Shown here one piece after another: positions 1 to 64,000 of a stretch of 64,000 bases of DNA. Under the pieces are notes generated by a model. The model did not search any database. It was not told the DNA's origin and saw only the letters and a list, made by a program, of their open reading frames with translations. Position 1 is the stretch's first letter; each line of letters opens with the position of its first letter. Source of the DNA: Aquitalea magnusonii (GTDB taxonomy: Bacteria > Pseudomonadota > Gammaproteobacteria > Burkholderiales > Chromobacteriaceae); NCBI RefSeq assembly GCF_002217795.2, contig NZ_AP018823.1:4154001-4218000 (forward strand), read 5' to 3'. A program made the position numbers and the translations under genes.

Positions 1-497
1 AGATGCGTATGGCCTTGTGCATTGCTTATTCCATATTCAGGCTCCCCATTATTAATGGAAAGCGCATACTCGGCATGCGCAATGGGAACTCCATCTTCAT
101 CAAGTAATTGATAGAAATCATTAAACTTTACTTTGCTATTTTGGGATGCTGAATCTGATTCAGGCTGGATGTGACTTGGTGCTATTTCATCGGCAACGGT
201 GTGATGGGCGACATGCTGTGAAATTGCATTCAGCCGTGGTTTTGGCTCACATGCACAGCAACAGATATCACCATGCAAGGCCACAGCTCTTGTTTGGCCT
301 GCGTGAATTTCGTTCATCACATTCCGTGGCCCTATGCAAATAATATATCCGGTAGTATTACAGACCGGACATTGAAATCGGTCCCGTTCCAGTATCATGT
401 TCAAGCCCATGATCTTGCCACGCCCGGTTCCAATGATTCTGGCCGGTGGCTTGCTGGTACTCAGATCACCACTCACGGCAATGGCGCGTTTCCTCAT
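1..497 (-). CDS. PAAR-domain protein, C-terminus beyond the window edge
   Basis: This reading frame is open to the left edge, so only the first 165 codons are present. Translation from ATG at 497, behind an AGGAG ribosome site, begins MRKRAIAVSGDLSTSKPPAR. It contains a CPVC pair, the phrase GPRNVMNEIHAGQ, and a cysteine-rich GDICCCACEPKPRL turn ending near residue 90, which is typical of PAAR proteins that cap the VgrG spike of type VI secretion systems. After a polar linker (about residues 93-122) a second region begins with YQLLDEDGVPIAHAEYALS, resembling the Ig-like or carrier segment that precedes toxin domains in PAAR effectors. The effector domain itself lies outside the window, so its activity cannot be judged. 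No VgrG, immunity or adaptor gene is visible upstream. Confidence 0.85.
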   Translation of the reverse strand, partial: MRKRAIAVSGDLSTSKPPARIIGTGRGKIMGLNMILERDRFQCPVCNTTGYIICIGPRNVMNEIHAGQTRAVALHGDICCCACEPKPRLNAISQHVAHHTVADEIAPSHIQPESDSASQNSKVKFNDFYQLLDEDGVPIAHAEYALSINNGEPEYGISNAQGHTH

Positions 498-790
498 ATC
501 CTGCTCCTGTTTTGTCTTGCGACATCAATCAATACGGTGATTGACACCGAACCCCATTACCGACCAGACATAGAAAATTTCTGGTCAAGGAATATCAAAT
601 AATTTGCTTGGCAAATTCAGAAAACAAGGACAAGAAATTTGATTAGCTATTCGCTGGAGTTTCTGCCTTGCCATCTGCTGAATACAGAAAGCACGACAAT
701 AGATTCATTTCCAGCATCGCCGTAACTGGCAGGTCTGACAGATACAGGTAATTAGCCACGCGGCCATCTGCTTGGAGAAGAAGGAGATAA
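498..790. other. Intergenic region upstream of the PAAR gene
   Basis: No convincing gene is seen. The stretch is AT-rich and holds two inverted repeats: GACCAGA at 562-568 pairing with TCTGGTC at 580-586, and AATTTGC at 601-607 pairing with GCAAATT at 611-617. They lie 65-120 bases upstream of the PAAR start codon, where a promoter and operator would be expected. A short minus-strand frame reaching into the repeat further right is not credible as a gene. Confidence 0.35.
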
Positions 791-815
791 AACAAGGCCG
801 CAACGCGGCCTTGTT
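791..815 (-). terminator. Hairpin downstream of the aphA gene
   Basis: A perfect 11-bp stem (AACAAGGCCGC / GCGGCCTTGTT) closes a 3-base loop. It lies beyond the palindromic repeat that follows the acetylpolyamine amidohydrolase gene. On the minus strand it is followed by TTAT, so it could end the pot-aphA transcript. Confidence 0.6.
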
Positions 816-819
816 ATTT

Positions 820-935
820 AGAACCGCTAACAAAACCGCGTAGAGAACCCGCGCCAAGGTGCGCCGCCGCAGACAGTACATGGCGTACGGCAAGGCGGCG
901 CAACGCTGGAGCGGGGGTTTTGCTAGCGGGTCTTA
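820..935. repeat. Palindromic intergenic repeat, family A, copy 1 (longest)
   Basis: The ends are imperfect inverted repeats: AGAACCGCTAACAAAAC at the left and the complement of AGACCCGCTAGCAAAAC at the right. A GC-rich inner inverted repeat (GCGCCGCC at 861 pairing with GGCGGCGC at 894) lies inside. The right end touches the stop codon of the amidohydrolase gene, giving tandem TAG TAA stops. Shorter relatives lie at 23293-23385 and 46647-46725. It looks like a miniature non-autonomous element or a REP-type extragenic palindrome. Confidence 0.75.
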
Positions 936-1970
936 CTACGCCACGCTCTCAAAACCGGACAACACATTCACCGCATTCACGCCGATGTCCTCCACCGCGT
1001 AGCCGCCTTCCATCACGAACAGCGTGGGCAGGCCCAGTCCGCCAATGGCCTCGCCCATGCGCAGGTAGTCGGCATTTTTCAGAAGGAAGCGGGAGATCGG
1101 GTCCTGCTCGAAGGTATCCACCCCCAGCGACACCACCAGTGCGTCCGGTGCGTAGGCGGCAATCTTGCTGCAGGCATCGGCCAGGGCCGGGCCGTAGTGC
1201 GACCAGTCCGTGCCATGGGCCAGCGGGTAGTTGTGATTGAAGCCCAGCCCGGCACCCTCCCCGGTCTCGTCGGCATGGCCCAGGAAGAAGGGGTATTCCA
1301 CCGTCGGGTCACCATGCAGGGACAAAAACTGCACGTCACTGCGCTGATAGAAAATGCTCTGCGTGCCGTTACCGTGGTGGTAATCCACATCCAGAATCGC
1401 CACCCGTTTGGCGCCACGGTCCAGCATGGCCTGGGCGGCGATGGCGGCGTTGTTGAGGTAGCAATAGCCGCCCATGTAATCCGCCGCGGCATGGTGGCCG
1501 GGCGGACGGCACAGCGCAAAGGTACTGTGCCCGGTGGCCAGCATGGTATCCAGCCCGGTCAACGCCACATTGGCCGAGGAACGGATGGCCTGCCAGGTGC
1601 CGGCGGTGATCGGCACCCCGGCATCGAAGGAGTAATAGCCCATCAGGCCGTCGATGTCCTGCGGAATGCGGTCGGTGCGCAGGCCGCGCACCGGCCATAC
1701 CAGCGGTAGCGCGTCGTGGTTGCGGCCCTCGGCCTGCCACAAGCTCCAGGCCTGCTCCAGAAAACGCACATAGCCGGCGTCATGCACGCGCAACAGCGGC
1801 TCCAGCCCGTGTTCGGTGGGGGCGATGATGTCGCCCAGCCCGGTTTGCCGTACCCGCTGCAACACCATGTCGGCGCGGCTGGGCATTTCAAAGCAGGGTT
1901 TGAGAGTGCCGTCGATCAGCTCGGCATTGCCGTGGTGCAGGTGGTGGTCGTCACTGTAAATCGTCAGCAT
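936..1970 (-). CDS. aphA: Acetylpolyamine amidohydrolase (histone deacetylase family)
   Basis: The 344-residue protein belongs to the zinc-dependent histone-deacetylase fold and matches the length of Mycoplana ramosa acetylpolyamine amidohydrolase. Motifs visible are RPPGHH with the His-His pair at 159-160, LDVDYHHGNGTQ with metal ligands Asp196 and His198, Asp285 in LGVDTFEQDP, and Tyr324 in EGGYA. These sit one residue off the published M. ramosa positions. The enzyme would hydrolyse N-acetylputrescine or related acetylpolyamines to the free amine and acetate. It is the last gene of a polyamine ABC transporter operon, 80 bases after the binding-protein gene, which supports the polyamine substrate over a true lysine deacetylase role. 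The start follows AAGGAGACCTGC. Confidence 0.85.
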   Translation of the reverse strand: MLTIYSDDHHLHHGNAELIDGTLKPCFEMPSRADMVLQRVRQTGLGDIIAPTEHGLEPLLRVHDAGYVRFLEQAWSLWQAEGRNHDALPLVWPVRGLRTDRIPQDIDGLMGYYSFDAGVPITAGTWQAIRSSANVALTGLDTMLATGHSTFALCRPPGHHAAADYMGGYCYLNNAAIAAQAMLDRGAKRVAILDVDYHHGNGTQSIFYQRSDVQFLSLHGDPTVEYPFFLGHADETGEGAGLGFNHNYPLAHGTDWSHYGPALADACSKIAAYAPDALVVSLGVDTFEQDPISRFLLKNADYLRMGEAIGGLGLPTLFVMEGGYAVEDIGVNAVNVLSGFESVA

Positions 1971-2050
1971 GCAGGTCTCCTTGCCGCGGGTGGGAAGCCA
2001 GCGGCATTGTGTTGTGTTTGCAAGGGAAAGCCGGCCTCAGCCGGCAAGTG

Positions 2051-3094
2051 TCATTTCTTCAGCTTGGTCCACACCCGGTCGCGCAGGGCATTGGCCTTGG
2101 CCGAACAGTTCTTGTTGGGCACAAACAGCGCGCGCATGGCAGCGGTGGGGTTGATGGCCGGGTCGGCCTTGAGGTCGGCGACAAAATAGGCCGAGCTGCC
2201 CTTGATGGCGTTGTTGTAGCCGGTGAAGTTGGAGGCTTCGGCGATATTCTTCGGCTCCATCATCCAGTTGATGAACTTGAGCGCGTTATCGCGGTTTTTG
2301 GCACCTTTGGGGATCACCAGATTGTCGTTCCAGAACGGGATGCCTTCTTTCGGATAGACAAACACCGCCGACTTCAGCTTCTGGCGGGTGCGGTAGGCGG
2401 CACCATTCCATTGCTGGTGCATGATGACTTCCTGCGCCTGCATGCGCTCGATGGTGCCGTCGGAGTTATACATGGCCAGCATCGGCTTTTGCGCTTCCAG
2501 CAGGTCCTGGATGCGCTTGGCCTGCTTCGGGTCTTCGGTACACTGGTCCACTTTCAGGTAGATGGCGGCGGCCTTGTACAGCTCGGCCACGTCATTGAGC
2601 GCCACCACCTTGCCCTTGAGCGCGGCCGGCGGGGTGAAGAAGCTCCTCCAGCTATTGTCCAGCTTGCCGCCCGGCACGCGGCTGGCGTCATAGGTAAAGC
2701 CGGTCACGCCCCACATATAAGGTGCGGAGTATTCGCGTTGCGGGTCGAAGTCCGGCTTGTTGAGCGGAGCCTGCACCAGCTTGAAATTGGGCATCTTGCT
2801 GACGTCGATTTTTTCCAGCAGGCCTTCGTCGCGCATGATCTTCACCATGTAGTCGGACGGCACCACCACGTCATAGCCCTTGGCCCCGGCCTTCAGCTTG
2901 GCCAGCAGGGATTCGTTGGAATCAAACACATCCAGGTTCACCTTGATGCCGGTTTCCTTCTCGAAGCGCTTGAGCAAATCCTGCGGGATGTAGTCGGACC
3001 AGTTGTACAGGTTCAGCTCGCCCCCGGCCATGGCCGAGGCGGATACCAGCAGACCAGCCACCAGGGCCAGCGAATGCAGTTTGCAGACTTTCAT
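2051..3094 (-). CDS. potD: Polyamine ABC transporter, periplasmic binding protein
   Basis: A 347-residue PotD/PotF-type solute-binding protein. A signal peptide starting MKVCKLHSLALVAG ends at about SAMAG, followed by ELNLYNWSDYIPQDLL, the usual start of the mature polyamine-binding protein. The phrases VFDSNESLLAKLKAG and YSAPYMWGVTGF are closer to PotD than to PotF. The start at 3094 is chosen because AAGGAG precedes it by eight bases; an upstream in-frame ATG lacks a ribosome site and would bury the signal peptide. It would capture putrescine or spermidine in the periplasm and deliver it to the permeases encoded just upstream. Confidence 0.9.
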   Translation of the reverse strand: MKVCKLHSLALVAGLLVSASAMAGGELNLYNWSDYIPQDLLKRFEKETGIKVNLDVFDSNESLLAKLKAGAKGYDVVVPSDYMVKIMRDEGLLEKIDVSKMPNFKLVQAPLNKPDFDPQREYSAPYMWGVTGFTYDASRVPGGKLDNSWRSFFTPPAALKGKVVALNDVAELYKAAAIYLKVDQCTEDPKQAKRIQDLLEAQKPMLAMYNSDGTIERMQAQEVIMHQQWNGAAYRTRQKLKSAVFVYPKEGIPFWNDNLVIPKGAKNRDNALKFINWMMEPKNIAEASNFTGYNNAIKGSSAYFVADLKADPAINPTAAMRALFVPNKNCSAKANALRDRVWTKLKK

Positions 3095-3160
3095 GGCATT
3101 TCTCCTTCGTATGTTGTGCAACAAGCGAAACATGAGGGGCGGAACAGCCGCCGACCCGGT

Positions 3161-3949
3161 TCAGGACTTGCGCTGGCCCATCCAGTAGGACAGCGCGACA
3201 AAGGCAATGGACACCAGCAGCATCAGCGCCGACACCGCATTCACTTCCGGGGTGATGCCCATGCGGATCAGGCCGAAGATGTACACCGGCAGCGTGGTGG
3301 CACCGGCACCGGCCACAAAAAAGGTGATGACGAAATCGTCCAGCGACACGATGAAGGCCAGCATGGCGCCGGACAGCACGCCCGGCAGGATCAAGGGCAG
3401 GGTCACCCGGCGGAAGGTGGCAAACGGCCCGGCGTACAGGTCCGCCGCGGCTTCCGCCAGCCGTGGGTCCAGCCCTTCCAGCCGGGCGCGGATAGGCAGG
3501 TAGGCAAAGGGAATGCAGAACACGGTGTGGGCAATCAGCACCGTCATCAGCCCCAGGTCCAGCCCCAGCGCCAGGAAAAACAGCAAGGACGCCACGGCAG
3601 TGACAATTTCCGGCACCAAGAGCGGCAGGCCCAGCATGGCATTGATGAAGGCCTGGCCGCGAAAGCGCCTGCCCGCCATGGCCAGCGCCGCCATGGTGGC
3701 AAAGCTGGTAGCCAGCACCGTGGCACCGCAGGCGATGATCAGCGAGTTTTTGGTGGCCCGCAGGATGTTGTCGTTGTCCATCACCTTCAGATACCAGTCG
3801 AAGGAAAAACCGGTCCACAACGTGGCAATGCGGTTGGCGTTGAAGGACAGCACCACCAGCACCACGATGGGCAGGTAGAGGTAGACAAAGGCCAGCATGG
3901 CGGTGGGGGTGACGCCACGGAAGCGCCACAAGTTATTGCTTGCCTGCAT
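3161..3949 (-). CDS. potC: Polyamine ABC transporter, inner-membrane permease (PotC type)
   Basis: A 262-residue protein with about six hydrophobic segments. It carries the EAA loop typical of binding-protein-dependent permeases: LAEAAADLYAGPFATFRRVTLP, around residues 170-190, which contacts the ATPase. The family is BPD_transp_1, PotC/PotI branch. ATG at 3949 follows GGGAGAA and lies one base after the stop of the preceding permease, so translation is coupled. It forms the channel with the PotB-type subunit. Confidence 0.9.
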   Translation of the reverse strand: MQASNNLWRFRGVTPTAMLAFVYLYLPIVVLVVLSFNANRIATLWTGFSFDWYLKVMDNDNILRATKNSLIIACGATVLATSFATMAALAMAGRRFRGQAFINAMLGLPLLVPEIVTAVASLLFFLALGLDLGLMTVLIAHTVFCIPFAYLPIRARLEGLDPRLAEAAADLYAGPFATFRRVTLPLILPGVLSGAMLAFIVSLDDFVITFFVAGAGATTLPVYIFGLIRMGITPEVNAVSALMLLVSIAFVALSYWMGQRKS

Positions 3950-3950
3950 G

Positions 3951-4841
3951 TCATTCTCCCGGAGGGCGCTGGAAGCGCCTGGTGTAAACCCCCATCGCCA
4001 GCAGCACCAGTGCCAGCAACATGAAGGACAAGGCAGCACCGAACGGCCAGTTACGCGCGGTACCAAACTGGTTCTGGATCAGGTTGCCTATCATCAGGCT
4101 CTTGCCGCCGCCCAACAGCTCGGGGATGTAATAGGAGCCGATGGCCGGAATGAACACCAGCAGGCAGCCCGCCACGATGCCGGGCATGGCCAGTGGCAGA
4201 ATCACCCGCCGCAGCGCCTGCCAGCGGTTGGCACCCAGATCGAACGCCGCTTCCACCAGCCGCCAGTCCATTTTTTCCAGACTGGTGTAGATGGGCAGCA
4301 CCATGAAGGGCAGGAAGGAATAGACAAAGCCGATGGCCACCGCCGTGGGGGTGTACAGCACATCCAGTGCGCCCTGACTCAGGCCCAGCGCCGACAGGCT
4401 GCTGTCGATCAGCCCGCCATTGCGTAGCAGCAGCATCCAGGCGTAGGTGCGTACCAGCAGGTTGGTCCAGAAGGGGATGGAAATCAGCAGGATCAGCCGC
4501 TGGCGGGTTTTTTCCTCTTTCAGCGCAATGTACAGCGCGGTGGGAAAGCCGATCAGCAGCGTCACCACCGTGGCAAAACCGGCCAGCAAGAACGAACGGC
4601 CGAAGATTTGCAGGTAATCGCTGTTGAGCGTCAGGCTGTCGTCCAGATCGCGCTCGTACAGAAACTGCACATAGGCATCCAGGCTCCATTCATGCCAGCG
4701 CACGCCGCCGTAGGTGTCCGGGGCCAGCACCGACATCCAGGCCATCAGCAGCATGGGCAGCACCATGAATAACAGCAGGGTGAGCGTGGTGGGAGCCAGC
4801 AGCAGCTTGCGGCGCAAGCGCCGTTGCGGATCAAGCGACAT
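3951..4841 (-). CDS. potB: Polyamine ABC transporter, inner-membrane permease (PotB type)
   Basis: A 296-residue permease with six predicted membrane spans. The first hydrophobic stretch is [19 protein letters not shown], and the EAA loop near residue 210 reads [19 protein letters not shown]. The start MSLDPQRRL at 4841 gives the normal PotB/PotH length. The frame is open for another 122 codons upstream, but that part overlaps the ATPase gene and looks non-coding. The start overlaps the end of the ATPase gene by 11 bases, as in tightly coupled transport operons. Confidence 0.9.
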
Positions 4842-5916
4842 GGTCGGCCTCCTGCAGACGATGGAAGGCTCCCGGCAAGGCGGTAATTGCCACGGTATCC
4901 CCTTCCCGCGCCAGCCGCGCCGCGCCGGCGCTGTTGCTGCTGCGCACGCGACAGGGCTGACCATCGGCCAGTTGCACGGTGTAGACGGTATCCACGCCGC
5001 GATACACCACCTCGGACACCACACCGGCCAGCCCGCTGCCGCTGGTGGACAGTTGCAGGCGCTCCGGGCGCACCGCCAGTGCGGCAGCCCCCTCGTGCGA
5101 CTGGTCCAGCACCTGGCCAGGCAGGCTGCCTGCCTGGCCGAAATGCAGCAGGCCATCGGCCACCCGGCCTTGCAGGAAGGAGGTTTCACCGATGAAGTCG
5201 GCCACAAAGCGGTTGGCCGGGCGGTCGTAAATGTCCTCCGGGCTGCCCACCTGTTGCAGCTTGCCCGCCGACATCACCGCGATGCGGTCGGACATGGTGA
5301 GCGCTTCTTCCTGATCGTGAGTGACAAACACAAAGGTGATGCCGGTTTCACGTTGCAGGCGCTTGAGTTCCACCTGCATTTCCTTGCGCAGTTTCAGGTC
5401 CAGTGCGGACAGGGATTCGTCCAGCAGCAATACCTTGGGCGACGGTGCCAGCGCGCGGGCCAGTGCCACGCGCTGCTGCTGGCCGCCGGAGAGCTGGTGC
5501 GGACGACGGCGTGCAAAGCCGCCCAGCTTCACCAGCTCCAGCTTTTCCGCCACGATGGGCTTGATGTCGGCCTGCTTGAAACCGCGCATCTCCAAGCCAA
5601 AGGCCACGTTTTGCTCCACGGTAAGATGCGGAAACAAGGCATAGCTCTGGAATACGGTATTCACCGGGCGCTGAAAGGGCAGCTTGCCGGACAGCGATTC
5701 ACCATACAGGCGGATATCGCCACCGCTGACATCCTCGAAACCGGCAATCATGCGCAGCAAGGTGGTCTTGCCACAGCCGGAGGGGCCAAGCAGGGTGAAA
5801 AATTCGTTCTCGCGGATTTTCAGCGCAATGCTGTCCAGTGCCAGTACCGCGTGTTCATCATGACCAAAACGCTTACAGACATGGTCGATCTCAATTGCCA
5901 CACGATTGCCAGTCAT
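4831..5916 (-). CDS. potA: Polyamine ABC transporter, ATP-binding protein
   Basis: A 361-residue ATPase. Walker A is GPSGCGKTT near residue 44, the ABC signature is [15 protein letters not shown] near 141, Walker B is [12 protein letters not shown], and the switch region contains [13 protein letters not shown]. The C-terminal third is the TOBE-type regulatory domain (VRPERLQL). It energises the two permeases encoded downstream. ATG at 5916 is preceded by AGGAGG and is the first gene of the potA-B-C-D-aphA order, all on the minus strand with small gaps or overlaps. Confidence 0.92.
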
Positions 5917-6042
5917 GGCCGTCCTCCTGTGGAAACCAGTGAAATGGGCATGCCGGCCCGGTCTCCGGCAGGCAGGACCTTGGCAATGCATGCATGGGAA
6001 TGTGTCAGCCGCCGTGCGGCCTGCAGATCAGGCCGGGCAGCG

Positions 6043-6288
6043 TCAGCCTGGGGCCGAGCGCACCCGGCCGGTGGCATCGAATATGCCGGGTGGCGATGTC
6101 TGTTGCGAGGCGATGGTCGGTGGGGAAAAAGCGGGTGTAGCCGGATGGCACTCCCACAGCGCGGGCCGCCGGATGAGGTGTGCGCCCAGCACAGTGGCGT
6201 TACGGCTCAGGGTGTCGGCCACGGGCCAGCGGTGCTGGCGGGCCGGGTTTACCGCCATCGGGATAGCGGCAACATCTTCCTTGCGCAT
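6043..6288 (-). CDS. Small protein of unknown function upstream of potA
   Basis: The 81-residue frame starts MRKEDVAAIPMAVNPARQ behind a strong GGAGGAG site at a normal distance. Its first two-thirds have the GC-rich third positions expected of genes in this chromosome. I recognise no domain, membrane segment or signal peptide. It ends 126 bases before potA and points the same way, so it could be the first cistron or a leader frame of the polyamine operon. It may also be a chance open frame; no homologue could be checked. Confidence 0.35.
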   Translation of the reverse strand: MRKEDVAAIPMAVNPARQHRWPVADTLSRNATVLGAHLIRRPALWECHPATPAFSPPTIASQQTSPPGIFDATGRVRSAPG

Positions 6289-6675
6289 GCGGTTTCTCCT
6301 CCGTTTTGTGTGATCGGACATGGCACCGCCGCGAGCGATGGCAGCACGGGGCTGCCGCTCGGGCTGGCATTGCGAGCAAGATGAACCGTCCTGCAGGCCC
6401 GGCCATGACAACGGCCGGACAATCACCCTGGCTGGGGTGTAACAGGTTTGGTCAGATGCTCGGAGTGGTCCGTCTTTTTTTTATTCATTCTGCCAACAAG
6501 CCCGGCAGCGGAAAGATACATAGCGGTCAACTAAGGGATAATTACGGCCAAAAATGCCGTGCGAAGCGCATCGCCAACAACGCCTGCCGGTTTGGACAGG
6601 CCATTCCAGACAGGGCTGGCCTGCTGTCCGACAGCCGCGCAGACCGGGGCGGCCAGGCAGACCAGCGCGACGGTA
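6289..6675. other. Intergenic region between AraC regulator and pot operon
   Basis: No supported gene is seen in these 387 bases. The stretch should contain the promoter of the pot operon and the 3' end of the AraC gene transcript. The most AT-rich part is around 6470-6550. I found no clear hairpin with a U tract or long inverted repeat. Confidence 0.3.
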
Positions 6676-7728
6676 TCAGCGCCGCAAATCGGAGGGTCGC
6701 TTGCCGGTCCAGCGGGCAAAGGCGTGGCGGAAACTGGCCGATTCGGCAAAACCCAGCCGCTCGGCAATCATGCTGATGGACAAGCTGGTTTCCTGCAGCA
6801 GATGCAGTGCTTGCTGGTGCCGTGCCTGATCCAGCAAGGCCTGGAAGGAGGTTCCCAGCGCCGCCAGCTTGCGCCGCAGGGTGCGCTCGGACATGTGCAA
6901 GGTGGCGGTCAGCTCGTCCAGCCGGGCAAAGCGCACCGGGTCGGACTGGATCAGCCGCAGCACCCGCGCCACCAGCGCCGAGCCATGGCTGCTGGCCCAC
7001 TGCTCCTGCTGGCGCTGACATTGCTCCAGCGCCATGTGAAAGCTGACGGCATCGGCCAGCGGCTGCGGCCGGTCCAACCATTTGGCTGGGAATAGCAGTG
7101 CGTTTTCCGTCATGGCAAAGCGGCCGCCCTGGCCAAAAATGGCCGGATAAAGCCCGGCATGCGCAGGCTGGGGAAAGCGCATGTGTACCGCCTTGGGCGA
7201 CCAGCGCACCCCCATGCAGTCACGGGCGATGGTCCACATCGAGGACAGGCACATCTCGGCATTGAAACTGAGCAGATCCGCGCGGTAGCGATAATCATCG
7301 GCAATCAGCCAGGCTTCCTTGTCGCGCACCTCCAGCCGCAGGGTGAAATAGCTGGCCAGCAGCAGGGGAAAACGGATGGCGGTTTCCAGTGCCACCCGCA
7401 GGGTAGGACTGACCAGCATGGTGTAACCCAGAATGCCGTAGTTGGAGGTATGCATGGCATGGCCCAGCCGCAGGCCAAGGGCATCATCCTGCGACAGGCG
7501 GCGGGCGGTGTCGAACACCGTGAGTTCCTGATGATGGTTGATCAGCCGGGCCGGCTCCAGCAGGCGTTCTGGTGGAATGCCGCTGCCGGCCAGCACCTCG
7601 GCTGCGGCAATGCCCTGCTCGGCCAATACATTCACCGTGGTGACAATGGCATGCAGCGACACGGGGCGGCTGGATGCACTATCGTCAACCGGCTGGGCAA
7701 CATTGGCAGAACTGGCGGACCGCGTCAT
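6676..7728 (-). CDS. AraC-family transcriptional regulator (AraC_N / OruR-like)
   Basis: A 350-residue regulator. The N-terminal 190 residues resemble the Arabinose_bd (PF12625) ligand domain, with GLRLGHAMHTSNYGILGYTM and the FxPxHP-equivalent region. The C-terminal AraC double helix-turn-helix begins around residue 255 (HMSERTLRRKLAALGTSF) and ends SASFRHAFARWTGKRPSDLRR. Relatives with this architecture control amino-acid and amine catabolism, for example ornithine or polyamine use. It lies directly upstream of the pot-aphA operon on the same strand and is a plausible regulator of it, which is inference. The start at 7728 follows AAGGATG. Confidence 0.85.
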   Translation of the reverse strand: MTRSASSANVAQPVDDSASSRPVSLHAIVTTVNVLAEQGIAAAEVLAGSGIPPERLLEPARLINHHQELTVFDTARRLSQDDALGLRLGHAMHTSNYGILGYTMLVSPTLRVALETAIRFPLLLASYFTLRLEVRDKEAWLIADDYRYRADLLSFNAEMCLSSMWTIARDCMGVRWSPKAVHMRFPQPAHAGLYPAIFGQGGRFAMTENALLFPAKWLDRPQPLADAVSFHMALEQCQRQQEQWASSHGSALVARVLRLIQSDPVRFARLDELTATLHMSERTLRRKLAALGTSFQALLDQARHQQALHLLQETSLSISMIAERLGFAESASFRHAFARWTGKRPSDLRR

Positions 7729-8077
7729 GTATCATCCTTCGCATTGCACGATTGGCCGGAGCGGCAGGACCGGCTGCATTCATCAGCGGACAAGGCTGTG
7801 ATCTTGCCGACTTGATGCCGGTCCGGCAAGTGAGCCCAGCGCAGGCCATCACGGCAAGACAGCGCATCAAATTTTGTAAAACTACTTGTATATCCTGCCA
7901 AATGGCCGGAACAATACGCGGGCACACACAGTCTGAACTCGCGACCGGCCAGGCCGGCAGACGCAGACACCATCTTGCCACTGCCGCTTGCCGGCAGCGC
8001 GATCACCCCCTGCGGGCTGATACGGCAATGACCTTTCTCTGAGCAAGATTCCGTTCTGGATGGATAAAGCCAATACC
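7729..8077. other. Intergenic region, divergent promoters
   Basis: No gene is supported in this 349-base gap between the AraC gene (minus) and the secreted-protein gene (plus). An AT-rich patch at 7866-7895 (TTTTGTAAAACTACTTGTAT) is the best place for a promoter. I see no hairpin terminator, as expected between divergent genes. Confidence 0.3.
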
Positions 8078-8530
8078 ATGATCACACTGAAGAAAACCGT
8101 TGCCTCCTCCTGCTTCCTGATGCTGGGCCTGCTGTGTGGCCAGGCCAATGCCGCCGTGTCGCTGCTGTCGGTTTCCGATAGCGTCAGCGCCACCGTTGGC
8201 AGTGTGTCCACCTCCTTGCAGAACTCCTCCAAGGCCATCGGCAATATCGCGGAAGGCGACTACAAGGTGGTGGCCGTGGCCCAGGCCGACCAGCCGGGCA
8301 AGACCCAACTGACGCTGGTACCGCTTGCCGCCACCAATACCACCGAGCCGTTCAACCTATTCGTGGCACAAGCGGATGTAAAACGGGGCGGCGTGGAAGT
8401 AGGCCAGATCGTACACGCGCAAAAGCAGGCTTATGGCCTGGCCTTTGCCCGCGCCGACCAGCAGCAGCCGTTTGCCCTGCTGCTGGATCAGGCCTGGAAG
8501 TCTGAAGTTCAGCCCAAGGTGGTTTCCTGA
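8078..8530 (+). CDS. Secreted protein of unknown function
   Basis: The 150-residue product starts MITLKKTVASSCFLMLGLL and has a clear signal peptide cleaved after about QANA. The mature part is small and serine, valine and glutamine rich, without cysteines or recognised motifs. An in-frame ATG at 8060 would add six residues, but the 8078 start gives a cleaner signal peptide. It is probably periplasmic or exported. The stop codon overlaps the likely true start of the DUF2145 gene, so the pair appears to be one transcription unit whose products act together. I do not know the function. Confidence 0.6.
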   Translation: MITLKKTVASSCFLMLGLLCGQANAAVSLLSVSDSVSATVGSVSTSLQNSSKAIGNIAEGDYKVVAVAQADQPGKTQLTLVPLAATNTTEPFNLFVAQADVKRGGVEVGQIVHAQKQAYGLAFARADQQQPFALLLDQAWKSEVQPKVVS

Positions 8531-8556
8531 TTTTCCCGCGCCTCAAAGCCCTGCTC

Positions 8557-9444
8557 ATGGCAGGGCTGCTTGCCTGCTCGGCCACACTGGCCAGTCAGGC
8601 TGTTGCCTCGTCCCTGCTGTTTTGCGAGCAGTCCTCCCAGCAGAGCGTGGCACGCAAGAGCGACCTGCTGCTGTTCAGCCAGCAGGTGCGCCAACTGCTG
8701 GATGAATCCGGCCACCAGGCGGCCATCATCTCGCGCTCCGGGCTGGACCTGGAGCGCTTTCATATCCGCCTGTCCCATGCCGGCATCAGCCTGCGCCACA
8801 ATCCCAACTCGCCCTGGTCGGTACGCCAGTTGTATTACGCCTGTGACGAACAGCGCCCGCATCTGTACGACCAGGGCCTGCCGGGTTTTCTGATCGACCA
8901 GCCGCAAGGCAGTAATGTCTATCTGTCCATCCTGCTGCTGCCCGCCAAACAGGAAGCACAACTGGTGGAGGCCGCGCTGGACAACAAGCTGTCGCTGCAA
9001 CTGCTGGGGGCGGATTACAGCGCCAACGCCTATCCCTTTTCCACCCGCTACCAAAACTGCAACCAGTGGCTGGTGGAGCTGCTGGCCCACGCCTGGGGAC
9101 AGTTGCCGCGCCAAGGCGATGGCCGCAAGCAGGCACAGGACTGGCTGCAACAGCAGGGCTATCGTCCGGATACGGTCGACGTGAAACACCGCTATATGGT
9201 GTGGGCGGCCAATGTGGTGCCACTGGTACACAATGGCGACCACCCGGACAGCGAGCTGGCGGCAAACCGCTACCAGGTGAGCCTGCCCTCGGCAATTGAA
9301 GGTTTTGTGCGCCAGCAGGCGGACGGGACCGAACGCATCCAGGTTTGCCTGCGTGGCAAGACCCTGATCACTCACCACGGCTGGGATGACATGCCGGCTG
9401 ACTGCAGCCCGGCTGCCGGCGATACGGTGCAGCAATTGGACTAG
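8557..9444 (+). CDS. DUF2145-family exported protein
   Basis: About 295 residues; phrases such as FHIRLSHAGISLR, WSVRQLYYACDE, NQWLVELLAHAWG and RYMVWAANVVPLV fit the DUF2145 family, whose function is unknown. ATG at 8557 is listed as the conventional start, but it has no ribosome site and leaves a signal peptide without its positive n-region. The upstream codons read LIFPRLKALL directly before that methionine, after AAGGTGG, so translation may begin at CTG 8527 or ATT 8530, overlapping the previous stop. Either way the N-terminus is a signal peptide ending near ASQAVA. It is paired with the small secreted protein upstream. Confidence 0.7.
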   Translation: MAGLLACSATLASQAVASSLLFCEQSSQQSVARKSDLLLFSQQVRQLLDESGHQAAIISRSGLDLERFHIRLSHAGISLRHNPNSPWSVRQLYYACDEQRPHLYDQGLPGFLIDQPQGSNVYLSILLLPAKQEAQLVEAALDNKLSLQLLGADYSANAYPFSTRYQNCNQWLVELLAHAWGQLPRQGDGRKQAQDWLQQQGYRPDTVDVKHRYMVWAANVVPLVHNGDHPDSELAANRYQVSLPSAIEGFVRQQADGTERIQVCLRGKTLITHHGWDDMPADCSPAAGDTVQQLD

Positions 9445-9555
9445 TCAGGGCTTAACCTTTCTTTACCCCATCTTTACATCCGCGCCCCTCATGTCGCCGC
9501 TGCACCATGCCGATAATGAAGCATCCGATCATCATTTGTAGGCAGCGAGGCCGTG

Positions 9556-9939
9556 ATGGATATCAGCAAAACAAACGCGGTAAACAATAGCGCCACCAGC
9601 ACACTGCCAGGCAGCGGCAAAGCCGCCGCCAGGGTAGGCAAGGACGGCACCACGCTGGACAAGGATGGCAAGACCAGCACGGCCACACCATCCACCATCG
9701 TAAAACTGCAAAGCAAGGCCAAGGCCGAGGATGCCGCCAACAGCAGCGATGCCGCCAGCACGGACGACAACGCGCCATCGGCGGTGAAATCCTTTACCTA
9801 TGGCGTGCTGAACCTGCCGGACCCGGCTGCAGCAGACACCGCCCCCGCACCCAGCCAGACCGACAACAGCTATTTCACCGCCGGACGCTGGGCAGCGGCG
9901 GCGGTGACGGTAGGGACCCTGATTTCTCTGGTGGTCTGA
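9556..9939 (+). CDS. Small protein with C-terminal hydrophobic segment
   Basis: The 127-residue product is alanine, serine, threonine and aspartate rich and low in complexity, with no cysteines. It ends in a single hydrophobic stretch (WAAAAVTVGTLISLVV) that could anchor it to a membrane by the tail. There is no N-terminal signal peptide. The start MDISKTNAVNN at 9556 has a weak GAGG site, and GTG at 9553 is an alternative. I do not recognise a family. The steady codon usage over 127 codons supports a real gene. Confidence 0.5.
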   Translation: MDISKTNAVNNSATSTLPGSGKAAARVGKDGTTLDKDGKTSTATPSTIVKLQSKAKAEDAANSSDAASTDDNAPSAVKSFTYGVLNLPDPAAADTAPAPSQTDNSYFTAGRWAAAAVTVGTLISLVV

Positions 9940-10104
9940 CCCCGCGGCAAACCGCGACAGGGCTGAGTTGCAGGCCACCCGCCGGCCAGTCCTGGCCTGT
10001 GCGGGACGGCCTGCTGTCTAACCATGGCCCGCCACGGCCAGTGCTGCGCGGCCACCGCCGACATCCGGCGATCCACGCCATGCACCGGCCATGGCATGCC
10101 AGAC

Positions 10105-11010
10105 TCAGCGCCGGGCAATCAGCACAATCCCCACCCCCACCAGCAGCATGCCGGCCAGCTCGCGCGCCAATGGCCATTCCCCCAGTTGCAGCGCGGCCAT
10201 GGCCACCGCCAGCAGCGGTATCACCAGCGCATTGAAGCTGAGCGTGCTGGCAGGCAAACGCTTGAGCAGCCACAACCAGACCAGCCAGCCCACCGCGCTG
10301 GACAACACCCCGGCATACAAGAGGCCCAGCACAAAAGCGCCGGACCAATGAATATGGGCAAAATCCGCCCACGGCCACAGGGCCAGAATCGGCAGCAAGC
10401 CAATCAAGGCCTGCCAGGCCGAAAAATTCAGGCTGTCGAGCTGGCCACAGCGCGTGGCCCGCTTGCTCAGCACCGAACCCAAAGCCCAGAAGAAACCGGC
10501 CAGCACCGCCAGCAACATGGGCAGCACCCCGCCGCGCCACTGCCAGGGCGCCACAATCAGCATCAACCCGCCAAAGCCGGCCAGCAACGCCTGCCGGCTG
10601 CGACGGCCAAACGGTTCGGCCAGCAACCAGCGCGATAACAACGCCACCCAGAACGGCATGGTGAACACCAGCACCGAAGTCCGCCCGGCCGCCCCCGCCA
10701 CCAGCGCCAGGGTAATGGACAGGCTGTACAAACAGGTGGTGCTCAAGCCCACTTGCGCCGCCTGCGCCAGGCGCTGCAGCCGGATGGCACGGCCACGCGC
10801 CAGCAGCACGCCAAACAGGGTCAGGCTGCCCAGCGTGGTACGCAGGATCAGATGGGTAATCGGCGTGGTGGCCTGCAAGGTCTGCTTCATCACCACATAG
10901 TTGTAAGCCCACAGCGTCACCAGCGCGGCAAACAGCAGCATGGGCAGCCAGCGCGCTGACGCGGCGGTGCGGGACAGAAAGGGGTTGAGGGGGGTACTGG
11001 CAGCCGACAT
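10105..11010 (-). CDS. DMT-superfamily (EamA) transporter
   Basis: A 301-residue protein with ten hydrophobic segments in two EamA repeats, as in drug/metabolite exporters of the YdcZ/RhaT/EamA group. The first span reads MLLFAALVTLWAYNYVVMKQ, with the N-x-V-M-K pattern common in this family. ATG at 11010 follows CAGGAG. It is transcribed divergently from an Lrp-type regulator 119 bases away, an arrangement usual for amino-acid exporters controlled by their own regulator, so amino-acid export is a reasonable inference. The substrate is unknown. Confidence 0.8.
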   Translation of the reverse strand: MSAASTPLNPFLSRTAASARWLPMLLFAALVTLWAYNYVVMKQTLQATTPITHLILRTTLGSLTLFGVLLARGRAIRLQRLAQAAQVGLSTTCLYSLSITLALVAGAAGRTSVLVFTMPFWVALLSRWLLAEPFGRRSRQALLAGFGGLMLIVAPWQWRGGVLPMLLAVLAGFFWALGSVLSKRATRCGQLDSLNFSAWQALIGLLPILALWPWADFAHIHWSGAFVLGLLYAGVLSSAVGWLVWLWLLKRLPASTLSFNALVIPLLAVAMAALQLGEWPLARELAGMLLVGVGIVLIARR

Positions 11011-11129
11011 GGTACATCTCCTGAAGATGCAGCCAGTGTAGGCAGCCCTCATGCTTGCAGCGCTGCGTTTTACTGCGCGAGAATGCACGCAAACTGAAGT
11101 TTTCAGAAAATTAATGCAGGATTTCTGAT

Positions 11130-11621
11130 ATGGCGAATGAAATGGTGCTGGATAGCTACGACCGTAAACTGCTGGCCCTGCTGCAGGACGATGCCCGCCG
11201 CACCCACGATGAGCTGGCCGAAGCGGTCAGCCTGTCGCCCACCGCCGTCACCCGGCGGCTCAAACGGCTGCGCAGCGAGGGCATCATCCGCCGCGAAGTG
11301 GCGCTGGTAGACCCGGCAGTACTGGGACGGCCACTGCGGCTGGTGGTAAACGTGATTCTGGAGCGCGAACGCATTGCGCTGGTGGATGCCTTCAAGCAGG
11401 CCATCCGCGCCGCGCCGGAAGTCGTGGAGTGCTACCACGTGACCGGGCGACCGGACTTTGTGCTGGTGGTGCTGGTGCGCGACATGGGCGATTACGAGCG
11501 CTTTTGCCGCGAACACATCATGAGCAATGACAATGTGCGCGAGTTTGAATCGCTGGTGGTGATGGAAACCACCAAGTACAGCACCGCGATACCGCAGGAC
11601 ATGGCAGGCGACGGCGGCTGA
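11130..11621 (+). CDS. Lrp/AsnC-family transcriptional regulator
   Basis: A 163-residue regulator with an N-terminal winged helix-turn-helix (LLALLQDDARRTHDELAEAV then SPTAVTRRLKRLRSEGII) and a C-terminal RAM ligand-binding domain, including the CYHVTGRPDFVLVVLV segment. Members sense amino acids and often act on a neighbouring transporter gene. Here the divergent EamA exporter is the obvious target, which is inference. ATG at 11130 is preceded by GCAGGA. Confidence 0.9.
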   Translation: MANEMVLDSYDRKLLALLQDDARRTHDELAEAVSLSPTAVTRRLKRLRSEGIIRREVALVDPAVLGRPLRLVVNVILERERIALVDAFKQAIRAAPEVVECYHVTGRPDFVLVVLVRDMGDYERFCREHIMSNDNVREFESLVVMETTKYSTAIPQDMAGDGG

Positions 11622-11643
11622 AGCCCGGACCCGCCCGGTTAAA

Positions 11644-12246
11644 TCAGCCCTCGTGCAGCAAGGCGTGCTGGATCTCCGACAGCGCCTGCGGCACGCGCAT
11701 GAAATTGAGCGGCATGCCCAGCCGCCGCGCCATGTGCGAAGACGAGAACATGCCACACAACTGGTAATGGCCGGTGTTCAGGTCCAGCTCGGCCACCAGC
11801 GCATGCTGACGTCCCTGCTGCTTGAGCGTGGCCACCATGTGGCCGACAGTGGCGTGCTGCACATCGGCCAGCGACAGCATTTCCAGCTCGCTGCGCGGGG
11901 TCATCACATCACGCACCAGCACTTCGCTGTGACGCTTGCCATGCTCCAGCATGCACTGCACCGGGCGCTCCCCCAGGATGTCCGAGGCGGTAATCAGGCC
12001 CACCAGCCTGCTTTCGTCGTCCTGAACAAACAGCAGGCGAATGCCACGGCTGATCATCAGATTATGGGCGTGACGCAAAATCTCATCCTCACCAATGCTG
12101 ACCGGGTCGATGATGCGCAGATCGGTCATTACCTCCAGTGCCGGACTCTTCAGATTGATGGGCCGCTGTGGGCGCTGGTCCAGATGAACCAGATCGGTAT
12201 GTTTTGGCATGGCCATGGATGGCAGCGCTTGAAATGTGGTTTCCAT
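11644..12246 (-). CDS. CBS-domain protein
   Basis: The 200-residue protein carries two CBS modules, roughly residues 45-95 (DPVSIGEDEILRHAHNLM, then RLVGLITASDILG) and 110-180 (VRDVMTPRSELEMLSLADV). CBS pairs bind adenosyl nucleotides and regulate other proteins. Here no catalytic domain is attached, so it would act as a stand-alone sensor. ATG at 12246 follows GGAGAG. It converges with the Lrp-type gene, only 22 bases apart. No target can be named. Confidence 0.8.
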   Translation of the reverse strand: METTFQALPSMAMPKHTDLVHLDQRPQRPINLKSPALEVMTDLRIIDPVSIGEDEILRHAHNLMISRGIRLLFVQDDESRLVGLITASDILGERPVQCMLEHGKRHSEVLVRDVMTPRSELEMLSLADVQHATVGHMVATLKQQGRQHALVAELDLNTGHYQLCGMFSSSHMARRLGMPLNFMRVPQALSEIQHALLHEG

Positions 12247-12536
12247 GTGACTCTCCAGCTGGATCGATGTTGTTGTCTGGCTAGGCGGCAAGGCCTGGTC
12301 ACAGTGGCGCGGCAGGCAGGCTGACACGTCGCTGACGGACTGAACCGTGGCTGTCTCCCCCACCCCGGTCCAGATTTCATTCTAGGCAGGATTTTTCAGA
12401 TGCAAGGCCGCCGTTGCGCCCAAGCTGCAAATTTGTGTTGCGGCGCTGCGGGCATGCGCGGGGAAGTAAAACTTTCGGCTGACAGTGCGGCAAGCAGATG
12501 CTGCCAAACCCAAACCGCCGCTCGGGCCGGTTCAGA

Positions 12537-12704
12537 TTATTGACTCGCCCCACTCGCTTTCAGCAAACAAAGCGAAGCGCCCGTACCGGGTAAGGGTGGA
12601 GGGATAGGGAATAGATGGGAAGGCGGCGGAAGAAACAGCTTAATCGACAGGCCCGGCTTTGCCGGGCCCGGTGCAATCGCACCACATCACGTTGTCAGCC
12701 GCCT
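12537..12704 (+). repeat. Structured intergenic repeat, family B, copy 1
   Basis: The core runs from AGGCGGC at 12621-12627 to GCCGCCT at 12698-12704, which pair with each other. Inside are a hairpin GGCCCGGC-TTT-GCCGGGCC and a small hairpin GGTGC-AATC-GCACC. To the left a CTCGCTTTC box and GGGAATAGATGGGAAGG are shared with copies at 26395-26553 and 54875-55018. In this copy the closing stem has a G-C pair where the others have T-A. It lies downstream of the pepP gene. Confidence 0.75.
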
Positions 12705-12705
12705 G

Positions 12706-12725
12706 AACCGCCCCTCGGGGCGGTT
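12706..12725 (-). terminator. Hairpin downstream of pepP
   Basis: AACCGCCC pairs with GGGCGGTT around a CTCG loop, 30 bases after the pepP stop codon. There is no U tract on either strand, so it may be a weak or factor-assisted terminator. Confidence 0.35.
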
Positions 12726-12754
12726 GGCATGCGCGGCACCACACGCGGCCAGGC

Positions 12755-14143
12755 TTACATCTGCATGATGGCTTCCAGCTCTTCCACGGTTTTGGGAATC
12801 GGTTCGCCCAGCACCCGGCTGCCGGTTTCCGTCACCAGCACATTGTCTTCAATGCGGATGCCGCCAAACCCGCTCATGTCGGCAAAGCGCGCGTAGTTGA
12901 TGTACTGGCTGTGCCGGCCCTCGGCCTGCCAGGCGGCAATCAGTGCCGGAATGAAATAAATGCCCGGCTCCACCGTCAGCACCATGCCGGCTTTCAATGC
13001 CTTGCCCAGCCGCAGATAAGCCAGGCCGAACAGCGGGCTGCGCTGCACGCTGTCGTCATAGCCCACCAGCTCCTCGCCCAGCCCTTCCATATCATGCACG
13101 TCCATGCCGATCTGATGCCCCAGGCCGTGCGGGAAGGCAATGGCATAAGCACCCGATTCGACAATCTCCTCCACCGGGCCATGGAAGAAGCCCAGCGCAC
13201 GCATACCCTCCACCATCACCGCTGCGGCCAGCTTGTGTACATCCAGGTAGCGCACGCCCGGCTTGATGGCGGCAATGGCCTGCAACTGCATGTCCAGCAC
13301 AATGTTGTACAACTCGCGCTGTTGCTGGTTGAAACGCCCGCCCACCGGGAAGGTGCGGGTGATATCGCTGGCATAGCCGCCGCCCGAGCTACAGCCGGTA
13401 TCGTTCAATACCAGATCGCCCTTTTGCAGCACATTGTCGTGGGCATGGTTGTGCAGCACCTCGCCCCGGCGCGAGAAAATGGAAGGATAAGCCAACTGCC
13501 AGTCGTGACGGCGCATGATGCCTTCCATGATGCCCACCACCTGATGCTCCACCACGCCCGGACGCGAAGCCTGCATCGCTGCCACGTGCATGGCTCCGGT
13601 CACCGCCAGCGCGGCTTCCATTTGCGCCACCTCTTCCGCGCTCTTAATTTCACGCAGCGCCACCACCGCACGGGTCAGCGCAGGGGAAAACCCAGCCGCC
13701 ACCTCGGCCGGATGCACAGCCAGCAGGCGGCCCAGCTCCAGCTTGGTCTCGCCACGGTAGGGGGCCAGATAATGCACAGTGCGCCCGGCGGCACGGGCTG
13801 CGGCCACGGCCTGCTCCAGCGCGGCATAAGGCTGGCTGTGGCTGATGCCGGCAGTGGCAGCACGCTCGGCCAGCGTGGGCTGCGGCCCGGTCCACACAAT
13901 GTCGGCCACCTCCGGCTCACTACCGAACAAGGTGGTAGTGCCTGCGGCAGTGTCGATCAGAGCCGCCATGCCCGGCTGGTTCTGGCCAAAGAAGTAGCGG
14001 AAGCTGGAATCCTGCACAAAGGGAAAGATGTTGTCGTGGTAGTTCATCGGCGAATCCACATTGCCGACAAACAATAACAGGCTGTCCGGCATGGACTGCT
14101 GCAGCGCACTACGGCGCTGCTGATAGGTAGCAGCAGAAAACAT
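12755..14143 (-). CDS. pepP: Xaa-Pro aminopeptidase, M24 family
   Basis: The 462-residue enzyme has the AMP_N domain up to about residue 130 followed by the pita-bread peptidase domain. The five dimetal ligands are visible in LNDTG, SDITRTFP, HGLGHQIG, VEPGIYF and RIEDN. It removes an N-terminal residue preceding proline and is cytoplasmic. ATG at 14143 follows AAAGGAGGG; the preceding GTG is an unlikely alternative. A degraded copy of its first 50 or so codons lies at 16318-16495, part of a local tandem duplication. Confidence 0.92.
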   Translation of the reverse strand: MFSAATYQQRRSALQQSMPDSLLLFVGNVDSPMNYHDNIFPFVQDSSFRYFFGQNQPGMAALIDTAAGTTTLFGSEPEVADIVWTGPQPTLAERAATAGISHSQPYAALEQAVAAARAAGRTVHYLAPYRGETKLELGRLLAVHPAEVAAGFSPALTRAVVALREIKSAEEVAQMEAALAVTGAMHVAAMQASRPGVVEHQVVGIMEGIMRRHDWQLAYPSIFSRRGEVLHNHAHDNVLQKGDLVLNDTGCSSGGGYASDITRTFPVGGRFNQQQRELYNIVLDMQLQAIAAIKPGVRYLDVHKLAAAVMVEGMRALGFFHGPVEEIVESGAYAIAFPHGLGHQIGMDVHDMEGLGEELVGYDDSVQRSPLFGLAYLRLGKALKAGMVLTVEPGIYFIPALIAAWQAEGRHSQYINYARFADMSGFGGIRIEDNVLVTETGSRVLGEPIPKTVEELEAIMQM

Positions 14144-14525
14144 CACTTACCCTCCTTTATCTGGCCATACCATCAGCGCAAGTGCCGGCTAGCTGGCATT
14201 TTATGGCGGAAAATCGCACAAACTGCGGATTGTATACAGAACAGACACTGTACACGGCCAGCCTGAACATGACCAGTGCAGTCACGCTTCTTCCCATGCC
14301 CGTGCAGTGAACAGCACAAAAATCACAGCATCATTGCCAACAGTTGGCCTGTCACTACCGATATTTGTGCAATATCCAAAATTTAATAAGAATTTTCTTA
14401 TTGAATTAACACAAATGGCGATGATAATTTCATTAAAATTAAAATATTGTCATAATTTGGTTATAAAACACGCATGCTAGTTTATATCCCTAGCTAGATA
14501 GTGGCCCCAGATCAAACAAAGGGGC

Positions 14526-14860
14526 AAGTTAATAACTTTGCTATCACCAATGCAACATGTAGCGTCCAGTTTACCCATGATCAGCAGCAAGTCCTTGCCA
14601 AAAACCAACAGCACCAGTGGTGCAGACACCATTTTGGTTAACCGTTAATTGTCCAAGTCAAAATGCATTGGCAATTACCTTTACTGATGATAACAATATC
14701 ACTCAAACGGGTTGCACTAACCCCGGAAAACAATTCTACAGCCAAAGGCATCGGCATGCTGTTACGCTACCTTAGCTGCCTTCATTTTCTTTAGTGCTGA
14801 CTCTGTAGTTGCAGTTAACATCAGCCAGATCAAACTGGCCTCTGTTACCGACTAACAAAC
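14526..14860 (+). pseudogene. Remnant of a fimbrial adhesin C-terminal domain
   Basis: No long frame survives, but pieces in shifting frames match the two intact adhesins downstream. TPFWLTVNCPSQNALAITFT at 14626-14685 parallels the NCP...NITFTDNN segment of both genes. A frame change then gives STAKGIGMLLRY, parallel to SIAEGVGIQLQY, and later FSADSVVAV, parallel to FGPDSAEPG. At least two frameshifts and several stops are present. It is best read as a third, older copy of the adhesin gene that has decayed. Confidence 0.75.
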
Positions 14861-15054
14861 CAAGCCATTCAGCGTGGCATAGTCTCAACAATATCATTTC
14901 TCAAAAATGAATAATAATTTCCACGACAATAGTGACAAATATTTATTACTGTTAAGCATGCTTAATTTAAATAATCTATTATTATACTTAATTGACCAGT
15001 ACTTCAGCGTGAGGATGACTTTCCATTGTAACGACGGCATTGAGGACATACAAA

Positions 15055-16173
15055 ATGAATATTACTTATCTCGTAAAAACCTGTAGCATTAGCATACTCA
15101 TACGCCCATTCAAACTGGCAGTAGTTTTTCATGCTCTTGTAAAGAAAAAAATTTATTCTACACACCTGATAATATTACTTACTTTCTTGTATGCTGCACC
15201 TGCATTTGCTTCTTGCAGCCCCTCCATGAATATTAAAACATCCATTCCTAATATCGCTCTCAATTTAAACAGCATTCCCGTCAACGGACAAATTGGAAGC
15301 GAATTCACCTCAGATACCAATATCGCAGTCAGTTGCAATGCAAGCGACGCGGTAAGAAGATTTAATCTTTGGACCGCACCCAATACTGCCGTTACCTCAG
15401 TAAATGGAATAAATATATACAAAACAAACAATCCAGGCATTGGTTTCGCATTTGGGTTTGAGCCAACTAATTTCTGCACATCCGTCGGTACAGTATGGAT
15501 GACTGGCAGTTTCAGCAATCTAGCCAAGCCGGTTTGCGATGATAGCCTATATCTTAATAAGGATTATAATTATATGGGTAGATTTCATTATATTTTATAT
15601 AAAATAAGCCCAACCATCACCAATGGTCCCACATCTTTGCCAAGGCCTAATTATGGCCTTTTCACAGAATATACCAATGCAACCAATGGACAAGGTGGAT
15701 ATTTCATGTCATCCCCCAGTTCGCCATCATTTTCGGTTACTGCAAGCACATGCAAACTACTAAGTTCCAGCATCCGTGATATTAAGCTTCCCACCATATC
15801 TATTACTTCCTTACCCAGCCGAGGTAGTCGGGCTGGTAATACTAATTTTAATATCATTGTCAACTGCCCCAGTCTTACCAATCTTAACATCACCTTCACC
15901 GATAATAATAATCGCAACAATACCGGTACGATGCTGACCCCAACTTTGTCATCCATCGCCCAGGGCGTGCGTATTCAATTACAATACAACGGTAATATCA
16001 TCAAATTTGGCCCAGACTCTGCCGAGCCCGGCACTACGGGACAGATTGTGCTGAATTCCAATCTTGCCGGCACGCAAACTTTCCCGTTTACCGCATCGTA
16101 TATTCGTACCGGAGCGTCCCTCAAGCCAGGCTCTTTGACATCCGCTGCCACCTTTACCCTGTCCTACCAATAA
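15055..16173 (+). CDS. Fimbrial adhesin-like protein, copy 1
   Basis: A 372-residue exported protein with a long N-terminal region and a signal peptide ending near APAFA. The mature part has a variable N-terminal domain (NLNSIPVNGQIGSE, GIGFAFGFEPTNFC, RFHYILYKIS) and a C-terminal pilin domain with NCP, ITFTDNN, IQLQYNG, FGPDSAEPG and the terminal ATFTLSYQ strand used in donor-strand exchange. This is the two-domain plan of chaperone-usher tip adhesins. ATG at 15055 follows GAGG. No chaperone, usher or major pilin gene is in the window, so it is an orphan or is served by a distant cluster. The gene is much more AT-rich than its neighbours, which hints at transfer. Confidence 0.75.
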   Translation: MNITYLVKTCSISILIRPFKLAVVFHALVKKKIYSTHLIILLTFLYAAPAFASCSPSMNIKTSIPNIALNLNSIPVNGQIGSEFTSDTNIAVSCNASDAVRRFNLWTAPNTAVTSVNGINIYKTNNPGIGFAFGFEPTNFCTSVGTVWMTGSFSNLAKPVCDDSLYLNKDYNYMGRFHYILYKISPTITNGPTSLPRPNYGLFTEYTNATNGQGGYFMSSPSSPSFSVTASTCKLLSSSIRDIKLPTISITSLPSRGSRAGNTNFNIIVNCPSLTNLNITFTDNNNRNNTGTMLTPTLSSIAQGVRIQLQYNGNIIKFGPDSAEPGTTGQIVLNSNLAGTQTFPFTASYIRTGASLKPGSLTSAATFTLSYQ

Positions 16174-16178
16174 AAAAA

Positions 16179-16202
16179 GGCCGCTTGCACATGCAGGCGG
16201 CC
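16179..16202 (+). terminator. Terminator of adhesin copy 1
   Basis: GGCCGCTTGC pairs with GCAGGCGGCC around ACAT, five bases after the stop codon. The same hairpin, with a better U tract, follows adhesin copy 2, so the terminator was duplicated with the gene. Confidence 0.8.
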
Positions 16203-16224
16203 ATTGCTTTGTCTGGCACAATTT

Positions 16225-16317
16225 TCAGTTTTTACCCTGTATCACCGGCTTACTGGCCAGCGTGCTTTCGGAGCGCGCCTTCAAGAGCCAGCTTGTGCTG
16301 CCACCGGCCAGCACCGC
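16225..16317 (-). pseudogene. Duplicated 3' end of benE
   Basis: On the minus strand the last 31 codons read AVLAGGSTSWLLKARSESTL and ASKPVIQGKN-stop, against AVLAGGSVSWLLKARPKSTP and ASKPVMQGKN-stop in the intact benE at 17912. There is no start and no upstream part. It ends abruptly at about 16317, where sequence like the start of pepP takes over. It is a fossil of a tandem duplication rather than a gene. Confidence 0.88.
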
Positions 16318-16495
16318 CGTGCCCGGCGGGGTCTGGTCAAAGAAATAAGCAAAGCGGGAATCCTGCACAGAGGCAAAAGATGCTGTCGCGGAAGTTCATC
16401 CGTATATCCACATTGCCGACAAACAACAACAGTCTTTCCGGCATGGACTGCTGCAGCACGCTACGGTGCTGTTGGCAGGTGTCCGCAGAAAACAT
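16318..16495 (-). pseudogene. Duplicated 5' end of pepP
   Basis: From ATG at 16495 the minus strand reads MFSADTCQQHRSVLQQSMPE then RLLLFVGNVDIRMNF, against MFSAATYQQRRSALQQSMPD and SLLLFVGNVDSPMNY in the real pepP. A frameshift follows and a stop ends the frame after about 55 codons. Similarity continues upstream of the ATG to about 16580, matching the region upstream of pepP. It joins the benE fragment at about 16317. Confidence 0.88.
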
Positions 16496-16815
16496 CGCTC
16501 ATACTTCTTTACCCGGCTACTCCATCAATACAAGCACCATGCCACATGGCAGTTTATTGCGTGCGATATCGCAAATTTCTCACTCCATACCAAATTAGCC
16601 ACTACTCTGGTGCATTAACCACTAGTCAATTTGCGACAATCAAGAATTGTCCAATATTTTTCAGGAAAAATCACCGACTTTGCATAATTCAATCTAACTA
16701 AAATTAAAAAATTCAACCCGCCTTGGCAAAATCAAATAAAACACGCTGACAAGCCCCCTTGCCCCATCAATGAAATCACAATATTTCACATTAAACACAA
16801 TTAAAAGGAAACCAT

Positions 16816-17862
16816 ATGAAGCATTCTATATGCCGCTCCGTCGGTATAGTTTTGCTACGTAACACAAATTATCTTTTTATATTAATTACGATGTCTATTT
16901 TTATTGCACAAACAGCTTATGCCACCTGTACAGGAGGTGAAGTCATCATTCGTATTCCGGACCTTAATTTCAATGTAAACAATATTCCACTGAAAGGTAA
17001 GATTGGCAGTGAAATCATTACGCCAGAGCAATCACTAGGCTCGTGCAAGGCCACCGGCACCGAAAACCCTGGCCTTGCATATCGAACAGTAGCTGATCAA
17101 GGGATCAGCTCAAGCGTGATCATGGGAAAGAATATTTATACAACCAGCGTTCCTGGCATTGGCTACACGATTGGATTAGAACCCACTAACTTTTGCTTGG
17201 GAAATGGAATTTATTGGGTTCCCTTTGTCACCTGCAAAATACCTGTCAGCGGTAAAAATACTATGTCATTCAATGCCAAACTCCATTTCCAGCTTTACCG
17301 GATTGGCACCATCAGCAATGCCACCAACATAACCATTTTCAGAAATAATTTTGGATTAAGAGAATATAATGAATGGGATACCACTATGACACTCGTACTT
17401 ACCTACCAGTCATCCTATCCATTTAATATGACTGTCAACACCTGCAGCTTACAATCAGCCAGCATTAGCAATATCAATCTTCCAAAGATATACAGCAATG
17501 CCTTGCCCAGCATCAATAGTCGTGCAGGCAGCACGCCATTCAGCCTGACGATTAATTGCCCGAACAATACCAATCTGAACATTACCTTTACCGACAATAA
17601 CAAAATTGGCCAAACTACAAATGTTCTAACTCCGGACGCTACCTCCATCGCTGAAGGCGTGGGCATTCAATTGCAATACAACGGTAAAATCATCAGCTTT
17701 GGCCCTGACTCTGCCGAGCCCGGCGCTACTGGACAGATTATGCTGAACTCCAACCTTGCTGGCACGCAAACCTTCCCGTTTACCGCATCGTATATTCGTA
17801 CCGGTGCGTTGAAGGCAGGTTCTTTGAAATCCACCGCCACCTTCACCCTGTCCTACCAATAA
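16816..17862 (+). CDS. Fimbrial adhesin-like protein, copy 2
   Basis: A 348-residue paralogue of the gene at 15055. The signal peptide ends near TAYA; the N-terminal domain shows NVNNIPLKGKIGSEI, GIGYTIGLEPTNFC and LHFQLYRIG, and the C-terminal pilin domain is nearly the same as in copy 1 over the last 100 residues (IQLQYNG, FGPDSAEPGATGQI, TFPFTASYIRTGA, ATFTLSYQ). The N-terminal, presumably receptor-binding half differs strongly between the copies. ATG at 16816 follows AAAGGAAACC. It is AT-rich compared with the genes around the island. No chaperone-usher genes are nearby. Confidence 0.75.
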   Translation: MKHSICRSVGIVLLRNTNYLFILITMSIFIAQTAYATCTGGEVIIRIPDLNFNVNNIPLKGKIGSEIITPEQSLGSCKATGTENPGLAYRTVADQGISSSVIMGKNIYTTSVPGIGYTIGLEPTNFCLGNGIYWVPFVTCKIPVSGKNTMSFNAKLHFQLYRIGTISNATNITIFRNNFGLREYNEWDTTMTLVLTYQSSYPFNMTVNTCSLQSASISNINLPKIYSNALPSINSRAGSTPFSLTINCPNNTNLNITFTDNNKIGQTTNVLTPDATSIAEGVGIQLQYNGKIISFGPDSAEPGATGQIMLNSNLAGTQTFPFTASYIRTGALKAGSLKSTATFTLSYQ

Positions 17863-17864
17863 AA

Positions 17865-17892
17865 ATGGCCGCTTGCCCATGCAGGCGGCCAT
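17865..17892. terminator. Bidirectional terminator between adhesin copy 2 and benE
   Basis: ATGGCCGCTTGC pairs with GCAGGCGGCCAT around CCAT. Eight T residues follow on the plus strand and an A run precedes it, so it can stop both the adhesin and the converging benE transcripts. Confidence 0.88.
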
Positions 17893-17911
17893 TTTTTTTC
17901 TGACTCAACGC

Positions 17912-19174
17912 TCAGTTTTTTCCCTGCATCACCGGCTTGCTGGCCGGCGTGCTTTTGGGGCGCGCCTTCAAGAGCCAGCTTACGCTGCCCCCGGCCAACA
18001 CCGCCCACAGCGGTGAACCCAGCCCGGCGATGGTGACACCCGATGCAGCCACCACAAAGGTGAGCAAGGCGGCTTCGCGGTGGCCTTCGTCCATCAAGGC
18101 GGCGGTAAGCGATGAGGCCAGTGTGCCGAACAGCGCCAGTCCGGCGGCAGTCACCACCAGCGCCTTGGGCAGCAGCAGCACCAGGCCGGCCAGTGCGCCA
18201 CCGGCAATGCCCAGCACGATGTAGAGCGCACCGCACACCAGTCCGGCCATATAGCGGCGTTGCGGGTCCGGGTGGGCTTCCGGCCCGGTGCAGATGGCGG
18301 CGATGATGGCCGCCAGCGTCACGCCATGCCCGCCCAGCGGGGCGGTGATGACCGAGGCCAGCCCCAGCACGGTAACGGGCGAACGGGCCGGAATGTGATA
18401 ACCGGAAGCAGACAGCACCGCCATGCCGGGCAGAAACTGGCTGGTGAGCGCCAGCAGTGCCAGCGGCAAGGCCAGGTTGACGAAGGCCGTCCACGACCAC
18501 TGCGGCATGGTGAACAAGGGGCCGCTGCTGCCCTGCCAGCTACCCGCCGTACCATACATGCCTTGCCAACTGGCAATGGCCAGCCCCAGGCCAATGGCGG
18601 CCAGCAGCGCAAAGCGTGGAAACAGCTTGCGGCCGATGAAGAACAGCACCGTCATCGGCACCACCAGCAGCGCCTGCTGGCTGGCCTCCCCGGCCACGTC
18701 GGCAACAAAGTGGAACAGGATGCCACCCAGCATGGCGGCAGCCAGCGAGGCCGGGAAAATCTTCATCAGCTTGTCGAAGGCACCGCTCACCCCCACCAAG
18801 GTGACAATGACGGCAGCGGCCAGAAACGCTCCCACTGCCTCGCCATACGGCACGCCGGGCAGCGCGGCCAGCAGCAGCGCCGCACCGGGCGTGCTCCAGG
18901 CGGTAATCACCGGCACGCGCCAGCGCAGCGTCAGCCAGATACCGGCCACACCGGAGGCAATGGACACCGCCCACACCCAGGAGCCAAGCTGGGCGGCACT
19001 CAGCCCGGCAGACTGGGCGGCATGCACAATGATAAGAAAGGGGCCGGAATAACCCACCAGCAGTGCCAGCACTGCGGCAAGCCCGGCCGAAGGCGAGAAA
19101 TGGGACCAGCTGAACGGCACACGATCAGCATGCGTCTGGCTGGCAGCGGACTCTCGCGGGGAAAGCGTGGACAT
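17912..19174 (-). CDS. benE: BenE-family benzoate/aromatic transporter
   Basis: The 420-residue membrane protein has about 12 hydrophobic segments and the BenE hallmarks VPVITAWSTPGAALL, FPASLAAAMLGGILF, and TAPLGGHGVTLAAIIAAICTG. BenE proteins are proton symporters described for benzoate, but many occur outside benzoate clusters and their substrate is open. ATG at 19174 follows CTGGAG. It is divergent from a MocR-type regulator 114 bases away. A partial copy of its 3' end lies at 16225-16317. Confidence 0.88.
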   Translation of the reverse strand: MSTLSPRESAASQTHADRVPFSWSHFSPSAGLAAVLALLVGYSGPFLIIVHAAQSAGLSAAQLGSWVWAVSIASGVAGIWLTLRWRVPVITAWSTPGAALLLAALPGVPYGEAVGAFLAAAVIVTLVGVSGAFDKLMKIFPASLAAAMLGGILFHFVADVAGEASQQALLVVPMTVLFFIGRKLFPRFALLAAIGLGLAIASWQGMYGTAGSWQGSSGPLFTMPQWSWTAFVNLALPLALLALTSQFLPGMAVLSASGYHIPARSPVTVLGLASVITAPLGGHGVTLAAIIAAICTGPEAHPDPQRRYMAGLVCGALYIVLGIAGGALAGLVLLLPKALVVTAAGLALFGTLASSLTAALMDEGHREAALLTFVVAASGVTIAGLGSPLWAVLAGGSVSWLLKARPKSTPASKPVMQGKN

Positions 19175-19270
19175 GGATGAACTCCAGATGGCATCAATGC
19201 ACACAGGGTAAACAATGCCGGCCGGTCTGCCTTCCCACACGGCGGGCAAACAGCGTAGACTGGGCTGAAT

Positions 19271-19286
19271 CTGTTATATACAACAG
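19271..19286. promoter_or_regulatory. Inverted repeat just upstream of the MocR gene
   Basis: CTGTT and AACAG flank ATATAC and end two bases before the ATG at 19289. No ribosome site separates it from the start, so the mRNA may be leaderless and the repeat may overlap the promoter. It could be an autoregulatory site between the divergent benE and MocR genes. Confidence 0.35.
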
Positions 19287-19288
19287 CG

Positions 19289-20725
19289 ATGACCGATACT
19301 CCGCTCTACCTGCATATCGCCCGCCAACTGCAAGCGCGGCTGGACAGTGGCGAATGGCCGCCGGGCAGCCGCCTGCCCGCCGTGCGTCAACTGGCGGCCG
19401 AACACGGCGTCAACACGCTGACGGCACTGGCGGCCTATCGCTATCTGGAAGAACAACAGCGCGTGGTGGCACGTCCGCGCAGCGGTTTCTTTGCGGCCTT
19501 GCCGCGTCATGTGGCGGAACATCGCCATGCCACCCTGCCCGGCCCCACCGCCGCCGCACTGGTGGACGTGGACAGCCGCATGAGCAATCTGATCCGCCTG
19601 TCGGCGTCCTCCACCCGTCAGCAATTGCATATGGCCGAGGCGCACCACAGCCTGTATCCGGCACAGGAATTGTCCCGGCGCATGCAAATGCGGCTGGCCC
19701 GCCAGCCGGAGCTGATTGGCGCTTACCTGCCCACCGCCGACCAGCAACAGCTATACCAGCAAATACGCCGACTGGCCGCTGGCTGGCAACTGGATATTCC
19801 GGCCGAGCACATCCTGTTCACCCAGGGCATCACCGAGGCCATCAGCCTGTCGCTGCGCCACCTCACCCGTCCGGGCGATGTGGTGGCGGTGGAAACCCCG
19901 GTGTACTTCGGCCTGCTGCAAACCCTGCAGACACTGGGCCTGAAGGCGCTGGAGATTCCCTGCACGCCGGATGCCGGGCTGTCGCTGGAGGCGCTGGAAT
20001 TTGCCCTGCGCCACGGCGCGCCGGTGAAATGCCTGGTGACAGTGACCAACTTCCAGAACCCCACCGGCGCGCTGATGCCGGACGACAACAAAAAGCGCCT
20101 GCTGCAACTGGCGCGCCGCCACGGCCTCACCATCATCGAGGACGATGTGTTTGGCGAGCTGTATTTCGGCAACCAGCACCCGGCTCCGCTCAAGGCCTGG
20201 GACCGTGACGGCGACGTGATTTACTGCTCGTCCTTCACCAAGAGTTTTGCCCCGGCCTTCCGCCTGGGCTGGCTGTCCGGCGGGCGGCACCATGCCGCGC
20301 TGGAACGGCTGCGCGAAAGCAGCAGCCTGGTCAGCCCGGCCATCTTGCTGGCGGTATTGTCCGAGATGCTGGCCAGCGGCGACTACGCCCGCATCAGCCA
20401 GCGCATCCGCCAGCAGCTGAAACAGCAAATGGAACAACTGAGCGATGCGGTGCTGGACGCCTTCCCGCGCGGCACCCGCGTCCGGCGGCCACAAGGCGGC
20501 ATGCTGCTGTGGGTGGAAGGCCCGGAAGGGCTGGACAGCCAGGCCCTGCTGGAAGCGGCGCTCTCCCGCTCCATCAGCTTTGCCCCCGGTCTGGTGTTTT
20601 CCGCCGAGCCGCGTTTTGGCCACTGCCTGCGCATCAACTGCGGCCAGCCCTGGTCCACCCAGTTGGCCGAGGACATTCACTTGCTGGGCTGGCTGGCAGC
20701 AGAACAACTGGCCGGACGGCAGTAA
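19289..20725 (+). CDS. MocR-type regulator (GntR HTH plus aminotransferase domain)
   Basis: The 478-residue protein joins an N-terminal GntR helix-turn-helix ([20 protein letters not shown], then [19 protein letters not shown]) to a fold-type I aminotransferase domain. The PLP lysine is in [15 protein letters not shown], around residue 320, with [10 protein letters not shown] and [10 protein letters not shown] also present. MocR proteins bind PLP and regulate, for example, pyridoxal or amino-acid genes; catalysis is not assured. Its stop codon overlaps the start of the FAD oxidoreductase gene by one base (TAATG), so the two are co-transcribed. Confidence 0.88.
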
Positions 20726-21825
20726 TGGAGCAGGTGGATTGCGTGGTGATAGGTGCCGGCGTGGTGGGCTTGGCCATTGCCCGCCAACTGGCCATGGCCG
20801 GGCGCGAAGTGCTGATTTGCGAGGCCGAAGGCCAGATTGGCCAACATTGCAGCAGCCGCAACAGCGAGGTGATTCATGCCGGGCTGTATTACCCCACCGG
20901 CAGCCTGAAGGCGCGGCTGTGCGTGCAGGGTCGTGCCATGCTGTACCGCTATTGCGCCGAGCGGCACATCCCGCATCAGCGTATCGGCAAGCTGCTGCTG
21001 GCCAACACCGCTGCCGACATGCCGCGCTTGAAGGACATCGCCCGCCGCGCTGCCGCCAATGGCGTGGAGGATCTGCAATGGCTGGATGCCGCCGGGGTGC
21101 GGGCGCTGGAACCGGTACTAAACGTCCATGCCGCCTTGCTGTCCCCCTCCACCGGCATCGTGGACAGCCATGCCTTGCTGCAAGCGCTGCTGGCCGATGC
21201 CGAAGCCCATGGCGCGCAACTGGCCTGCCATTCCCCGCTCAGCCGTGGCCGGGTGCTGGCAGATGGCATGGAGCTGGAAATCGCCGGCATCACCATCAAG
21301 GCCAGATCGGTCATCAACGCAGCCGGAGCCTGGGCACCTGCCGTTGCCGCCAGCATGGCCGGTGTTCCACGTGAAACCATCCCGACAGCCCATTACGCCC
21401 GTGGTGTGTATTTCAGCCTCAGCGGGCGTTCGCCGTTCTCGCGGCTGATTTACCCGCTGCCGGAAGCGGGCGGGCTGGGCTGCCACCTGACGCTGGATCT
21501 GGCCGGACAGGCGCGCTTCGGCCCGGATGTGGCATGGATAGACGGCGTGGACTACCGGCTGGACCCGGCGCGTGCCGCTGCCTTCTATCACAGCATTCGC
21601 CGCTGGTGGCCGCAGTTGCCGGACGGTGCATTGCAGCCCGCCTACGCCGGAGTACGCCCCAAACTGGCAGGACCAGGCGAGCCGGATGCCGACTTTGTCA
21701 TCCAGGGCCCGGCACAGCACGGCGTGGCCGGGCTGATCAATCTGTACGGCATTGAATCCCCCGGCCTCACCAGTTGCCTGGCGCTGGCGGCGCTGGTGGG
21801 TGCCATGGCCAATCACACCACCTGA
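20725..21825 (+). CDS. FAD-dependent oxidoreductase (L-2-hydroxyglutarate oxidase-like)
   Basis: The 366-residue protein of the DAO superfamily starts with the dinucleotide-binding motif [19 protein letters not shown]. It continues with [15 protein letters not shown], close to LhgO, and ends with the second FAD contact in [17 protein letters not shown]. Relatives oxidise L-2-hydroxyglutarate or similar 2-hydroxy acids with electrons passed to the quinone pool or oxygen. The start at 20725 overlaps the MocR stop. A parS-like palindrome is embedded at 21363-21378. The exact substrate is not shown by sequence. Confidence 0.82.
21363..21378. other. parS: parS-like ParB-binding site 1
   Basis: TGTTCCACGTGAAACC matches 15 of 16 positions of the conserved parS sequence TGTTNCACGTGAAACA. 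It lies inside the FAD oxidoreductase gene. Five such sites occur in this window. Confidence 0.8.
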
Positions 21826-21832
21826 GGCAGAC

Positions 21833-22432
21833 ATGACAGACCGCCCCACCCTGCACGCCATCAATCTGGCAGTGGTCAGCCCCATGCTGATCGAGGGCCG
21901 CCGCATCATGAGCGGCATCAACAAGCTGCCGGTCAGTACCCTGCAACGGCCCGAGGCCATTGCGGTGGGCAAGCTGGGGCTGGCGGGCGACGAACAGGCC
22001 GACCCCACCGTACACGGCGGGCTGGCCAAGGCCATCTACGCCTATCCGCTGGAGCACTACCCGTTCTGGCAGCAAGCCTGCCAGCAGCATGGTTCGCGCC
22101 ATGCCGGCAGCACATTGCACCACGGCATGCTGGGAGAAAACCTCACCATCAGCGGACTGCTGGAACAGGATGCCTACGTGGGCGATGTGCTGGAATTTGC
22201 CGATTGCCGACTGCAGATTACCGAACCACGCCAGCCCTGCTTCAAGTTCCAGGCGCACATGGACATGCGCCTGGCGGTAAAGCTGATGGCGCAAAGCGGC
22301 CATTGCGGCTTTTATCTGGCGGTACTGCAAACCGGCACGCTGCGCGCCGGGGAAAGCTTCCGCATCCTGCCCGGCCCGCGCGAACTGAGCATGGCCGAAG
22401 CCTTCCGCCGCCGCCTGCGCCGGCAGGATTAA
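21833..22432 (+). CDS. MOSC-domain protein (YiiM type)
   Basis: The 199-residue protein has the MOSC beta-barrel features GDEQADPTVHGGLAKAIYAY, HGMLGENLTISG and ITEPRQPCFKF, the last with the conserved cysteine that would bind sulfur or molybdenum cofactor. YiiM-type proteins help the reduction of N-hydroxylated compounds or act in molybdenum-cofactor enzymes. ATG at 21833 follows GAGGCAG, seven bases after the oxidoreductase stop, so it is the third gene of the MocR transcription unit. Confidence 0.85.
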   Translation: MTDRPTLHAINLAVVSPMLIEGRRIMSGINKLPVSTLQRPEAIAVGKLGLAGDEQADPTVHGGLAKAIYAYPLEHYPFWQQACQQHGSRHAGSTLHHGMLGENLTISGLLEQDAYVGDVLEFADCRLQITEPRQPCFKFQAHMDMRLAVKLMAQSGHCGFYLAVLQTGTLRAGESFRILPGPRELSMAEAFRRRLRRQD

Positions 22433-22530
22433 AGCCACCGCATAAGCCGTCAGCATTTGGCGAAATGCGCGGCTCATGTAGAATCAGACAGCCCCCAACA
22501 CCGCAGCCTACTGACAAACGACCCGCCACC

Positions 22531-23295
22531 ATGATCATTCTCAATCAGCGCCAGCAAGAACTGCTGGGCATCGTCCATCGCGAAAGCTATGTCACCGTGG
22601 AAAAGCTGTCCGCCCATTTTGGCGTCACCCACCAGACCATACGCCGCGACATTGCGCTGATGGCGGAACACCAGCTGCTGCAGCGCTATCACGGTGGTGC
22701 CAGCGTGCTGTCCAGTGTGGAAAACGTGGCATACAACGCCCGTCAGGTGCTGTGCATCGAGGAAAAGCGCCGCCTGGCCGCGCTGCTGGCCAAGCAGATT
22801 CCTGACAATGCCTCCTTGTTCATCAATATCGGCACCACCACCGAGGAGGTGGCCAAGGCACTGCACCGCCATCGCGGCCTCAGGGTGATCACCAACAACC
22901 TGCACGTGGCCGACATGATGTGCGACTACCCGGATTGCGAGGTCATCGTGCTGGGCGGCGTGCTGCGCAAGCGCGACCGCGGCATCACCGGCGAAGCCAC
23001 GGTGCAGCTGATCCGCCAGTTCAAGGTGGACTACGGCATCATCGGCATCTCCAGCATCGAAAACGATGGCGTGCTGCGCGATTACGACTATCGTGAAGTA
23101 CGCACCTCGGAAGCCATCATCCAGCAATCGCGCCAGGTGCTGCTGGCGGCGGATCATTCCAAGTTCGGCCGCCCGGCGCTGGTGGAACTGGGCCATCTGT
23201 CGCAGGTGCATGCGCTGTTTACCGACAAGCCGGTGCCGCCGGAAATGCAAGCGGTGATTGCCGAAGCAGGTACCCAGTTGTTTGTCGCCGACTGA
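22531..23295 (+). CDS. glpR: DeoR-family glycerol-3-phosphate regulon repressor
   Basis: A 254-residue DeoR regulator. The N-terminal helix-turn-helix reads YVTVEKLSAHFGVTHQTIRRD, and the sugar-phosphate sensor domain includes INIGTTTEEVAKAL, VITNNLHVADMM and GITGEATVQLIRQF. The helix and sensor phrases are typical of GlpR, which represses glp genes and is released by glycerol phosphate. glpD, glpF and glpK lie 3-8 kb to the right. The stop TGA is the first triplet of a family A repeat. No strong ribosome site precedes ATG 22531. Confidence 0.85.
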   Translation: MIILNQRQQELLGIVHRESYVTVEKLSAHFGVTHQTIRRDIALMAEHQLLQRYHGGASVLSSVENVAYNARQVLCIEEKRRLAALLAKQIPDNASLFINIGTTTEEVAKALHRHRGLRVITNNLHVADMMCDYPDCEVIVLGGVLRKRDRGITGEATVQLIRQFKVDYGIIGISSIENDGVLRDYDYREVRTSEAIIQQSRQVLLAADHSKFGRPALVELGHLSQVHALFTDKPVPPEMQAVIAEAGTQLFVAD

Positions 23296-23385
23296 GACCC
23301 GCGAAAAAGCCGCCTTGCCGTACTGGCTGTACTGTCTGCGTCGGCGCGCCCAGGCCCGGATTTTCTGCGAGGTTTTGTCAGCCGC
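23293..23385. repeat. Palindromic intergenic repeat, family A, copy 2
   Basis: The element begins with the TGA stop codon of glpR (TGAGACCCGC) and ends in GGTTTTGTCAGCCGC. Its centre GCCGCCTTGCCGTAC...CTGTACTGTCTGCG is almost the same as the inner arm of copy 1 at 820-935, but about 15 bases of the outer left arm are missing. Confidence 0.75.
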
Positions 23386-23452
23386 GCTGCACGAACCTCT
23401 GCCACATCAAGCTGCCAAAAACTGTTGCAGCCCGAATGTTGAGGAGCCACAC

Positions 23453-24001
23453 ATGTCAGGATTCACCCGCCACACCCTGTCCATCGGCCTGTCTGCCCTG
23501 CTGCTGGCCGCCACTGCCCAGGCCGAACTGGCCAAAGGTGCCCCGGCCAGCGACTTCAGCACCGAAGCCTCGCTGGGCGGCAAGCGCTTTCAGTACTCGC
23601 TGAACGAGGCGCTGAGCCACGGCCCGGTGGTGCTGTATTTCTACCCGGCGGCCTTTACCAGCGGCTGCACGGTGGAAGCCCACCTGTTTGCCGAAGCCAC
23701 CGATAAGTTCAAGGCGCTGGGGGCTACGGTGATTGGCGTCTCCGGCGATGACATCGAAAAGCTGCAACGCTTTTCCGTGTCCGAATGCCGCAGCAAATTC
23801 CCGGTGGCGGCGGACAAGGATCGCAAGATCATGAAAGCCTACGACGCGGTGATGATTCCCGGCACCAGCTATGCCAGCCGTACTTCCTATGTCATCACGC
23901 CGGATCACAAGGTGTGGTACAGCTATAACGCCATGGCCCCCGACCAGCATGTCAGCAATACGCTGAAGGCGCTGGAAGCGTGGAAGGCGGCGGGGCACTA
24001 A
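23453..24001 (+). CDS. Exported peroxiredoxin (PrxQ/Bcp-like)
   Basis: The 182-residue protein has a signal peptide ending near TAQA, then a thioredoxin-fold peroxidase domain. The peroxidatic cysteine is Cys72 in AAFTSGCTVEAH and a second cysteine, Cys112, in SECRSKFP could resolve it. VVLYFYPAAF and VIGVSGDD are standard PrxQ phrases. It would reduce peroxides in the periplasm, using an unknown thiol donor. ATG at 23453 follows GAGGAG. The LysE-type exporter gene follows 26 bases later. Confidence 0.85.
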   Translation: MSGFTRHTLSIGLSALLLAATAQAELAKGAPASDFSTEASLGGKRFQYSLNEALSHGPVVLYFYPAAFTSGCTVEAHLFAEATDKFKALGATVIGVSGDDIEKLQRFSVSECRSKFPVAADKDRKIMKAYDAVMIPGTSYASRTSYVITPDHKVWYSYNAMAPDQHVSNTLKALEAWKAAGH

Positions 24002-24027
24002 GCCAGCGTCCCCGTCGTGGAGAGTGC

Positions 24028-24633
24028 ATGAATCCCTACCTGCTGTTTTTCCTGGCTTTTGCCAGCTCCGCTGCCGTACCCGGTCCGGAAATTGCCGCCT
24101 TGCTGTCACGCTCGCTCAGCCACGGCATGCGTTCCAGCCTGCCGCTGGCCGTCGGCATCATTAGCGGCAAGCTGGTAATGCTGACCACGGCAGTGCTCGG
24201 TCTGGCCGTGCTGCTGCATGTGCTCGGGCCTGCTTTTGCACTGCTGAAATGGGCCGGTGTCGGCTATTTGCTATGGCTGGGCATCAACAAATGGCGCAAG
24301 GCTGGCAAGCCACTGACTACTGCCGAGGCCAGTCTGGGCAAGCCGTCGCTGGAATTCGGTCTGGGCATGGCCATGACGCTGTCCAACCCGCTGGCACTGG
24401 CCTTCTATATGGCCTTGCTGCCGAATGTGATTCCGCTGGCCGACATCGGCCCTGGCAGTTATTTACTGCTGTGCGGCATCATCATCGCCACCATGCTGCT
24501 GATCACCCTGGGCTACGGCCTGCTGGCCGAAGCCAGCCGGGCGGTGTTTCGCTCGCCACGCGCCAAGGCCAATATTGACCGTGGTTCGGGCAGCATCATG
24601 CTGGGTGTGGCACTGTTACTGGCCAGCCGCTAA
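24028..24633 (+). CDS. LysE-family exporter
   Basis: A 201-residue membrane protein with six hydrophobic segments. The N-terminus has the family signature (VPGPEIAALLSRSLSHGMRS) and later WAGVGYLLWLGINKWRKA. LysE/RhtB proteins export amino acids or homoserine lactones; the substrate is not evident. ATG at 24028 follows GGAGAG, close behind the peroxiredoxin gene, so the two may be co-transcribed. It converges with the next DMT gene, ten bases away. Confidence 0.85.
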   Translation: MNPYLLFFLAFASSAAVPGPEIAALLSRSLSHGMRSSLPLAVGIISGKLVMLTTAVLGLAVLLHVLGPAFALLKWAGVGYLLWLGINKWRKAGKPLTTAEASLGKPSLEFGLGMAMTLSNPLALAFYMALLPNVIPLADIGPGSYLLLCGIIIATMLLITLGYGLLAEASRAVFRSPRAKANIDRGSGSIMLGVALLLASR

Positions 24634-24642
24634 GACAAACAC

Positions 24643-25506
24643 TCAGCCAGCCCGCGCCGCCAGCGCCGCTCCGCCGATGATGGCAAGGCAGGACAGCAAC
24701 AGGCTCCAGCTGGGTGTGGCCAGGCCTGCGCCCAGCAGCAACAGCGTGGAGATCAGCGGTGCGGCGTAGGACAGCACGCCAAGCAGTGGCAGATTGCCCT
24801 GCTTCATGCCGATATCCCAGGTAAAGAAGGCAATGCCCACCGGCCCCAGCCCCAGCGCCAGCACGCCCAGCCAGGCCGTCCACGGTGCAGTCCATACCGT
24901 GCTTTCCCCGTACAGATGACACAGCGCCGCCAGCACGGCAGTTGCGGCACAGAACCAGCCCACCGCATCGGTCGGCACCTGTGCCACCAGACGGCTGGCC
25001 ACCGAGTACAGCGACCAGATCAGCGCGCACAGCAAGGCCATCAGGTAGCCGGGCAGGTACTGGCGGGCAAAACCACCCTGCCCGCCACCCAGCAACAGCC
25101 AGCAGCCACCCAGCGCCAGCAGGCCGCCCAACAGATGCCAGCGTGACAGGCGATGGCCGGGCAGCAAGGCGGAAAACAGCAGAATCAGCAGCGGCCACAG
25201 ATAGGCCAGCAGGCTGACCTGCACCGCCGGGGCCAGCCGCATGGCCAGAAAATAGCAAAAGTGATATCCGAACAGCCCGCCCACTCCCAGCGCCCAGGCC
25301 AAGGGCGGCTGACGCAGAAAGCGGATAGGCGACTGAGCGGCGCGCAGCCATTTGGCCAGCATCAGGCCAAAGGCCAGCGCAAAGGTCATGGCCAATAGCT
25401 GAAAGGGCGGAAACACGCCGGCAGTCAGCCGGGTCAGCAGCGCAAGGCTGCCCCATAGCACAATGGACAAGCTGCCGATCAGCGTAGCCTGGTGACGGGT
25501 AAGCAT
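24643..25506 (-). CDS. DMT transporter, YddG-like aromatic amino-acid exporter
   Basis: A 287-residue protein with ten hydrophobic segments. The start MLTRHQATLIGSLSIVLWGS with SLALLTRLTAG and the phrase FGYHFCYFLAMRLAPAVQ is typical of YddG/YedA-like exporters. YddG from E. coli exports aromatic amino acids and methyl viologen; the substrate here is inferred. ATG at 25506 gives a normal start; the frame continues upstream without signs of coding. It lies 74 bases downstream of an AraC-type gene on the same strand, which may control it. Confidence 0.82.
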   Translation of the reverse strand: MLTRHQATLIGSLSIVLWGSLALLTRLTAGVFPPFQLLAMTFALAFGLMLAKWLRAAQSPIRFLRQPPLAWALGVGGLFGYHFCYFLAMRLAPAVQVSLLAYLWPLLILLFSALLPGHRLSRWHLLGGLLALGGCWLLLGGGQGGFARQYLPGYLMALLCALIWSLYSVASRLVAQVPTDAVGWFCAATAVLAALCHLYGESTVWTAPWTAWLGVLALGLGPVGIAFFTWDIGMKQGNLPLLGVLSYAAPLISTLLLLGAGLATPSWSLLLSCLAIIGGAALAARAG

Positions 25507-25580
25507 GGGGAACACTCTCTGACAAACAAAGCCGCAGTGTAGGCAGGATGGTGCGCGGCGACTTTGCCGGGCTGGCGGGC

Positions 25581-26315
25581 TTATTTGGCCGGATGGCGGA
25601 AATGGCTGGGGGCGATGCCGAAATGGCGGCGGAAGCGGTCGCTGAAGGCGGACAGGCTGGCATAGCCGCACTGCTCGGCCACCTGCTGCACCGGCAAACC
25701 ACCCTGTTCCAGCAGCAGCCAGCCATGCTGCATGCGCTGCTCCAGCTGGTACTGGCCGGGGCTCATGCCCAGTTGGCGGCGGAACAGCTCGGACAACTGG
25801 CGCACGCTCAGGTGAGCCGCCGCCGCCAGTTGCGCCAGGCTGATGTCCTCGGCAAAGCGCACATCCAGCACTGCGCGGGCAGCGGCCACCCGCCGGTCCA
25901 GCTTGTTGTCGGCACCGGCACGCTCGGCCAGTAACTGGGTGAGCAACAGCAGCATCTGCCGCCGGCTGTGTTCTGCCGCGGCCGGGCGGGAGAGCTCGGC
26001 ACGTAAAAATTCCACATAAGCCAGCAAGCTGGCATCCAGCGGCAAAAAAGCAGGCAGGCTGGCCAGTTGCGGTGCCAGGCTGGCCGGCACATTGGCCACC
26101 ACGAAGGCATTGTCACCCGGCGCGGCAAAACCGTGGCTGTTGCCCGCGGCAATTACCGCCAACTGGCCGGCCTGCACCAGCCCGCCACGGCCCTCGACAT
26201 CCAGCTCCAGACAGCCATGCGCCGGCAGCACCAGTTGATGGTAATCATGCTGATGCTGGTGGCTTTCCTGCTGGTAACTGCGCAGCTCCAGCAGCAGGTG
26301 GTCTTGATGGGGCAT
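25581..26315 (-). CDS. AraC-family regulator with cupin N-terminus
   Basis: The 244-residue protein has a short N-terminal cupin sensor domain (HDYHQLVLPAHGCLELDVEG) and a C-terminal AraC helix-turn-helix from about residue 145 (DISLAQLAAAAHLSVRQLSE, then CGYASLSAFSDRFRRHFG). The shortened sensor domain is typical of AraC regulators that sit beside a DMT exporter and control it. ATG at 26315 is chosen because it begins the cupin; ribosome site evidence is weak. Confidence 0.82.
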   Translation of the reverse strand: MPHQDHLLLELRSYQQESHQHQHDYHQLVLPAHGCLELDVEGRGGLVQAGQLAVIAAGNSHGFAAPGDNAFVVANVPASLAPQLASLPAFLPLDASLLAYVEFLRAELSRPAAAEHSRRQMLLLLTQLLAERAGADNKLDRRVAAARAVLDVRFAEDISLAQLAAAAHLSVRQLSELFRRQLGMSPGQYQLEQRMQHGWLLLEQGGLPVQQVAEQCGYASLSAFSDRFRRHFGIAPSHFRHPAK

Positions 26316-26394
26316 GGTGCCATGGTAGCGGCACGGAGCGGGGCTGCGTAAACGTACACGCAAAAAAAGCCCACCAACAAGGGTGGTGGCCACA

Positions 26395-26553
26395 GATTAC
26401 TCTCGCTTTCTGCAAGGAAAGCGAGGCTCCCTTGCAGGGCAAGGGCGGGGGAATTGGGAATAGATAGAAAGGCTGCGGAATCAGACAGTAAATCGAAAGG
26501 CCCGGCTTTGCCGGGTCCTTTGCAATCGCACCAAATCACTTTGTCAGCAGCCT
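26395..26553 (+). repeat. Structured intergenic repeat, family B, copy 2
   Basis: Closing stem AGGCTGC at 26470-26476 pairs with GCAGCCT at 26547-26553. The inner hairpin is GGCCCGGC-TTT-GCCGGGTCC and the small TGCAATCGCA hairpin follows. The left part carries CTCGCTTTC and GGGAATAGAT as in the other copies. It lies downstream of glpD. Confidence 0.75.
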
Positions 26554-26620
26554 GGGCCTACGGGAGGAGATGGGCGCAAGCCCTGATACAACAAGATACG
26601 ACCACAACAAATCGTGACGC

Positions 26621-28156
26621 TTAGCCCGGCTGGGCGCTGTGTACTGCCGGGTTGTCCGGCTGCATGGCACGCTGGCGGTAACGGGCCAGCCAGTCAGTCA
26701 GCACGACACTGGCATTGGCTGGCAGGTGCAGACGCAGCTTGCTGCGTCGCCACAGGATGTCCTCGGCATTGGTCGCCCATTCCTGATCCACCAGATAACT
26801 TAATTCGGCCTCATATACGCCGGGCAGCACTTCTTCGCCCAGGTCGGCCAGGCTGCGGGCACTGCCGATCAGCGTATGCAGCCGCGTGCCGTAGCTTTTC
26901 ACATAGCGCTGCAGCAGTGCGGCAGGCAGCCAGGGATAACGCTGCTGGCTGGCGGTCAGGAAGGCAGCCGCATCGGCATTCGGCATATCGCCACCGGGCA
27001 GCGGCACACCGGCCGTCCAGGTGGGCTGGTGATTACCCAGCAGCGGGGCCAGGCGGTCCACGGCTTCTTCCGCCAGCTTGCGGTAGGTGGTGATCTTGCC
27101 GCCAAACACTGACAGCATCGGCGCACCGTTATTGTCCAGTTCCAGCGCATAATCACGCGTCACACTGGAGGCATTGCTGGCTTCGTCGTCCAGCAGCGGG
27201 CGCACGCCGGAATAGGTGCTCAGCACGTCGTCCGCGCCAATCTGGCTGTTGAAGTAGCGGTTGCTCATGCGGCACAGGTAGTCCACTTCGTCGCCATCAA
27301 TCTGCACACTGCCGGGGTCGCCGTGGTATTCCACATCGGTGGTGCCGATCAGGGTGAAGTCGTTTTCGTAGGGGATGGCAAAAATGATGCGCTTGTCCGG
27401 ATTCTGGAAAATATAGGCATAGGGGTGATCAAACAGCTTTTTCACCACGATGTGGCTGCCTTTCACCAGACGGATGGACTTGGGCGATGGCAGCTGCAAG
27501 GTGTCTTTCAGCAGGCTTTCCACCCAGGGGCCGGCGGCGTTCACCACCGCGCGCGCCCTCACCTGCTCCTGACGGCCATCATCATGCTGCAGCGTACACA
27601 GCCAGTGCTCACCCTCGCGCCGCGCCGCCACACAGGCGGTACGGGTGAGGATACGCGCGCCGTGCTCGGCGGCTGCCATGGCATTGAGCACCACCAGCCG
27701 GGCGTCCTGCACCCAGCCGTCGGAATAGACAAAACCGCGCTTGAAAGCGGCTTTCAGCGGTGCGCCGGACGGATGCTTGGCAAAGCTGATGGTTTCCGAG
27801 CCGGGCAGTACTTCGCGCCGGGCCAGATGATCGTACAGGAACAGCCCGCAGCGGATCATCCATTCCGGACGCTGGGCCTTGTCATGCGGCATGACAAAGC
27901 GCAGTGGCCAGATGATGTGCGGCGCGGCCTTGAGCAGCACTTCGCGCTCCTGCAGCGCCTTGCGCACCAGGCCAAACTCGTAATATTCCAGATAGCGCAG
28001 ACCGCCATGAATCAGCTTGGTGCTGGCCGACGAGGTATGCGCCGCCAGATCGTCCTTTTCGCACAGCAGCACCGACAGGCCACGGCCAGCCGCATCACGG
28101 GCAATGCCGGCACCATTGATGCCGCCGCCAATCACCATCAGGTCATAGAGTTTCAC
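26621..28156 (-). CDS. glpD: Aerobic glycerol-3-phosphate dehydrogenase
   Basis: The 511-residue FAD flavoprotein oxidises glycerol 3-phosphate to dihydroxyacetone phosphate at the inner membrane, passing electrons to ubiquinone. It shows VIGGGINGAGIARDAAGRGL, STKLIHGGLRYLEYYEF, TIGTTDVEYHGDP-like text and FGGKITTYRKLAEEAVD. The start is GTG at 28156 behind GAGGA, giving the usual E. coli-like length; the upstream frame is unlikely. Possible GlpR sites lie about 120 bases upstream. It lies downstream of glpK and glpF on the same strand but behind its own terminator. Confidence 0.93.
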   Translation of the reverse strand: MKLYDLMVIGGGINGAGIARDAAGRGLSVLLCEKDDLAAHTSSASTKLIHGGLRYLEYYEFGLVRKALQEREVLLKAAPHIIWPLRFVMPHDKAQRPEWMIRCGLFLYDHLARREVLPGSETISFAKHPSGAPLKAAFKRGFVYSDGWVQDARLVVLNAMAAAEHGARILTRTACVAARREGEHWLCTLQHDDGRQEQVRARAVVNAAGPWVESLLKDTLQLPSPKSIRLVKGSHIVVKKLFDHPYAYIFQNPDKRIIFAIPYENDFTLIGTTDVEYHGDPGSVQIDGDEVDYLCRMSNRYFNSQIGADDVLSTYSGVRPLLDDEASNASSVTRDYALELDNNGAPMLSVFGGKITTYRKLAEEAVDRLAPLLGNHQPTWTAGVPLPGGDMPNADAAAFLTASQQRYPWLPAALLQRYVKSYGTRLHTLIGSARSLADLGEEVLPGVYEAELSYLVDQEWATNAEDILWRRSKLRLHLPANASVVLTDWLARYRQRAMQPDNPAVHSAQPG

Positions 28157-28273
28157 AGTGCAATCCTCGGTCTTGTCTGCATCCGGCCTGCGCCTGTCAG
28201 TACAGGGCAAGAAGGCGGATTTTGCTTGTTGATGCTTGTTAGCATAGAGTCATACGAATGCAAATTCAACACA

Positions 28274-28299
28274 AAATGTTCGTTTATGTTCGTTTTGTG
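28274..28299. promoter_or_regulatory. Candidate GlpR-binding repeats upstream of glpD
   Basis: ATGTTCGTTT occurs twice in direct repeat (28276-28285 and 28287-28296). A related GTGTTCGTTTTATTTTCG lies upstream of glpK. DeoR-type GlpR proteins use ATGTTCG-like half sites, so these are sensible operators, by position and motif only. Confidence 0.45.
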
Positions 28300-28400
28300 C
28301 GCCGCAATGTGCGTATTGACCACAACATTCTTTGTTTCGTATTCCATTACTGGCTCCCTCTGCTGGCCAATGCCGGTGGACCTGCCATGCTGAAAACATA

Positions 28401-28425
28401 AAAAAAAAGCCACCCGCAGGTGGCT
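28401..28425 (-). terminator. Terminator of glpF
   Basis: On the minus strand AAGCCACC-TGCG-GGTGGCTT is followed by eight T residues. It lies 40 bases downstream of the glpF stop and separates glpK-glpF from glpD. Confidence 0.88.
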
Positions 28426-28466
28426 TGCCGGCCCCGCCAGCGGCGGGGCACCAGGAGCAAAACGGT

Positions 28467-29171
28467 TTACAGATGGGTATAGGTGAGCGCCGCCAGCGTG
28501 CCACCCAGCAAGGAGCCGACTACCGGCACCCAGGCATAGCCCCAGTCGCTGGAGCCCTTGCCCGGAATGGGCAGCAGCGCATGCATGATGCGCGGGGCCA
28601 GATCGCGCGCCGGGCTCATCGCATAGCCGGTGGTACCGCCCAGCGACACACCGATACCCAGGACCAGCAAGGCCACCGGCAGGGCATCCATCGCGCCCAA
28701 CGACATCTTGGGCGCCACCATGCTGAGAATGGCAAACACCAGCACGAAGGTGGCCAGCACCTCGGACAACAGATTGCCCGGCAGGCTGCGGATGGCCGGG
28801 CCGGTGCAGAAGGTGGCCAGCTTCAAATCCGCGCAATCGGTGGTTTCGTAATGCTTGCGGTACATCACCCACACCAGCAGCGCACCCATCATGCCGCCCA
28901 GCATTTGCGACAGCACATAGCCCGGCACACGGGCCCATTCAAACTTGCCGGCCACCGCCAGCGCCACGGTAACAGCAGGGTTCAGATGCGCACCGCTGAT
29001 GGCCGCCACGCTGAATACGCCGACAAACACCGCCATTGCCCAGCCAAAGGCAATCACGATCAGGCCACTGTTATGGCCCTTGGTATTGCTCAGCAGCACA
29101 TTGGCCACCACGCCATTGCCCAGCAATACCAGCAGGGCGGTTCCGATAAATTCACCAAACAAAGGGTTCAT
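28467..29171 (-). CDS. glpF: Glycerol facilitator (aquaglyceroporin)
   Basis: The 234-residue MIP-family channel has six membrane spans and two pore half-helices. The first pore motif is the normal NPA at 64-66 (AHLNPAVTV), but the second reads SPA at 186-188 (YAMSPARDLAPR) where most family members have NPA. The conserved pore arginine after it is kept. ATG at 29171 follows GGAGACC. It lies downstream of glpK and would bring glycerol into the cell for that kinase. Confidence 0.9.
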   Translation of the reverse strand: MNPLFGEFIGTALLVLLGNGVVANVLLSNTKGHNSGLIVIAFGWAMAVFVGVFSVAAISGAHLNPAVTVALAVAGKFEWARVPGYVLSQMLGGMMGALLVWVMYRKHYETTDCADLKLATFCTGPAIRSLPGNLLSEVLATFVLVFAILSMVAPKMSLGAMDALPVALLVLGIGVSLGGTTGYAMSPARDLAPRIMHALLPIPGKGSSDWGYAWVPVVGSLLGGTLAALTYTHL

Positions 29172-29396
29172 GCAGGGTCTCCGCGCCATGACTCCCGCTA
29201 CCACCGGCTACTCTGGCTGATGGCTGCTCTTTCATGACGACAGTTACTGGCAGCAGGCACGGGCGGATGGATCTTGCTGTCGTCCGGCCACAGGCTGCTG
29301 CCATACATCACACAGGAAATTCACACGGCCAGACTCTGCACACACCTCGGGCATGGGTGCGGGCAGCACGGTCAGCCGCCGTGTGGGAACAGCGCA

Positions 29397-30893
29397 TCAG
29401 GCGTCGGCCCAGGCCTTGGCGGCATTGACGGCGCGCACCCAGCCACGGACATTGGCCTCTACTTGTTCAGCCGCCATGCTTTGCTGGAAGCGGCGGTCCA
29501 GTTGCCACTGGCCCTGGATGTCCTCCACCCCGGCCCAGTAGCCCACGGCCAGACCAGCCAGATAGGCCGCGCCCAGCGCGGTGGTTTCGGTAATCTTCGG
29601 CCGCACCACGTCCACGCCCAGAATGTCGGACTGGAATTGCATCAGCAGTTGGTTGACGGTGGCACCGCCATCCACGCGCAATTCAGCAATGGCCATGCCG
29701 GCATCGGCTTCCATCGCCTTGAGCACGTCCATGGTCTGGTAGGCAATGCTGTCCAGCGCGGCGCGGGCAATGTGCGCGGCCTTGGTACCCAGCGTGGCAC
29801 CGACGATGGTGCCGCGTGCGTTCTGGTTCCAGTGCGGCGCACCCAGGCCGGCAAAGGCCGGCACCAGGTAGACGCCATCGCTGTCGGCCACTTCCTGTGC
29901 CAGCGGGCCGACATCGGCCGAGTGGCGGATGATGCCCAGGCCGTCGCGCAGCCATTTCACCACCGCGCCACCAATGAAAATGGAACCTTCCAGCGCGTAA
30001 TGCACCTTGCCATCCACCTTCCAGGCAATGGTGGTCAGCAGCTTGTTGGTGGATTCAATCGGCTGTTCGCCGGTATTCATCATCATGAAGCAGCCGGTGC
30101 CATAGGTGTTTTTCACCATGCCGGGGCGGGTGCATTGCTGGCCGAACAAGGCGGCCTGCTGGTCGCCGGCCACGCCGGCAATCGGGATTTCCACGCCCAG
30201 ATGGGCGGCATGGGTATGGCCGTACACTTCGCTGGAGCTTTTCACTGCCGGCAGCATGCTGGCCGGAATGCTCAGGATGTCCAGCAGTTCGGCATCCCAC
30301 TCCAGCGTGTGGATGTTGTACAGCATGGTGCGCGAGGCATTGGACACGTCGGTGACATGTACCTTGCCGTGGGTGAAGTTCCAGATCAGCCAGCTATCCA
30401 CGGTGCCGAAGGCCAGCTTGCCAGCCTCGGCACGAGCACGTGCGCCCGGCACATTGTCCAGAATCCACTTGATCTTGCTGCCGGAGAAATAGGCATCCAC
30501 CAGCAGGCCGGTCTTGTTGCGGATGGTGTCGGCCAGGCCGCGTTCTTTCAGCTGGTCGCAAAAGGCGGCGGTGCGGCGGTCTTGCCAGACGATGGCGTTA
30601 TACACCGGCAGGCCGGTTTCGCGGTCCCACACAATGGTGGTTTCGCGCTGGTTGGTAATGCCGATGGCGGCAATGCTGCGGCCATCGATACCAGCCTTGG
30701 CCACGGCTTCGGCAGCCACACCAGCCTGCCCGCCCCAGATTTCCTGCGGGTCGTGTTCCACCCAGCCCGGCTGGGGATAAATCTGGCGGAATTCCTTTTG
30801 CGCCAGCGACACGATGTCGCCGGCCTGGTTGAACAGAATGGCACGCGAACTGGTCGTGCCCTGATCCAGCGCCAGAATGAACTGGTTCTTCAT
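29397..30893 (-). CDS. glpK: Glycerol kinase
   Basis: The 498-residue FGGY-family kinase phosphorylates glycerol to sn-glycerol 3-phosphate with ATP. It starts [19 protein letters not shown] and contains [34 protein letters not shown] and the C-terminal [16 protein letters not shown]. Length and motifs fit E. coli GlpK closely. ATG at 30893 follows AAGGAG. The gene is first in a glpK-glpF order, with a candidate GlpR site upstream at 31031. Confidence 0.94.
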
Positions 30894-31030
30894 GTGAGGT
30901 GTCTCCTTGGCAATCCAAAGGCCGTTGCTGGCCGAGCGTTTTTGCTGACTGGTTTTGACGGCATCGCCACACCCCTGCAGTGCTGCCGGGGCAGGCTGGC
31001 AATCTTTGTTATGTTGTTTTTTGTACTTAT

Positions 31031-31050
31031 AGTGTTCGTTTTATTTTCGG
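31031..31050. promoter_or_regulatory. Candidate GlpR-binding site upstream of glpK
   Basis: The sequence contains GTGTTCGTTTTATTTTCG, sharing TGTTCGTTT with the repeats upstream of glpD. It lies about 140 bases before the glpK start in an AT-rich promoter-like stretch. Confidence 0.4.
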
Positions 31051-31494
31051 CCAATTCTAGTTAACACGCTTCAGCTGTCAATCAACACGCATGAAACTTT
31101 CGCGCCAGCACAGAATCCGACCCGCCCACAGCCGGTGCGGCTGCATTTTGCAGCGCAAGATATCGCAAATGCGAATGGTCTGTAAGCCTTCCACTACAAG
31201 GATTTGCGCTTTTCTTGCTTTGCAGCAAGCAAGGCTTGGAATCAACAGAGGCAAAATAACAACACCAACGGCAAGTAGCGCAAGCAAAACGCGCATCAAG
31301 CGCAGCCGGATTTTTTAGCAACTGACAAGGTGGCAACACCCAGCCCAAGTGCCTGCAAGGTAGCAAAGCCACTACATTGCAGTTGTGGCAGCATGTTGCC
31401 AAAAGCAAGAAACCACGGTCGGCAACCCGCCGACAGATCAGGTTCACTCGACAACACCCCGCCAGCGCAGACCGGCACCGACAAGGACAAATAC
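31051..31494. other. Intergenic region between glpK and pyruvate kinase
   Basis: No gene is supported in these 444 bases. The region holds the divergent promoters of glpK and pyruvate kinase. It is unusually rich in CAA and AGCAAG words between 31200 and 31400, with no clear hairpin terminator. Short frames on the minus strand lack ribosome sites. Confidence 0.3.
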
Positions 31495-32904
31495 ATGCTC
31501 CGCAATACCAAGATTCTCGCCACGCTGGGCCCAGCCTCCAGCACCCCGCAGCAGATCCTGGCGCTGGCCCGCGCCGGGGTAAACGTATTCCGCCTCAACA
31601 TGAGCCATGGCAGCCACGACGACCACCGCGCCCGCCTGGCCGCCATTCGTGCCGCCGAAACCGAACTGGGCCGCCCCATCGGCGTGCTGGTTGATCTGCA
31701 AGGCCCCAAGCTGCGCATCGGCACCTTCCCGCAAGGCCCCGTCAGCGTGAGCGCCGGCCAGTCTTACCGCTTCGTGCTGGATCAGGTGGCCGGAGATGGC
31801 CAGCAAGTCACCCTGCCCCACCCGGAAGCCTTTGCCGCGCTGGAACACGGCCATCACATCCTGGTGAACGACGGCAAGCTGTCGTTTCACGTGGAACGTG
31901 TGCAGGACCGGGTGATTGAAACCACCGTGGTGGTGGGTGGCGAACTGTCCGACCGCAAGGGCTTCAACCTGCCGCAAACCATCCTGCCGCTGTCGGCCAT
32001 TACCCCGAAAGACCGCAAGGACGCCGAATTCGCCCTGCAGGAAGGGGCAGACTGGATTGCGCTGTCCTTTGTGCAAACGGCTGAAGACGTACGCGAACTG
32101 CGCCAGATGATAGGCAGCAGCGTGGGCATTGTGGTGAAGATTGAAAAACCGTCGGCCGTAGACCAGCTGGACGAGATTGCCGAGCTGGCCGACGCGGTGA
32201 TGGTGGCGCGTGGCGACCTGGGCGTGGAACTGCCGCCGGAAGACGTGCCGGTGGTACAGCGCCGCATCGTGCATCAGTGCCGCCACCTGGGCCGTCCGGT
32301 GATTGTGGCTACCCAGATGCTGGAATCCATGATTACCGCCCCCACCCCCACCCGTGCCGAGGCCAACGACGTGGCCACCGCCGTGTATGAAGGTGCCGAC
32401 GCCGTCATGCTGTCGGCGGAAACCGCCGCCGGCTCCTTCCCGGTGGAAGCCGTACAGATCATGGACCGGGTGATCCGCCGCGTGGAAAGCGCACCGGACT
32501 ACCGCCGCGTGATGGCACTGGACTACAGCGCCGCCGACGCGCCGGAACAGGCCGATGCCATTGCCGCCTGTGTGCGCAAGGTAGCCGCCATCCTGCCAGT
32601 CACCGTGTCTGCCGCCTTTACCACCTCCGGCTCCACCTGCCTGCGCCTGGCGCGCGAACGGCCGCACACCCCCATCATGGGCATCTCGCCACGGCTAAGC
32701 ACCGCCCGCCGCCTGACCCTGGTATGGGGCGTGGTGGCCTATAACGGCCCGGATGCCGAGAACCTGGAAGACATGGTGGTGAAAACCACCTTCTGCGCCA
32801 CCAAGCTGGGGCTGGCCGAACAAGGCAAGCCGATGGTGATCATCGCCGGTGTGCCATTCGGTACGCCGGGTGCCACCAACCTGTTGCGCATCGTCTATCC
32901 CTGA
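31495..32904 (+). CDS. pyk: Pyruvate kinase
   Basis: The 469-residue enzyme converts phosphoenolpyruvate and ADP to pyruvate and ATP. Motifs are RNTKILATLGPASST, GVNVFRLNMSHGSH, VLVDLQGPKLRIG, the active-site lysine in IVVKIEKPSAVDQ, and MVARGDLGVELPPEDVP. The C-terminal allosteric domain is complete. ATG at 31495 follows AAGGACAAA. A parS-like palindrome lies inside at 31883-31898. Confidence 0.94.
   Translation: MLRNTKILATLGPASSTPQQILALARAGVNVFRLNMSHGSHDDHRARLAAIRAAETELGRPIGVLVDLQGPKLRIGTFPQGPVSVSAGQSYRFVLDQVAGDGQQVTLPHPEAFAALEHGHHILVNDGKLSFHVERVQDRVIETTVVVGGELSDRKGFNLPQTILPLSAITPKDRKDAEFALQEGADWIALSFVQTAEDVRELRQMIGSSVGIVVKIEKPSAVDQLDEIAELADAVMVARGDLGVELPPEDVPVVQRRIVHQCRHLGRPVIVATQMLESMITAPTPTRAEANDVATAVYEGADAVMLSAETAAGSFPVEAVQIMDRVIRRVESAPDYRRVMALDYSAADAPEQADAIAACVRKVAAILPVTVSAAFTTSGSTCLRLARERPHTPIMGISPRLSTARRLTLVWGVVAYNGPDAENLEDMVVKTTFCATKLGLAEQGKPMVIIAGVPFGTPGATNLLRIVYP
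31883..31898. other. parS: parS-like ParB-binding site 2
   Basis: CGTTTCACGTGGAACG has the 14-base core GTTTCACGTGGAAC, the reverse complement of GTTCCACGTGAAAC found in sites 1 and 5. It lies inside the pyruvate kinase gene. Confidence 0.72.
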
Positions 32905-32934
32905 TCATCCATCCTGGCCATCTGCCGCATGAAA

Positions 32935-32967
32935 AAAGCCGCCAGTGCATCATCCACTGGCGGCTTT
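32935..32967. terminator. Bidirectional terminator between pyk and the lipoprotein operon
   Basis: AAAGCCGCCAGTG pairs with CACTGGCGGCTTT over 13 bases around a seven-base loop, with an A run on the left. It stops pyk and the converging lipoprotein genes. Confidence 0.9.
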
Positions 32968-32987
32968 GTCATCTACAGTTCAATCAA

Positions 32988-33653
32988 TCAATCAGTGCCG
33001 TAATGCGGCGAGTACGGCCCGAACAACAATCCGTTGTAATGGCCGGCATACAACAGGCGATTACTGGTGATGGCTGCCACGTCATGACCACTATCACTCA
33101 GATTGTGAGCAATCTGCTTGATGGCGGCAGAAATCAGCGTGCCCACCAGTCCTCCACCATTATTGTTGTTCTGGTTTTCCGCACTGGAAGCGCTGGCACT
33201 TCCGCTCCACAACTCTGCACCGGTACGCAGGTCCACCAGCCGGGCCGATGCTGCCACCACCGTGACACTGTCCAGCACAGTGTAAGTAGCGCCATATTTG
33301 CTGATGGTGACATATAGCGCCGCATCTGCACCAAAGATGTCGCGCAACTTGGCTGGAGTCACCTGATGGATATCCCCCGCCACCGTGAGGCCGTTCTGCT
33401 TGAAGGTACTATCCACCAGCGCCACCGGCAGCACATAGTAGCCAGACTCGGCCAACGGGTATGTCAGCAGGGACAGCACGCTGTAACCCGCATTGACATC
33501 CGGAGTGTTGTTCAAGGGCGGCAGTACCAGAATGCTGCGGGGCTTGCTGGCCTTGTAAGCGGTGTAATCAAGCTTGGCCGGGGGTTGACTGGCACAGGCC
33601 GACAACAAGACTGCCACCACCAGCGCGCTGATCAAGCGTATGAAATGTCGCAT
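32988..33653 (-). CDS. DUF799 / GNA1162-like lipoprotein
   Basis: The 221-residue lipoprotein has a signal peptide ending in LLSACAS, where the cysteine would be lipidated. RSILVLPPLNNTPDVNAGYS followed by SVLSLLTYPLAESGYYVLPV is the DUF799 hallmark, the family of the Neisseria antigen GNA1162. It is outer-membrane or periplasm facing. It is last in a three-gene operon with a DUF4810 protein and a CsgG-family lipoprotein, as in NMB1162-1164. The role is not known, but the fold resembles secretion-associated TolB-like proteins. Confidence 0.85.
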   Translation of the reverse strand: MRHFIRLISALVVAVLLSACASQPPAKLDYTAYKASKPRSILVLPPLNNTPDVNAGYSVLSLLTYPLAESGYYVLPVALVDSTFKQNGLTVAGDIHQVTPAKLRDIFGADAALYVTISKYGATYTVLDSVTVVAASARLVDLRTGAELWSGSASASSAENQNNNNGGGLVGTLISAAIKQIAHNLSDSGHDVAAITSNRLLYAGHYNGLLFGPYSPHYGTD

Positions 33654-33662
33654 GTTCTATCC

Positions 33663-34016
33663 TTACTTCTGGTATTTCTTCAGCAGGAAATCGATATAGG
33701 CCGCTGACTCGGGAAAGGCAGCTTTTTCGGCCTGCAATTGCTGCAAAGCCAGGTCGTCACGACCGGTTTCTGCATACAACATACCCAGATGTGCGCGATA
33801 GCCCGGGGGCGGGACATTACCCTTGGCCGCAATGCGCTCCAGTCCTTTTTCCAGCTCGGTAATCTGCTGTTGTGGGCTCTGTCCCTTGAAGTGCTCATAC
33901 ACTTGCGGCTGGTATGCTTCCCACTGGTACAAGGTCTTTGGCGCCTGGGCACAAGCAGCCAACAGGCAAAGGCTTAGCAGCGCCATAAGCCGGCGTGATG
34001 CTTTGGTCATTGTCAT
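33663..34016 (-). CDS. DUF4810-family lipoprotein
   Basis: The 117-residue product begins MTMTKASRRLMALLSLCLLA with a lipobox ending LLAACAQ. LYQWEAYQPQVYEHFKG is the family hallmark. The C-terminal half looks like tetratricopeptide-style helices (AHLGMLYAETGRDDLALQQL). It is the middle gene of the CsgG/DUF4810/DUF799 lipoprotein operon, nine bases from the next gene. ATG at 34016 follows GGGAGCC. Confidence 0.82.
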   Translation of the reverse strand: MTMTKASRRLMALLSLCLLAACAQAPKTLYQWEAYQPQVYEHFKGQSPQQQITELEKGLERIAAKGNVPPPGYRAHLGMLYAETGRDDLALQQLQAEKAAFPESAAYIDFLLKKYQK

Positions 34017-34030
34017 TACAGGCTCCCGTC

Positions 34031-34705
34031 CTAGTTGCGTACCGGCTGCCAAGCGCCAGCATCAACCGCTTCTGTCAGGCGGTTCACCGCTTCACGGATC
34101 GCCAAATCCAGCACCTTGCCATTCAGGGTAGAGTCATAGCTGGCCGTCCCGCCAAAACCGATCACTTCACGGTTGGACAAGCTGTATTCACCCGCACCCT
34201 GCGTGGAATACACCACTTCGGAAGTGGCAGTGTTGACGATGTTCAGATTCACCTTGGCATAGGCAATCTGCTGCTTGCCACGGCCCAGAATGCCGAACAA
34301 CTGCTGATCGCCCACTTCCTTGCGACCAAACTCGGTGACATCGCCGGTAATTACATAATCAGCACCCTTCAGCTTTTGTGACTGTTGCTTGATGCTGGCT
34401 TCCTGCCTGGTTTCCGCCATGTTTTCGCGGTCCAGCACATTGAAGCGGCCGGTCTGCTGCAGATGCGTGGTCAGGATGGTTTTAGCCTGACTGCCCAGAC
34501 GATCAACACCATCGGAGAACAAACCACGCGCATAACTGGAACGATTATCGAATTTGCCGATGGATATCGGAGTGCGGACGCCCGCATACGGTTTGGCTAC
34601 GCTATTGACTTGGGCTACCGCCAGGGATTGCGAACTCTCGGTCGCACAGCCAGTCAAGCTGGCCAGCGCGCCCAGCAGAAGCAGGGCGCATGCTTTCTGT
34701 TTCAT
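34031..34705 (-). CDS. CsgG/HfaB-family lipoprotein
   Basis: The 224-residue lipoprotein has a signal peptide with lipobox LTGCA. The CsgG domain includes ISIGKFDNRSSYARGLFSD, ILTTHLQQTGRFNVLDREN, and GADYVITGDVTEFG. CsgG forms the curli secretion pore, but this shorter relative, like Neisseria NMB1164, is found with two companion lipoproteins rather than curli genes. ATG at 34705 follows GGAGAATC. It is the first gene of the operon. Confidence 0.85.
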   Translation of the reverse strand: MKQKACALLLLGALASLTGCATESSQSLAVAQVNSVAKPYAGVRTPISIGKFDNRSSYARGLFSDGVDRLGSQAKTILTTHLQQTGRFNVLDRENMAETRQEASIKQQSQKLKGADYVITGDVTEFGRKEVGDQQLFGILGRGKQQIAYAKVNLNIVNTATSEVVYSTQGAGEYSLSNREVIGFGGTASYDSTLNGKVLDLAIREAVNRLTEAVDAGAWQPVRN

Positions 34706-34978
34706 GGTGATTCTCCGCGGATATTCATCACATATTGATAAGCAATGGCCGTATACCAACGCAGGCCATTGAAAATGGACACACTACCATACCATCTACA
34801 TATATCCAGCACCAATCAATCCAGTATGGGTATTGAGTGAGCAAAGGAAAGTCTCAGTGGCTTGATCTAAAAGGAAATATTGTCATTTCTTAAGAAAAGA
34901 CTCGTTCAATAAAGTGATAAATGCTTGATAAAGATCAGTCCCATCGGGGCTGGGACTGCAGGTCTTATGCGCTTGCGT

Positions 34979-35905
34979 TTACGGCGATGCGGGCTGGCTT
35001 GGAATATGTCCGGCCAAGGCGGGAATACTTTGCAAGAAGGCATCCAGTTGTGCAGCCCACAAGGCGGCCGGATGACGGCTCAGGCCGTGGCCATCGCCAT
35101 CCGGCACCGCAGGTGCATGGACAAAACGGGTGGGGCTGCCGCCCGCAGCGAATGCCTGGTGCCAGGCCACCGGTGCATCTGCCCCCCAGTACTGGTCGTT
35201 TTCGGCATACAGCCACAGATTGGGTAATACGGTGTGGCGGCCAAAATCGGCATACAGCGTGGTGAGTGCAAAGGGGTCACAACTTTGGCCGGGTGATTTC
35301 TCCGGGTTGCCACCAGCGCCACCGGCAAAGTTGATATAGCCAATCACCCCTGGCGGCGTAGTCGCGCCCACTGCCACCGTCAGCAGACCACCAACCGACT
35401 GGCCTTCCAACACGATGGGCTGGCCCGCGCCCCAAGGCTGCTGCGCTATCCAGCGGATGGCTGCCTGCACCGCCGCGCCGCCCGCCTCGGCGGTATGACG
35501 AAAATCAGGATGACCACTGCACTGGCCCGGTGCCAGCATGCGGGCACTGTGATATTCCGGGTCGCCACCGCCGGTACTGCCATAGCCCGGCCGGATGGGC
35601 GCCACGATGATGAAACCCTTGTCCAGCCAGTAGGCAATCTGGCTGCGGCCCATGGGGTATTTCAGCTGATGTCGCTCCTGCGTGCTGCCGGCACGGCCAT
35701 GGGAAAACAGCAGTACCGGAAACGGTCCGTCCCCTGCCGGGCGGTACAACAGTGCCGGCATGTCCAGCGTGCTGCCAAACAGGCCTGCGCCAGGCAGTGG
35801 AATGCTGACTTCCTGCGGGGCAGGCAGACTGGCAGCCCGTACCGACAGCACCAGACCGAGAGCCAGCAGCATGGCCCGGCTGTAACGACGACATTCACGC
35901 CACAT
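34979..35905 (-). CDS. Secreted alpha/beta hydrolase (dienelactone-hydrolase/PAF-AH-like)
   Basis: The 308-residue product has a hydrophobic N-terminus (MLLALGLVLSVRA) suggesting export. The catalytic triad is visible: Ser in LEGQSVGGLL, Asp in YAENDQYWG and His in DGDGHGLS. PVLLFSHGRAGSTQERHQ is like the oxyanion segment of dienelactone-hydrolase-type esterases. ATG at 35905 overlaps the end of the preceding hydrolase gene by 11 bases, with GGAG upstream, so translation is coupled. The substrate is unknown. Confidence 0.75.
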   Translation of the reverse strand: MWRECRRYSRAMLLALGLVLSVRAASLPAPQEVSIPLPGAGLFGSTLDMPALLYRPAGDGPFPVLLFSHGRAGSTQERHQLKYPMGRSQIAYWLDKGFIIVAPIRPGYGSTGGGDPEYHSARMLAPGQCSGHPDFRHTAEAGGAAVQAAIRWIAQQPWGAGQPIVLEGQSVGGLLTVAVGATTPPGVIGYINFAGGAGGNPEKSPGQSCDPFALTTLYADFGRHTVLPNLWLYAENDQYWGADAPVAWHQAFAAGGSPTRFVHAPAVPDGDGHGLSRHPAALWAAQLDAFLQSIPALAGHIPSQPASP

Positions 35906-36668
35906 GGTCTTGCTCCAGAATGTCTGCCAGCAAAGCCGCCAGGCCGGCAGGGTTGTCTTCACTCATCGCGTGGCCGGCGTCAGCCAGCACATGCACGCTC
36001 ACCCCATCTTGCGCAAGGCAGGTCAGCCCCGGCTGGGGCAAGGAGCGCTCGCCCACCACCACGCTGCGCGGCATGGTGAGCGCCAGTAACTGGCTGCGCC
36101 AGCCAGGTTCGACGCCCTGAACCAGCGACACCGCCGCGCGGTGTACCGCAGGCGCATGGCTGGCAGAGAGCGAGCCGGCCCACAGCGGGCTGCCTTCGCG
36201 GCTGGCCAGCCGCGCCATGCGGCGCTGGCCACGACTGACAAACTCCTGTTCGCTCATGGCTGCCAGTGCGCGGCTGAACACGCCGCCACCGGCGTCCAGG
36301 TTTGGTTCCAGCAACACCAGCCGTGTCACCGGTGCCGGACGCAGGCTGCAGGCGGCTATGGCCACGGCACCGCCCATGCTGTGGCCAACGATGTCCAGCT
36401 GCGGCAGGCCAAGATGATTGATCAGCCCCGCCACGGTTTCGGCATGCGCGGCAATGGTGTAGGCAAAGTCGTCAGGCCGGTCGGAAAAACCGGCACCCAG
36501 CAAGTCCAGCAACAAACGCCGTCTTCCGGCCAAGGCCGGATCGGCCGCCACGCGGGGAAAGTCGCTGGAGGCAGCACAGCCCAGGCCATGCACAAACAGC
36601 AGCGGCACACCGCTGCCGGGCAGGTCGTGATAACGCAATGCCCCATGGGGGCTGTGAAATACTTGCAT
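35895..36668 (-). CDS. Alpha/beta hydrolase
   Basis: The 257-residue cytoplasmic hydrolase has the oxyanion loop LLFVHGLGCAAS, nucleophile Ser in DIVGHSMGGAV, and the catalytic His in VLADAGHAMSEDNP. The fold is standard for esterases, lactonases and haloperoxidase-like enzymes; the substrate cannot be told. No signal peptide is present. It overlaps the secreted hydrolase gene and presumably shares its transcript. Confidence 0.82.
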   Translation of the reverse strand: MQVFHSPHGALRYHDLPGSGVPLLFVHGLGCAASSDFPRVAADPALAGRRRLLLDLLGAGFSDRPDDFAYTIAAHAETVAGLINHLGLPQLDIVGHSMGGAVAIAACSLRPAPVTRLVLLEPNLDAGGGVFSRALAAMSEQEFVSRGQRRMARLASREGSPLWAGSLSASHAPAVHRAAVSLVQGVEPGWRSQLLALTMPRSVVVGERSLPQPGLTCLAQDGVSVHVLADAGHAMSEDNPAGLAALLADILEQDHVA

Positions 36669-36752
36669 GCGGATGCCGGGAAACCGATGAAATGAGCGTG
36701 GCTCAGTCTACCGCAGCCATGTGACAAGCGGCAGATGCCACCGGAATGCAAA

Positions 36753-36775
36753 ACAGGCCGCATGGTGCGGCCTGT
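36753..36775 (-). terminator. Terminator of the sulfate-binding protein gene
   Basis: ACAGGCCGCA pairs with TGCGGCCTGT around a three-base loop. On the minus strand it is followed by TTTTGC, 26 bases after the sbp stop codon. Confidence 0.85.
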
Positions 36776-36800
36776 CGTGATTCATCCTTGCTGGAGAAGA

Positions 36801-37802
36801 TCAGTTCTTGCTGTAGATCTGGTCAAACACGCCGCCATCGGCAAAGTGTTTTTTCTGCGCACTGCGCCAGTCGCCAAACACGTCCTTGAGGGTGAACAGC
36901 TTCACCTTGGGGAACTGGCTGGCGTATTTGGCGGCAATCTTGGGGTCACGCGGGCGGTAGTAGTTTTCCGCCGCAATGGTCTGACCTTCCGGGGTGTACA
37001 GGAACTTCAGATAGGCCTCGGCCTGCTTGCGGGTGCCTTTCTTGTCCACCACCTTGTCCACCACGGCTACCGGCGGCTCGGCCAGAATGGAGATGGACGG
37101 GGTGACGATGTCAAACTTGTCCGGGCCCATTTCCTTTACCGCCAGCACGGCTTCGTTTTCCCAGGCCAGCAATACATCGCCCAGGCCACGCTGGGTAAAG
37201 GTGAGCGTGGCACCGCGTGCGCCGGAGTCCAGTACCGGTACATGCTTGAACAGCTCGGCCACATAGGCGCGCGCCTTGGCTTCATTGCCGCCATTCTTCT
37301 TCAGCGCATAGCCCCAGGCGGCCAGGTAGTTCCAGCGGGCGCCACCGGAGGTCTTGGGATTGGGGGTGATCACCTGCACATCGCTGCGCACCAGATCGTT
37401 CCAGTCCTTGATGTGCTTGGGATTACCCTTTTTCACCAGGAACACGATGGTGGAGGTGTAAGGCGAGCTGTTGTCCGGCAGGCGGGTCTGCCAGTTTTTC
37501 GGCAACAGGCCTTCATCAGCCAGCACATCGATATCGTAAGCCAGTGCCAGCGTGGCCACGTCGGCGGCCAGACCATGCTGGATGGACAGTGATTGCTTGC
37601 CGGAGCCGCCATGCGACTGCTTGATGGTGAGCTCTTCGCCGGTCTTTTTCTTCCATTGCTCGGCAAAGGCCTTGTTCACATCCTGGTACAGCTCGCGGGT
37701 GGGGTCGTAGGACACGTTCAGCAGTTCGGCGGCCTTCAGCGGCGTAACGGCCAGCAGCAGCACGGCTGCCAGCGCTTTCAGATTGGTGCGGATAGTCGTC
37801 AT
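36801..37802 (-). CDS. sbp: Sulfate ABC transporter, periplasmic binding protein
   Basis: The 333-residue protein has a signal peptide ending near LKAA and then [20 protein letters not shown], the sulfate-binding protein signature. QSHGGSGKQ and [20 protein letters not shown] are the sulfate-ligand loops. It binds sulfate or thiosulfate in the periplasm. No cysTWA permease genes are adjacent, so the partner transporter is encoded elsewhere. The AT-rich 230-base upstream gap is a likely CysB-controlled promoter; that regulation is inference. Confidence 0.92.
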
Positions 37803-38032
37803 GTTGTGGCTCCTGAGTCGAAGGGCTTCGGTTGATGCAGCACACTGTAATCAGGAATGGTTTATCACCAGAAATGATTGTTTTTCATTCCGTTATTCAA
37901 AAATAATCTAAGAAGCCGTGCGATGTGCGTCCCTGACAAATCACCATAAGAAATATAAAAACAATTATTTATCACTTTTTAAGCTATTGAATTTGCCCTA
38001 TAGTTTGCTCTGACCGTTTCCGAGAGCTTGCC

Positions 38033-38605
38033 ATGACCACCATTGCCGCCGATTTCGACTTCATCATCCAGCCAGGCTGGAGGGGCAGTGCTGCCAATCA
38101 TTGGCAAAGCCACTGGGAACAGCGCCTGCATGCCATCCGGGTGGAAAACCACAACTGGGAGCAGCCCGATCTGGAAGATTGGCTAGCCGGGCTGGACCAC
38201 GCCCTGTCGCAGGCGCGCCGCCCGGCCATCGTGATTGCCCACAGCCTGGGCTGCATTACCGTGGCCCATTATGCGCGACGTCATCCGGACAGGATTGCCG
38301 CCGCGCTGCTGGTGGCTCCGGCCGATGTGGAAAGGCCCTTCGTGCCGCGCGAGCTGATGCCGTTTGCACCGCTGCCGCGCCAGCCGCTGCCTTTTGTCAG
38401 CCGCGTGGTGGCCAGCGACAACGACCCGTTCTGCAAATCTGCCCGTGCCGCGCGCATGGCTGGCTACTGGCAAAGTCCGCTCACCTGGCTGCACCAGGCC
38501 GGGCATATCAACGTGGCTTCCGGCCATCAGCAATGGGAAGAAGGTCTGGCCCTGCTGCCACCCTTGCTGGAGCGCGCCCGCGCCCGCGGCAACATCGCGG
38601 CCTGA
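38033..38605 (+). CDS. RBBP9/YdeN-family serine hydrolase
   Basis: The 190-residue protein starts with FIIQPGWRGSAANHWQSHWE, the hallmark of the RBBP9-like alpha/beta hydrolases. The triad is Ser in VIAHSLGCITV, Asp in ASDNDPFC and His in GHINVASGH. The family is small and poorly assigned in bacteria. It is divergent from the sulfate-binding gene, and may share its control region, but no functional link is shown. ATG 38033 is close to a GAGAGCTTGCC stretch. Confidence 0.85.
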   Translation: MTTIAADFDFIIQPGWRGSAANHWQSHWEQRLHAIRVENHNWEQPDLEDWLAGLDHALSQARRPAIVIAHSLGCITVAHYARRHPDRIAAALLVAPADVERPFVPRELMPFAPLPRQPLPFVSRVVASDNDPFCKSARAARMAGYWQSPLTWLHQAGHINVASGHQQWEEGLALLPPLLERARARGNIAA

Positions 38606-38724
38606 CGCAGCACGCAGGAACTGTCCGCACCGGCAGGCCATCAAAGCTGCTTTGACCACGCTCTCTGGCGGTGTCAAACTGCCAAGCTTGTGTTCTCTGA
38701 TGCCATTGCCGAAAAGGATGCCCC

Positions 38725-39264
38725 ATGTTTGCTGCTAGCCCGATCAAGACCGCCATTGCCGCCCTTGCGCTGACCCTGCCGATGCTGGCCCATGCCGATG
38801 CCGCACAGGATGCCGCCGCCAAGGAACTGGCCCAGGTGATCGGCCTGAACAATATGCCGAATGACCTGGCCAACCGCACCACCGGCTCTGCCGGCCCGCT
38901 GCTGCAGGAATACTTCGTCAAGAACAAGATCAATCTGTCCCAGGAGCAGCAGAAAAAAGCCCAGGATGGTTTCAAGGCCTATGCTGAAGGCGTACACAAG
39001 ACCGCCGCCGACTATTTCAACTCTGCCGCCGTGAAAAAGCAGTTTGAACAGGAAGTGGTCAAAAACTACAGCGCACAGTTTTCCGCCGCCGAAATGCAGC
39101 AGATCGTAGCCTTCTACAAGACCCCGGCCGGCCAGAAGCTGATGAAGCAGCAGCCGGTGGTGATCGACGGCATCATGAAGAATATGCTGACCTCGGCAGA
39201 AAAAACCCTGCTGCCGAAAATGCGTACTGCCGCCGAAACCTACGCCAAGTCCATCAGCAAGTAA
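38725..39264 (+). CDS. Exported DUF2059-domain protein
   Basis: The 179-residue product has a signal peptide ending near LAHADA. The C-terminal half contains the DUF2059 pattern YSAQFSAAEMQQIVAFYKTP followed by AGQKLMKQQPVVI. The family is periplasmic and of unknown role. ATG at 38725 follows AAAAGG. It ends at a bidirectional terminator shared with the XRE-cupin gene. Confidence 0.8.
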   Translation: MFAASPIKTAIAALALTLPMLAHADAAQDAAAKELAQVIGLNNMPNDLANRTTGSAGPLLQEYFVKNKINLSQEQQKKAQDGFKAYAEGVHKTAADYFNSAAVKKQFEQEVVKNYSAQFSAAEMQQIVAFYKTPAGQKLMKQQPVVIDGIMKNMLTSAEKTLLPKMRTAAETYAKSISK

Positions 39265-39295
39265 GACCTGTCAGCACCCTGACAGTACAATGATG

Positions 39296-39317
39296 AAACG
39301 GCCCTGCAGGGCCGTTT
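39296..39317. terminator. Bidirectional terminator
   Basis: AAACGGCCCTG is a perfect inverted repeat of CAGGGCCGTTT, followed by TTT on the plus strand. It lies between the converging DUF2059 and XRE-cupin genes. Confidence 0.85.
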
Positions 39318-39318
39318 T

Positions 39319-39912
39319 TCATTGATCCTGATGTGGCACCATCAGCACACTCTTGGTGAATGTGCAGGGCTCAGCACCCAGATTGTGATAGCTGCATGGC
39401 TGATCCAATGCAAAAGCCAACGACTGCCCGGCTTGCAACACATGGGTTTGCTGTTGCCGCGGTAACTGCAATTGCAGCTGTCCGGCCAGTACATACAGCA
39501 GCTCCTGACAGCCGGGCGCGTCGGCTTCGGCGTGATAGCTGTCACCGGCCGCCAGTTGCCAGCGCCACAGCTCCAGTGTCTTGCCCGGCATGGCCAGCGA
39601 CTCCAGCAAGCTGGCATGGCTGTCAGCCTGCTCGCCCTGCCAGATGCGCAGCGGCAAAGCCCGGGCCTTGTCGCTTAGCGACGGCGGGCGCACCACGTCG
39701 ACAAAACTCAGCCCCAGTGCCGAAGCCAGCTTGTCCACCGTGGCAATGCTGGCATTGCTTTCCCCGGCTTCGATATTCACCAGCATGCGGCGGCTGATGC
39801 CCGCCCGCGTGGCCAGCACTTCCTGACTGTAGCCTTGCTGCAGGCGTGCCAGACGCAGATTGTCTGCCACGTTCTGCATCACTTGCAGTGACCCGTTTGC
39901 TGGCTTGTTCAT
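39319..39912 (-). CDS. XRE-family regulator with cupin domain
   Basis: A 197-residue protein with an N-terminal helix-turn-helix (LRLARLQQGYSQEVLATRAG, then ISRRMLVNIEAGESNASIAT) and a C-terminal cupin (LLYVLAGQLQLQLP). This two-domain plan is that of PuuR/SutR-like regulators. A perfect 12-base palindrome lies nine bases upstream of the start, and the divergent EamA exporter is the likely target. ATG at 39912 is chosen because it avoids the palindrome; an upstream in-frame ATG would include it. Confidence 0.85.
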   Translation of the reverse strand: MNKPANGSLQVMQNVADNLRLARLQQGYSQEVLATRAGISRRMLVNIEAGESNASIATVDKLASALGLSFVDVVRPPSLSDKARALPLRIWQGEQADSHASLLESLAMPGKTLELWRWQLAAGDSYHAEADAPGCQELLYVLAGQLQLQLPRQQQTHVLQAGQSLAFALDQPCSYHNLGAEPCTFTKSVLMVPHQDQ

Positions 39913-39920
39913 GGCTATGT

Positions 39921-39932
39921 GCAATATATTGC
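39921..39932. promoter_or_regulatory. Palindrome between XRE-cupin and EamA genes
   Basis: GCAATATATTGC is a perfect 12-base palindrome in the 80-base divergent intergenic region. A looser GTGCATTATATTTCAC follows 15 bases on. It is a good operator candidate for the XRE-cupin regulator. Confidence 0.5.
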
Positions 39933-39992
39933 CCAAATGGTGATTTGTGCATTATATTTCACAGACTCCTCACCCGCAACGAGAGCACGTCC

Positions 39993-40886
39993 ATGACATC
40001 GCTGACCGCCACCGCCAGCCTGCCGCCCAGCCCATCCCGCCTGCCCGACCTGGTGCTGATCGGCGTCACCATGATCTGGGGCTTCACCTTTCTGGTGGTG
40101 CAGCATGCGCTGCAATGGGCCGGGCCATTCAGCTTTGTCAGCCTGCGCTTTGGCATCGCCGGCCTGATTGCCCTGCTGCTGTGCTGGCGCGAGCTGCGCG
40201 GCCTGAGCCGGCGCGAGCTGCTGACCGGCGCACTGGTGGGCAGCGTGCTGTTTGGCAGCTACAGCCTGCAGACGCTGGGCCTGCAACTGATTCCCAGCAG
40301 CAAGTCGGCTTTTCTCACCGGCCTGTATGTGCCGCTGGTGCCATTATTCCAATTACTGCTGTTTCGCCACCGGCCACGGCTGGCGGCCTGGCTGGGCATC
40401 ATCGTGGCCTTTGGCGGGCTGGTTTTGCTGTCCGACCCGCGCGGCCTGCAATTCAATTTCGGCGCAGGCGAATGGCTGACCGTGGCCGGGGCTGCCATGA
40501 TCGCACTGGAAATCAGCCTGGTGGGCCGCTTTGCCGGCCAGTGTCACCCGCGCCGGGTGGCGGTGGTGCAATTGCTGACCGTGTCCTTGCTGGCGGCACT
40601 GGGCTGGCAACTGAGTGGCGAAGCCGCGCCGCAGGCGCATCCGGTATTGCTTGTCAGCCTGCTGGGCATGGGGCTGGCCACTGCCGTCATCCAGATTGCC
40701 ATGAACTGGGCGCAGAAAACCGTCCCCGCCACCCGCGCTACCATCATTTATGCGATGGAGCCGGTCTGGGCCGGGCTGGTGGGTGCCATCGCCGGTGAGC
40801 AACTGGGCATCATGGCCATCAGCGGTGCGGCGCTGATTGTGGCCAGCGTGCTGATCAGCCAATTGGGCGGACGACGCCCGCACTGA
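39993..40886 (+). CDS. DMT-superfamily (EamA) transporter
   Basis: The 297-residue protein has ten hydrophobic segments in two EamA repeats. Phrases MIWGFTFLVVQHAL, FVSLRFGIAGLIALLL and IIYAMEPVWAGLVGAIAGEQ are typical of EamA exporters. ATG at 39993 follows GAGAGC. It is divergent from an XRE-cupin regulator. The substrate is unknown. Confidence 0.83.
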   Translation: MTSLTATASLPPSPSRLPDLVLIGVTMIWGFTFLVVQHALQWAGPFSFVSLRFGIAGLIALLLCWRELRGLSRRELLTGALVGSVLFGSYSLQTLGLQLIPSSKSAFLTGLYVPLVPLFQLLLFRHRPRLAAWLGIIVAFGGLVLLSDPRGLQFNFGAGEWLTVAGAAMIALEISLVGRFAGQCHPRRVAVVQLLTVSLLAALGWQLSGEAAPQAHPVLLVSLLGMGLATAVIQIAMNWAQKTVPATRATIIYAMEPVWAGLVGAIAGEQLGIMAISGAALIVASVLISQLGGRRPH

Positions 40887-40968
40887 CGCGCAGATGGCAG
40901 ACAAAGCACTTGCCAGCAGCAACCGAGCCGGCACATAAACGGCAGGACCACCACTCCAGCCCAATCGC

Positions 40969-41550
40969 ATGTCCGACTACATCACGCTGCTTGATCAGGT
41001 ACGCCACTGCCGGCTCTGTGCCGATCAACTGCCACAGGGCCCGCGCCCGGTGCTGCAACTGCATCCAAGTGCGCGCTTGCTGATTGCCGGGCAAGCACCA
41101 GGCCGCAAGGTGCATGCCTCAGGCATTGCGTTTGACGATGCCAGCGGCGCCCGCCTGCGCGACTGGCTGGGCCTGGATGCCACACAGTTTTACGACCCCA
41201 CGCTGGTGGCCATTCTGCCCATGGGTTTTTGCTATCCGGGCAGCGGCCCGCATGGCGACCTGCCGCCACGGCCAGAATGTGCCGCCCACTGGCGTGTGCC
41301 GTTGCTGCAGCAATTGCCCAAGCTGCAACTGACGCTGCTACTGGGTCAGCATGCGCTGGCCTGGCATCTGCCGGCTGCCGGCAACATCACCCAGGCGGTA
41401 CGCAACTGGCAGGCCGGCTGGCCGCATATCCTGCCGCTGCCCCATCCCAGCCCGCGCAATAATCTGTGGCTGCAGCGCAACCCCTGGTTTGCTGCCGAGG
41501 TGCTGCCGGTGCTGCGCCAGCGTGTACAACAACTGCTGGGCACAAGCTAA
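40969..41550 (+). CDS. Uracil-DNA-glycosylase-superfamily protein
   Basis: The 193-residue protein has a family-4/5-like N-terminus (VRHCRLCADQLPQGPRPVLQ), the glycosylase-type motif LLIAGQAPGRKVHASG and the C-terminal HPSPRN box. The usual active-site GQDPY-type motif is replaced by GQAPG. Relatives annotated uracil-DNA glycosylase-like are widespread but their base specificity is unknown. ATG at 40969 has no strong ribosome site. It could alternatively bind DNA without catalysis. Confidence 0.78.
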   Translation: MSDYITLLDQVRHCRLCADQLPQGPRPVLQLHPSARLLIAGQAPGRKVHASGIAFDDASGARLRDWLGLDATQFYDPTLVAILPMGFCYPGSGPHGDLPPRPECAAHWRVPLLQQLPKLQLTLLLGQHALAWHLPAAGNITQAVRNWQAGWPHILPLPHPSPRNNLWLQRNPWFAAEVLPVLRQRVQQLLGTS

Positions 41551-41642
41551 ACCACATTCCACCGCTTGTTTGACCAAGGGGTTTGCCAAAGCCGGGCCGG
41601 CATGATTAGGCTTGGCACTTGTCTGCTTCTTTTCTGGATGTC

Positions 41643-41942
41643 ATGAAACCTGTCGATCTGATCAAGGGCCTGCTGGCCATCGTGCTGGCGCTGGCTTTTC
41701 TGCTGTGGCTGTACGGCACGTTCACCAACCAGCCGGATTTCGTTACGGCGGCAATGTGGCTGGGTGATGCGCTGGTAATGATTCCGGCCTATCTGATTCC
41801 CGCCATCACCGCCTGGCTGGTGAAAAGCCCGCGCCTGAAAACCATTGTGCTCATCAATGTGCTGGGCGGCTGGCTGCTGATTCCCTGGATCATCGCCATG
41901 GGCATGGCCATCAAGCGTGACGACTTGCGCACCCAGGACTGA
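41643..41942 (+). CDS. Small membrane protein, possibly superinfection-immunity family
   Basis: The 99-residue product has three hydrophobic segments: IKGLLAIVLALAFLLWLYGT, ALVMIPAYLIPAITAWL and TIVLINVLGGWLLIPWIIAM. The last phrase resembles the superinfection-immunity (T4 Imm) family of small inner-membrane proteins, but the match is by eye. It ends in a short basic tail. ATG at 41643 has a weak GGAT site. No phage genes are nearby. Confidence 0.6.
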   Translation: MKPVDLIKGLLAIVLALAFLLWLYGTFTNQPDFVTAAMWLGDALVMIPAYLIPAITAWLVKSPRLKTIVLINVLGGWLLIPWIIAMGMAIKRDDLRTQD

Positions 41943-41996
41943 CGCCGCCGTGTACGCAGCTTGATGGCGGCGGCAGCCTTCCCGTAAGCTGCCGCC

Positions 41997-43121
41997 ATGT
42001 CTGCACACACCTCCCCCTCTCGTCTGGCCGCCTTGCTCGCCCCGTTCTTGCACGACCGGCTGCTGCATGTGCTGCTGTTGCTGATGCTGCTGCTATGGCT
42101 GCCACAGCCCGCGGCGGCCAGCCAGTTTGTCCACTGGATAGACTGGCCCACCATCACCACCCTGTCCGGCCTGCTGTTGCTGACCAAGGGCGTGGAAGCA
42201 AGCGGCTATCTGGCTCATCTGGGCCGCCTCATCATCAACCGGCTGGCGCGGGAAAGATCGCTGGCGCTGTTTCTGGTGGGCATGTCGGCCCTGCTGTCCA
42301 CCGTACTCACCAATGATGTGGCGCTGTTCATCGTGGTGCCGCTTACCCTCAGCCTGCGTGGCATTGCCGGTCTGCCCATTGGCCGGCTGGTGATATTCGA
42401 AGCGCTGGCGGTGAATGCCGGCTCGCTGCTCACCCCGATCGGCAACCCGCAAAACATCTTGCTGTGGCAGTTGTCCGGCCAGTCCTTTGCTGCGTTTACC
42501 TGGCAGATGGCCCCGCTGGCACTGGGCAGCATGGCGCTGCTGCTACTGGCCACCGCCCTAGCGTTTCCCGGTCAGCGCATTCATGCCGAACTGCACGACG
42601 ACGCCAGCGGCTATCAGCCCGGTCTGTTGTGGAGCTGCGCCTTGTTGTACATCGGCTTTATCGTGGCGCTGGAATCCGGCCATGCGCTATGGGGCCTGGC
42701 GGCGGTGCTGGCCGGCATTGCCCTGCTGCGCCCGGCCCTGCTGCTGGCGGTGGACTGGAGCCTGATTGCCGTGTTCATGCTGATGTTTGTCGATATCCGC
42801 CTGCTGACCGGGCTACCGCTGGTACACCACTGGACCGATGCCGTGGCCGGGCTGAGTAGCGGCAGCCTGTACCTGACCGCCCTGCTGGCTTCGCAGCTGA
42901 TCAGCAATGTGCCTGCCACCATCCTGCTGGTGAAATACAGCAGCGCCTACAAGGTGCTGGCCTATGCGGTGAATGCCGGTGGTTTTGGCTGCGTGCTGGG
43001 TTCGCTGGCCAACCTGATTGCCCTGCGCATGGCGGGCGAGCGCGGCATCTGGCTGCGTTTTCATCTGTATTCCCTGCCCGCGCTGCTGCTGGCAGGCGTG
43101 CTGGGCTACTGCCTGCTCTGA
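41997..43121 (+). CDS. SLC13/ArsB-type (citrate-transporter superfamily) membrane protein
   Basis: A 374-residue protein with about ten hydrophobic segments. The ion-transporter superfamily features include LSTVLTNDVALFIVVPLTL and the paired motif SNVPATILLVKY, with the SLLTPIGNPQN loop that contacts substrate in NhaD/ArsB/SLC13 proteins. Substrate could be a dicarboxylate, arsenite or Na+/H+; sequence alone does not decide. ATG at 41997 has no clear ribosome site. It converges with hutH at a terminator. Confidence 0.8.
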   Translation: MSAHTSPSRLAALLAPFLHDRLLHVLLLLMLLLWLPQPAAASQFVHWIDWPTITTLSGLLLLTKGVEASGYLAHLGRLIINRLARERSLALFLVGMSALLSTVLTNDVALFIVVPLTLSLRGIAGLPIGRLVIFEALAVNAGSLLTPIGNPQNILLWQLSGQSFAAFTWQMAPLALGSMALLLLATALAFPGQRIHAELHDDASGYQPGLLWSCALLYIGFIVALESGHALWGLAAVLAGIALLRPALLLAVDWSLIAVFMLMFVDIRLLTGLPLVHHWTDAVAGLSSGSLYLTALLASQLISNVPATILLVKYSSAYKVLAYAVNAGGFGCVLGSLANLIALRMAGERGIWLRFHLYSLPALLLAGVLGYCLL

Positions 43122-43150
43122 CATCCCGTCCCGCCATTCCACGCAAAAAA

Positions 43151-43176
43151 GCCCGGTCACCGTGACGGTGCCGGGC
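43151..43176 (-). terminator. Terminator of hutH
   Basis: GCCCGG and CACCG pair with CGGTG and CCGGGC, with one bulged base. The minus strand continues with six T residues, 25 bases after hutH. Confidence 0.85.
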
Positions 43177-43200
43177 CAAGCTCCTGATGACTAGCCGTGC

Positions 43201-44733
43201 TTACAAAGAGGGCAGCAAGCCAGCCGCGACAAAGCGGTTGTAACTGCCGCTGGCCACCAGCGCAGCGGCCTTTTCGATATCCGGTGCGAAGTAGCGGTCC
43301 TTGTCGTAGAACGGCACTTGCGCACGCAGTTCGGCCTTGGCTTCTTCCAGCTTGGCGCTGGCCTTGTGCGGGGCGCGGAAGTCCACACCCTGGCAGGCAG
43401 CCAGCAGTTCCACGGCCAGAATGCCGGCGGTGTTACCGGCCATATCGCGCAGACGGCGACCGGCAAAGGTGGCCATCGATACGTGGTCTTCCTGGTTGGC
43501 CGAGGTGGGCAGGCTGTCCACCGAGGCCGGGTGCGCCAGCGATTTGTTTTCCGAAGCCAGGGCCGCACCGGTGACCTGGGCAATCATGAAGCCGGAGTTC
43601 ACCCCGCCATTGTTCACCAGGAAGGGCGGCAGCTTGGACAGGTTGCTGTCGATCAACAGTGCCATGCGGCGCTCGGACAGCGAGCCGATTTCGGCAATGG
43701 CCAGCGCCAGGTTGTCGGCGGCAAAGGCCACCGGCTCGGCGTGGAAGTTGCCGCCGGACAGGATGTCGTTGTCGTCGGCAAACACCAGCGGGTTGTCCGA
43801 TACCGAGTTGGCTTCCACTTGCAGCACGCTGGCGGAGTGACGGATCTGCGTCAGGCAGGCACCCATCACCTGCGGCTGGCAGCGCAGGCTGTACGGGTCC
43901 TGCACCTTGCCGCAGTTTTCGTGCGAGTGTTCGATTTCGCTGTGTTCCAGCAGCGCACGGTAGGCGCTGGCGGCATCGATCTGGCCGGCATGGCCGCGCA
44001 CGGCGTGGATGCGGGCGTCAAACGGGGTGCGGCTGCCCTGCGCGGCTTCCACCGACATGGAGCCTGCCACCACGGCAGAGGCAAACAGGTCTTCGGCGGC
44101 AAACAGGCCTTCCAGCGCAAAGGCGGTGGAGGCTTGCGTGCCGTTGAGCAGGGCGAGGCCCTCTTTCGGGGCCAGGGTGATGGGCTGCAGACCGGCAGCC
44201 TGCATGGCTTCACGGCCATGTACGCGCTGGCCGTTGACGAAGGCTTCACCCTCGCCGATCAGCACTGCGCTCATGTGCGACAGCGGGGCCAGGTCGCCGG
44301 ACGCGCCCACCGAACCCTTTTGCGGAATCACCGGGTAGATGCCGTGGTTGAACAGCGTGACCAGCGCTTCGATCACCTGACGGCGGATGCCGGAGAAACC
44401 ACGCGCCAGCGAGTTGATTTTCAGTGCCATCACCAGACGCACGGTGGAATCATCCATCGGCGCGCCAATACCGGCAGCGTGCGACAGCACGATGGAACGT
44501 TGCAGCAGTTCCAGCTCGTCCGGTGCAATGCGGGTATTGGCCAGCAGGCCAAAACCGGTGTTGATGCCATAGGCGGTGCGGCCTTCGGACAGCACGCGTG
44601 CCACGGTGGCGGCGGAAGCGTCGATGCCGGCGTGGCAGGACGGGTCCAGTTGCAGCTTGAGGCCGGTTTCACGTGAAACGCGGCGCAGGTCGGCCAGTGT
44701 CAGTTGGCCCGGTACGATATGGAGAATGCTCAT
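43201..44733 (-). CDS. hutH: Histidine ammonia-lyase
   Basis: The 510-residue enzyme removes ammonia from L-histidine to give urocanate. The MIO-forming Ala-Ser-Gly is at 144-146 in [14 protein letters not shown], and the catalytic tyrosine is in [11 protein letters not shown] near residue 55. MIO forms autocatalytically, so no other factor is needed. A parS-like palindrome at 44665-44680 lies in the first 25 codons. It is the last gene of the hutI-G-U-H order. The start at 44733 is the only one giving full length; its ribosome site is weak. Confidence 0.94.
44665..44680. other. parS: parS-like ParB-binding site 3
   Basis: GGTTTCACGTGAAACG contains the full perfect 14-base palindrome GTTTCACGTGAAAC, matching the parS core exactly. 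It lies inside hutH. Confidence 0.82.
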
Positions 44734-44908
44734 GGTTTCAGTCTCTATTGATTGTCAGCTGGCCTCACGCCCGCAGGCGTGGCCGGATATGTTCTTGTTG
44801 TAGCGCCTGCCCTGCCGCCGATGCCAGGGCAATGGCGCTGATGACGTGATTTCTGCACAGAGAATGCCCGCGGCAAGGTAAGGCCGGATCGGGCATGCTC
44901 TACCCGGC

Positions 44909-46591
44909 TTATTTCAGCATCGGCAGGTCCAGGCCCTGCTCACGCGCGCAGTTTTTGGCGATGTCGTAACCGGCATCGGCATGACGCATTACACCGGTAC
45001 CCGGGTCGTTACGCAGTACACGGCCCACGCGCTTGGCGGCTTCGTCCGTACCGTCACACACAATCACCACGCCGGAGTGCTGCGAGAAGCCCATGCCCAC
45101 GCCACCACCGTGGTGCAAGGACACCCAGGTGGCGCCGCCAGCGGTATTCAGCAGGGCGTTGAGCAGCGGCCAGTCGGACACGGCATCCGAACCATCCAGC
45201 ATGGATTCGGTTTCGCGGTTGGGCGAAGCCACCGAGCCGGAGTCCAGATGGTCGCGGCCAATCACGATCGGCGCCTTGAGTTCGCCATTCTTCACCATTT
45301 CGTTGAAAGCTGCACCCAGACGGGCACGGTCTTTCAGGCCCACCCAGCAGATACGTGCCGGCAAGCCCTGGAAGCTGATGCGCTCACGCGCCATGTCCAG
45401 CCAGTTGTGCAGGTGCGGGTCATCCGGAATCAGTTCCTTCACCTTGGCGTCGGTCTTGTAGATGTCTTCCGGGTCGCCGGACAGCGCCACCCAGCGGAAG
45501 GGGCCGATGCCTTCGCAGAACAGCGGGCGCACATAGGCCGGAACAAAGCCGGGGAAGTCGAAGGCATTCTCTACGCCCTCTTCCAGCGCCATCTGGCGGA
45601 TGTTGTTACCGTAGTCCAGCGTGGCGGCACCGCGCTGTTGCAGGGTCAGCATGGCGCGTACCTGCACGGCCATGGACTTTTTGGCGGCAGCGGTGATTTC
45701 AGCGGCGTCGGTCTTTTGCTTGGCGCGCCATTGTTCCACCGTCCAGCCTTGCGGCAGATAGCCGTGTACCGGGTCGTGAGCGGAGGTCTGGTCGGTCACC
45801 ACATCCGGGGTGATGCCACGGTTCACCAGCTCGGTGAACACATCGGCGGCATTGCCCAGCAGGCCGACGGACACCGCCTTGCCGCTTTGCTTGGCGTCTT
45901 CGATGATGGCCAGCGCCTCGTCCAGCGATGTGGCCTTGCGGTCCACGTAACGGGTTTTCAGGCGGAAGTCGATGCGGGTTTCATCACATTCCACGGCGAT
46001 CATGCTGAAGCCGGCCATGGTGGCAGCCAGCGGCTGGGCACCACCCATGCCACCCAGACCACCGGTCAGGATCCAGCGGCCTTGCGGCTTGCCGTCGAAG
46101 TGCTGGTTGGCCACGGCAAAGAAGGTTTCGTAAGTCCCCTGCACGATGCCTTGCGAGCCGATGTAGATCCAGGAGCCGGCGGTCATCTGGCCGTACATCA
46201 TCAGGCCCTTCTTATCCAGCTCGTTGAAGTGTTCCCAGTTGGCCCAGTGCGGTACCAGGTTGGAGTTGGCAATCAGCACGCGCGGCGCGTCGGCGTGGGT
46301 GTTGAACACGCCCACCGGCTTGCCGGACTGGATCAGCAGGGTCTGGTCGTCTTCCAGACGCTTGAGCACGTCCAGGATGGTGTCGAAACATTCCCAGTTG
46401 CGGGCAGCGCGGCCGATGCCGCCATATACCACCAGGCTTTGCGGATGCTCGGCCACTTCCGGGTCCAGATTGTTCTGGATCATGCGGTAGACGGCTTCGG
46501 TCAGCCAGCTTTTGCAGGAAAGTTCGGTGCCGCGCGGGGCGCGGATCACACGGGTCGGGTCAAAGCGGCTGTCTTGTTGTGCTGCGCTCAT
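44909..46591 (-). CDS. hutU: Urocanate hydratase
   Basis: The 560-residue NAD-dependent enzyme converts urocanate to imidazolonepropionate. It starts [20 protein letters not shown] and contains [50 protein letters not shown] and [20 protein letters not shown], all standard for urocanase. ATG at 46591 follows AAGGAG. It lies between hutG, separated by a family A repeat, and hutH. Confidence 0.95.
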
Positions 46592-46646
46592 TGCTGTCTC
46601 CTTGGTACTGCCATGTTGTCGGGCAACTGCCCTGAATTCCTTACCG

Positions 46647-46725
46647 GGAACCGCTGACAAAACCCCGCTCCAGCGTTGCGCCGCCTTGGCACGGGTTCCC
46701 TACACGGTTTGCTTAGCGGTTCTTA
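46647..46725. repeat. Palindromic intergenic repeat, family A, copy 3
   Basis: Read on the minus strand it begins TAAGAACCGCTAAGCAAAC, where TAA is the stop codon of hutG, and ends GGGGTTTTGTCAGCGGTT. It equals copy 1 at 820-935 with the central 37 or so bases (the inner inverted repeat) missing. It fills most of the hutG-hutU gap. Confidence 0.75.
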
Positions 46726-47658
46726 CTGCGAGGCCAGATGACGGGTGATACTCCACGCCAGCCGGGCCGCCGTCTTCGCGCCGTGGCTGTCGATATCGAA
46801 TTGCGGGTTCAGCTCCACCAGGTCGGCCCCGGCCAGCTTGCCGCTGGCGGCAATGGCGCTGACCAGTGCTTCCACCACCGGCAGCTCCACCCCCATGGCG
46901 GCAGGAGCGGACACCGCAGGCATCACGCTGGCGGGCAGCACATCCAGATCGATGGTGAGATAGACCATGTCCACCTGGTCGATGAAGTCCTGCACCGTAC
47001 GCTGGGCATTGGCGAGGCCCGCCTGGTTCAGTGCGCTGTCCAGCAGCCACTGCACGCCCAACTGCCCGGCACGGGCAAACAGCGCCTGGGTGTTGGATGG
47101 CTCGGCCACGCCCAGGCACAGGTAATGGAAGGGACGGCCAGTCGCGGCACAGTCAGCGGCAATCTGCGCAAACGGCGTGCCGGAAGTGGCCTCGGCTGCC
47201 TCGCGGATGTCGAAGTGGGCGTCGAAATTGATGATGCCGATTACCTGGTCCGGATGCGCTGCGGCCAGGCCGCGCCAGGTGCCGTAGGCGGTTTCGTGGC
47301 CACCACCCAGCACCAGCGGAAAGTGCCCGGCACGCGCCAGTTGCTCCACCGCCGCCGCCAGCCGCAGGTGGGCGGCGTCCAGATCGCCATCGCTACAGGC
47401 CACATCGCCCATATCGCACAATGGCCGGTCCTGATGCCAGGCCAGATTGGCCAGTGCCTTGCGGATGACGGCGGGAGCTGCCGCCGCACCGACACGGCCC
47501 TGATTGCGCCGCACGCCTTCGTCGCAGGCAAAACCGGCAATGCCGATGCCTGCCGGCAGGCCGGGTGCAAACGGCGTGGCCAACTGGTGCCAGCGGCGCG
47601 CCAGCTCGCCTTCACCGGCGTCCACGCGGCCGGTCCACAGCTTCATGTCTGGAGTCAT
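46723..47658 (-). CDS. hutG: Formimidoylglutamase (arginase family)
   Basis: The 311-residue manganese enzyme cleaves N-formimidoyl-L-glutamate to glutamate and formamide, the last step of the short Hut route. Arginase-family metal motifs are [20 protein letters not shown] and [16 protein letters not shown] at 47658 overlaps the hutI stop codon by four bases (ATGA) with AAGGAA upstream. The stop TAA is also the first triplet of a family A repeat. Confidence 0.92.
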
Positions 47659-48905
47659 TGTGTTGTTTCCTTGCCCGGACGCTGGCCACGGAATACCCGT
47701 TCGGCCAGCGGGTTGACGCCGAGTCCGTAGACGATTTCGGCAGGGTGTTCGATATCCCACAGCAGCAGGTCGGCGACATGATCCAGCGCCAGCTTGCCGT
47801 GGCTGTGGCCACGGCCCAGCGCCTGGGCGGCATGGCGGGTAGTACCGGCCAGCGCTTCTTCCGGCGACAGGCCGAACAGCACGCAGGCCTGGTTCATCGC
47901 CAGCCGGATGGAGGCAAACGGGCTGGTGCCGGGGTTCAGATCGGTGGACACCGCCATCGGCACACCGGCCGCGCGCAGCAGTTCGACTGGCGGCTTTTGC
48001 GTTTCACGCAGGAAGTAAAATGCACCCGGCAGCAGCACTGCCACCGTGCCGGCCACGCGCATGGCTGCCACACCGGCCTCGTCCAGATACTCGATATGGT
48101 CGGCCGACAGGCCGCCAAATTCGGCTACCAGCGCCGCACCCTGCAGATTGGAAAGCTGCTCGACATGGCCCTTCACCCGCAGGCCGTGCCGTTGCGCGGC
48201 TTCGAACACGCGGCGGGTTTGCGCCGGGGAAAAACCCACGCTTTCGCAAAACACATCCACCGCTTCGGCCAGGCCTTGTTCTGCCACGGTGGGCAGAATG
48301 TCTTGGCAGACGTGCTGGATATAGCCATCGGCGTCACCGGCAAATTCCGGCGGCAGCGCATGGGCAGACAGCAAGGTGGGGACAATCTCCACCGGCTGGC
48401 TGTCACCCAGTTGGCGGGCCACACGCAGCTGCTTGATTTCATCTTCCAGGTTCAGGCCATAGCCGGACTTGGACTCCAGCGTGGTGACGCCTTCTGCCAT
48501 CAGCGCCTGCAAGCGCGGCAGGCTGGTGGCGGCCAATTGTGCTTCGCTCAGCGCACGGGTGGCGCGCACGGTGGAGACAATGCCACCGCCTTGCGCGGCA
48601 ATCTGCTGATACGGCACGCCCAGCAAGCGCTGCTCCCATTCCGCCGCCCGGTTGCCGCCATATACCAGATGGGTGTGGCAATCGATAAAGCCGGGGGTGA
48701 TCCAGCGGCCAGCCACATCGATAACCTCGCCATCGAAACTGGCCGGGTTCAGCTGACCTTGCGGCAGGATGGCGGCAATACGGCCCTGCTCCACCACCAG
48801 CAGGTGGTCGTGCAACGCGCCATAGGGCGCGGGGTGCTGCGTATCCATGGTGGCCAGCCGGGCATTGAGCCACAGGCTGCGCATATTGTTGGTGGGCTTG
48901 CTCAT
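47655..48905 (-). CDS. hutI: Imidazolonepropionase
   Basis: The 416-residue metal-dependent amidohydrolase opens imidazolone-5-propionate to N-formimidoyl-L-glutamate. It shows [20 protein letters not shown] (the HxH metal pair), [16 protein letters not shown] and [25 protein letters not shown] at 48905 follows AGGAGCAG. It is the first gene of the hut operon; the HutC-like palindrome lies 12 bases upstream of the start. Confidence 0.94.
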
Positions 48906-48916
48906 ATCTGCTCCTG

Positions 48917-48932
48917 ATTTGTATATACAAAT
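48917..48932. promoter_or_regulatory. Candidate HutC operator upstream of hutI
   Basis: ATTTGTATATACAAAT is a perfect 16-base palindrome with the TGTATATACA core reported for HutC-type GntR repressors. It begins 12 bases before the first hut codon and touches the ribosome site region, so a bound repressor would block the hut promoter or elongation. hutC is at 50166. Confidence 0.7.
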
Positions 48933-49030
48933 AAACCCTGCTCTATGGCTTGTCAACCACGATGTCTGATTGCATACAACATGCAAACACTATTAAATCA
49001 ACAATAATCAAACAGTTGCACAAATAAAAA

Positions 49031-49049
49031 GGGGAGCCGCGGGCTCCCC
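49031..49049 (-). terminator. Terminator of uppP
   Basis: GGGGAGCC pairs with GGCTCCCC around GCG. The minus strand continues TTTTTATTTG, downstream of uppP. Confidence 0.85.
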
Positions 49050-49103
49050 TTGTGCATCAAAAATCCAACAGTATTTGTATAGTCAATTAGCCACAGCCGG
49101 GTT

Positions 49104-49928
49104 TCAGCTATCCACCCAGTTCACCCAGCCGTAGTGCCATGTCAGCAACACGATGATGCCGAACACGATGCGATACCAGGCAAACACCATGAAGCTGTGG
49201 CTGGAAATGAAGCGCAGCAGCCAGCGCACGCAGAAGAAGGCCGAGACAAAGGAAAACAGCAGGCCCACCACCCAGATGCCCAGGTCATCCGCCGCCAGCA
49301 GCGCACGGTCTTTATACAGCGAATACAGCGAGGCAATGATCAGCGTGGGAATGGCCAGGAAGAAGGAAAACTCGGTGGCCGCCTTGCGCGACAGGCCAAA
49401 CAGCATGCCGCCGATGATGGTGGCACCGGAACGTGAAGTCCCCGGCACCAGCGCAAAGGCCTGGGCGCAGCCCACCTTGAGCGCATCCAGCGGGCTCATT
49501 TCCTCTACCGTCTGCACCCGGATGCTGTGCTGGCGACGCTCGGCCCACATGATGACCAGCGCACCAATGATGAACATGCTGGCCACCACCGGGGCGTTGA
49601 ACAGATGGGCCTTGATGGCCTTGCTGAACAGAAAGCCCAGCGCGGCGGCCGGGCAGAAGGCAATCGCCAGGTTGAGAATGAAGCGTCGTGCCGCCGGGTC
49701 GTGCCGGGCACCGCCCAGTACCGCAGCAATCCGCGCGCGGTATTCCCAGATCACCGCCAGGATGGCACCGGACTGGATGACGATTTCAAACAGCTTGCCG
49801 CGTTCATCGTTGAACTTGAGCAATTCCCCGGCCAGGATCAGGTGGCCGGTGGAGGAAATGGGCAGAAATTCGGTCAGCCCCTCGACAATGCCGAGAATGG
49901 CTGCCTTGAGCAAAAGCAGTGTGTCCAT
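49104..49928 (-). CDS. uppP: Undecaprenyl-diphosphatase (BacA/UppP)
   Basis: The 274-residue inner-membrane protein removes a phosphate from undecaprenyl diphosphate, recycling the carrier for cell-wall and surface polymer synthesis. The BacA motifs are [20 protein letters not shown] near the N-terminus and [18 protein letters not shown] near residue 165. Seven to eight hydrophobic segments are present. ATG at 49928 gives the usual length; the upstream frame is non-coding. It lies between the hut operon and hutC and is probably not functionally linked to them. Confidence 0.93.
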
Positions 49929-50165
49929 GATGTTGTTGACTGTGTTGGCAGGTTGGTAAGGATGATGGCGAAATACTGCGACAGCATAGCCGACATGGAT
50001 GACAGAATCACGGCAAGCTGCAGTTTTAGCGCCCGGCAGCGGCGCGCACCAGGCCTGCAGACGTGCAGACGGCGGCCCTGTCAGACCGCCGCCACCGCGT
50101 GCTTGCTCACCATCCCACCTGGACACAAGGCCGGCTGTTAGCTGCAGCCGGCACCGTGCAGAGGC

Positions 50166-50894
50166 TTATTTCTTCACCCGGCTTTGCGAGCGCAGCTTGT
50201 AACGCCCGCCCGGATGCACCAGCCGGGCAAAAGTCACCAGATTCTTGTACGACCAGGTGCGCCGCAACACCAGCAGGCAGGGCTCGCCAGCGGCGATATC
50301 CAGCATGGCCAGCTCGCGCGCATCCGGCAGGATGGCTTCCACGCTGTGCTCGATATCGGTCAGCGGGCAGGTTTCCATCAGGTATTCATTGGGGGTGCGG
50401 CGGCTGAAGTCCTGCAGGATGTAATCCGGTGCCCAGGCCGGATTCACATAACGGTCTTCCAGTTGAATAGGCAGGCCGTCTTCACGGTGTACCAGGATGG
50501 AGTGATAGATGGGCGTACCCACCTTCACCCCCAACTGCAGGGCAATCTCTTCACCTGCCGCGATGGTTTCCAGCTGATGCACGTCGGCGCTGTGCGTGTG
50601 GCCGCGCGCTTCCACTTCCGCCGCGATATTGTTGATGTCCAGCAGCGGCGATTCGGCCTTGCGTTCGGCCACATACGTGCCATCCCCGGCAAAACGCAGC
50701 AGGATGCCGGCCTCGGCCAGGTCGCGTACCGCCTTGTTCACCGTCATGCGCGACACGGAAAACTGGCTGGCCAGCTCCAGCTCCGGCGGGATCTTGTTGC
50801 CCGGCAGGAATTCCTTCTTGCGAATGCCTTCCAGAATGTATTCCTTGATACGCAGATAGCGCGGTTGAGCTGTGGCAGGCACCTTGTGTTCCAT
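50166..50894 (-). CDS. hutC: GntR-family histidine-utilisation repressor
   Basis: The 242-residue HutC/FadR-type regulator has an N-terminal winged helix (LRIKEYILEGIRKKEFLPG, then FSVSRMTVNKAVRDLAEAGI) and a C-terminal UTRA ligand domain (ILVHREDGLPIQLEDRYVNP, YLMETCPLTDIEHSVEA). The latter phrase is near-diagnostic of HutC, which senses urocanate. It would repress the hut operon via the palindrome at 48917. ATG at 50894 lies in an AT-rich start region. uppP separates it from the hut genes. Confidence 0.9.
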   Translation of the reverse strand: MEHKVPATAQPRYLRIKEYILEGIRKKEFLPGNKIPPELELASQFSVSRMTVNKAVRDLAEAGILLRFAGDGTYVAERKAESPLLDINNIAAEVEARGHTHSADVHQLETIAAGEEIALQLGVKVGTPIYHSILVHREDGLPIQLEDRYVNPAWAPDYILQDFSRRTPNEYLMETCPLTDIEHSVEAILPDARELAMLDIAAGEPCLLVLRRTWSYKNLVTFARLVHPGGRYKLRSQSRVKK

Positions 50895-51091
50895 GAAAGC
50901 AGAGTGATGAATGTAGACATTCTAGACCGGCCAGCCATGCCAATGGCTGATCCAGCGCAGAATTCCGTGTATCAGCATGCCCGCTTCGGACGGTGCTGAC
51001 CAGCCTGATCGCCCAAACAGTACCACCGCAGGCAGAAGACTGGCCGGCATTGGGTTATGATCAGCCCATTTTACTGCTCGCGAGATGCCTG

Positions 51092-51937
51092 ATGGCCATT
51101 CCCTTGCCCGCTGCTGCCCAACTGATTCCGCTGGGCAATGACCTTACCCTGCTGCAGCTCGATAGCGGCAGCTTCTGCGCCACCCTGTCCTTGCTGGGTG
51201 GCCAGTTGCTGTCTTATCAGCCCTACGGTCAGCAGCCCTGGCTATACATGTCACCACAAGCCCTCCTGCAAACCGGCAAGGCCATTCGCGGCGGCATACC
51301 GGTATGCTGGCCCTGGTTTGGGCCGCATCCCACCGACAGCAGCGCACCGGCGCACGGCGTGGCGCGGCAGCAGCCCTGGCAATTGCTGGCGGTGGAACAG
51401 GATAGCGATGCGTTTCACGTGAAACTGCAAGGCCCGCACTGGCAAGGGCTGGATGTTGAACTGGAATACACCCTGTCCGACCACATTGCCATGCAGCTGC
51501 ACACCCATAATCACAGCCAGCAACCACACACGGTGAGCACGGCGCTGCACAGTTATCTGGCTGTCAGCGACAGCCGCCGCATCCGGCTGGCCGGGCTGGA
51601 AGATGCCGTGTTCGAAGACAAAGTGGCCGCCCGCTACAGCCGCATGCCATCCGCGGCACTGCAACTCAATGGCGAGTTCGACGCCATTGTCTATAGCGAG
51701 GCCGACGTCATCCTGAGCGACCCTGGCTGGCAGCGCAAACTGCATATCAGCCGCCGCGGCTCGGGCAGCGTGGTGGTGTGGAACCCGTGGCAGGACAAGG
51801 CCGCGCGGCTGGCGGACCTGCCGGATGAGGGCTGGCAGGATTTTGTCTGCATCGAAGCGGCGAATGCCGGCGAAGACAGCTACACGCTGCCGCCAGGTGC
51901 CAGCCATACCCTGGGCTGCCAGATACGGGCAGTCTGA
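51092..51937 (+). CDS. D-hexose-6-phosphate mutarotase (YeaD-like)
   Basis: A 281-residue aldose-1-epimerase-fold protein. Recognised phrases are GKAIRGGIPVCWPWFGPHP, SAPAHGVARQQPWQL and FVCIEAANAG, where the conserved glutamate is the catalytic base; the conserved histidine lies in THNHSQQPHTVSTALHSYL. It interconverts the alpha and beta anomers of glucose 6-phosphate. ATG at 51092 has a weak ribosome site; the frame runs 33 codons further upstream without conservation signs. A perfect parS core lies within at 51411-51426. Confidence 0.88.
   Translation: MAIPLPAAAQLIPLGNDLTLLQLDSGSFCATLSLLGGQLLSYQPYGQQPWLYMSPQALLQTGKAIRGGIPVCWPWFGPHPTDSSAPAHGVARQQPWQLLAVEQDSDAFHVKLQGPHWQGLDVELEYTLSDHIAMQLHTHNHSQQPHTVSTALHSYLAVSDSRRIRLAGLEDAVFEDKVAARYSRMPSAALQLNGEFDAIVYSEADVILSDPGWQRKLHISRRGSGSVVVWNPWQDKAARLADLPDEGWQDFVCIEAANAGEDSYTLPPGASHTLGCQIRAV
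51411..51426. other. parS: parS-like ParB-binding site 4
   Basis: CGTTTCACGTGAAACT contains the perfect 14-base palindrome GTTTCACGTGAAAC. It lies inside the mutarotase gene. Confidence 0.82.
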
Positions 51938-52024
51938 ATCAGACGGGCCTGCCCCCCATCCCGATGGACAGGGTATACTGCCAGGCATTCCGCCATGCAT
52001 GGCGTTGTAGTGGATTGATAGTCA

Positions 52025-52594
52025 ATGGCAAGACAGCACACGATTTCCAGTTATCTCCCCGTCACCTTCCCCAATGGCAACCGGGTGCGCCGCTTCGGCA
52101 AGCACTGCCCGCACTGCCATGCCATGGTGGGTTGTGAACACATGTCCGGACTGGCCAGCCTGCAGCAGGACAAGCTGTTTCTGGCGGCGCAGGGCAGTTG
52201 TCCCGCCTGCCACCACCGCTTTCCGGTGGCCTGCGTGATTACCGACGACAAGCGGGTACACCGGGTGATGCTGCCCTTGTGGATTTATCGCCTGTGGCTG
52301 CAGATGGCCACCCGCAACGCCCCGCAGTTGCCGGCGCGGGAAAACTGGGAAGTGGCCGAGGAAGTGCCGCAGCCTGTGGGTATTGTGGTGTCGGATGTGA
52401 ATGCGGTAACGCGTTCCACTGAAATCCTGGGGCGTTTTCATGACCAGACCATCAGCGCCTGGGTGGAATACGAAGGCCGCCGTTTTCTGTTCGAGCGTGC
52501 CGCGCCGCCCGGACAGTTCACGCTGGGCGAACAGGAGCTGCTGCTGGCCGGTGCGCTGATTTACCGGCAGCAGGAAATCGCCACCACGGCATGA
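52025..52594 (+). CDS. Protein of unknown function with zinc-ribbon-like cysteines
   Basis: The 189-residue product has a cluster CPHCHAMVGC near residue 28 and CPACHHRFPVAC near residue 59, consistent with zinc binding. The rest is a mixed alpha/beta region without recognised motifs. No signal peptide or membrane segment is seen. ATG 52025 has no strong ribosome site. It ends at a good terminator, indicating a separate transcription unit. I do not recognise the family. Confidence 0.6.
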   Translation: MARQHTISSYLPVTFPNGNRVRRFGKHCPHCHAMVGCEHMSGLASLQQDKLFLAAQGSCPACHHRFPVACVITDDKRVHRVMLPLWIYRLWLQMATRNAPQLPARENWEVAEEVPQPVGIVVSDVNAVTRSTEILGRFHDQTISAWVEYEGRRFLFERAAPPGQFTLGEQELLLAGALIYRQQEIATTA

Positions 52595-52623
52595 GCAAGC
52601 TTACGCTCTGATCGACATCATCC

Positions 52624-52642
52624 AGCCCGGCCCAGCCGGGCT
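52624..52642 (+). terminator. Terminator after the zinc-ribbon-like gene
   Basis: AGCCCGGC pairs with GCCGGGCT around CCA, then CTTTTTG. It lies 30 bases after the stop codon. Confidence 0.88.
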
Positions 52643-53060
52643 TTTTGTTGGCCGCGTTTACCAGCCAAGTCATAGCGGGATCGCAATGCCTACGTTTTAA
52701 CAGCCGGTTGTCCGCTGCGCGGTGATGTTTACATGGCGGAGCTGTGGCAAAACCGGAAGCCATCACGCTGACGACGCAGCCCCTTCTCCCCGTGGCGCGC
52801 GCCGACTGGGGCGGGTTGGGCAAGGTTTTAAGCCGCCGCAATGTCTGAGCCATTCGACGATAGCGAATGGCGAGTTCGGCGGCGCCTTGCCCGGCCCGAA
52901 GCAGGCGGGGTTTCGCGCAACCTGGGGTCGCCTAGGGGTGCAGGGGAGCTGGCGAGGCAGCTCCCCTGCCTGCTCGGCGGGCAGCCCCGCCATGAAAAAC
53001 AGCACCGCGTAGCGGTTCAAAATTTAATTCCCTGCCGGAGTTGGCAACGACGGCGAAGCT
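52643..53060. other. Intergenic region, unexplained GC-rich sequence
   Basis: No gene is supported in these 418 bases. The part 52740-53010 is unusually GC-rich and has long open frames on both strands, but none has a ribosome site or recognisable domain. It contains the inverted repeat GGGGAGCTG...CAGCTCCCC around 52943-52970. It could be debris of a mobile element or a structured RNA; I could not assign it. Confidence 0.3.
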
Positions 53061-53789
53061 CTAGATACAATAATCCCCCCACACCGCCTGCACCGCCGCC
53101 ACCGCCGCCAGCGCAGCGGTTTCGGTGCGCAGGATGCGCGGCCCCAGTTTCAGCGGGGTCCAGCCGGCAGCCAGCGCGGCACCTTCCTCGCGGGCGGAAT
53201 AACCACCTTCCGGCCCGGCCATCAGCCAGGCCCGCTTGGGTGCGCTGGCGATGTCAGCCAGCTTTTGCGTCCCCAACGGCGACAGGATCAGGCGCGCATC
53301 CGCCTGCTGTTGCTGTTGCAGCCATTCATTCAGACTGAGGATGGGCAGCACCTGCGGCAAGGTATTGCGGCCGCATTGCTCACAGGCCGATTGCACGATT
53401 TCCTGCCAGCGCTGCACCCGCTTGTCAGCCCGGTCGCCGGACAGCTTCACCACCGAGCGTTCGGCGGCAATCGGCTGAAACAGCGACACCCCCATTTCCA
53501 CCCCTTTTTGCAGGGTGAATTCCATACGGTCGCCACTGGAAATGGCCTGCGCCAGGCCCAGCCAGATGGGCGACTCGCGGCTGATGTCGTCAAAGCGGGT
53601 GATTTCACAACTGGCATCACGCTTTTGCAGCGCCAGCAAGGTGGCCTGATACTCCCCACCCTGTCCGTTGAACAGGGTCAGGCTGTCGCCTTCCTTCAGG
53701 CGCAGCACCTGGATGTGACGGACAACGGTATCGGGCAGCGACAGGGTTTGACCTGCCGCCAGCGCTGTTTCGATAAAAAACCTTGGCAT
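53061..53789 (-). CDS. rsmE: 16S rRNA (uracil-1498-N3)-methyltransferase
   Basis: The 242-residue SPOUT methyltransferase methylates U1498 of 16S rRNA using S-adenosylmethionine. It shows MPRFFIETALAAGQTLSLPD, VRHIQVLRLKEGDSLTLFNG, the SAM loop AGPEGGYSAREE and the knot LGPRILRTETAALAAV. ATG at 53789 gives the usual length; 20 more codons upstream are open but non-coding. It converges with unexplained sequence on the left. Confidence 0.94.
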   Translation of the reverse strand: MPRFFIETALAAGQTLSLPDTVVRHIQVLRLKEGDSLTLFNGQGGEYQATLLALQKRDASCEITRFDDISRESPIWLGLAQAISSGDRMEFTLQKGVEMGVSLFQPIAAERSVVKLSGDRADKRVQRWQEIVQSACEQCGRNTLPQVLPILSLNEWLQQQQQADARLILSPLGTQKLADIASAPKRAWLMAGPEGGYSAREEGAALAAGWTPLKLGPRILRTETAALAAVAAVQAVWGDYCI

Positions 53790-54055
53790 GGCGTATTGAA
53801 AGTCCGTGGTGATAACGGTATTTTGCTTTGTTTGCTGCAGTTGCAACAACTCGTCTTTGGCAAGTGGCTATTCTGACAGCTTTTCCCGCCAAGCTCGGCC
53901 CTGACGACGCATGACGCGTCCGCATTCCTGATGAGCACCACCGTTGAATGGGGGCCTGGCATGCCGGATTTGCAACTATTCTTCCAGAGTGAGCCCAGCT
54001 TACCCTACCTTGCCCGCACCGGCTGACCGATAACAGCGGGACCCAGGAGAACATA

Positions 54056-54847
54056 ATGCAGGTGGTTGAACAGGTGATGCAGGTTGTCCGGGACGTGGCA
54101 CGCCAGGAGGTGATGCCGCGCTTTTTGCGCGTGGGTAAAACGCGCAAGGACGACGGCTCGCTGTTTACCGAGGCGGACATGGCCTGCCAGCAGGCACTGG
54201 GCGACATGCTGCCGCGCGTGCTGCCGCACCCGGTGCTGGGCGAAGAAATGACGCGCGAAGAGCAGGATGCCCTGTGGCAGGACAACCCGGACGGCCTGTG
54301 GGTGGTGGACCCCATCGACGGCACCACCAACTTCGTCAACGGCCTGCCCTACTTTGCCATTTCGGTGGCGCTGATGGTGCGCGGGGTCAGCGAACTGGGG
54401 GTAATCTACAACCCGGTGTCGGACGAAATGTTCTATGCCCGCCGTGGCCAGGGTGCCTGGCTCAATGGCCGTCGCCTGCCCTTGAAAACCACCCGCAACA
54501 GCATGGGCGATGCCATTGCCGCCGTCGAGGTGAAATACCTGCGCTCCGGCAAACTGGCGGCGCGCATGAGCAGCGTGGCACCGTTTGGCAGCCAGCGCAG
54601 CATGGGTTCCAGCACGCTGGACTGGTGCTTCCTGGCAGCCGGCCGCTACGACCTCTACCTGCATGGCGGCCAGCGCCTGTGGGACTACGCCGCCGGGGCG
54701 GTCATCGTAGAGGAAGCCGGCGGCTGCCTGGCCAGCCTGAATACCGACGATTACTGGAGCGACACGGTGTGGAAGCGTTCGGTGATTGCCGCCATCGACC
54801 CGGAACTGTACGGCCACTGGCACCGCTGGGTGCGGGCTAATCAGTAA
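54056..54847 (+). CDS. Inositol-monophosphatase-family phosphatase
   Basis: The 263-residue lithium-sensitive metal phosphatase has LGEEMTRE, WVVDPIDGTTNFVNGLPYFA and the C-terminal LWDYAAGAVIVEEAGG, all metal-binding boxes of the FIG superfamily. Relatives hydrolyse inositol 1-phosphate, histidinol phosphate or other sugar phosphates; the substrate is not fixed by these motifs. ATG at 54056 follows CAGGAG. It ends at a terminator, followed by a family B repeat. Confidence 0.87.
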   Translation: MQVVEQVMQVVRDVARQEVMPRFLRVGKTRKDDGSLFTEADMACQQALGDMLPRVLPHPVLGEEMTREEQDALWQDNPDGLWVVDPIDGTTNFVNGLPYFAISVALMVRGVSELGVIYNPVSDEMFYARRGQGAWLNGRRLPLKTTRNSMGDAIAAVEVKYLRSGKLAARMSSVAPFGSQRSMGSSTLDWCFLAAGRYDLYLHGGQRLWDYAAGAVIVEEAGGCLASLNTDDYWSDTVWKRSVIAAIDPELYGHWHRWVRANQ

Positions 54848-54870
54848 AAAACGGCCCGTCAGGGCCGTTT
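54846..54870. terminator. Terminator after the inositol-phosphatase-family gene
   Basis: AACGGCCC-GTCA-GGGCCGTT forms a short hairpin with an A run before and TTT after. An almost identical hairpin lies at 55019-55042 on the far side of the repeat, flanking it as a direct duplication. Confidence 0.75.
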
Positions 54871-54874
54871 CAAC

Positions 54875-55018
54875 TTATTGACAAACCGCCTCTCGCTTTC
54901 AGGGAAAGGGCGGGGGGATTGGGATTAGATGGGAAGGCTGCGGAATCAGGTGCTTGGTCGTAAGGCCCGGCTTGGCCGGGTCCGGTGCAAGCGAACCAGA
55001 TTACTTTGTCAGCAGCCT
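54875..55018 (+). repeat. Structured intergenic repeat, family B, copy 3
   Basis: The closing stem is AGGCTGC at 54935-54941 pairing with GCAGCCT at 55012-55018. The inner hairpin is GGCCCGGC-TTG-GCCGGGTCC. The left part has CTCGCTTTC and GGGATTAGATGGGAAGG. It is shorter than copies 1 and 2 on the left. Two copies of one terminator hairpin flank it. Confidence 0.75.
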
Positions 55019-55042
55019 AAAACGGCCCGTCAGGGCCGTTTT
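55019..55042 (-). terminator. Terminator of gmhA (duplicate hairpin)
   Basis: AAAACGGCCC-GTCA-GGGCCGTTTT lies 26 bases beyond the gmhA stop. It is the same hairpin as at 54846-54870 and has T and A runs suited to both directions. Confidence 0.75.
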
Positions 55043-55068
55043 CCATTACCGATCCAACCATGCAGCAA

Positions 55069-55653
55069 TCAGTAGTTTTCCGGGCAGAAATGCCGTTCCA
55101 CCAGCTCGATCAGAATATGCAGCACCTTGATGTGCAGTTCCTGCACGCGGTCGGCATACTGGCCGCCCGGAGTGTTGACGTAAACGTCGGCCAACGGCTC
55201 CAGCCGGGTGGCGGCACGGCCGGTAAGGATGATCACCTTCATGCCCAGTTCGCGCGCCACCGTGGCGGCGTTGACGATGGTCTGGCTATTGCCGCTGGTG
55301 CTGATGCCGATCAGCACATCGCCGGCCCGGCCATGGCTTTCCAGATAGCGCGAAAACACATGTTCGTAGCCAAAGTCGTTGGCCACGCAGCTCATGTGGC
55401 TGGGGTCGGAAATGGCAATGGCGGCCATGCCGCGCCGGTTGTTGCGGTAGCGGCCGGTCAGTTCTTCGGCAAAGTGCATGGCATCACACATGGAGCCGCC
55501 ATTGCCGCAGGAGAAGATGCGGCCACCAGCGGCCAGGCTGGTAATCAGTTGCTGCGCAGCTGCTTCAATACTGGCCAGCGCCTGGGGATTGGCCAGCAGA
55601 TTGTTGAGAGCGGTCTGCGCCTCAGTCAGGCTGGACTGGATATGGGAAATCAT
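55069..55653 (-). CDS. gmhA: Phosphoheptose isomerase
   Basis: The 194-residue SIS-domain enzyme converts sedoheptulose 7-phosphate to D-glycero-D-manno-heptose 7-phosphate for lipopolysaccharide core. Motifs are [34 protein letters not shown] and the metal-site region [15 protein letters not shown]. Length is standard. ATG at 55653 lacks a strong ribosome site but gives the canonical N-terminus. No other heptose genes are adjacent. Confidence 0.93.
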
Positions 55654-55796
55654 CGGTGATCCGTCTTGCGTGTGGGCAACGGCACCGCGCCATTGCCATC
55701 AGTAAACAGGGCCGGCCCAGCGGCCAGCCCCTGCATCATACCCTGCCCCCGGCCACGGCAGGAAACCCCGGCCAGGTAAAATTTGGCACAGCACAA

Positions 55797-56684
55797 TCAG
55801 CGCAGCACAATCAGCGCCGTGCCGGCACAACTGACCAGGGCTCCCAGCCAGGCCACCAGTGGTGGTGGCTGTCTGTTCACCCACCACAGCATGGGCAGGA
55901 TCAACACCGGACTGAGCGCGGAGAGCATGCCCACCGTGGCCACATTGGCGTGTTGCAGCGCCAGCATGATCAGCGTCATGCCCAGGCCCAGCGCCACCAC
56001 GCCGTTCAGCGCCGTCTGAGCCAGGATGCGCGGAATGAAGGCCCCGCGGCTCTTGGCCAGCGGCAGACCACCGTACAGCAACAGGTAATGCACCGCACAA
56101 GCCACCCCCATGCGGATGGCCGAGGCAGTGACCGGCTCCAGCCCGCCGGCAATGGCCGGTTTGGCAAAGAAGGTGCCCAGCGCCTGACACAGCGCCGCCG
56201 CCAGGCCCAGCAACACCCCGGCTTTCAAATGTGCCGGCTGCTCCCAGGCCTTGCCTTGCTGCTTGCCACGGCCAAACGCCACCGCCAGCAGCACGCCGCC
56301 AAACACCATCACGCTGCCGACAAAGGCCGGCAGGCTGAGCTTTTCCTGCAGGAACAACAAGCCCAGCAGCACGGAAAACACCGAGTGGGTGGCAAACAAC
56401 AGGCCGGAGCGCCGGGGGCCCAGCCGGTTCATCGCGGAAAAATACAGGGTGTCACCCAGAAAGATGCCGGTCAGGCCGGACAGCAGCGCCGGCAGCACAT
56501 TGGCCCACTGCATGCTGTGCCAGCCGCCAATGGCCAGGCTGATGCCGCCCAACAGCAGCGTCATCAGGCTCAGCCGCAGGCGGGTAAAGGTGAAGGGGCC
56601 GAAATGGCGGGATGGCCCGGCACCGAGAATACCGCCCCAGGCCCAGCAGGCTGCCGCGCCCACGGCGGCAAGGTCGTACCACAT
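55797..56684 (-). CDS. DMT-superfamily (EamA) transporter
   Basis: The 295-residue protein has ten hydrophobic segments in two EamA repeats, with MWYDLAAVGAAACWAWGGIL at the start and LGDTLYFSAMNRLGPRRSGL between. ATG at 56684 gives the standard length; the upstream frame is unlikely. It follows the GFA-type gene by 55 bases on the same strand. The substrate is unknown. Confidence 0.82.
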   Translation of the reverse strand: MWYDLAAVGAAACWAWGGILGAGPSRHFGPFTFTRLRLSLMTLLLGGISLAIGGWHSMQWANVLPALLSGLTGIFLGDTLYFSAMNRLGPRRSGLLFATHSVFSVLLGLLFLQEKLSLPAFVGSVMVFGGVLLAVAFGRGKQQGKAWEQPAHLKAGVLLGLAAALCQALGTFFAKPAIAGGLEPVTASAIRMGVACAVHYLLLYGGLPLAKSRGAFIPRILAQTALNGVVALGLGMTLIMLALQHANVATVGMLSALSPVLILPMLWWVNRQPPPLVAWLGALVSCAGTALIVLR

Positions 56685-56739
56685 GACAATCCAGTCAGTC
56701 CCCGGCGCGGGGCCGGATAGGTGTTGGAAAAGCGCCAGC

Positions 56740-57135
56740 TTACCTGTCAGGCGGCCATTCCGGCCAGCGCGGCGCCGTGTCGGCTTGCAGCCAGGGCCGG
56801 TCATGGCTGGTCCAGATATGCTGGCTGGCCTGCTGTGCCGGGGCTTGGTCCAGCGTGGCCACGCGCAGGATCACATACGGGCTGCCCTCGCGCTCGGCCA
56901 GCAGATGGCTGCCACACTGGCGGCAGAAATGGCGCAGCTTGCCGGGCGAGGACAAAAAACTGCCCAACTGGTCCACCCCGCGCAGCCAGCGAAAATGCTG
57001 GCGCAGCACCCCGGCCGTTGGCACAAAGGGCGCGGCATGGGCTTTCTGGCAAGTGTGGCAATGACAATGGCTGATGGGCAGATCCAGTTGATCCACTTCA
57101 TACGTGATGGCACCGCACAGACAACCGCCTAGCAT
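56740..57135 (-). CDS. GFA/CENP-V-family zinc protein
   Basis: The 131-residue protein has the GFA zinc pattern: MLGGCLCGAITYEV, then SHCHCHTCQKAH and FCRQCGSHLL. Members include formaldehyde-activating enzymes and proteins of unknown role; only the metal site is sure. ATG at 57135 follows GGAGG and overlaps the end of the alanyl-tRNA editing gene, so it belongs to that operon. Confidence 0.85.
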   Translation of the reverse strand: MLGGCLCGAITYEVDQLDLPISHCHCHTCQKAHAAPFVPTAGVLRQHFRWLRGVDQLGSFLSSPGKLRHFCRQCGSHLLAEREGSPYVILRVATLDQAPAQQASQHIWTSHDRPWLQADTAPRWPEWPPDR

Positions 57136-57782
57136 GGCACATCCTCCAGCAGGGTGATTTCCACCCGCTCCTTGCCCTTGCCGATATTCTTGCGTTTGAG
57201 CGCAATGCGGCCCACCTCGCCGGTGCGGCGCAAGTGCGTGCCCCCGCAAGGCACCCGGCAGTAGCCGGGGACTTCCCAGTAGCGGCGCTCGGCTTCCAGG
57301 TCGGAGAAGGCACTGACAATCTCGCTGTCAGCATCAATCAGGCCCTGCACCTTGGCGCTGATGGCGGGCAGATGCGGGGTGATGGGTTCGGCCAGGGCAA
57401 AGTCGATGCGCGCCTTGTCCGCCGCAATGTGCGCGCCAATTTTTTCCACCCCGGCAACGTCGCGGTAAATGGTTTCCAGCGTCAGTTCGGCGGCAAAGTG
57501 CAAGCGCATCAGCCGGTAGCGCCGCGGCCAGTCTATCTGCACCTTTACCGTGTCTCCGGCCGACAGGCCATGCTCCGGCGGCAGGGTGTACACAATGTCC
57601 GCAGCCTGTGTTTCCGCCTGCACGACAGGCCAGCCAGCAATGGTGCCGGCATCGCTTTCCTGTCCGCCACTGAAGGCATAGAAGATGGTGTCCTGCAGCC
57701 ATAACTGCTGGCCGTCCACCCGCGCCACCGTGGTGGTGAGCGTGGTCTGGTAGGGATCAGTCCAGAACAGTTTGCCGCTCAT
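57129..57782 (-). CDS. Alanyl-tRNA editing protein (AlaX-like)
   Basis: The 217-residue protein resembles the editing domain of alanyl-tRNA synthetase (COG2872), which removes serine or glycine wrongly attached to tRNA-Ala. FYAFSGGQESDAGTI matches the GGQ region and CGGTHLRRTGEVG the C-x3-H part of the zinc site. The usual HxxxH is HxxxE here (MRLHFAAELTLE), so the first zinc motif is altered. The start overlaps the preceding methyltransferase stop as ATGA. It is operonic with the GFA gene. Confidence 0.85.
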   Translation of the reverse strand: MSGKLFWTDPYQTTLTTTVARVDGQQLWLQDTIFYAFSGGQESDAGTIAGWPVVQAETQAADIVYTLPPEHGLSAGDTVKVQIDWPRRYRLMRLHFAAELTLETIYRDVAGVEKIGAHIAADKARIDFALAEPITPHLPAISAKVQGLIDADSEIVSAFSDLEAERRYWEVPGYCRVPCGGTHLRRTGEVGRIALKRKNIGKGKERVEITLLEDVPC

Positions 57783-58708
57783 AGCAGACGCGCCAGGTAG
57801 TCGACCAGGCTCATCGGGTAGCTGAAGGGCTGGCCCAGCAGTTGCTGGTACACAGCGCGGTACTCGGCGTGCTTGGGCTGCAATACCAGCGCCTGGGTGA
57901 GCGACTGCACCGCCGCGCGCGAATCGCCCAGTTGCAACTGGGACATGGCCAGGATGAACCAGGCTTCATGAATGCGGAAATTCAGCGACAGCGCCTGACG
58001 GGCCAGCAAGGCGGCCTCGGCATAGCGCTCGGCCTGGAAAGCAGCCCCCAGCGGGCCGACGCTGCCTTCCAGTGCGGGCAGCGTGGCTTGCTTGCTCAGT
58101 ACCAGGGTGTGGCCATTGCCGACATTGCTGTCGGTCTCTTCCTGCGCTTCCAGCAGCCAGCAGCAACCCAGGTCCTGCTGGTTAAACCAGTTGAGCGCAT
58201 CGAACAGGCCTTGCAGGGTGAACACATGGTAGTGCATGCGCCAGGACAAGGCGGGAGCCAGCGATTGCGGGGTCACCCGCTGGCAAAAGGCATCCACATG
58301 AGCTTGCAGGCCGGTAAGCGGGCGTAGGCTGTCCTCCACCATCGCATCGCGCTTGGGCACGATCATGAAGCTGATGCCGCCGGGGCGCAGCACCCGCCCC
58401 CATTCCAGCCAGGCGCTGAACATGTCCGGCAGATGCTCCAGCACATGCGAGCTGGCCACATAGTCCAGCTCTCCCGCAGCAAACGGCAGCGCGGTGGCTT
58501 CGGCCACCACGTCCACCTTGGCCACGCCCTTGCCATAGCGCTCTTGTTCGGCGGCGTACACCTGGTAGTCGATCAGGTCGCGCGCATCCAGAAAATCCAC
58601 CCCGTCGCAGGGTGCCACACTGATGCAGTCGGCCGGGGCCAGCGGATTGTGCGCGCCGCGTCCCAGCTCCACGCCCCTGCCTTGCAGCCATTGCTGTGCC
58701 AGTTCCAT
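57779..58708 (-). CDS. SAM-dependent methyltransferase with TPR-like tail
   Basis: The 309-residue protein has a class I methyltransferase core: VELGRGAHNPL, VVAEATALPF, LDYVASSHVLEHLPDM and VLRPGGISFMIVPKRD. Residues from about 210 on form helices with a tetratricopeptide-like repeat (AWFILAMSQLQLGDSRAAVQ). The substrate is unknown; the GRGAHNPL start is seen in methyltransferases near glycan genes. It lies in an overlapping operon with a GNAT gene upstream and the editing protein downstream. Confidence 0.82.
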   Translation of the reverse strand: MELAQQWLQGRGVELGRGAHNPLAPADCISVAPCDGVDFLDARDLIDYQVYAAEQERYGKGVAKVDVVAEATALPFAAGELDYVASSHVLEHLPDMFSAWLEWGRVLRPGGISFMIVPKRDAMVEDSLRPLTGLQAHVDAFCQRVTPQSLAPALSWRMHYHVFTLQGLFDALNWFNQQDLGCCWLLEAQEETDSNVGNGHTLVLSKQATLPALEGSVGPLGAAFQAERYAEAALLARQALSLNFRIHEAWFILAMSQLQLGDSRAAVQSLTQALVLQPKHAEYRAVYQQLLGQPFSYPMSLVDYLARLL

Positions 58709-58711
58709 CTT

Positions 58712-59167
58712 TTATCCTTGTTCCACTGTGGCCTGTCGCTGGTAAACCTGCTGATCCAGCTTTTCCATCATGCGCTCCGGCTTGCTGAGCGGGGTAAAAC
58801 CGTATTGCGCGTAAAGACCATGGGCATCCGCCGTGGCCAGCAGCATGCGTCGCAGCCCCTGCAAGCCCGGATAGGCCATGATATAGGCCAGCAAGGCCTT
58901 GCTGATGCCGCGCCCGCGCCAGTCCGGCAGCACGAAGACATCGGCCAGATAGGCAACAGTGGCCTGATCGGTAATCACGCGGGCAAATCCCACCTGCTGC
59001 CCGGCCACGTAGACGCCAAAGCATAATGATCCGGCCAGCGAACGCTCGAAAATAGCGCGCGGCAGGCCGGCAGCCCAATAGGACTCGCCGCTGAGATAGG
59101 CATAAATCATGTCGCGATCCAGCCTGGCCGGATCACAGTCAAACGCCAGCGTCAGGTCGGTCTGCAT
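58712..59167 (-). CDS. GNAT-family N-acetyltransferase
   Basis: The 151-residue enzyme has the acetyl-CoA-binding motif VFVLPDWRGRGISKALLAYI near residue 85 and the C-terminal MLLATADAHGLYAQYGFTPL. The motif order is that of the GNAT fold. The acceptor is unknown. ATG at 59167 follows ACAGGAG. It ends three bases before the methyltransferase start, the first gene of that operon. Confidence 0.87.
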   Translation of the reverse strand: MQTDLTLAFDCDPARLDRDMIYAYLSGESYWAAGLPRAIFERSLAGSLCFGVYVAGQQVGFARVITDQATVAYLADVFVLPDWRGRGISKALLAYIMAYPGLQGLRRMLLATADAHGLYAQYGFTPLSKPERMMEKLDQQVYQRQATVEQG

Positions 59168-59419
59168 TGGCGCTACTCCTGTCAATGCCGCCAGCAGTGG
59201 CAGCGGTGGTGGAAAGACAAAGCACATATGCACGGGCCAGCGACGCCTGCGACAGCGTCCCGCGCCATGCTGTTGGCAAGTGTCGACTGCCTGCCGCCCA
59301 GGGTCAACGGCTATGCTGCATCTGGTGCTCGTCGCGGCAGCGGCTGGCCATCTGGCGCAAACCGCCACCGGGCAAGGCGCGGCAACTGTTTGTCAGGCAT
59401 GCGGCAGGGCGCAAAAAAA

Positions 59420-59436
59420 CCCGGCTTAGCCGGGCT
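59420..59436 (-). terminator. Terminator of rarD
   Basis: CCCGGCT-TA-GCCGGG pairs, and the minus strand then has seven T residues. It lies 18 bases after the rarD stop. Confidence 0.88.
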
Positions 59437-59453
59437 GTGCTGATGAGTGGAAC

Positions 59454-60365
59454 TCAGGCGGCCACGCGCTTCTGTGCCCGCAACTGTAGCAGGCCACCAG
59501 CCGAATACAGCAACAAGGCCAGCCAGATCAGGCTGAAACCGAACAGCTTGCCGCTATCGAAGGGCTCACCAAACAGCAGCACACCCAGCGCCAGCTGAAT
59601 GGTGGGGCCGATGTACTGGATCAGGCCCACCGTGGCCAGCTTCAGCCGTCGCGCGCCGGCGGCAAACAGCAACAGCGGGATGGCAGTCACCACGCCGGCA
59701 CCCACCAGCAGCACATCCAGCGACAGGGCCTGATGCAGGAAAGCACCCTGGCCCTGCCACTGAAACCAACCCAGCGCCAGCAAGGCCAGCGGTGCCATCA
59801 GGAAGGTTTCCAGCGCCAGTCCCTCCAGCGAGGCCAGCGGTGCTTTCTTGCGCAGCAGGCCGTACAGGCCGAAGGTGGCCGCCAGCGACAGGGCAATCAG
59901 CGGCAAGGTGCCGGTACACCAGGTAATCCAGGCCACACCGGCCGCAGCCAGGGCCACCGCCGTGCGCTGGATGGGCGTGAGCTTTTCCGCCAGGAACACA
60001 CGCCCCAGCAACACATTGAACAGCGGGTTGATGAAATAACCCAGGCTGGCTTCCACCACATGACCGGCATTCACCGCCCAGATGTAAATCAGCCAGTTCA
60101 GCGACAGCATCAGCGAGGACAAGCCGAAGATGGCCAGCTTTTGCGGCTGGCGCACTGCCTCGCCCAGCCAGGCCCAGTTGTGGCGCACGGTGAGGATGCC
60201 GGCCACAAACACGGCAGACCAGACAATGCGGTGACAGAGAATCTGCAAGGCCGGTACCTGATGCAGCGGTTTCCAGTACAAGGGAAACAGGCCCCAGATG
60301 ACGAAGGCAATAAACGCAAACAGGACACCACGGGTGGCATCCTGGCGGGACAAGGCGGAAGACAT
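59454..60365 (-). CDS. rarD: RarD-family EamA transporter
   Basis: The 303-residue protein has ten hydrophobic segments and the RarD signature: VIWGLFPLYWKPLHQVPALQ, ILCHRIVWSAVF, LSLNWLIYIWAVNAGHVVEA and LGYFINPLFNVLLG. In E. coli it was named for chloramphenicol resistance, but the natural substrate is not known. ATG at 60365 has a weak GAGC site; the upstream frame lacks conservation. It ends at its own terminator. Confidence 0.9.
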   Translation of the reverse strand: MSSALSRQDATRGVLFAFIAFVIWGLFPLYWKPLHQVPALQILCHRIVWSAVFVAGILTVRHNWAWLGEAVRQPQKLAIFGLSSLMLSLNWLIYIWAVNAGHVVEASLGYFINPLFNVLLGRVFLAEKLTPIQRTAVALAAAGVAWITWCTGTLPLIALSLAATFGLYGLLRKKAPLASLEGLALETFLMAPLALLALGWFQWQGQGAFLHQALSLDVLLVGAGVVTAIPLLLFAAGARRLKLATVGLIQYIGPTIQLALGVLLFGEPFDSGKLFGFSLIWLALLLYSAGGLLQLRAQKRVAA

Positions 60366-60756
60366 GACGGGCTCGATACGGAGAGATTCAAGATGAGAGC
60401 TTAACTGCTTGGCCGCAATGAAGAAACCGCCGCCACCATAACACCCTGTTCTGCCAGACAAACAATCGCATGCCACCAGCAGGCCAGCACATGCTGCACT
60501 GGCACAATCGCCGCAGTCTGCCCAACTGTCCGTCAATACCTTTGACGTTGACGTAAACGTAAGCTACAGTCCGCCACATAAAGCCCCTGCCACTGCGCCT
60601 GCCAAAAGGCTGCTCTCTGGCAGCAAAACGGCCTACAACATAATGAAAGGCGGGTGCTTTCTTGCCGGAAAACCCGCCCCCGCCACAAGCGAGAACAAGC
60701 CGCAGGCCGTACCGGCCACCTTACCGGGCAGGACCTGAGCGGCAGGAGGAGAAACC
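60366..60756. other. Intergenic region with divergent promoters
   Basis: No gene is supported in this 391-base gap between rarD (minus) and the ferredoxin oxidoreductase (plus). A motif TTTGACGTTGACGTAAACGT near 60540-60560 is the most conspicuous promoter-like part. No terminator hairpin is seen, as expected between divergent genes. Confidence 0.3.
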
Positions 60757-63700
60757 ATGTCGATCCGTCATGTTGATCTGGAAGAAAAATACACCGCCGC
60801 CACCGGCCAGGTGCTGATGACAGGCATCCAGGCGCTGGTTCGCCTGCCCATGCTGCAACAGCAACTGGACCGTGCCGCCGGGCTGAATACCGCGGGCTAT
60901 GTCACTGGCTATCGTGGCTCGCCCTTGGGCAATGTCGACCAGACCATGCAGAAGGCCGAGCCCTACCTCAAGCAACACAATGTGGTGTTTCATCCCGGCC
61001 TGAACGAAGACCTGGCCGCCACCGCGGTGTGGGGTACGCAGCAGGTGAATATGTTCGAGGGAGCCAAGTACGATGGCGTGTACGCCATGTGGTACGGCAA
61101 GGGCCCCGGCGTAGACCGCTCCGGCGACGTGATCAAGCACGGCAATGTGGCCGGCACCAGTGCCAAGGGCGGCGTGCTGCTGGTGGCCGGTGACGACCAC
61201 GCGGCCAAGTCCTCCACCTTTCCGCACCAGTCCGACCACATCCTGGCCGCCAGCATGATTCCGGTACTGTCCCCGTCCGGCGTGCAGGAAGTCATCGATT
61301 TTGGCCTGCACGGCTGGGCGATGAGCCGCTACTCCGGCTGCTGGGTTTCCATCAAGGCCATTTCCGACACCATCGAAAGCTCGGCGGTAGTGGACATTTC
61401 GCCGGAACGTTTCAACTTTGTCATTCCGCAGGACTTCCCCATTCCGGAAGGCGGCCTGTCCATCCGCTGGCCGGACCCGCCGCTGGTGCAGGAAAAACGC
61501 GTGCTGCACCACCGCCTGTATGCCGCGCTGGCTTATGCCCGCGCCAACAAGCTCAACCACATCACGCTGGATTCGCCCAAACCACGTCTGGGCATCATCA
61601 CCTGTGGCAAGAGCTATCTGGACGTGATGCAGGCACTGGACGACCTGGGCATCGACGAAGCCCTGGCCGCCGACATCGGCCTGCGCATCTTCAAGGTGGG
61701 CATGGTGTGGCCGCTGGAACCGGAAGGCGTGCGCCATTTTGCCGAAGGGCTGGATGAAATCCTGGTGGTGGAAGAAAAACGCCAGATCATCGAATACCAG
61801 TTGAAGGAACAGCTATACAACTGGCGTGATGACGTGCGCCCGCGCGTAGTGGGCAAGTTTGCCGAAAAAGGCGAATGGGCGCTGCCGCATGGCGACTGGC
61901 TGCTGCCCGCTGCCGGCGAGCTGACTCCGGCCATGATTGCCCGCGCCATTGCCAGCCGCCTGGCGCTGATCTTCGACAGCCCGGTGATTCACGACCGGCT
62001 GAAGTTCTACGACGAAAAAGAAGCCCAACTGGTGAAACCGCGCGAAGCCATTGCCCGCGTGCCGCATTACTGCTCCGGCTGTCCGCACAACACCAGCACC
62101 CGCGTGCCGGAAGGCAGCCGCGCCGTGGCCGGCATCGGCTGTCACTACATGGCACACTGGATTGAAGGCGACAGCACCAAAACCTTCACCCAGATGGGTG
62201 GCGAGGGCATTACCTGGGTCGGCCAGGCACCGTTCACCAACACCAAACACATTTTCACCAACCTGGGTGACGGCACCTACTTCCACTCCGGCCTGCTGGC
62301 CATCCGCGCCGCAGTGGCGGCCAAGGTCAACATTACCTACAAGCTGCTGTACAACGACGCAGTAGCCATGACCGGCGGCCAGCATGTGGATGGTTATCTG
62401 GACGTGCCGATGATTACCCGCCAGCTGGCAGCCGAAGGCGTCAAGCGCATCGTCATCACCAGTGACGACCCGGACAAATACCAGAGCGTGCAAGGCCTGG
62501 CTCCCGGTGTGGACGTGTTCCACCGCCGCGAACTGGACCGCCTGCAAAAAGAGCTGCGTGAAACCGAAGGCACCACCGTGCTGATTCACGACCAGACCTG
62601 CGCCGCAGAAAAACGCCGCCGTCGCAAACGCGGTGAATTCCCCGACCCGGCCAAGCGCGCCTTCATCAACGAAAAAGTGTGCGAAGGCTGTGGCGACTGC
62701 AGCAAGAAATCCGGCTGCCTGTCGGTGCTGCCGGTGGAAACGGCACTGGGCCGCAAACGCAAGATCGACCAGTCCAGTTGCAACAAGGACTACTCCTGTG
62801 TGGAAGGTTTCTGCCCCAGCTTTGTCACCGTCGAGGGCGGCACGCTGAAAAAGCAAAGCGGTGCCAGCGCCACGCTGGAAGCCATGCCCGCCCTGCCCGC
62901 ACCACAGATTCCGGCCCTGCACGAGCCGTTCAGCATCATGATTACCGGCGTGGGCGGCACCGGTGTGGTCACCATCGGCCAGGTACTGGGCATGGCCGCT
63001 TATCTGGACCACAAGGGTGTCACCGTGCTGGACATGGCCGGCCTGGCGCAAAAAGGCGGCTCGGTGTGGTCGCACGTGCGCATTGCCAACAGCCAGCAGC
63101 AACTGCACGCCGTGCGCATTGCCGCCGGTGATGCCAACCTGGTGCTGGGTTGCGACCTGGTGGTCACCGCCGCGGAAGAAGCGCTGGCCAAGATGCGCGA
63201 AGGCTTCAGCCACGCCATCGTCAACAGCTACGAATCCCCTACCAGTGCCTTCCTGAAAAACCCGGACGTGCGCTTCCCCAGCCGCGCCATGAAGGATGCG
63301 GTGATCGAATCGGTCGGTGCTGGCCGCTTCTGGGAAGTCAACGCCACCCGCCTGGCCACCGCGCTGATGGGCGATGCCATTGCCAGCAATATGTTCATGC
63401 TGGGTTATGCCTGGCAGAAGGGTTTGGTGCCGGTCAGCGAAGAAGCGCTGATGGAAGCCATCCGCCTGAACGGCGCTGCGGTGAAGTTCAACCAGCAGGC
63501 CTTTATCTGGGGCCGTCACGCCGCCCACGATCCGGGCCGGGTAGAAGCACTGACCAACCCTTCATCCGTGGTGCAGTTTGTTCCACGTGAAACGCTGGAT
63601 GGCGTACTGCATCACCGCGCCAAGGAGCTGCGCCACTACCAGAACCAGGCGCTGGCCGAGCGTTACAAAGCGCTGGTGGGCAAGGTACAGGCAGCGGAAC

Positions 63701-64000
63701 AGGCACTGAACCCGGCCAGCAGCAGCCTGTCGCTGGCGGTGGCCCGTGCCTACTACCATGTGCTGGCCTACAAGGACGAGTACGAAGTGGCCCGCCTGTA
63801 TACCGACGGCGACTTCCTGCGCGAGCTTGCCAGCCAGTTCGACGGTGATTACCAGCTGCGTTTCCATATTGGTGCCAGTTGGGTCACCGGTGGCGTGGCC
63901 AAGAAAATCGCCTTCGGCCCCTGGCTGTTCAAGGGCATGAAGTTGCTGGCCAAGCTGCGCTTCCTGCGCGGCACCGCGCTGGACCCGTTTGGCTGGCAGT
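60757..64000 (+). CDS. 2-oxoacid (indolepyruvate-type):ferredoxin oxidoreductase, C-terminus beyond edge
   Basis: The frame is open to the right edge, giving 1,081 codons of what is probably a 1,150-1,200-residue fused enzyme. It begins MSIRHVDLEEKYTAATGQVL with the thiamin-pyrophosphate domains, including GVDRSGDVIKHGN and HYCSGCPHNTSTR. A four-cysteine ferredoxin-like patch reads CEGCGDCSKKSGC around residue 640, and the gamma domain begins GVGGTGVVTIGQ near 731. It oxidises branched or aromatic 2-oxoacids to acyl-CoA. ATG at 60757 follows GGAGGAG. A parS-like site lies at 63579-63594. Confidence 0.9.
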   Translation, partial: MSIRHVDLEEKYTAATGQVLMTGIQALVRLPMLQQQLDRAAGLNTAGYVTGYRGSPLGNVDQTMQKAEPYLKQHNVVFHPGLNEDLAATAVWGTQQVNMFEGAKYDGVYAMWYGKGPGVDRSGDVIKHGNVAGTSAKGGVLLVAGDDHAAKSSTFPHQSDHILAASMIPVLSPSGVQEVIDFGLHGWAMSRYSGCWVSIKAISDTIESSAVVDISPERFNFVIPQDFPIPEGGLSIRWPDPPLVQEKRVLHHRLYAALAYARANKLNHITLDSPKPRLGIITCGKSYLDVMQALDDLGIDEALAADIGLRIFKVGMVWPLEPEGVRHFAEGLDEILVVEEKRQIIEYQLKEQLYNWRDDVRPRVVGKFAEKGEWALPHGDWLLPAAGELTPAMIARAIASRLALIFDSPVIHDRLKFYDEKEAQLVKPREAIARVPHYCSGCPHNTSTRVPEGSRAVAGIGCHYMAHWIEGDSTKTFTQMGGEGITWVGQAPFTNTKHIFTNLGDGTYFHSGLLAIRAAVAAKVNITYKLLYNDAVAMTGGQHVDGYLDVPMITRQLAAEGVKRIVITSDDPDKYQSVQGLAPGVDVFHRRELDRLQKELRETEGTTVLIHDQTCAAEKRRRRKRGEFPDPAKRAFINEKVCEGCGDCSKKSGCLSVLPVETALGRKRKIDQSSCNKDYSCVEGFCPSFVTVEGGTLKKQSGASATLEAMPALPAPQIPALHEPFSIMITGVGGTGVVTIGQVLGMAAYLDHKGVTVLDMAGLAQKGGSVWSHVRIANSQQQLHAVRIAAGDANLVLGCDLVVTAAEEALAKMREGFSHAIVNSYESPTSAFLKNPDVRFPSRAMKDAVIESVGAGRFWEVNATRLATALMGDAIASNMFMLGYAWQKGLVPVSEEALMEAIRLNGAAVKFNQQAFIWGRHAAHDPGRVEALTNPSSVVQFVPRETLDGVLHHRAKELRHYQNQALAERYKALVGKVQAAEQALNPASSSLSLAVARAYYHVLAYKDEYEVARLYTDGDFLRELASQFDGDYQLRFHIGASWVTGGVAKKIAFGPWLFKGMKLLAKLRFLRGTALDPFGWQ
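63579..63594. other. parS: parS-like ParB-binding site 5
   Basis: TGTTCCACGTGAAACG matches 15 of 16 positions of TGTTNCACGTGAAACA. It lies inside the ferredoxin oxidoreductase gene. Confidence 0.8.

Follow-up and report, generated by a model that had tools for sequence, protein, structure and literature searches.

Probable Correia-related mini-transposons at the stop codons and 3′ ends of genes in Aquitalea and related genera

Three copies of a palindromic repeat lie in a 64,000-nucleotide stretch of the Aquitalea magnusonii chromosome (the window), each apparently beginning at the stop codon of a gene. How did they come to lie there, and does the position matter to the genes? The original prediction left two answers side by side, namely an insertion mechanism that targets stop codons or an element serving as a 3′ end structure. 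As argued below, the repeats very probably belong to a non-autonomous MITE family that shares ancestry with the Correia elements of Neisseria. The copies and their neighbouring genes are as follows.

818..820, no strand: TTA, the left target-site duplication belonging to copy 1 (pair TTA/TTA)
821..932, plus strand: MITE copy 1, complete at 112 bp, in orientation A as read on the plus strand
933..935, no strand: TTA, the right target-site duplication belonging to copy 1; on the gene strand, a TAA directly 3′ of the TAG stop
936..1970, minus strand: 344-aa gene, whose TAG stop (936-938) adjoins the duplicated TAA of copy 1
22531..23295, plus strand: glpR-like gene (DeoR/GlpR regulator), best NCBIfam match below that family's cut-off
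23296..23387, plus strand: MITE copy 2, with a truncation within the left end; in orientation B as seen from the glpR-like gene
46648..46722, minus strand: MITE copy 3, shortened by a deletion between CAAGG direct repeats; in orientation A as seen from hutG
46723..46725, no strand: TTA, the right target-site duplication belonging to copy 3 and at the same time the TAA stop codon of hutG
46723..47658, minus strand: hutG, formimidoylglutamase (311 aa; TIGR01227, E 1e-94, above cut-off)

All three predicted copies were recovered, with ends displaced by 1-3 bases from the positions first given. Chance similarity as their source is excluded, as the A. magnusonii chromosome itself holds 53 blastn matches to the repeat (E up to 1) and a 23-base end pattern with at most 3 mismatches occurs twice in the window versus 0 times in 100 shuffles. 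The family extends to 177 sites across genera. Rfam gave no match within the window at gathering thresholds. Seen from the minus-strand gene at 936-1970, which has no NCBIfam match and owes its name aphA to the original prediction, copy 1 lies in orientation B; a near-empty counterpart of its site is found in another genome (L469 in G001). At the left edge of copy 2, the glpR-like gene ends in a TGA (23293-23295) that is probably a mutated TAA duplication, since the same site in G001 still has TAA followed by the element. Copy 3 lacks its left duplication. It is a shortened form of copy 1, as had been proposed, although loss of about 37 bp between two CAAGG direct repeats describes it better than clean removal of the inner inverted repeat; similar short forms recur among other copies. 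The ends can indeed serve in either orientation.

Structure, target and candidate mobiliser

At full length, the MITE measures 112 bp and has inverted ends of 17 bp (GASCCGCTAACAAAACC), the core GCAGACAGTACA-N4-GTACGGCAAGG and no transposase-coding capacity. The 177 sites stem from Aquitalea, Chromobacterium, Vogesella and a relative, each being represented by its best-preserved copy; 116 of them have the 112-bp length, and the presence of inverted end pairs in all copies follows from the way in which copies were selected. The target is YTWAR, of which the 3-bp TWA is duplicated on both sides of the MITE. Identical duplications flank 106/177 sites (58 TAA/TAA and 48 TTA/TTA), next to 6 mixed pairs. 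Without choice of the best copy, the pairs listed among the first sample's 177 copies comprise 53 TAA/TAA, 46 TTA/TTA and 2 TAA/TTA.

Empty sites in relatives, which the original prediction had raised, were found, including one at a stop codon: the site is filled in L052 (G004) and L264 (A. aquatica) and consists of a single TAA in L273 (A. magnusonii), with the same 180-aa gene throughout. Two intergenic pairs (L292 versus L239, L031 versus L342) add to this. The pair L266/L141 was dropped, together with its row in the conservation comparison, because L141 appears to hold a remnant of the element; comparisons of L141 with L266/L347 and of L072 with L277 gave no clean TWA and were not counted as empty sites.

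A partner for the MITE is found among IS5-family elements of 863-864 bp in G011, G012, G015, G047, G058 and other genomes; their 17-bp ends are identical or almost identical to those of the MITE, and TWA mostly flanks them. They encode DUF4096 and DDE domains in two open reading frames (PF13340, PF01609), with ORF B above and ORF A just below the cut-off of NF033580, and have only the ends in common with the MITE. Among 26 copies of this IS, 15 show identical duplications, 10 mixed TTA/TAA pairs and 1 another pair, which supports TWA duplication by the IS weakly. The IS5-family element of the sister genera is the likely mobiliser of the MITE. In Aquitalea, no whole IS was detected: at E up to 1e-30, genomes G000-G008 gave no match and G009 a partial one only; degraded DUF4096 matches are present in G000 and G009. 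Present-day mobilisation in Aquitalea is therefore unsupported.

Inverted ends without coding capacity, target duplications, empty sites and, in sister genera, an autonomous element with the same ends are the hallmarks of a MITE. Palindromes of the REP/BIME type, dispersed by a tyrosine transposase and placed by chance, would likewise be extragenic, palindromic, abundant and sometimes tandem; nevertheless, inverted ends, target duplications and empty sites are transposon features, and together with the IS5-family partner they render this origin highly improbable.

Stop codons as landing sites

In the first sample of 146 sites, 66 lay at stop codons, 77 were intergenic, 3 had a gene ending inside the element and none lay inside a gene. 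These counts rest on a home-made codon-usage gene caller rather than a standard annotation. They exclude copies close to a locus edge or with over 6 mismatches across the two ends, 8 of the 80 loci listed (unrelated organisms) and 16 further stretches (L336-L351). Among the window's copies, copy 1 counts as intergenic, since the stop is the TAG that precedes it; copy 2 exceeded the mismatch limit, and L054, an ortholog in which the gene ends inside the element, stands for the hutG site. A second sample of 31 new sites comprised 13 at stops, 17 intergenic and 1 with a gene ending inside the element, versus 12 stops among 185 noncoding YTWAR sites in its pooled control.

The predicted coincidence with stop codons is thus strong among the sampled copies. 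Aquitalea had 40/62 noncoding sites within a stop codon as compared with 18.5% of all noncoding YTWAR sites, Chromobacterium 13/30 versus 8.1% and Vogesella 8/17 versus 18.4%, which corresponds to 2.6 to 5.3 times the background; in TC5R-5, the respective values were 5/34 and 8.8%. A plain background model (a TWA target combined with loss of insertions in genes) is insufficient, because only 8-18.5% of noncoding YTWAR sites are stops. At the sites with an in-frame stop, the gene-side duplication was TAA in 65/68 and TGA in 3/68 cases (a stop by definition), and the far duplication was TAA in 40/68.

Does the transposition machinery then target stop codons as such, for example via translation termination or a DNA feature of gene 3′ ends? 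Apart from the enrichment over background, a small excess within intergenic regions of Aquitalea alone (40 at stops versus 35.8 expected, P=0.01) speaks for this. Against it, where 57 intergenic regions offered both kinds of site, the stop was used 31 times versus 24.9 expected (P=0.02; 10/143 sites without a region were skipped), and this slight excess led us to reject strict targeting as the main cause. Moreover, more than half of the first sample's sites (77/146) are intergenic and carry the same TWA duplication, and the IS that shares these ends is seldom found at stops (1/26 by gene call; in a plain ORF test 4/20 versus 55/98 for the MITEs, p 0.006), so that shared targeting alone is insufficient to explain the MITE pattern. 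Direct recognition of stop codons is therefore unlikely, and what stands of the predicted insertion mechanism is an indirect preference via the YTWAR target. The titles and abstract openings listed in literature searches contained no description of MITE or IS insertion into stop codons.

In the preferred scheme, the MITE would be moved in trans by an IS5-family transposase. A copy inserted into a TAA stop would duplicate the stop and leave the gene end unchanged, because the duplicated target can itself be the stop codon. Insertion into a TTA overlapping a stop (T-TAA or T-TAG) would recreate a TAG, because the element usually starts with G, and likewise preserve the gene end. Copies landing in coding DNA would be lost, none having been seen inside called genes. 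Since a stop codon would often be among the few targets in the short intergenic spaces of compact GC-rich genomes, surviving copies would accumulate there. Such a scheme would offer a transposon a low-cost route into a gene, consisting of a target within the stop codon, its duplication and a first base that restores a stop.

Orientation behind stop codons

At stops, orientation B would then be favoured. Both samples combined gave a B:A ratio of 62:17 (62/79, p 3.6e-7), as opposed to 44 versus 50 for the two orientations at sites away from stops. The bias was seen in the first sample (51:15 at stops versus 38:39 intergenic), where it held in tandem (32:7) as well as convergent gene settings (19:7), and in the second (11:2 at stops, with intergenic copies leaning to A, A:B 11:6). 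Intergenic copies displayed a weak preference of orientation with respect to flank GC (mean 0.026 over 100 bp, p 0.024); the gene side at stop sites was only 0.01 richer over 100 bp, and flank GC asymmetry was accordingly discarded as the source of the bias. Because the same site is occupied in both orientations in different species, it appears that an element may be flipped, or exchanged for another, in place. At the hutG site, for instance, the element is absent from G004, in orientation B in G006 and in orientation A in G001. The pattern points to selection acting at the 3′ ends of genes and, given an element that may be exchanged in place, most likely to selection on its RNA effect just behind the stop, be it decay, processing or termination. 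Neither the stop fraction (29/52 among young, 21/43 among old copies) nor the bias (B:A 24:5 young, 18:8 old) increased with divergence, and slow selection is therefore unsupported.

The predicted 3′ end structure gains support from this bias and its absence among intergenic copies. Conceivably, the element is an adapted 3′-end module, the orientation-B hairpin of which sets transcript 3′ ends or stability, with useful copies at stops being retained. Beyond the bias in tandem and convergent settings and the site filled in both orientations, several stop-codon copies are common to more than one species, the fold of copy 1 is very stable (z −4.8 on one strand, −6.7 on the other), and ERICs offer a precedent in which orientation decides the stability of the upstream mRNA (PMC2229807). 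Yet orthologous copies have diverged about as much as their flanks (rows with repeated flanks, mostly noise, were left out), so that constraint on the element sequence is not visible. Truncated copies also persist at stops, truncated copy 2 folds no better than shuffles, and a simple scan of positions 600-1200 around copy 1 for the GC stem and trailing T run of an intrinsic terminator found 0 versus 0.8 in shuffles. Purging of a harmful orientation A would account for the bias equally well. An adapted module is thus a tentative reading, and rather doubtful as such.

A broader picture that we regard as possible, without considering it probable, combines a Correia-type mini-transposon family in several families of the order, with one conserved core and ends from different transposases, with a portable 3′-end module in Chromobacterium, Aquitalea and Vogesella that docks in stop codons, duplicating them, one orientation being held as it sets mRNA 3′ ends or stability. 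The bias at stops, with two-orientation sites as natural controls, would permit a direct test of the recruitment of MITEs as mRNA 3′-end elements.

Relation to known elements

ERICs of enterobacteria resemble the MITE by description as small mobile 3′-end hairpins whose orientation matters for the upstream mRNA, and differ in that the portions of PMC2229807 and PMC10969869 considered here mention no coincidence with stop codons. The R0/R2 repeats of Pseudomonas fluorescens, likened by description alone as well, are MITE-like and have a bias to tail-to-tail genes that was read as selection (PMC2718517); they occupy other hosts, and the considered part of that source mentions no stop-codon duplication. 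The partner IS shares two ORFs with the IS5 family (NF033580; IS427-like organisation), where the IS427 group has two overlapping ORFs with a frameshift motif (PMC3281130). The likeness to that group is one of organisation; its members mostly have 2-bp duplications (PMC3281130), in contrast to the 3 bp seen here.

The CREE/NEMIS of Neisseria are related to the MITE, although they differ from it in several respects. Their outer inverted repeat is TATAGTGGAT instead of GASCCGC, and alignment showed that the MITE does not have the 26-bp Correia repeat (TATAGTGGATTAAC..., repeat text from PMC5039591) as its ends. CREE have TA termini (PMC2229807) as opposed to the 3-bp TWA duplication, mostly lie just upstream of genes (PMC10969869) rather than at 3′ ends and stop codons, and inhabit another host family. 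According to the portion of PMC5039591 consulted, CREE are unique to Neisseria; the sole relevant paper found on Correia with Chromobacterium, PMC2911385, uses C. violaceum only as an outgroup in the part considered. Nonetheless, the cores are homologous: a 106-bp CREE (L356) matches an Aquitalea copy with 87.5% identity over 56 bp, with an E value of 1e-14 against the 146 MITE sites and 67 bits versus at most 29 for 30 shuffles. Both elements are of similar size and share TAACAAAA in the inner portion of their inverted repeats; CREE undergo inversion in place (PMC10969869), as the MITE appears to do. Mobilisation of Correia-type elements was hypothesised without experimental support as of 2007 (PMC2229807). 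The relation described here would link Correia elements to MITEs whose IS5-family partner can be identified in sister genera, and their mobilisation thus becomes testable.

The element and its target site

The mini-transposon (MITE) studied here has a full length of 112 bp, seen at 116 of 177 sites, and a full copy reads GASCCGCTAACAAAACC ... GGTTTTGTTAGCGGSTC. It is flanked at both ends by TAA or TTA, with agreement between the ends on the same strand: with the best-preserved copy standing for each of the 177 sites, the flank pairs were TAA/TAA in 58 cases, TTA/TTA in 48 and mixed in 6. The same trinucleotide (TWA) at both ends is thus a 3-bp target-site duplication, and the bases immediately outside it are biased towards YTWAR. 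The window holds three copies:

821-932, copy 1, whose + strand reading defines orientation A (B is the opposite)
23296-23387, copy 2, truncated
46648-46722, copy 3, adjoining hutG

Compared with shuffled sequences, folding is far stronger for copy 1 (z -4.8 and -6.7 for the two strands) and moderately stronger for copy 3 (z -2.1); folding of the truncated copy 2 was no better than that of shuffled sequences (z 0.8). A 134-bp variant (L441, L419, L443, L446) carries 22 extra bp, apparently an inner inverted duplication.

The complete 4.85-Mb chromosome containing the window (G000) gave 53 blastn matches to the MITE, and matches were found in 21 of 41 relatives searched, including all ten genomes of the genus. 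Scanning named genomes for the exact 17-base end pattern returned 96 stretches; 72 of the 80 listed lie in Aquitalea, Chromobacterium, Vogesella and 'Neisseriaceae bacterium TC5R-5', and the remaining 8, single matches in unrelated organisms, are taken for chance. At G000:C1:4340641-4340980 (L013, L016, L028), three diverged copies stand head to tail.

The window also contains a second intergenic repeat, roughly 153 bp long and with 71-80% identity to the reference copy, at:

12553-12705
26402-26554
54867-55019

In two of these copies one end, read inward, is GGCTGCTGACAAAGT, which somewhat resembles a MITE end. Window positions 13958-18005 contain the repeats D2, D3, D7 and D15 (69-166 nt, 80-89% identity, spaced 1.7-2.4 kb), and the gene caller placed no gene between 14.1 and 17.9 kb. 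Yet another repeat (L122, L123, L126, L127, L485), starting like GAGCCTGTTCAAAGTCTCGCGAG, abuts several Chromobacterium MITE copies, stands directly behind the glpR-like gene in the Aquitalea genome G004 and likewise adjoins TAA/TTA.

Stop codons and the choice of region

In a first sample, 177 copies were reduced to 146 sites by merging orthologous sites, although merging by flank similarity may have joined separate Chromobacterium sites with a common flanking repeat. An in-frame stop codon was occupied at 56 sites, a TTA overlapping a stop at 10 and an intergenic position at 77; at 3 sites a gene ended inside the element, and none lay within a called gene. A second sample of 62 copies, 28 of them already in the first, contributed 31 further sites, of which 13 were at stops, 17 were intergenic and 1 had a gene ending inside; among 185 noncoding YTWAR control sites, 12 were stops. 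Both samples were drawn from blast and pattern matches rather than from exhaustive lists. The background for the first sample comes from the loci that carry the sites, with genes called in the identical way; these gene calls are approximate.

Noncoding sites at stops in the first sample: elements versus TWA and YTWAR background
Aquitalea: 40/62; 9.5% of TWA; 18.5% of YTWAR
Chromobacterium: 13/30; 5.9% of TWA; 8.1% of YTWAR
Vogesella: 8/17; 9.7% of TWA; 18.4% of YTWAR
TC5R-5 (51% GC): 5/34; 5.2% of TWA; 8.8% of YTWAR

Related genomes supplied the empty sites that the original prediction had proposed to look for. An element sits in the TAA of one gene in L052 (G004) and L264 (A. aquatica), and its empty counterpart in A. 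magnusonii (L273) is a gene of 180 aa ending at a single TAA; the intergenic filled/empty pairs L292/L239 and L031/L342 likewise show a single TWA. At the copy 1 site, the flanks in G001 match those of the window except for a 5-bp difference; the element is missing there, and a single TTA precedes the end of the same gene. The copy 2 site lacks the element in G002, G006 and G007 and carries it behind TGA in the window, G003 and G005; since G001 has TAA plus element there, the TGA is probably a mutated TAA duplication. The hutG site carries the element in G001, G002, G003, G005, G006 and G007 (in the last as a short form similar to copy 3) and a diverged element in G009; none was found at the hutG end in G004. 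The gene's own TAA has been lost in G002 (L462), G005 (L054) and G007 (L457), and in G005 hutG ends at a TGA within the inverted end of the MITE, which thus supplies its stop codon.

With each element's own intergenic region taken as given and its TWA sites weighted by their outer bases, 65 of 133 insertions were at stops versus 58.9 expected (P=0.02), and in regions offering both stop and non-stop sites 31 of 57 versus 24.9 (P=0.02). As this within-region excess is small, the coincidence with stops is owed chiefly to the region in which an element lies. Regions with an element at a stop are short, with medians of 31 bp (convergent) and 85 bp (tandem), compared with medians of 112-247 bp for the other classes; in Aquitalea, 15 of 61 elements fall in convergent regions, as do 8.4% of weighted control sites. 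Such a pattern is what the loss of insertions into promoters and genes would leave.

Orientation at stop codons

Relative to the gene whose stop they occupy, elements in the first sample were in orientation B at 51 stops and in A at 15 (p 1e-5), with ratios of 32:7 in tandem and 19:7 in convergent regions and of 24:5 among young and 18:8 among old copies. In the second sample the ratio of B to A was 11:2 (p 0.02), and the two samples together give 62:17 (p 3.6e-7). For intergenic copies of the first sample the ratio was 38:39 when judged by the TAA strand and, in tandem regions, 24:22 when judged by the direction of transcription; in the second sample it was 6:11. In the window, copies 1 and 2 lie in orientation B relative to their genes and copy 3 in A.

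Orientation can change in place. Among 38 ortholog pairs, 37 without one non-orthologous row, grouped into 18 sites, three sites are known in both orientations: hutG (L037 versus L054 and L109; G006 is opposite to G001), a second site (L004 versus L279 and L388) and, less surely, a third (L325 versus L451, one flank 75% alike). Gene conversion by another copy, instead of inversion, would look the same. Because orientation is changeable at a site, a lasting ratio of about 4:1 found at stops alone points to selection.

A likely IS5-family partner and the Correia elements

In G011, two 864-bp elements share the 17-bp ends of the MITE. In one of them, the two ORFs have matches to PF13340 and to PF01609 plus PF13586, respectively; against the IS5-family transposase model NF033580, ORF B exceeds the cut-off and ORF A falls just short of it. 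At E up to 1e-30, relatives of ORF B turn up in 16 of 61 genomes from the family, with 14 matches in G047; at this threshold the window's genus yielded only a partial match, in G009. Flanking trinucleotides of 26 IS copies were identical in 15, mixed TTA/TAA in 10 and different in 1, and the mixed flanks could result from recombination between copies. By gene call, 1 of 26 IS copies lies at a stop; a plain ORF test placed 4 of 20 IS versus 55 of 98 MITE copies there (p 0.006). In C. haemolyticum G023 (L186-L200, L205), many contigs end about 100-340 bp inside the IS5-family element, which is therefore multicopy and breaks the assembly.

Using a Correia repeat printed in PMC5039591 as query, 14 viral-contig stretches were found; complete Correia elements measured 106 and 155-156 bp. 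The 106-bp form matches Aquitalea MITE copies with up to 87.5% identity over 56 bp (E 1e-14, 67 bits), compared with a maximum of 29 bits in 30 shuffles. With at most one mismatch allowed, the core pattern was matched in 28 of 300 genomes from a sample of the order (18 of 134 genera); the reversed control pattern had no match in any genome listed. In G315, a 2.8-Mb genome from a different family, the core matches 78 times. Elsewhere in the order, the ends of core-bearing elements are similar in several and differ in others, between some families. A common core that has exchanged its ends is therefore likely.
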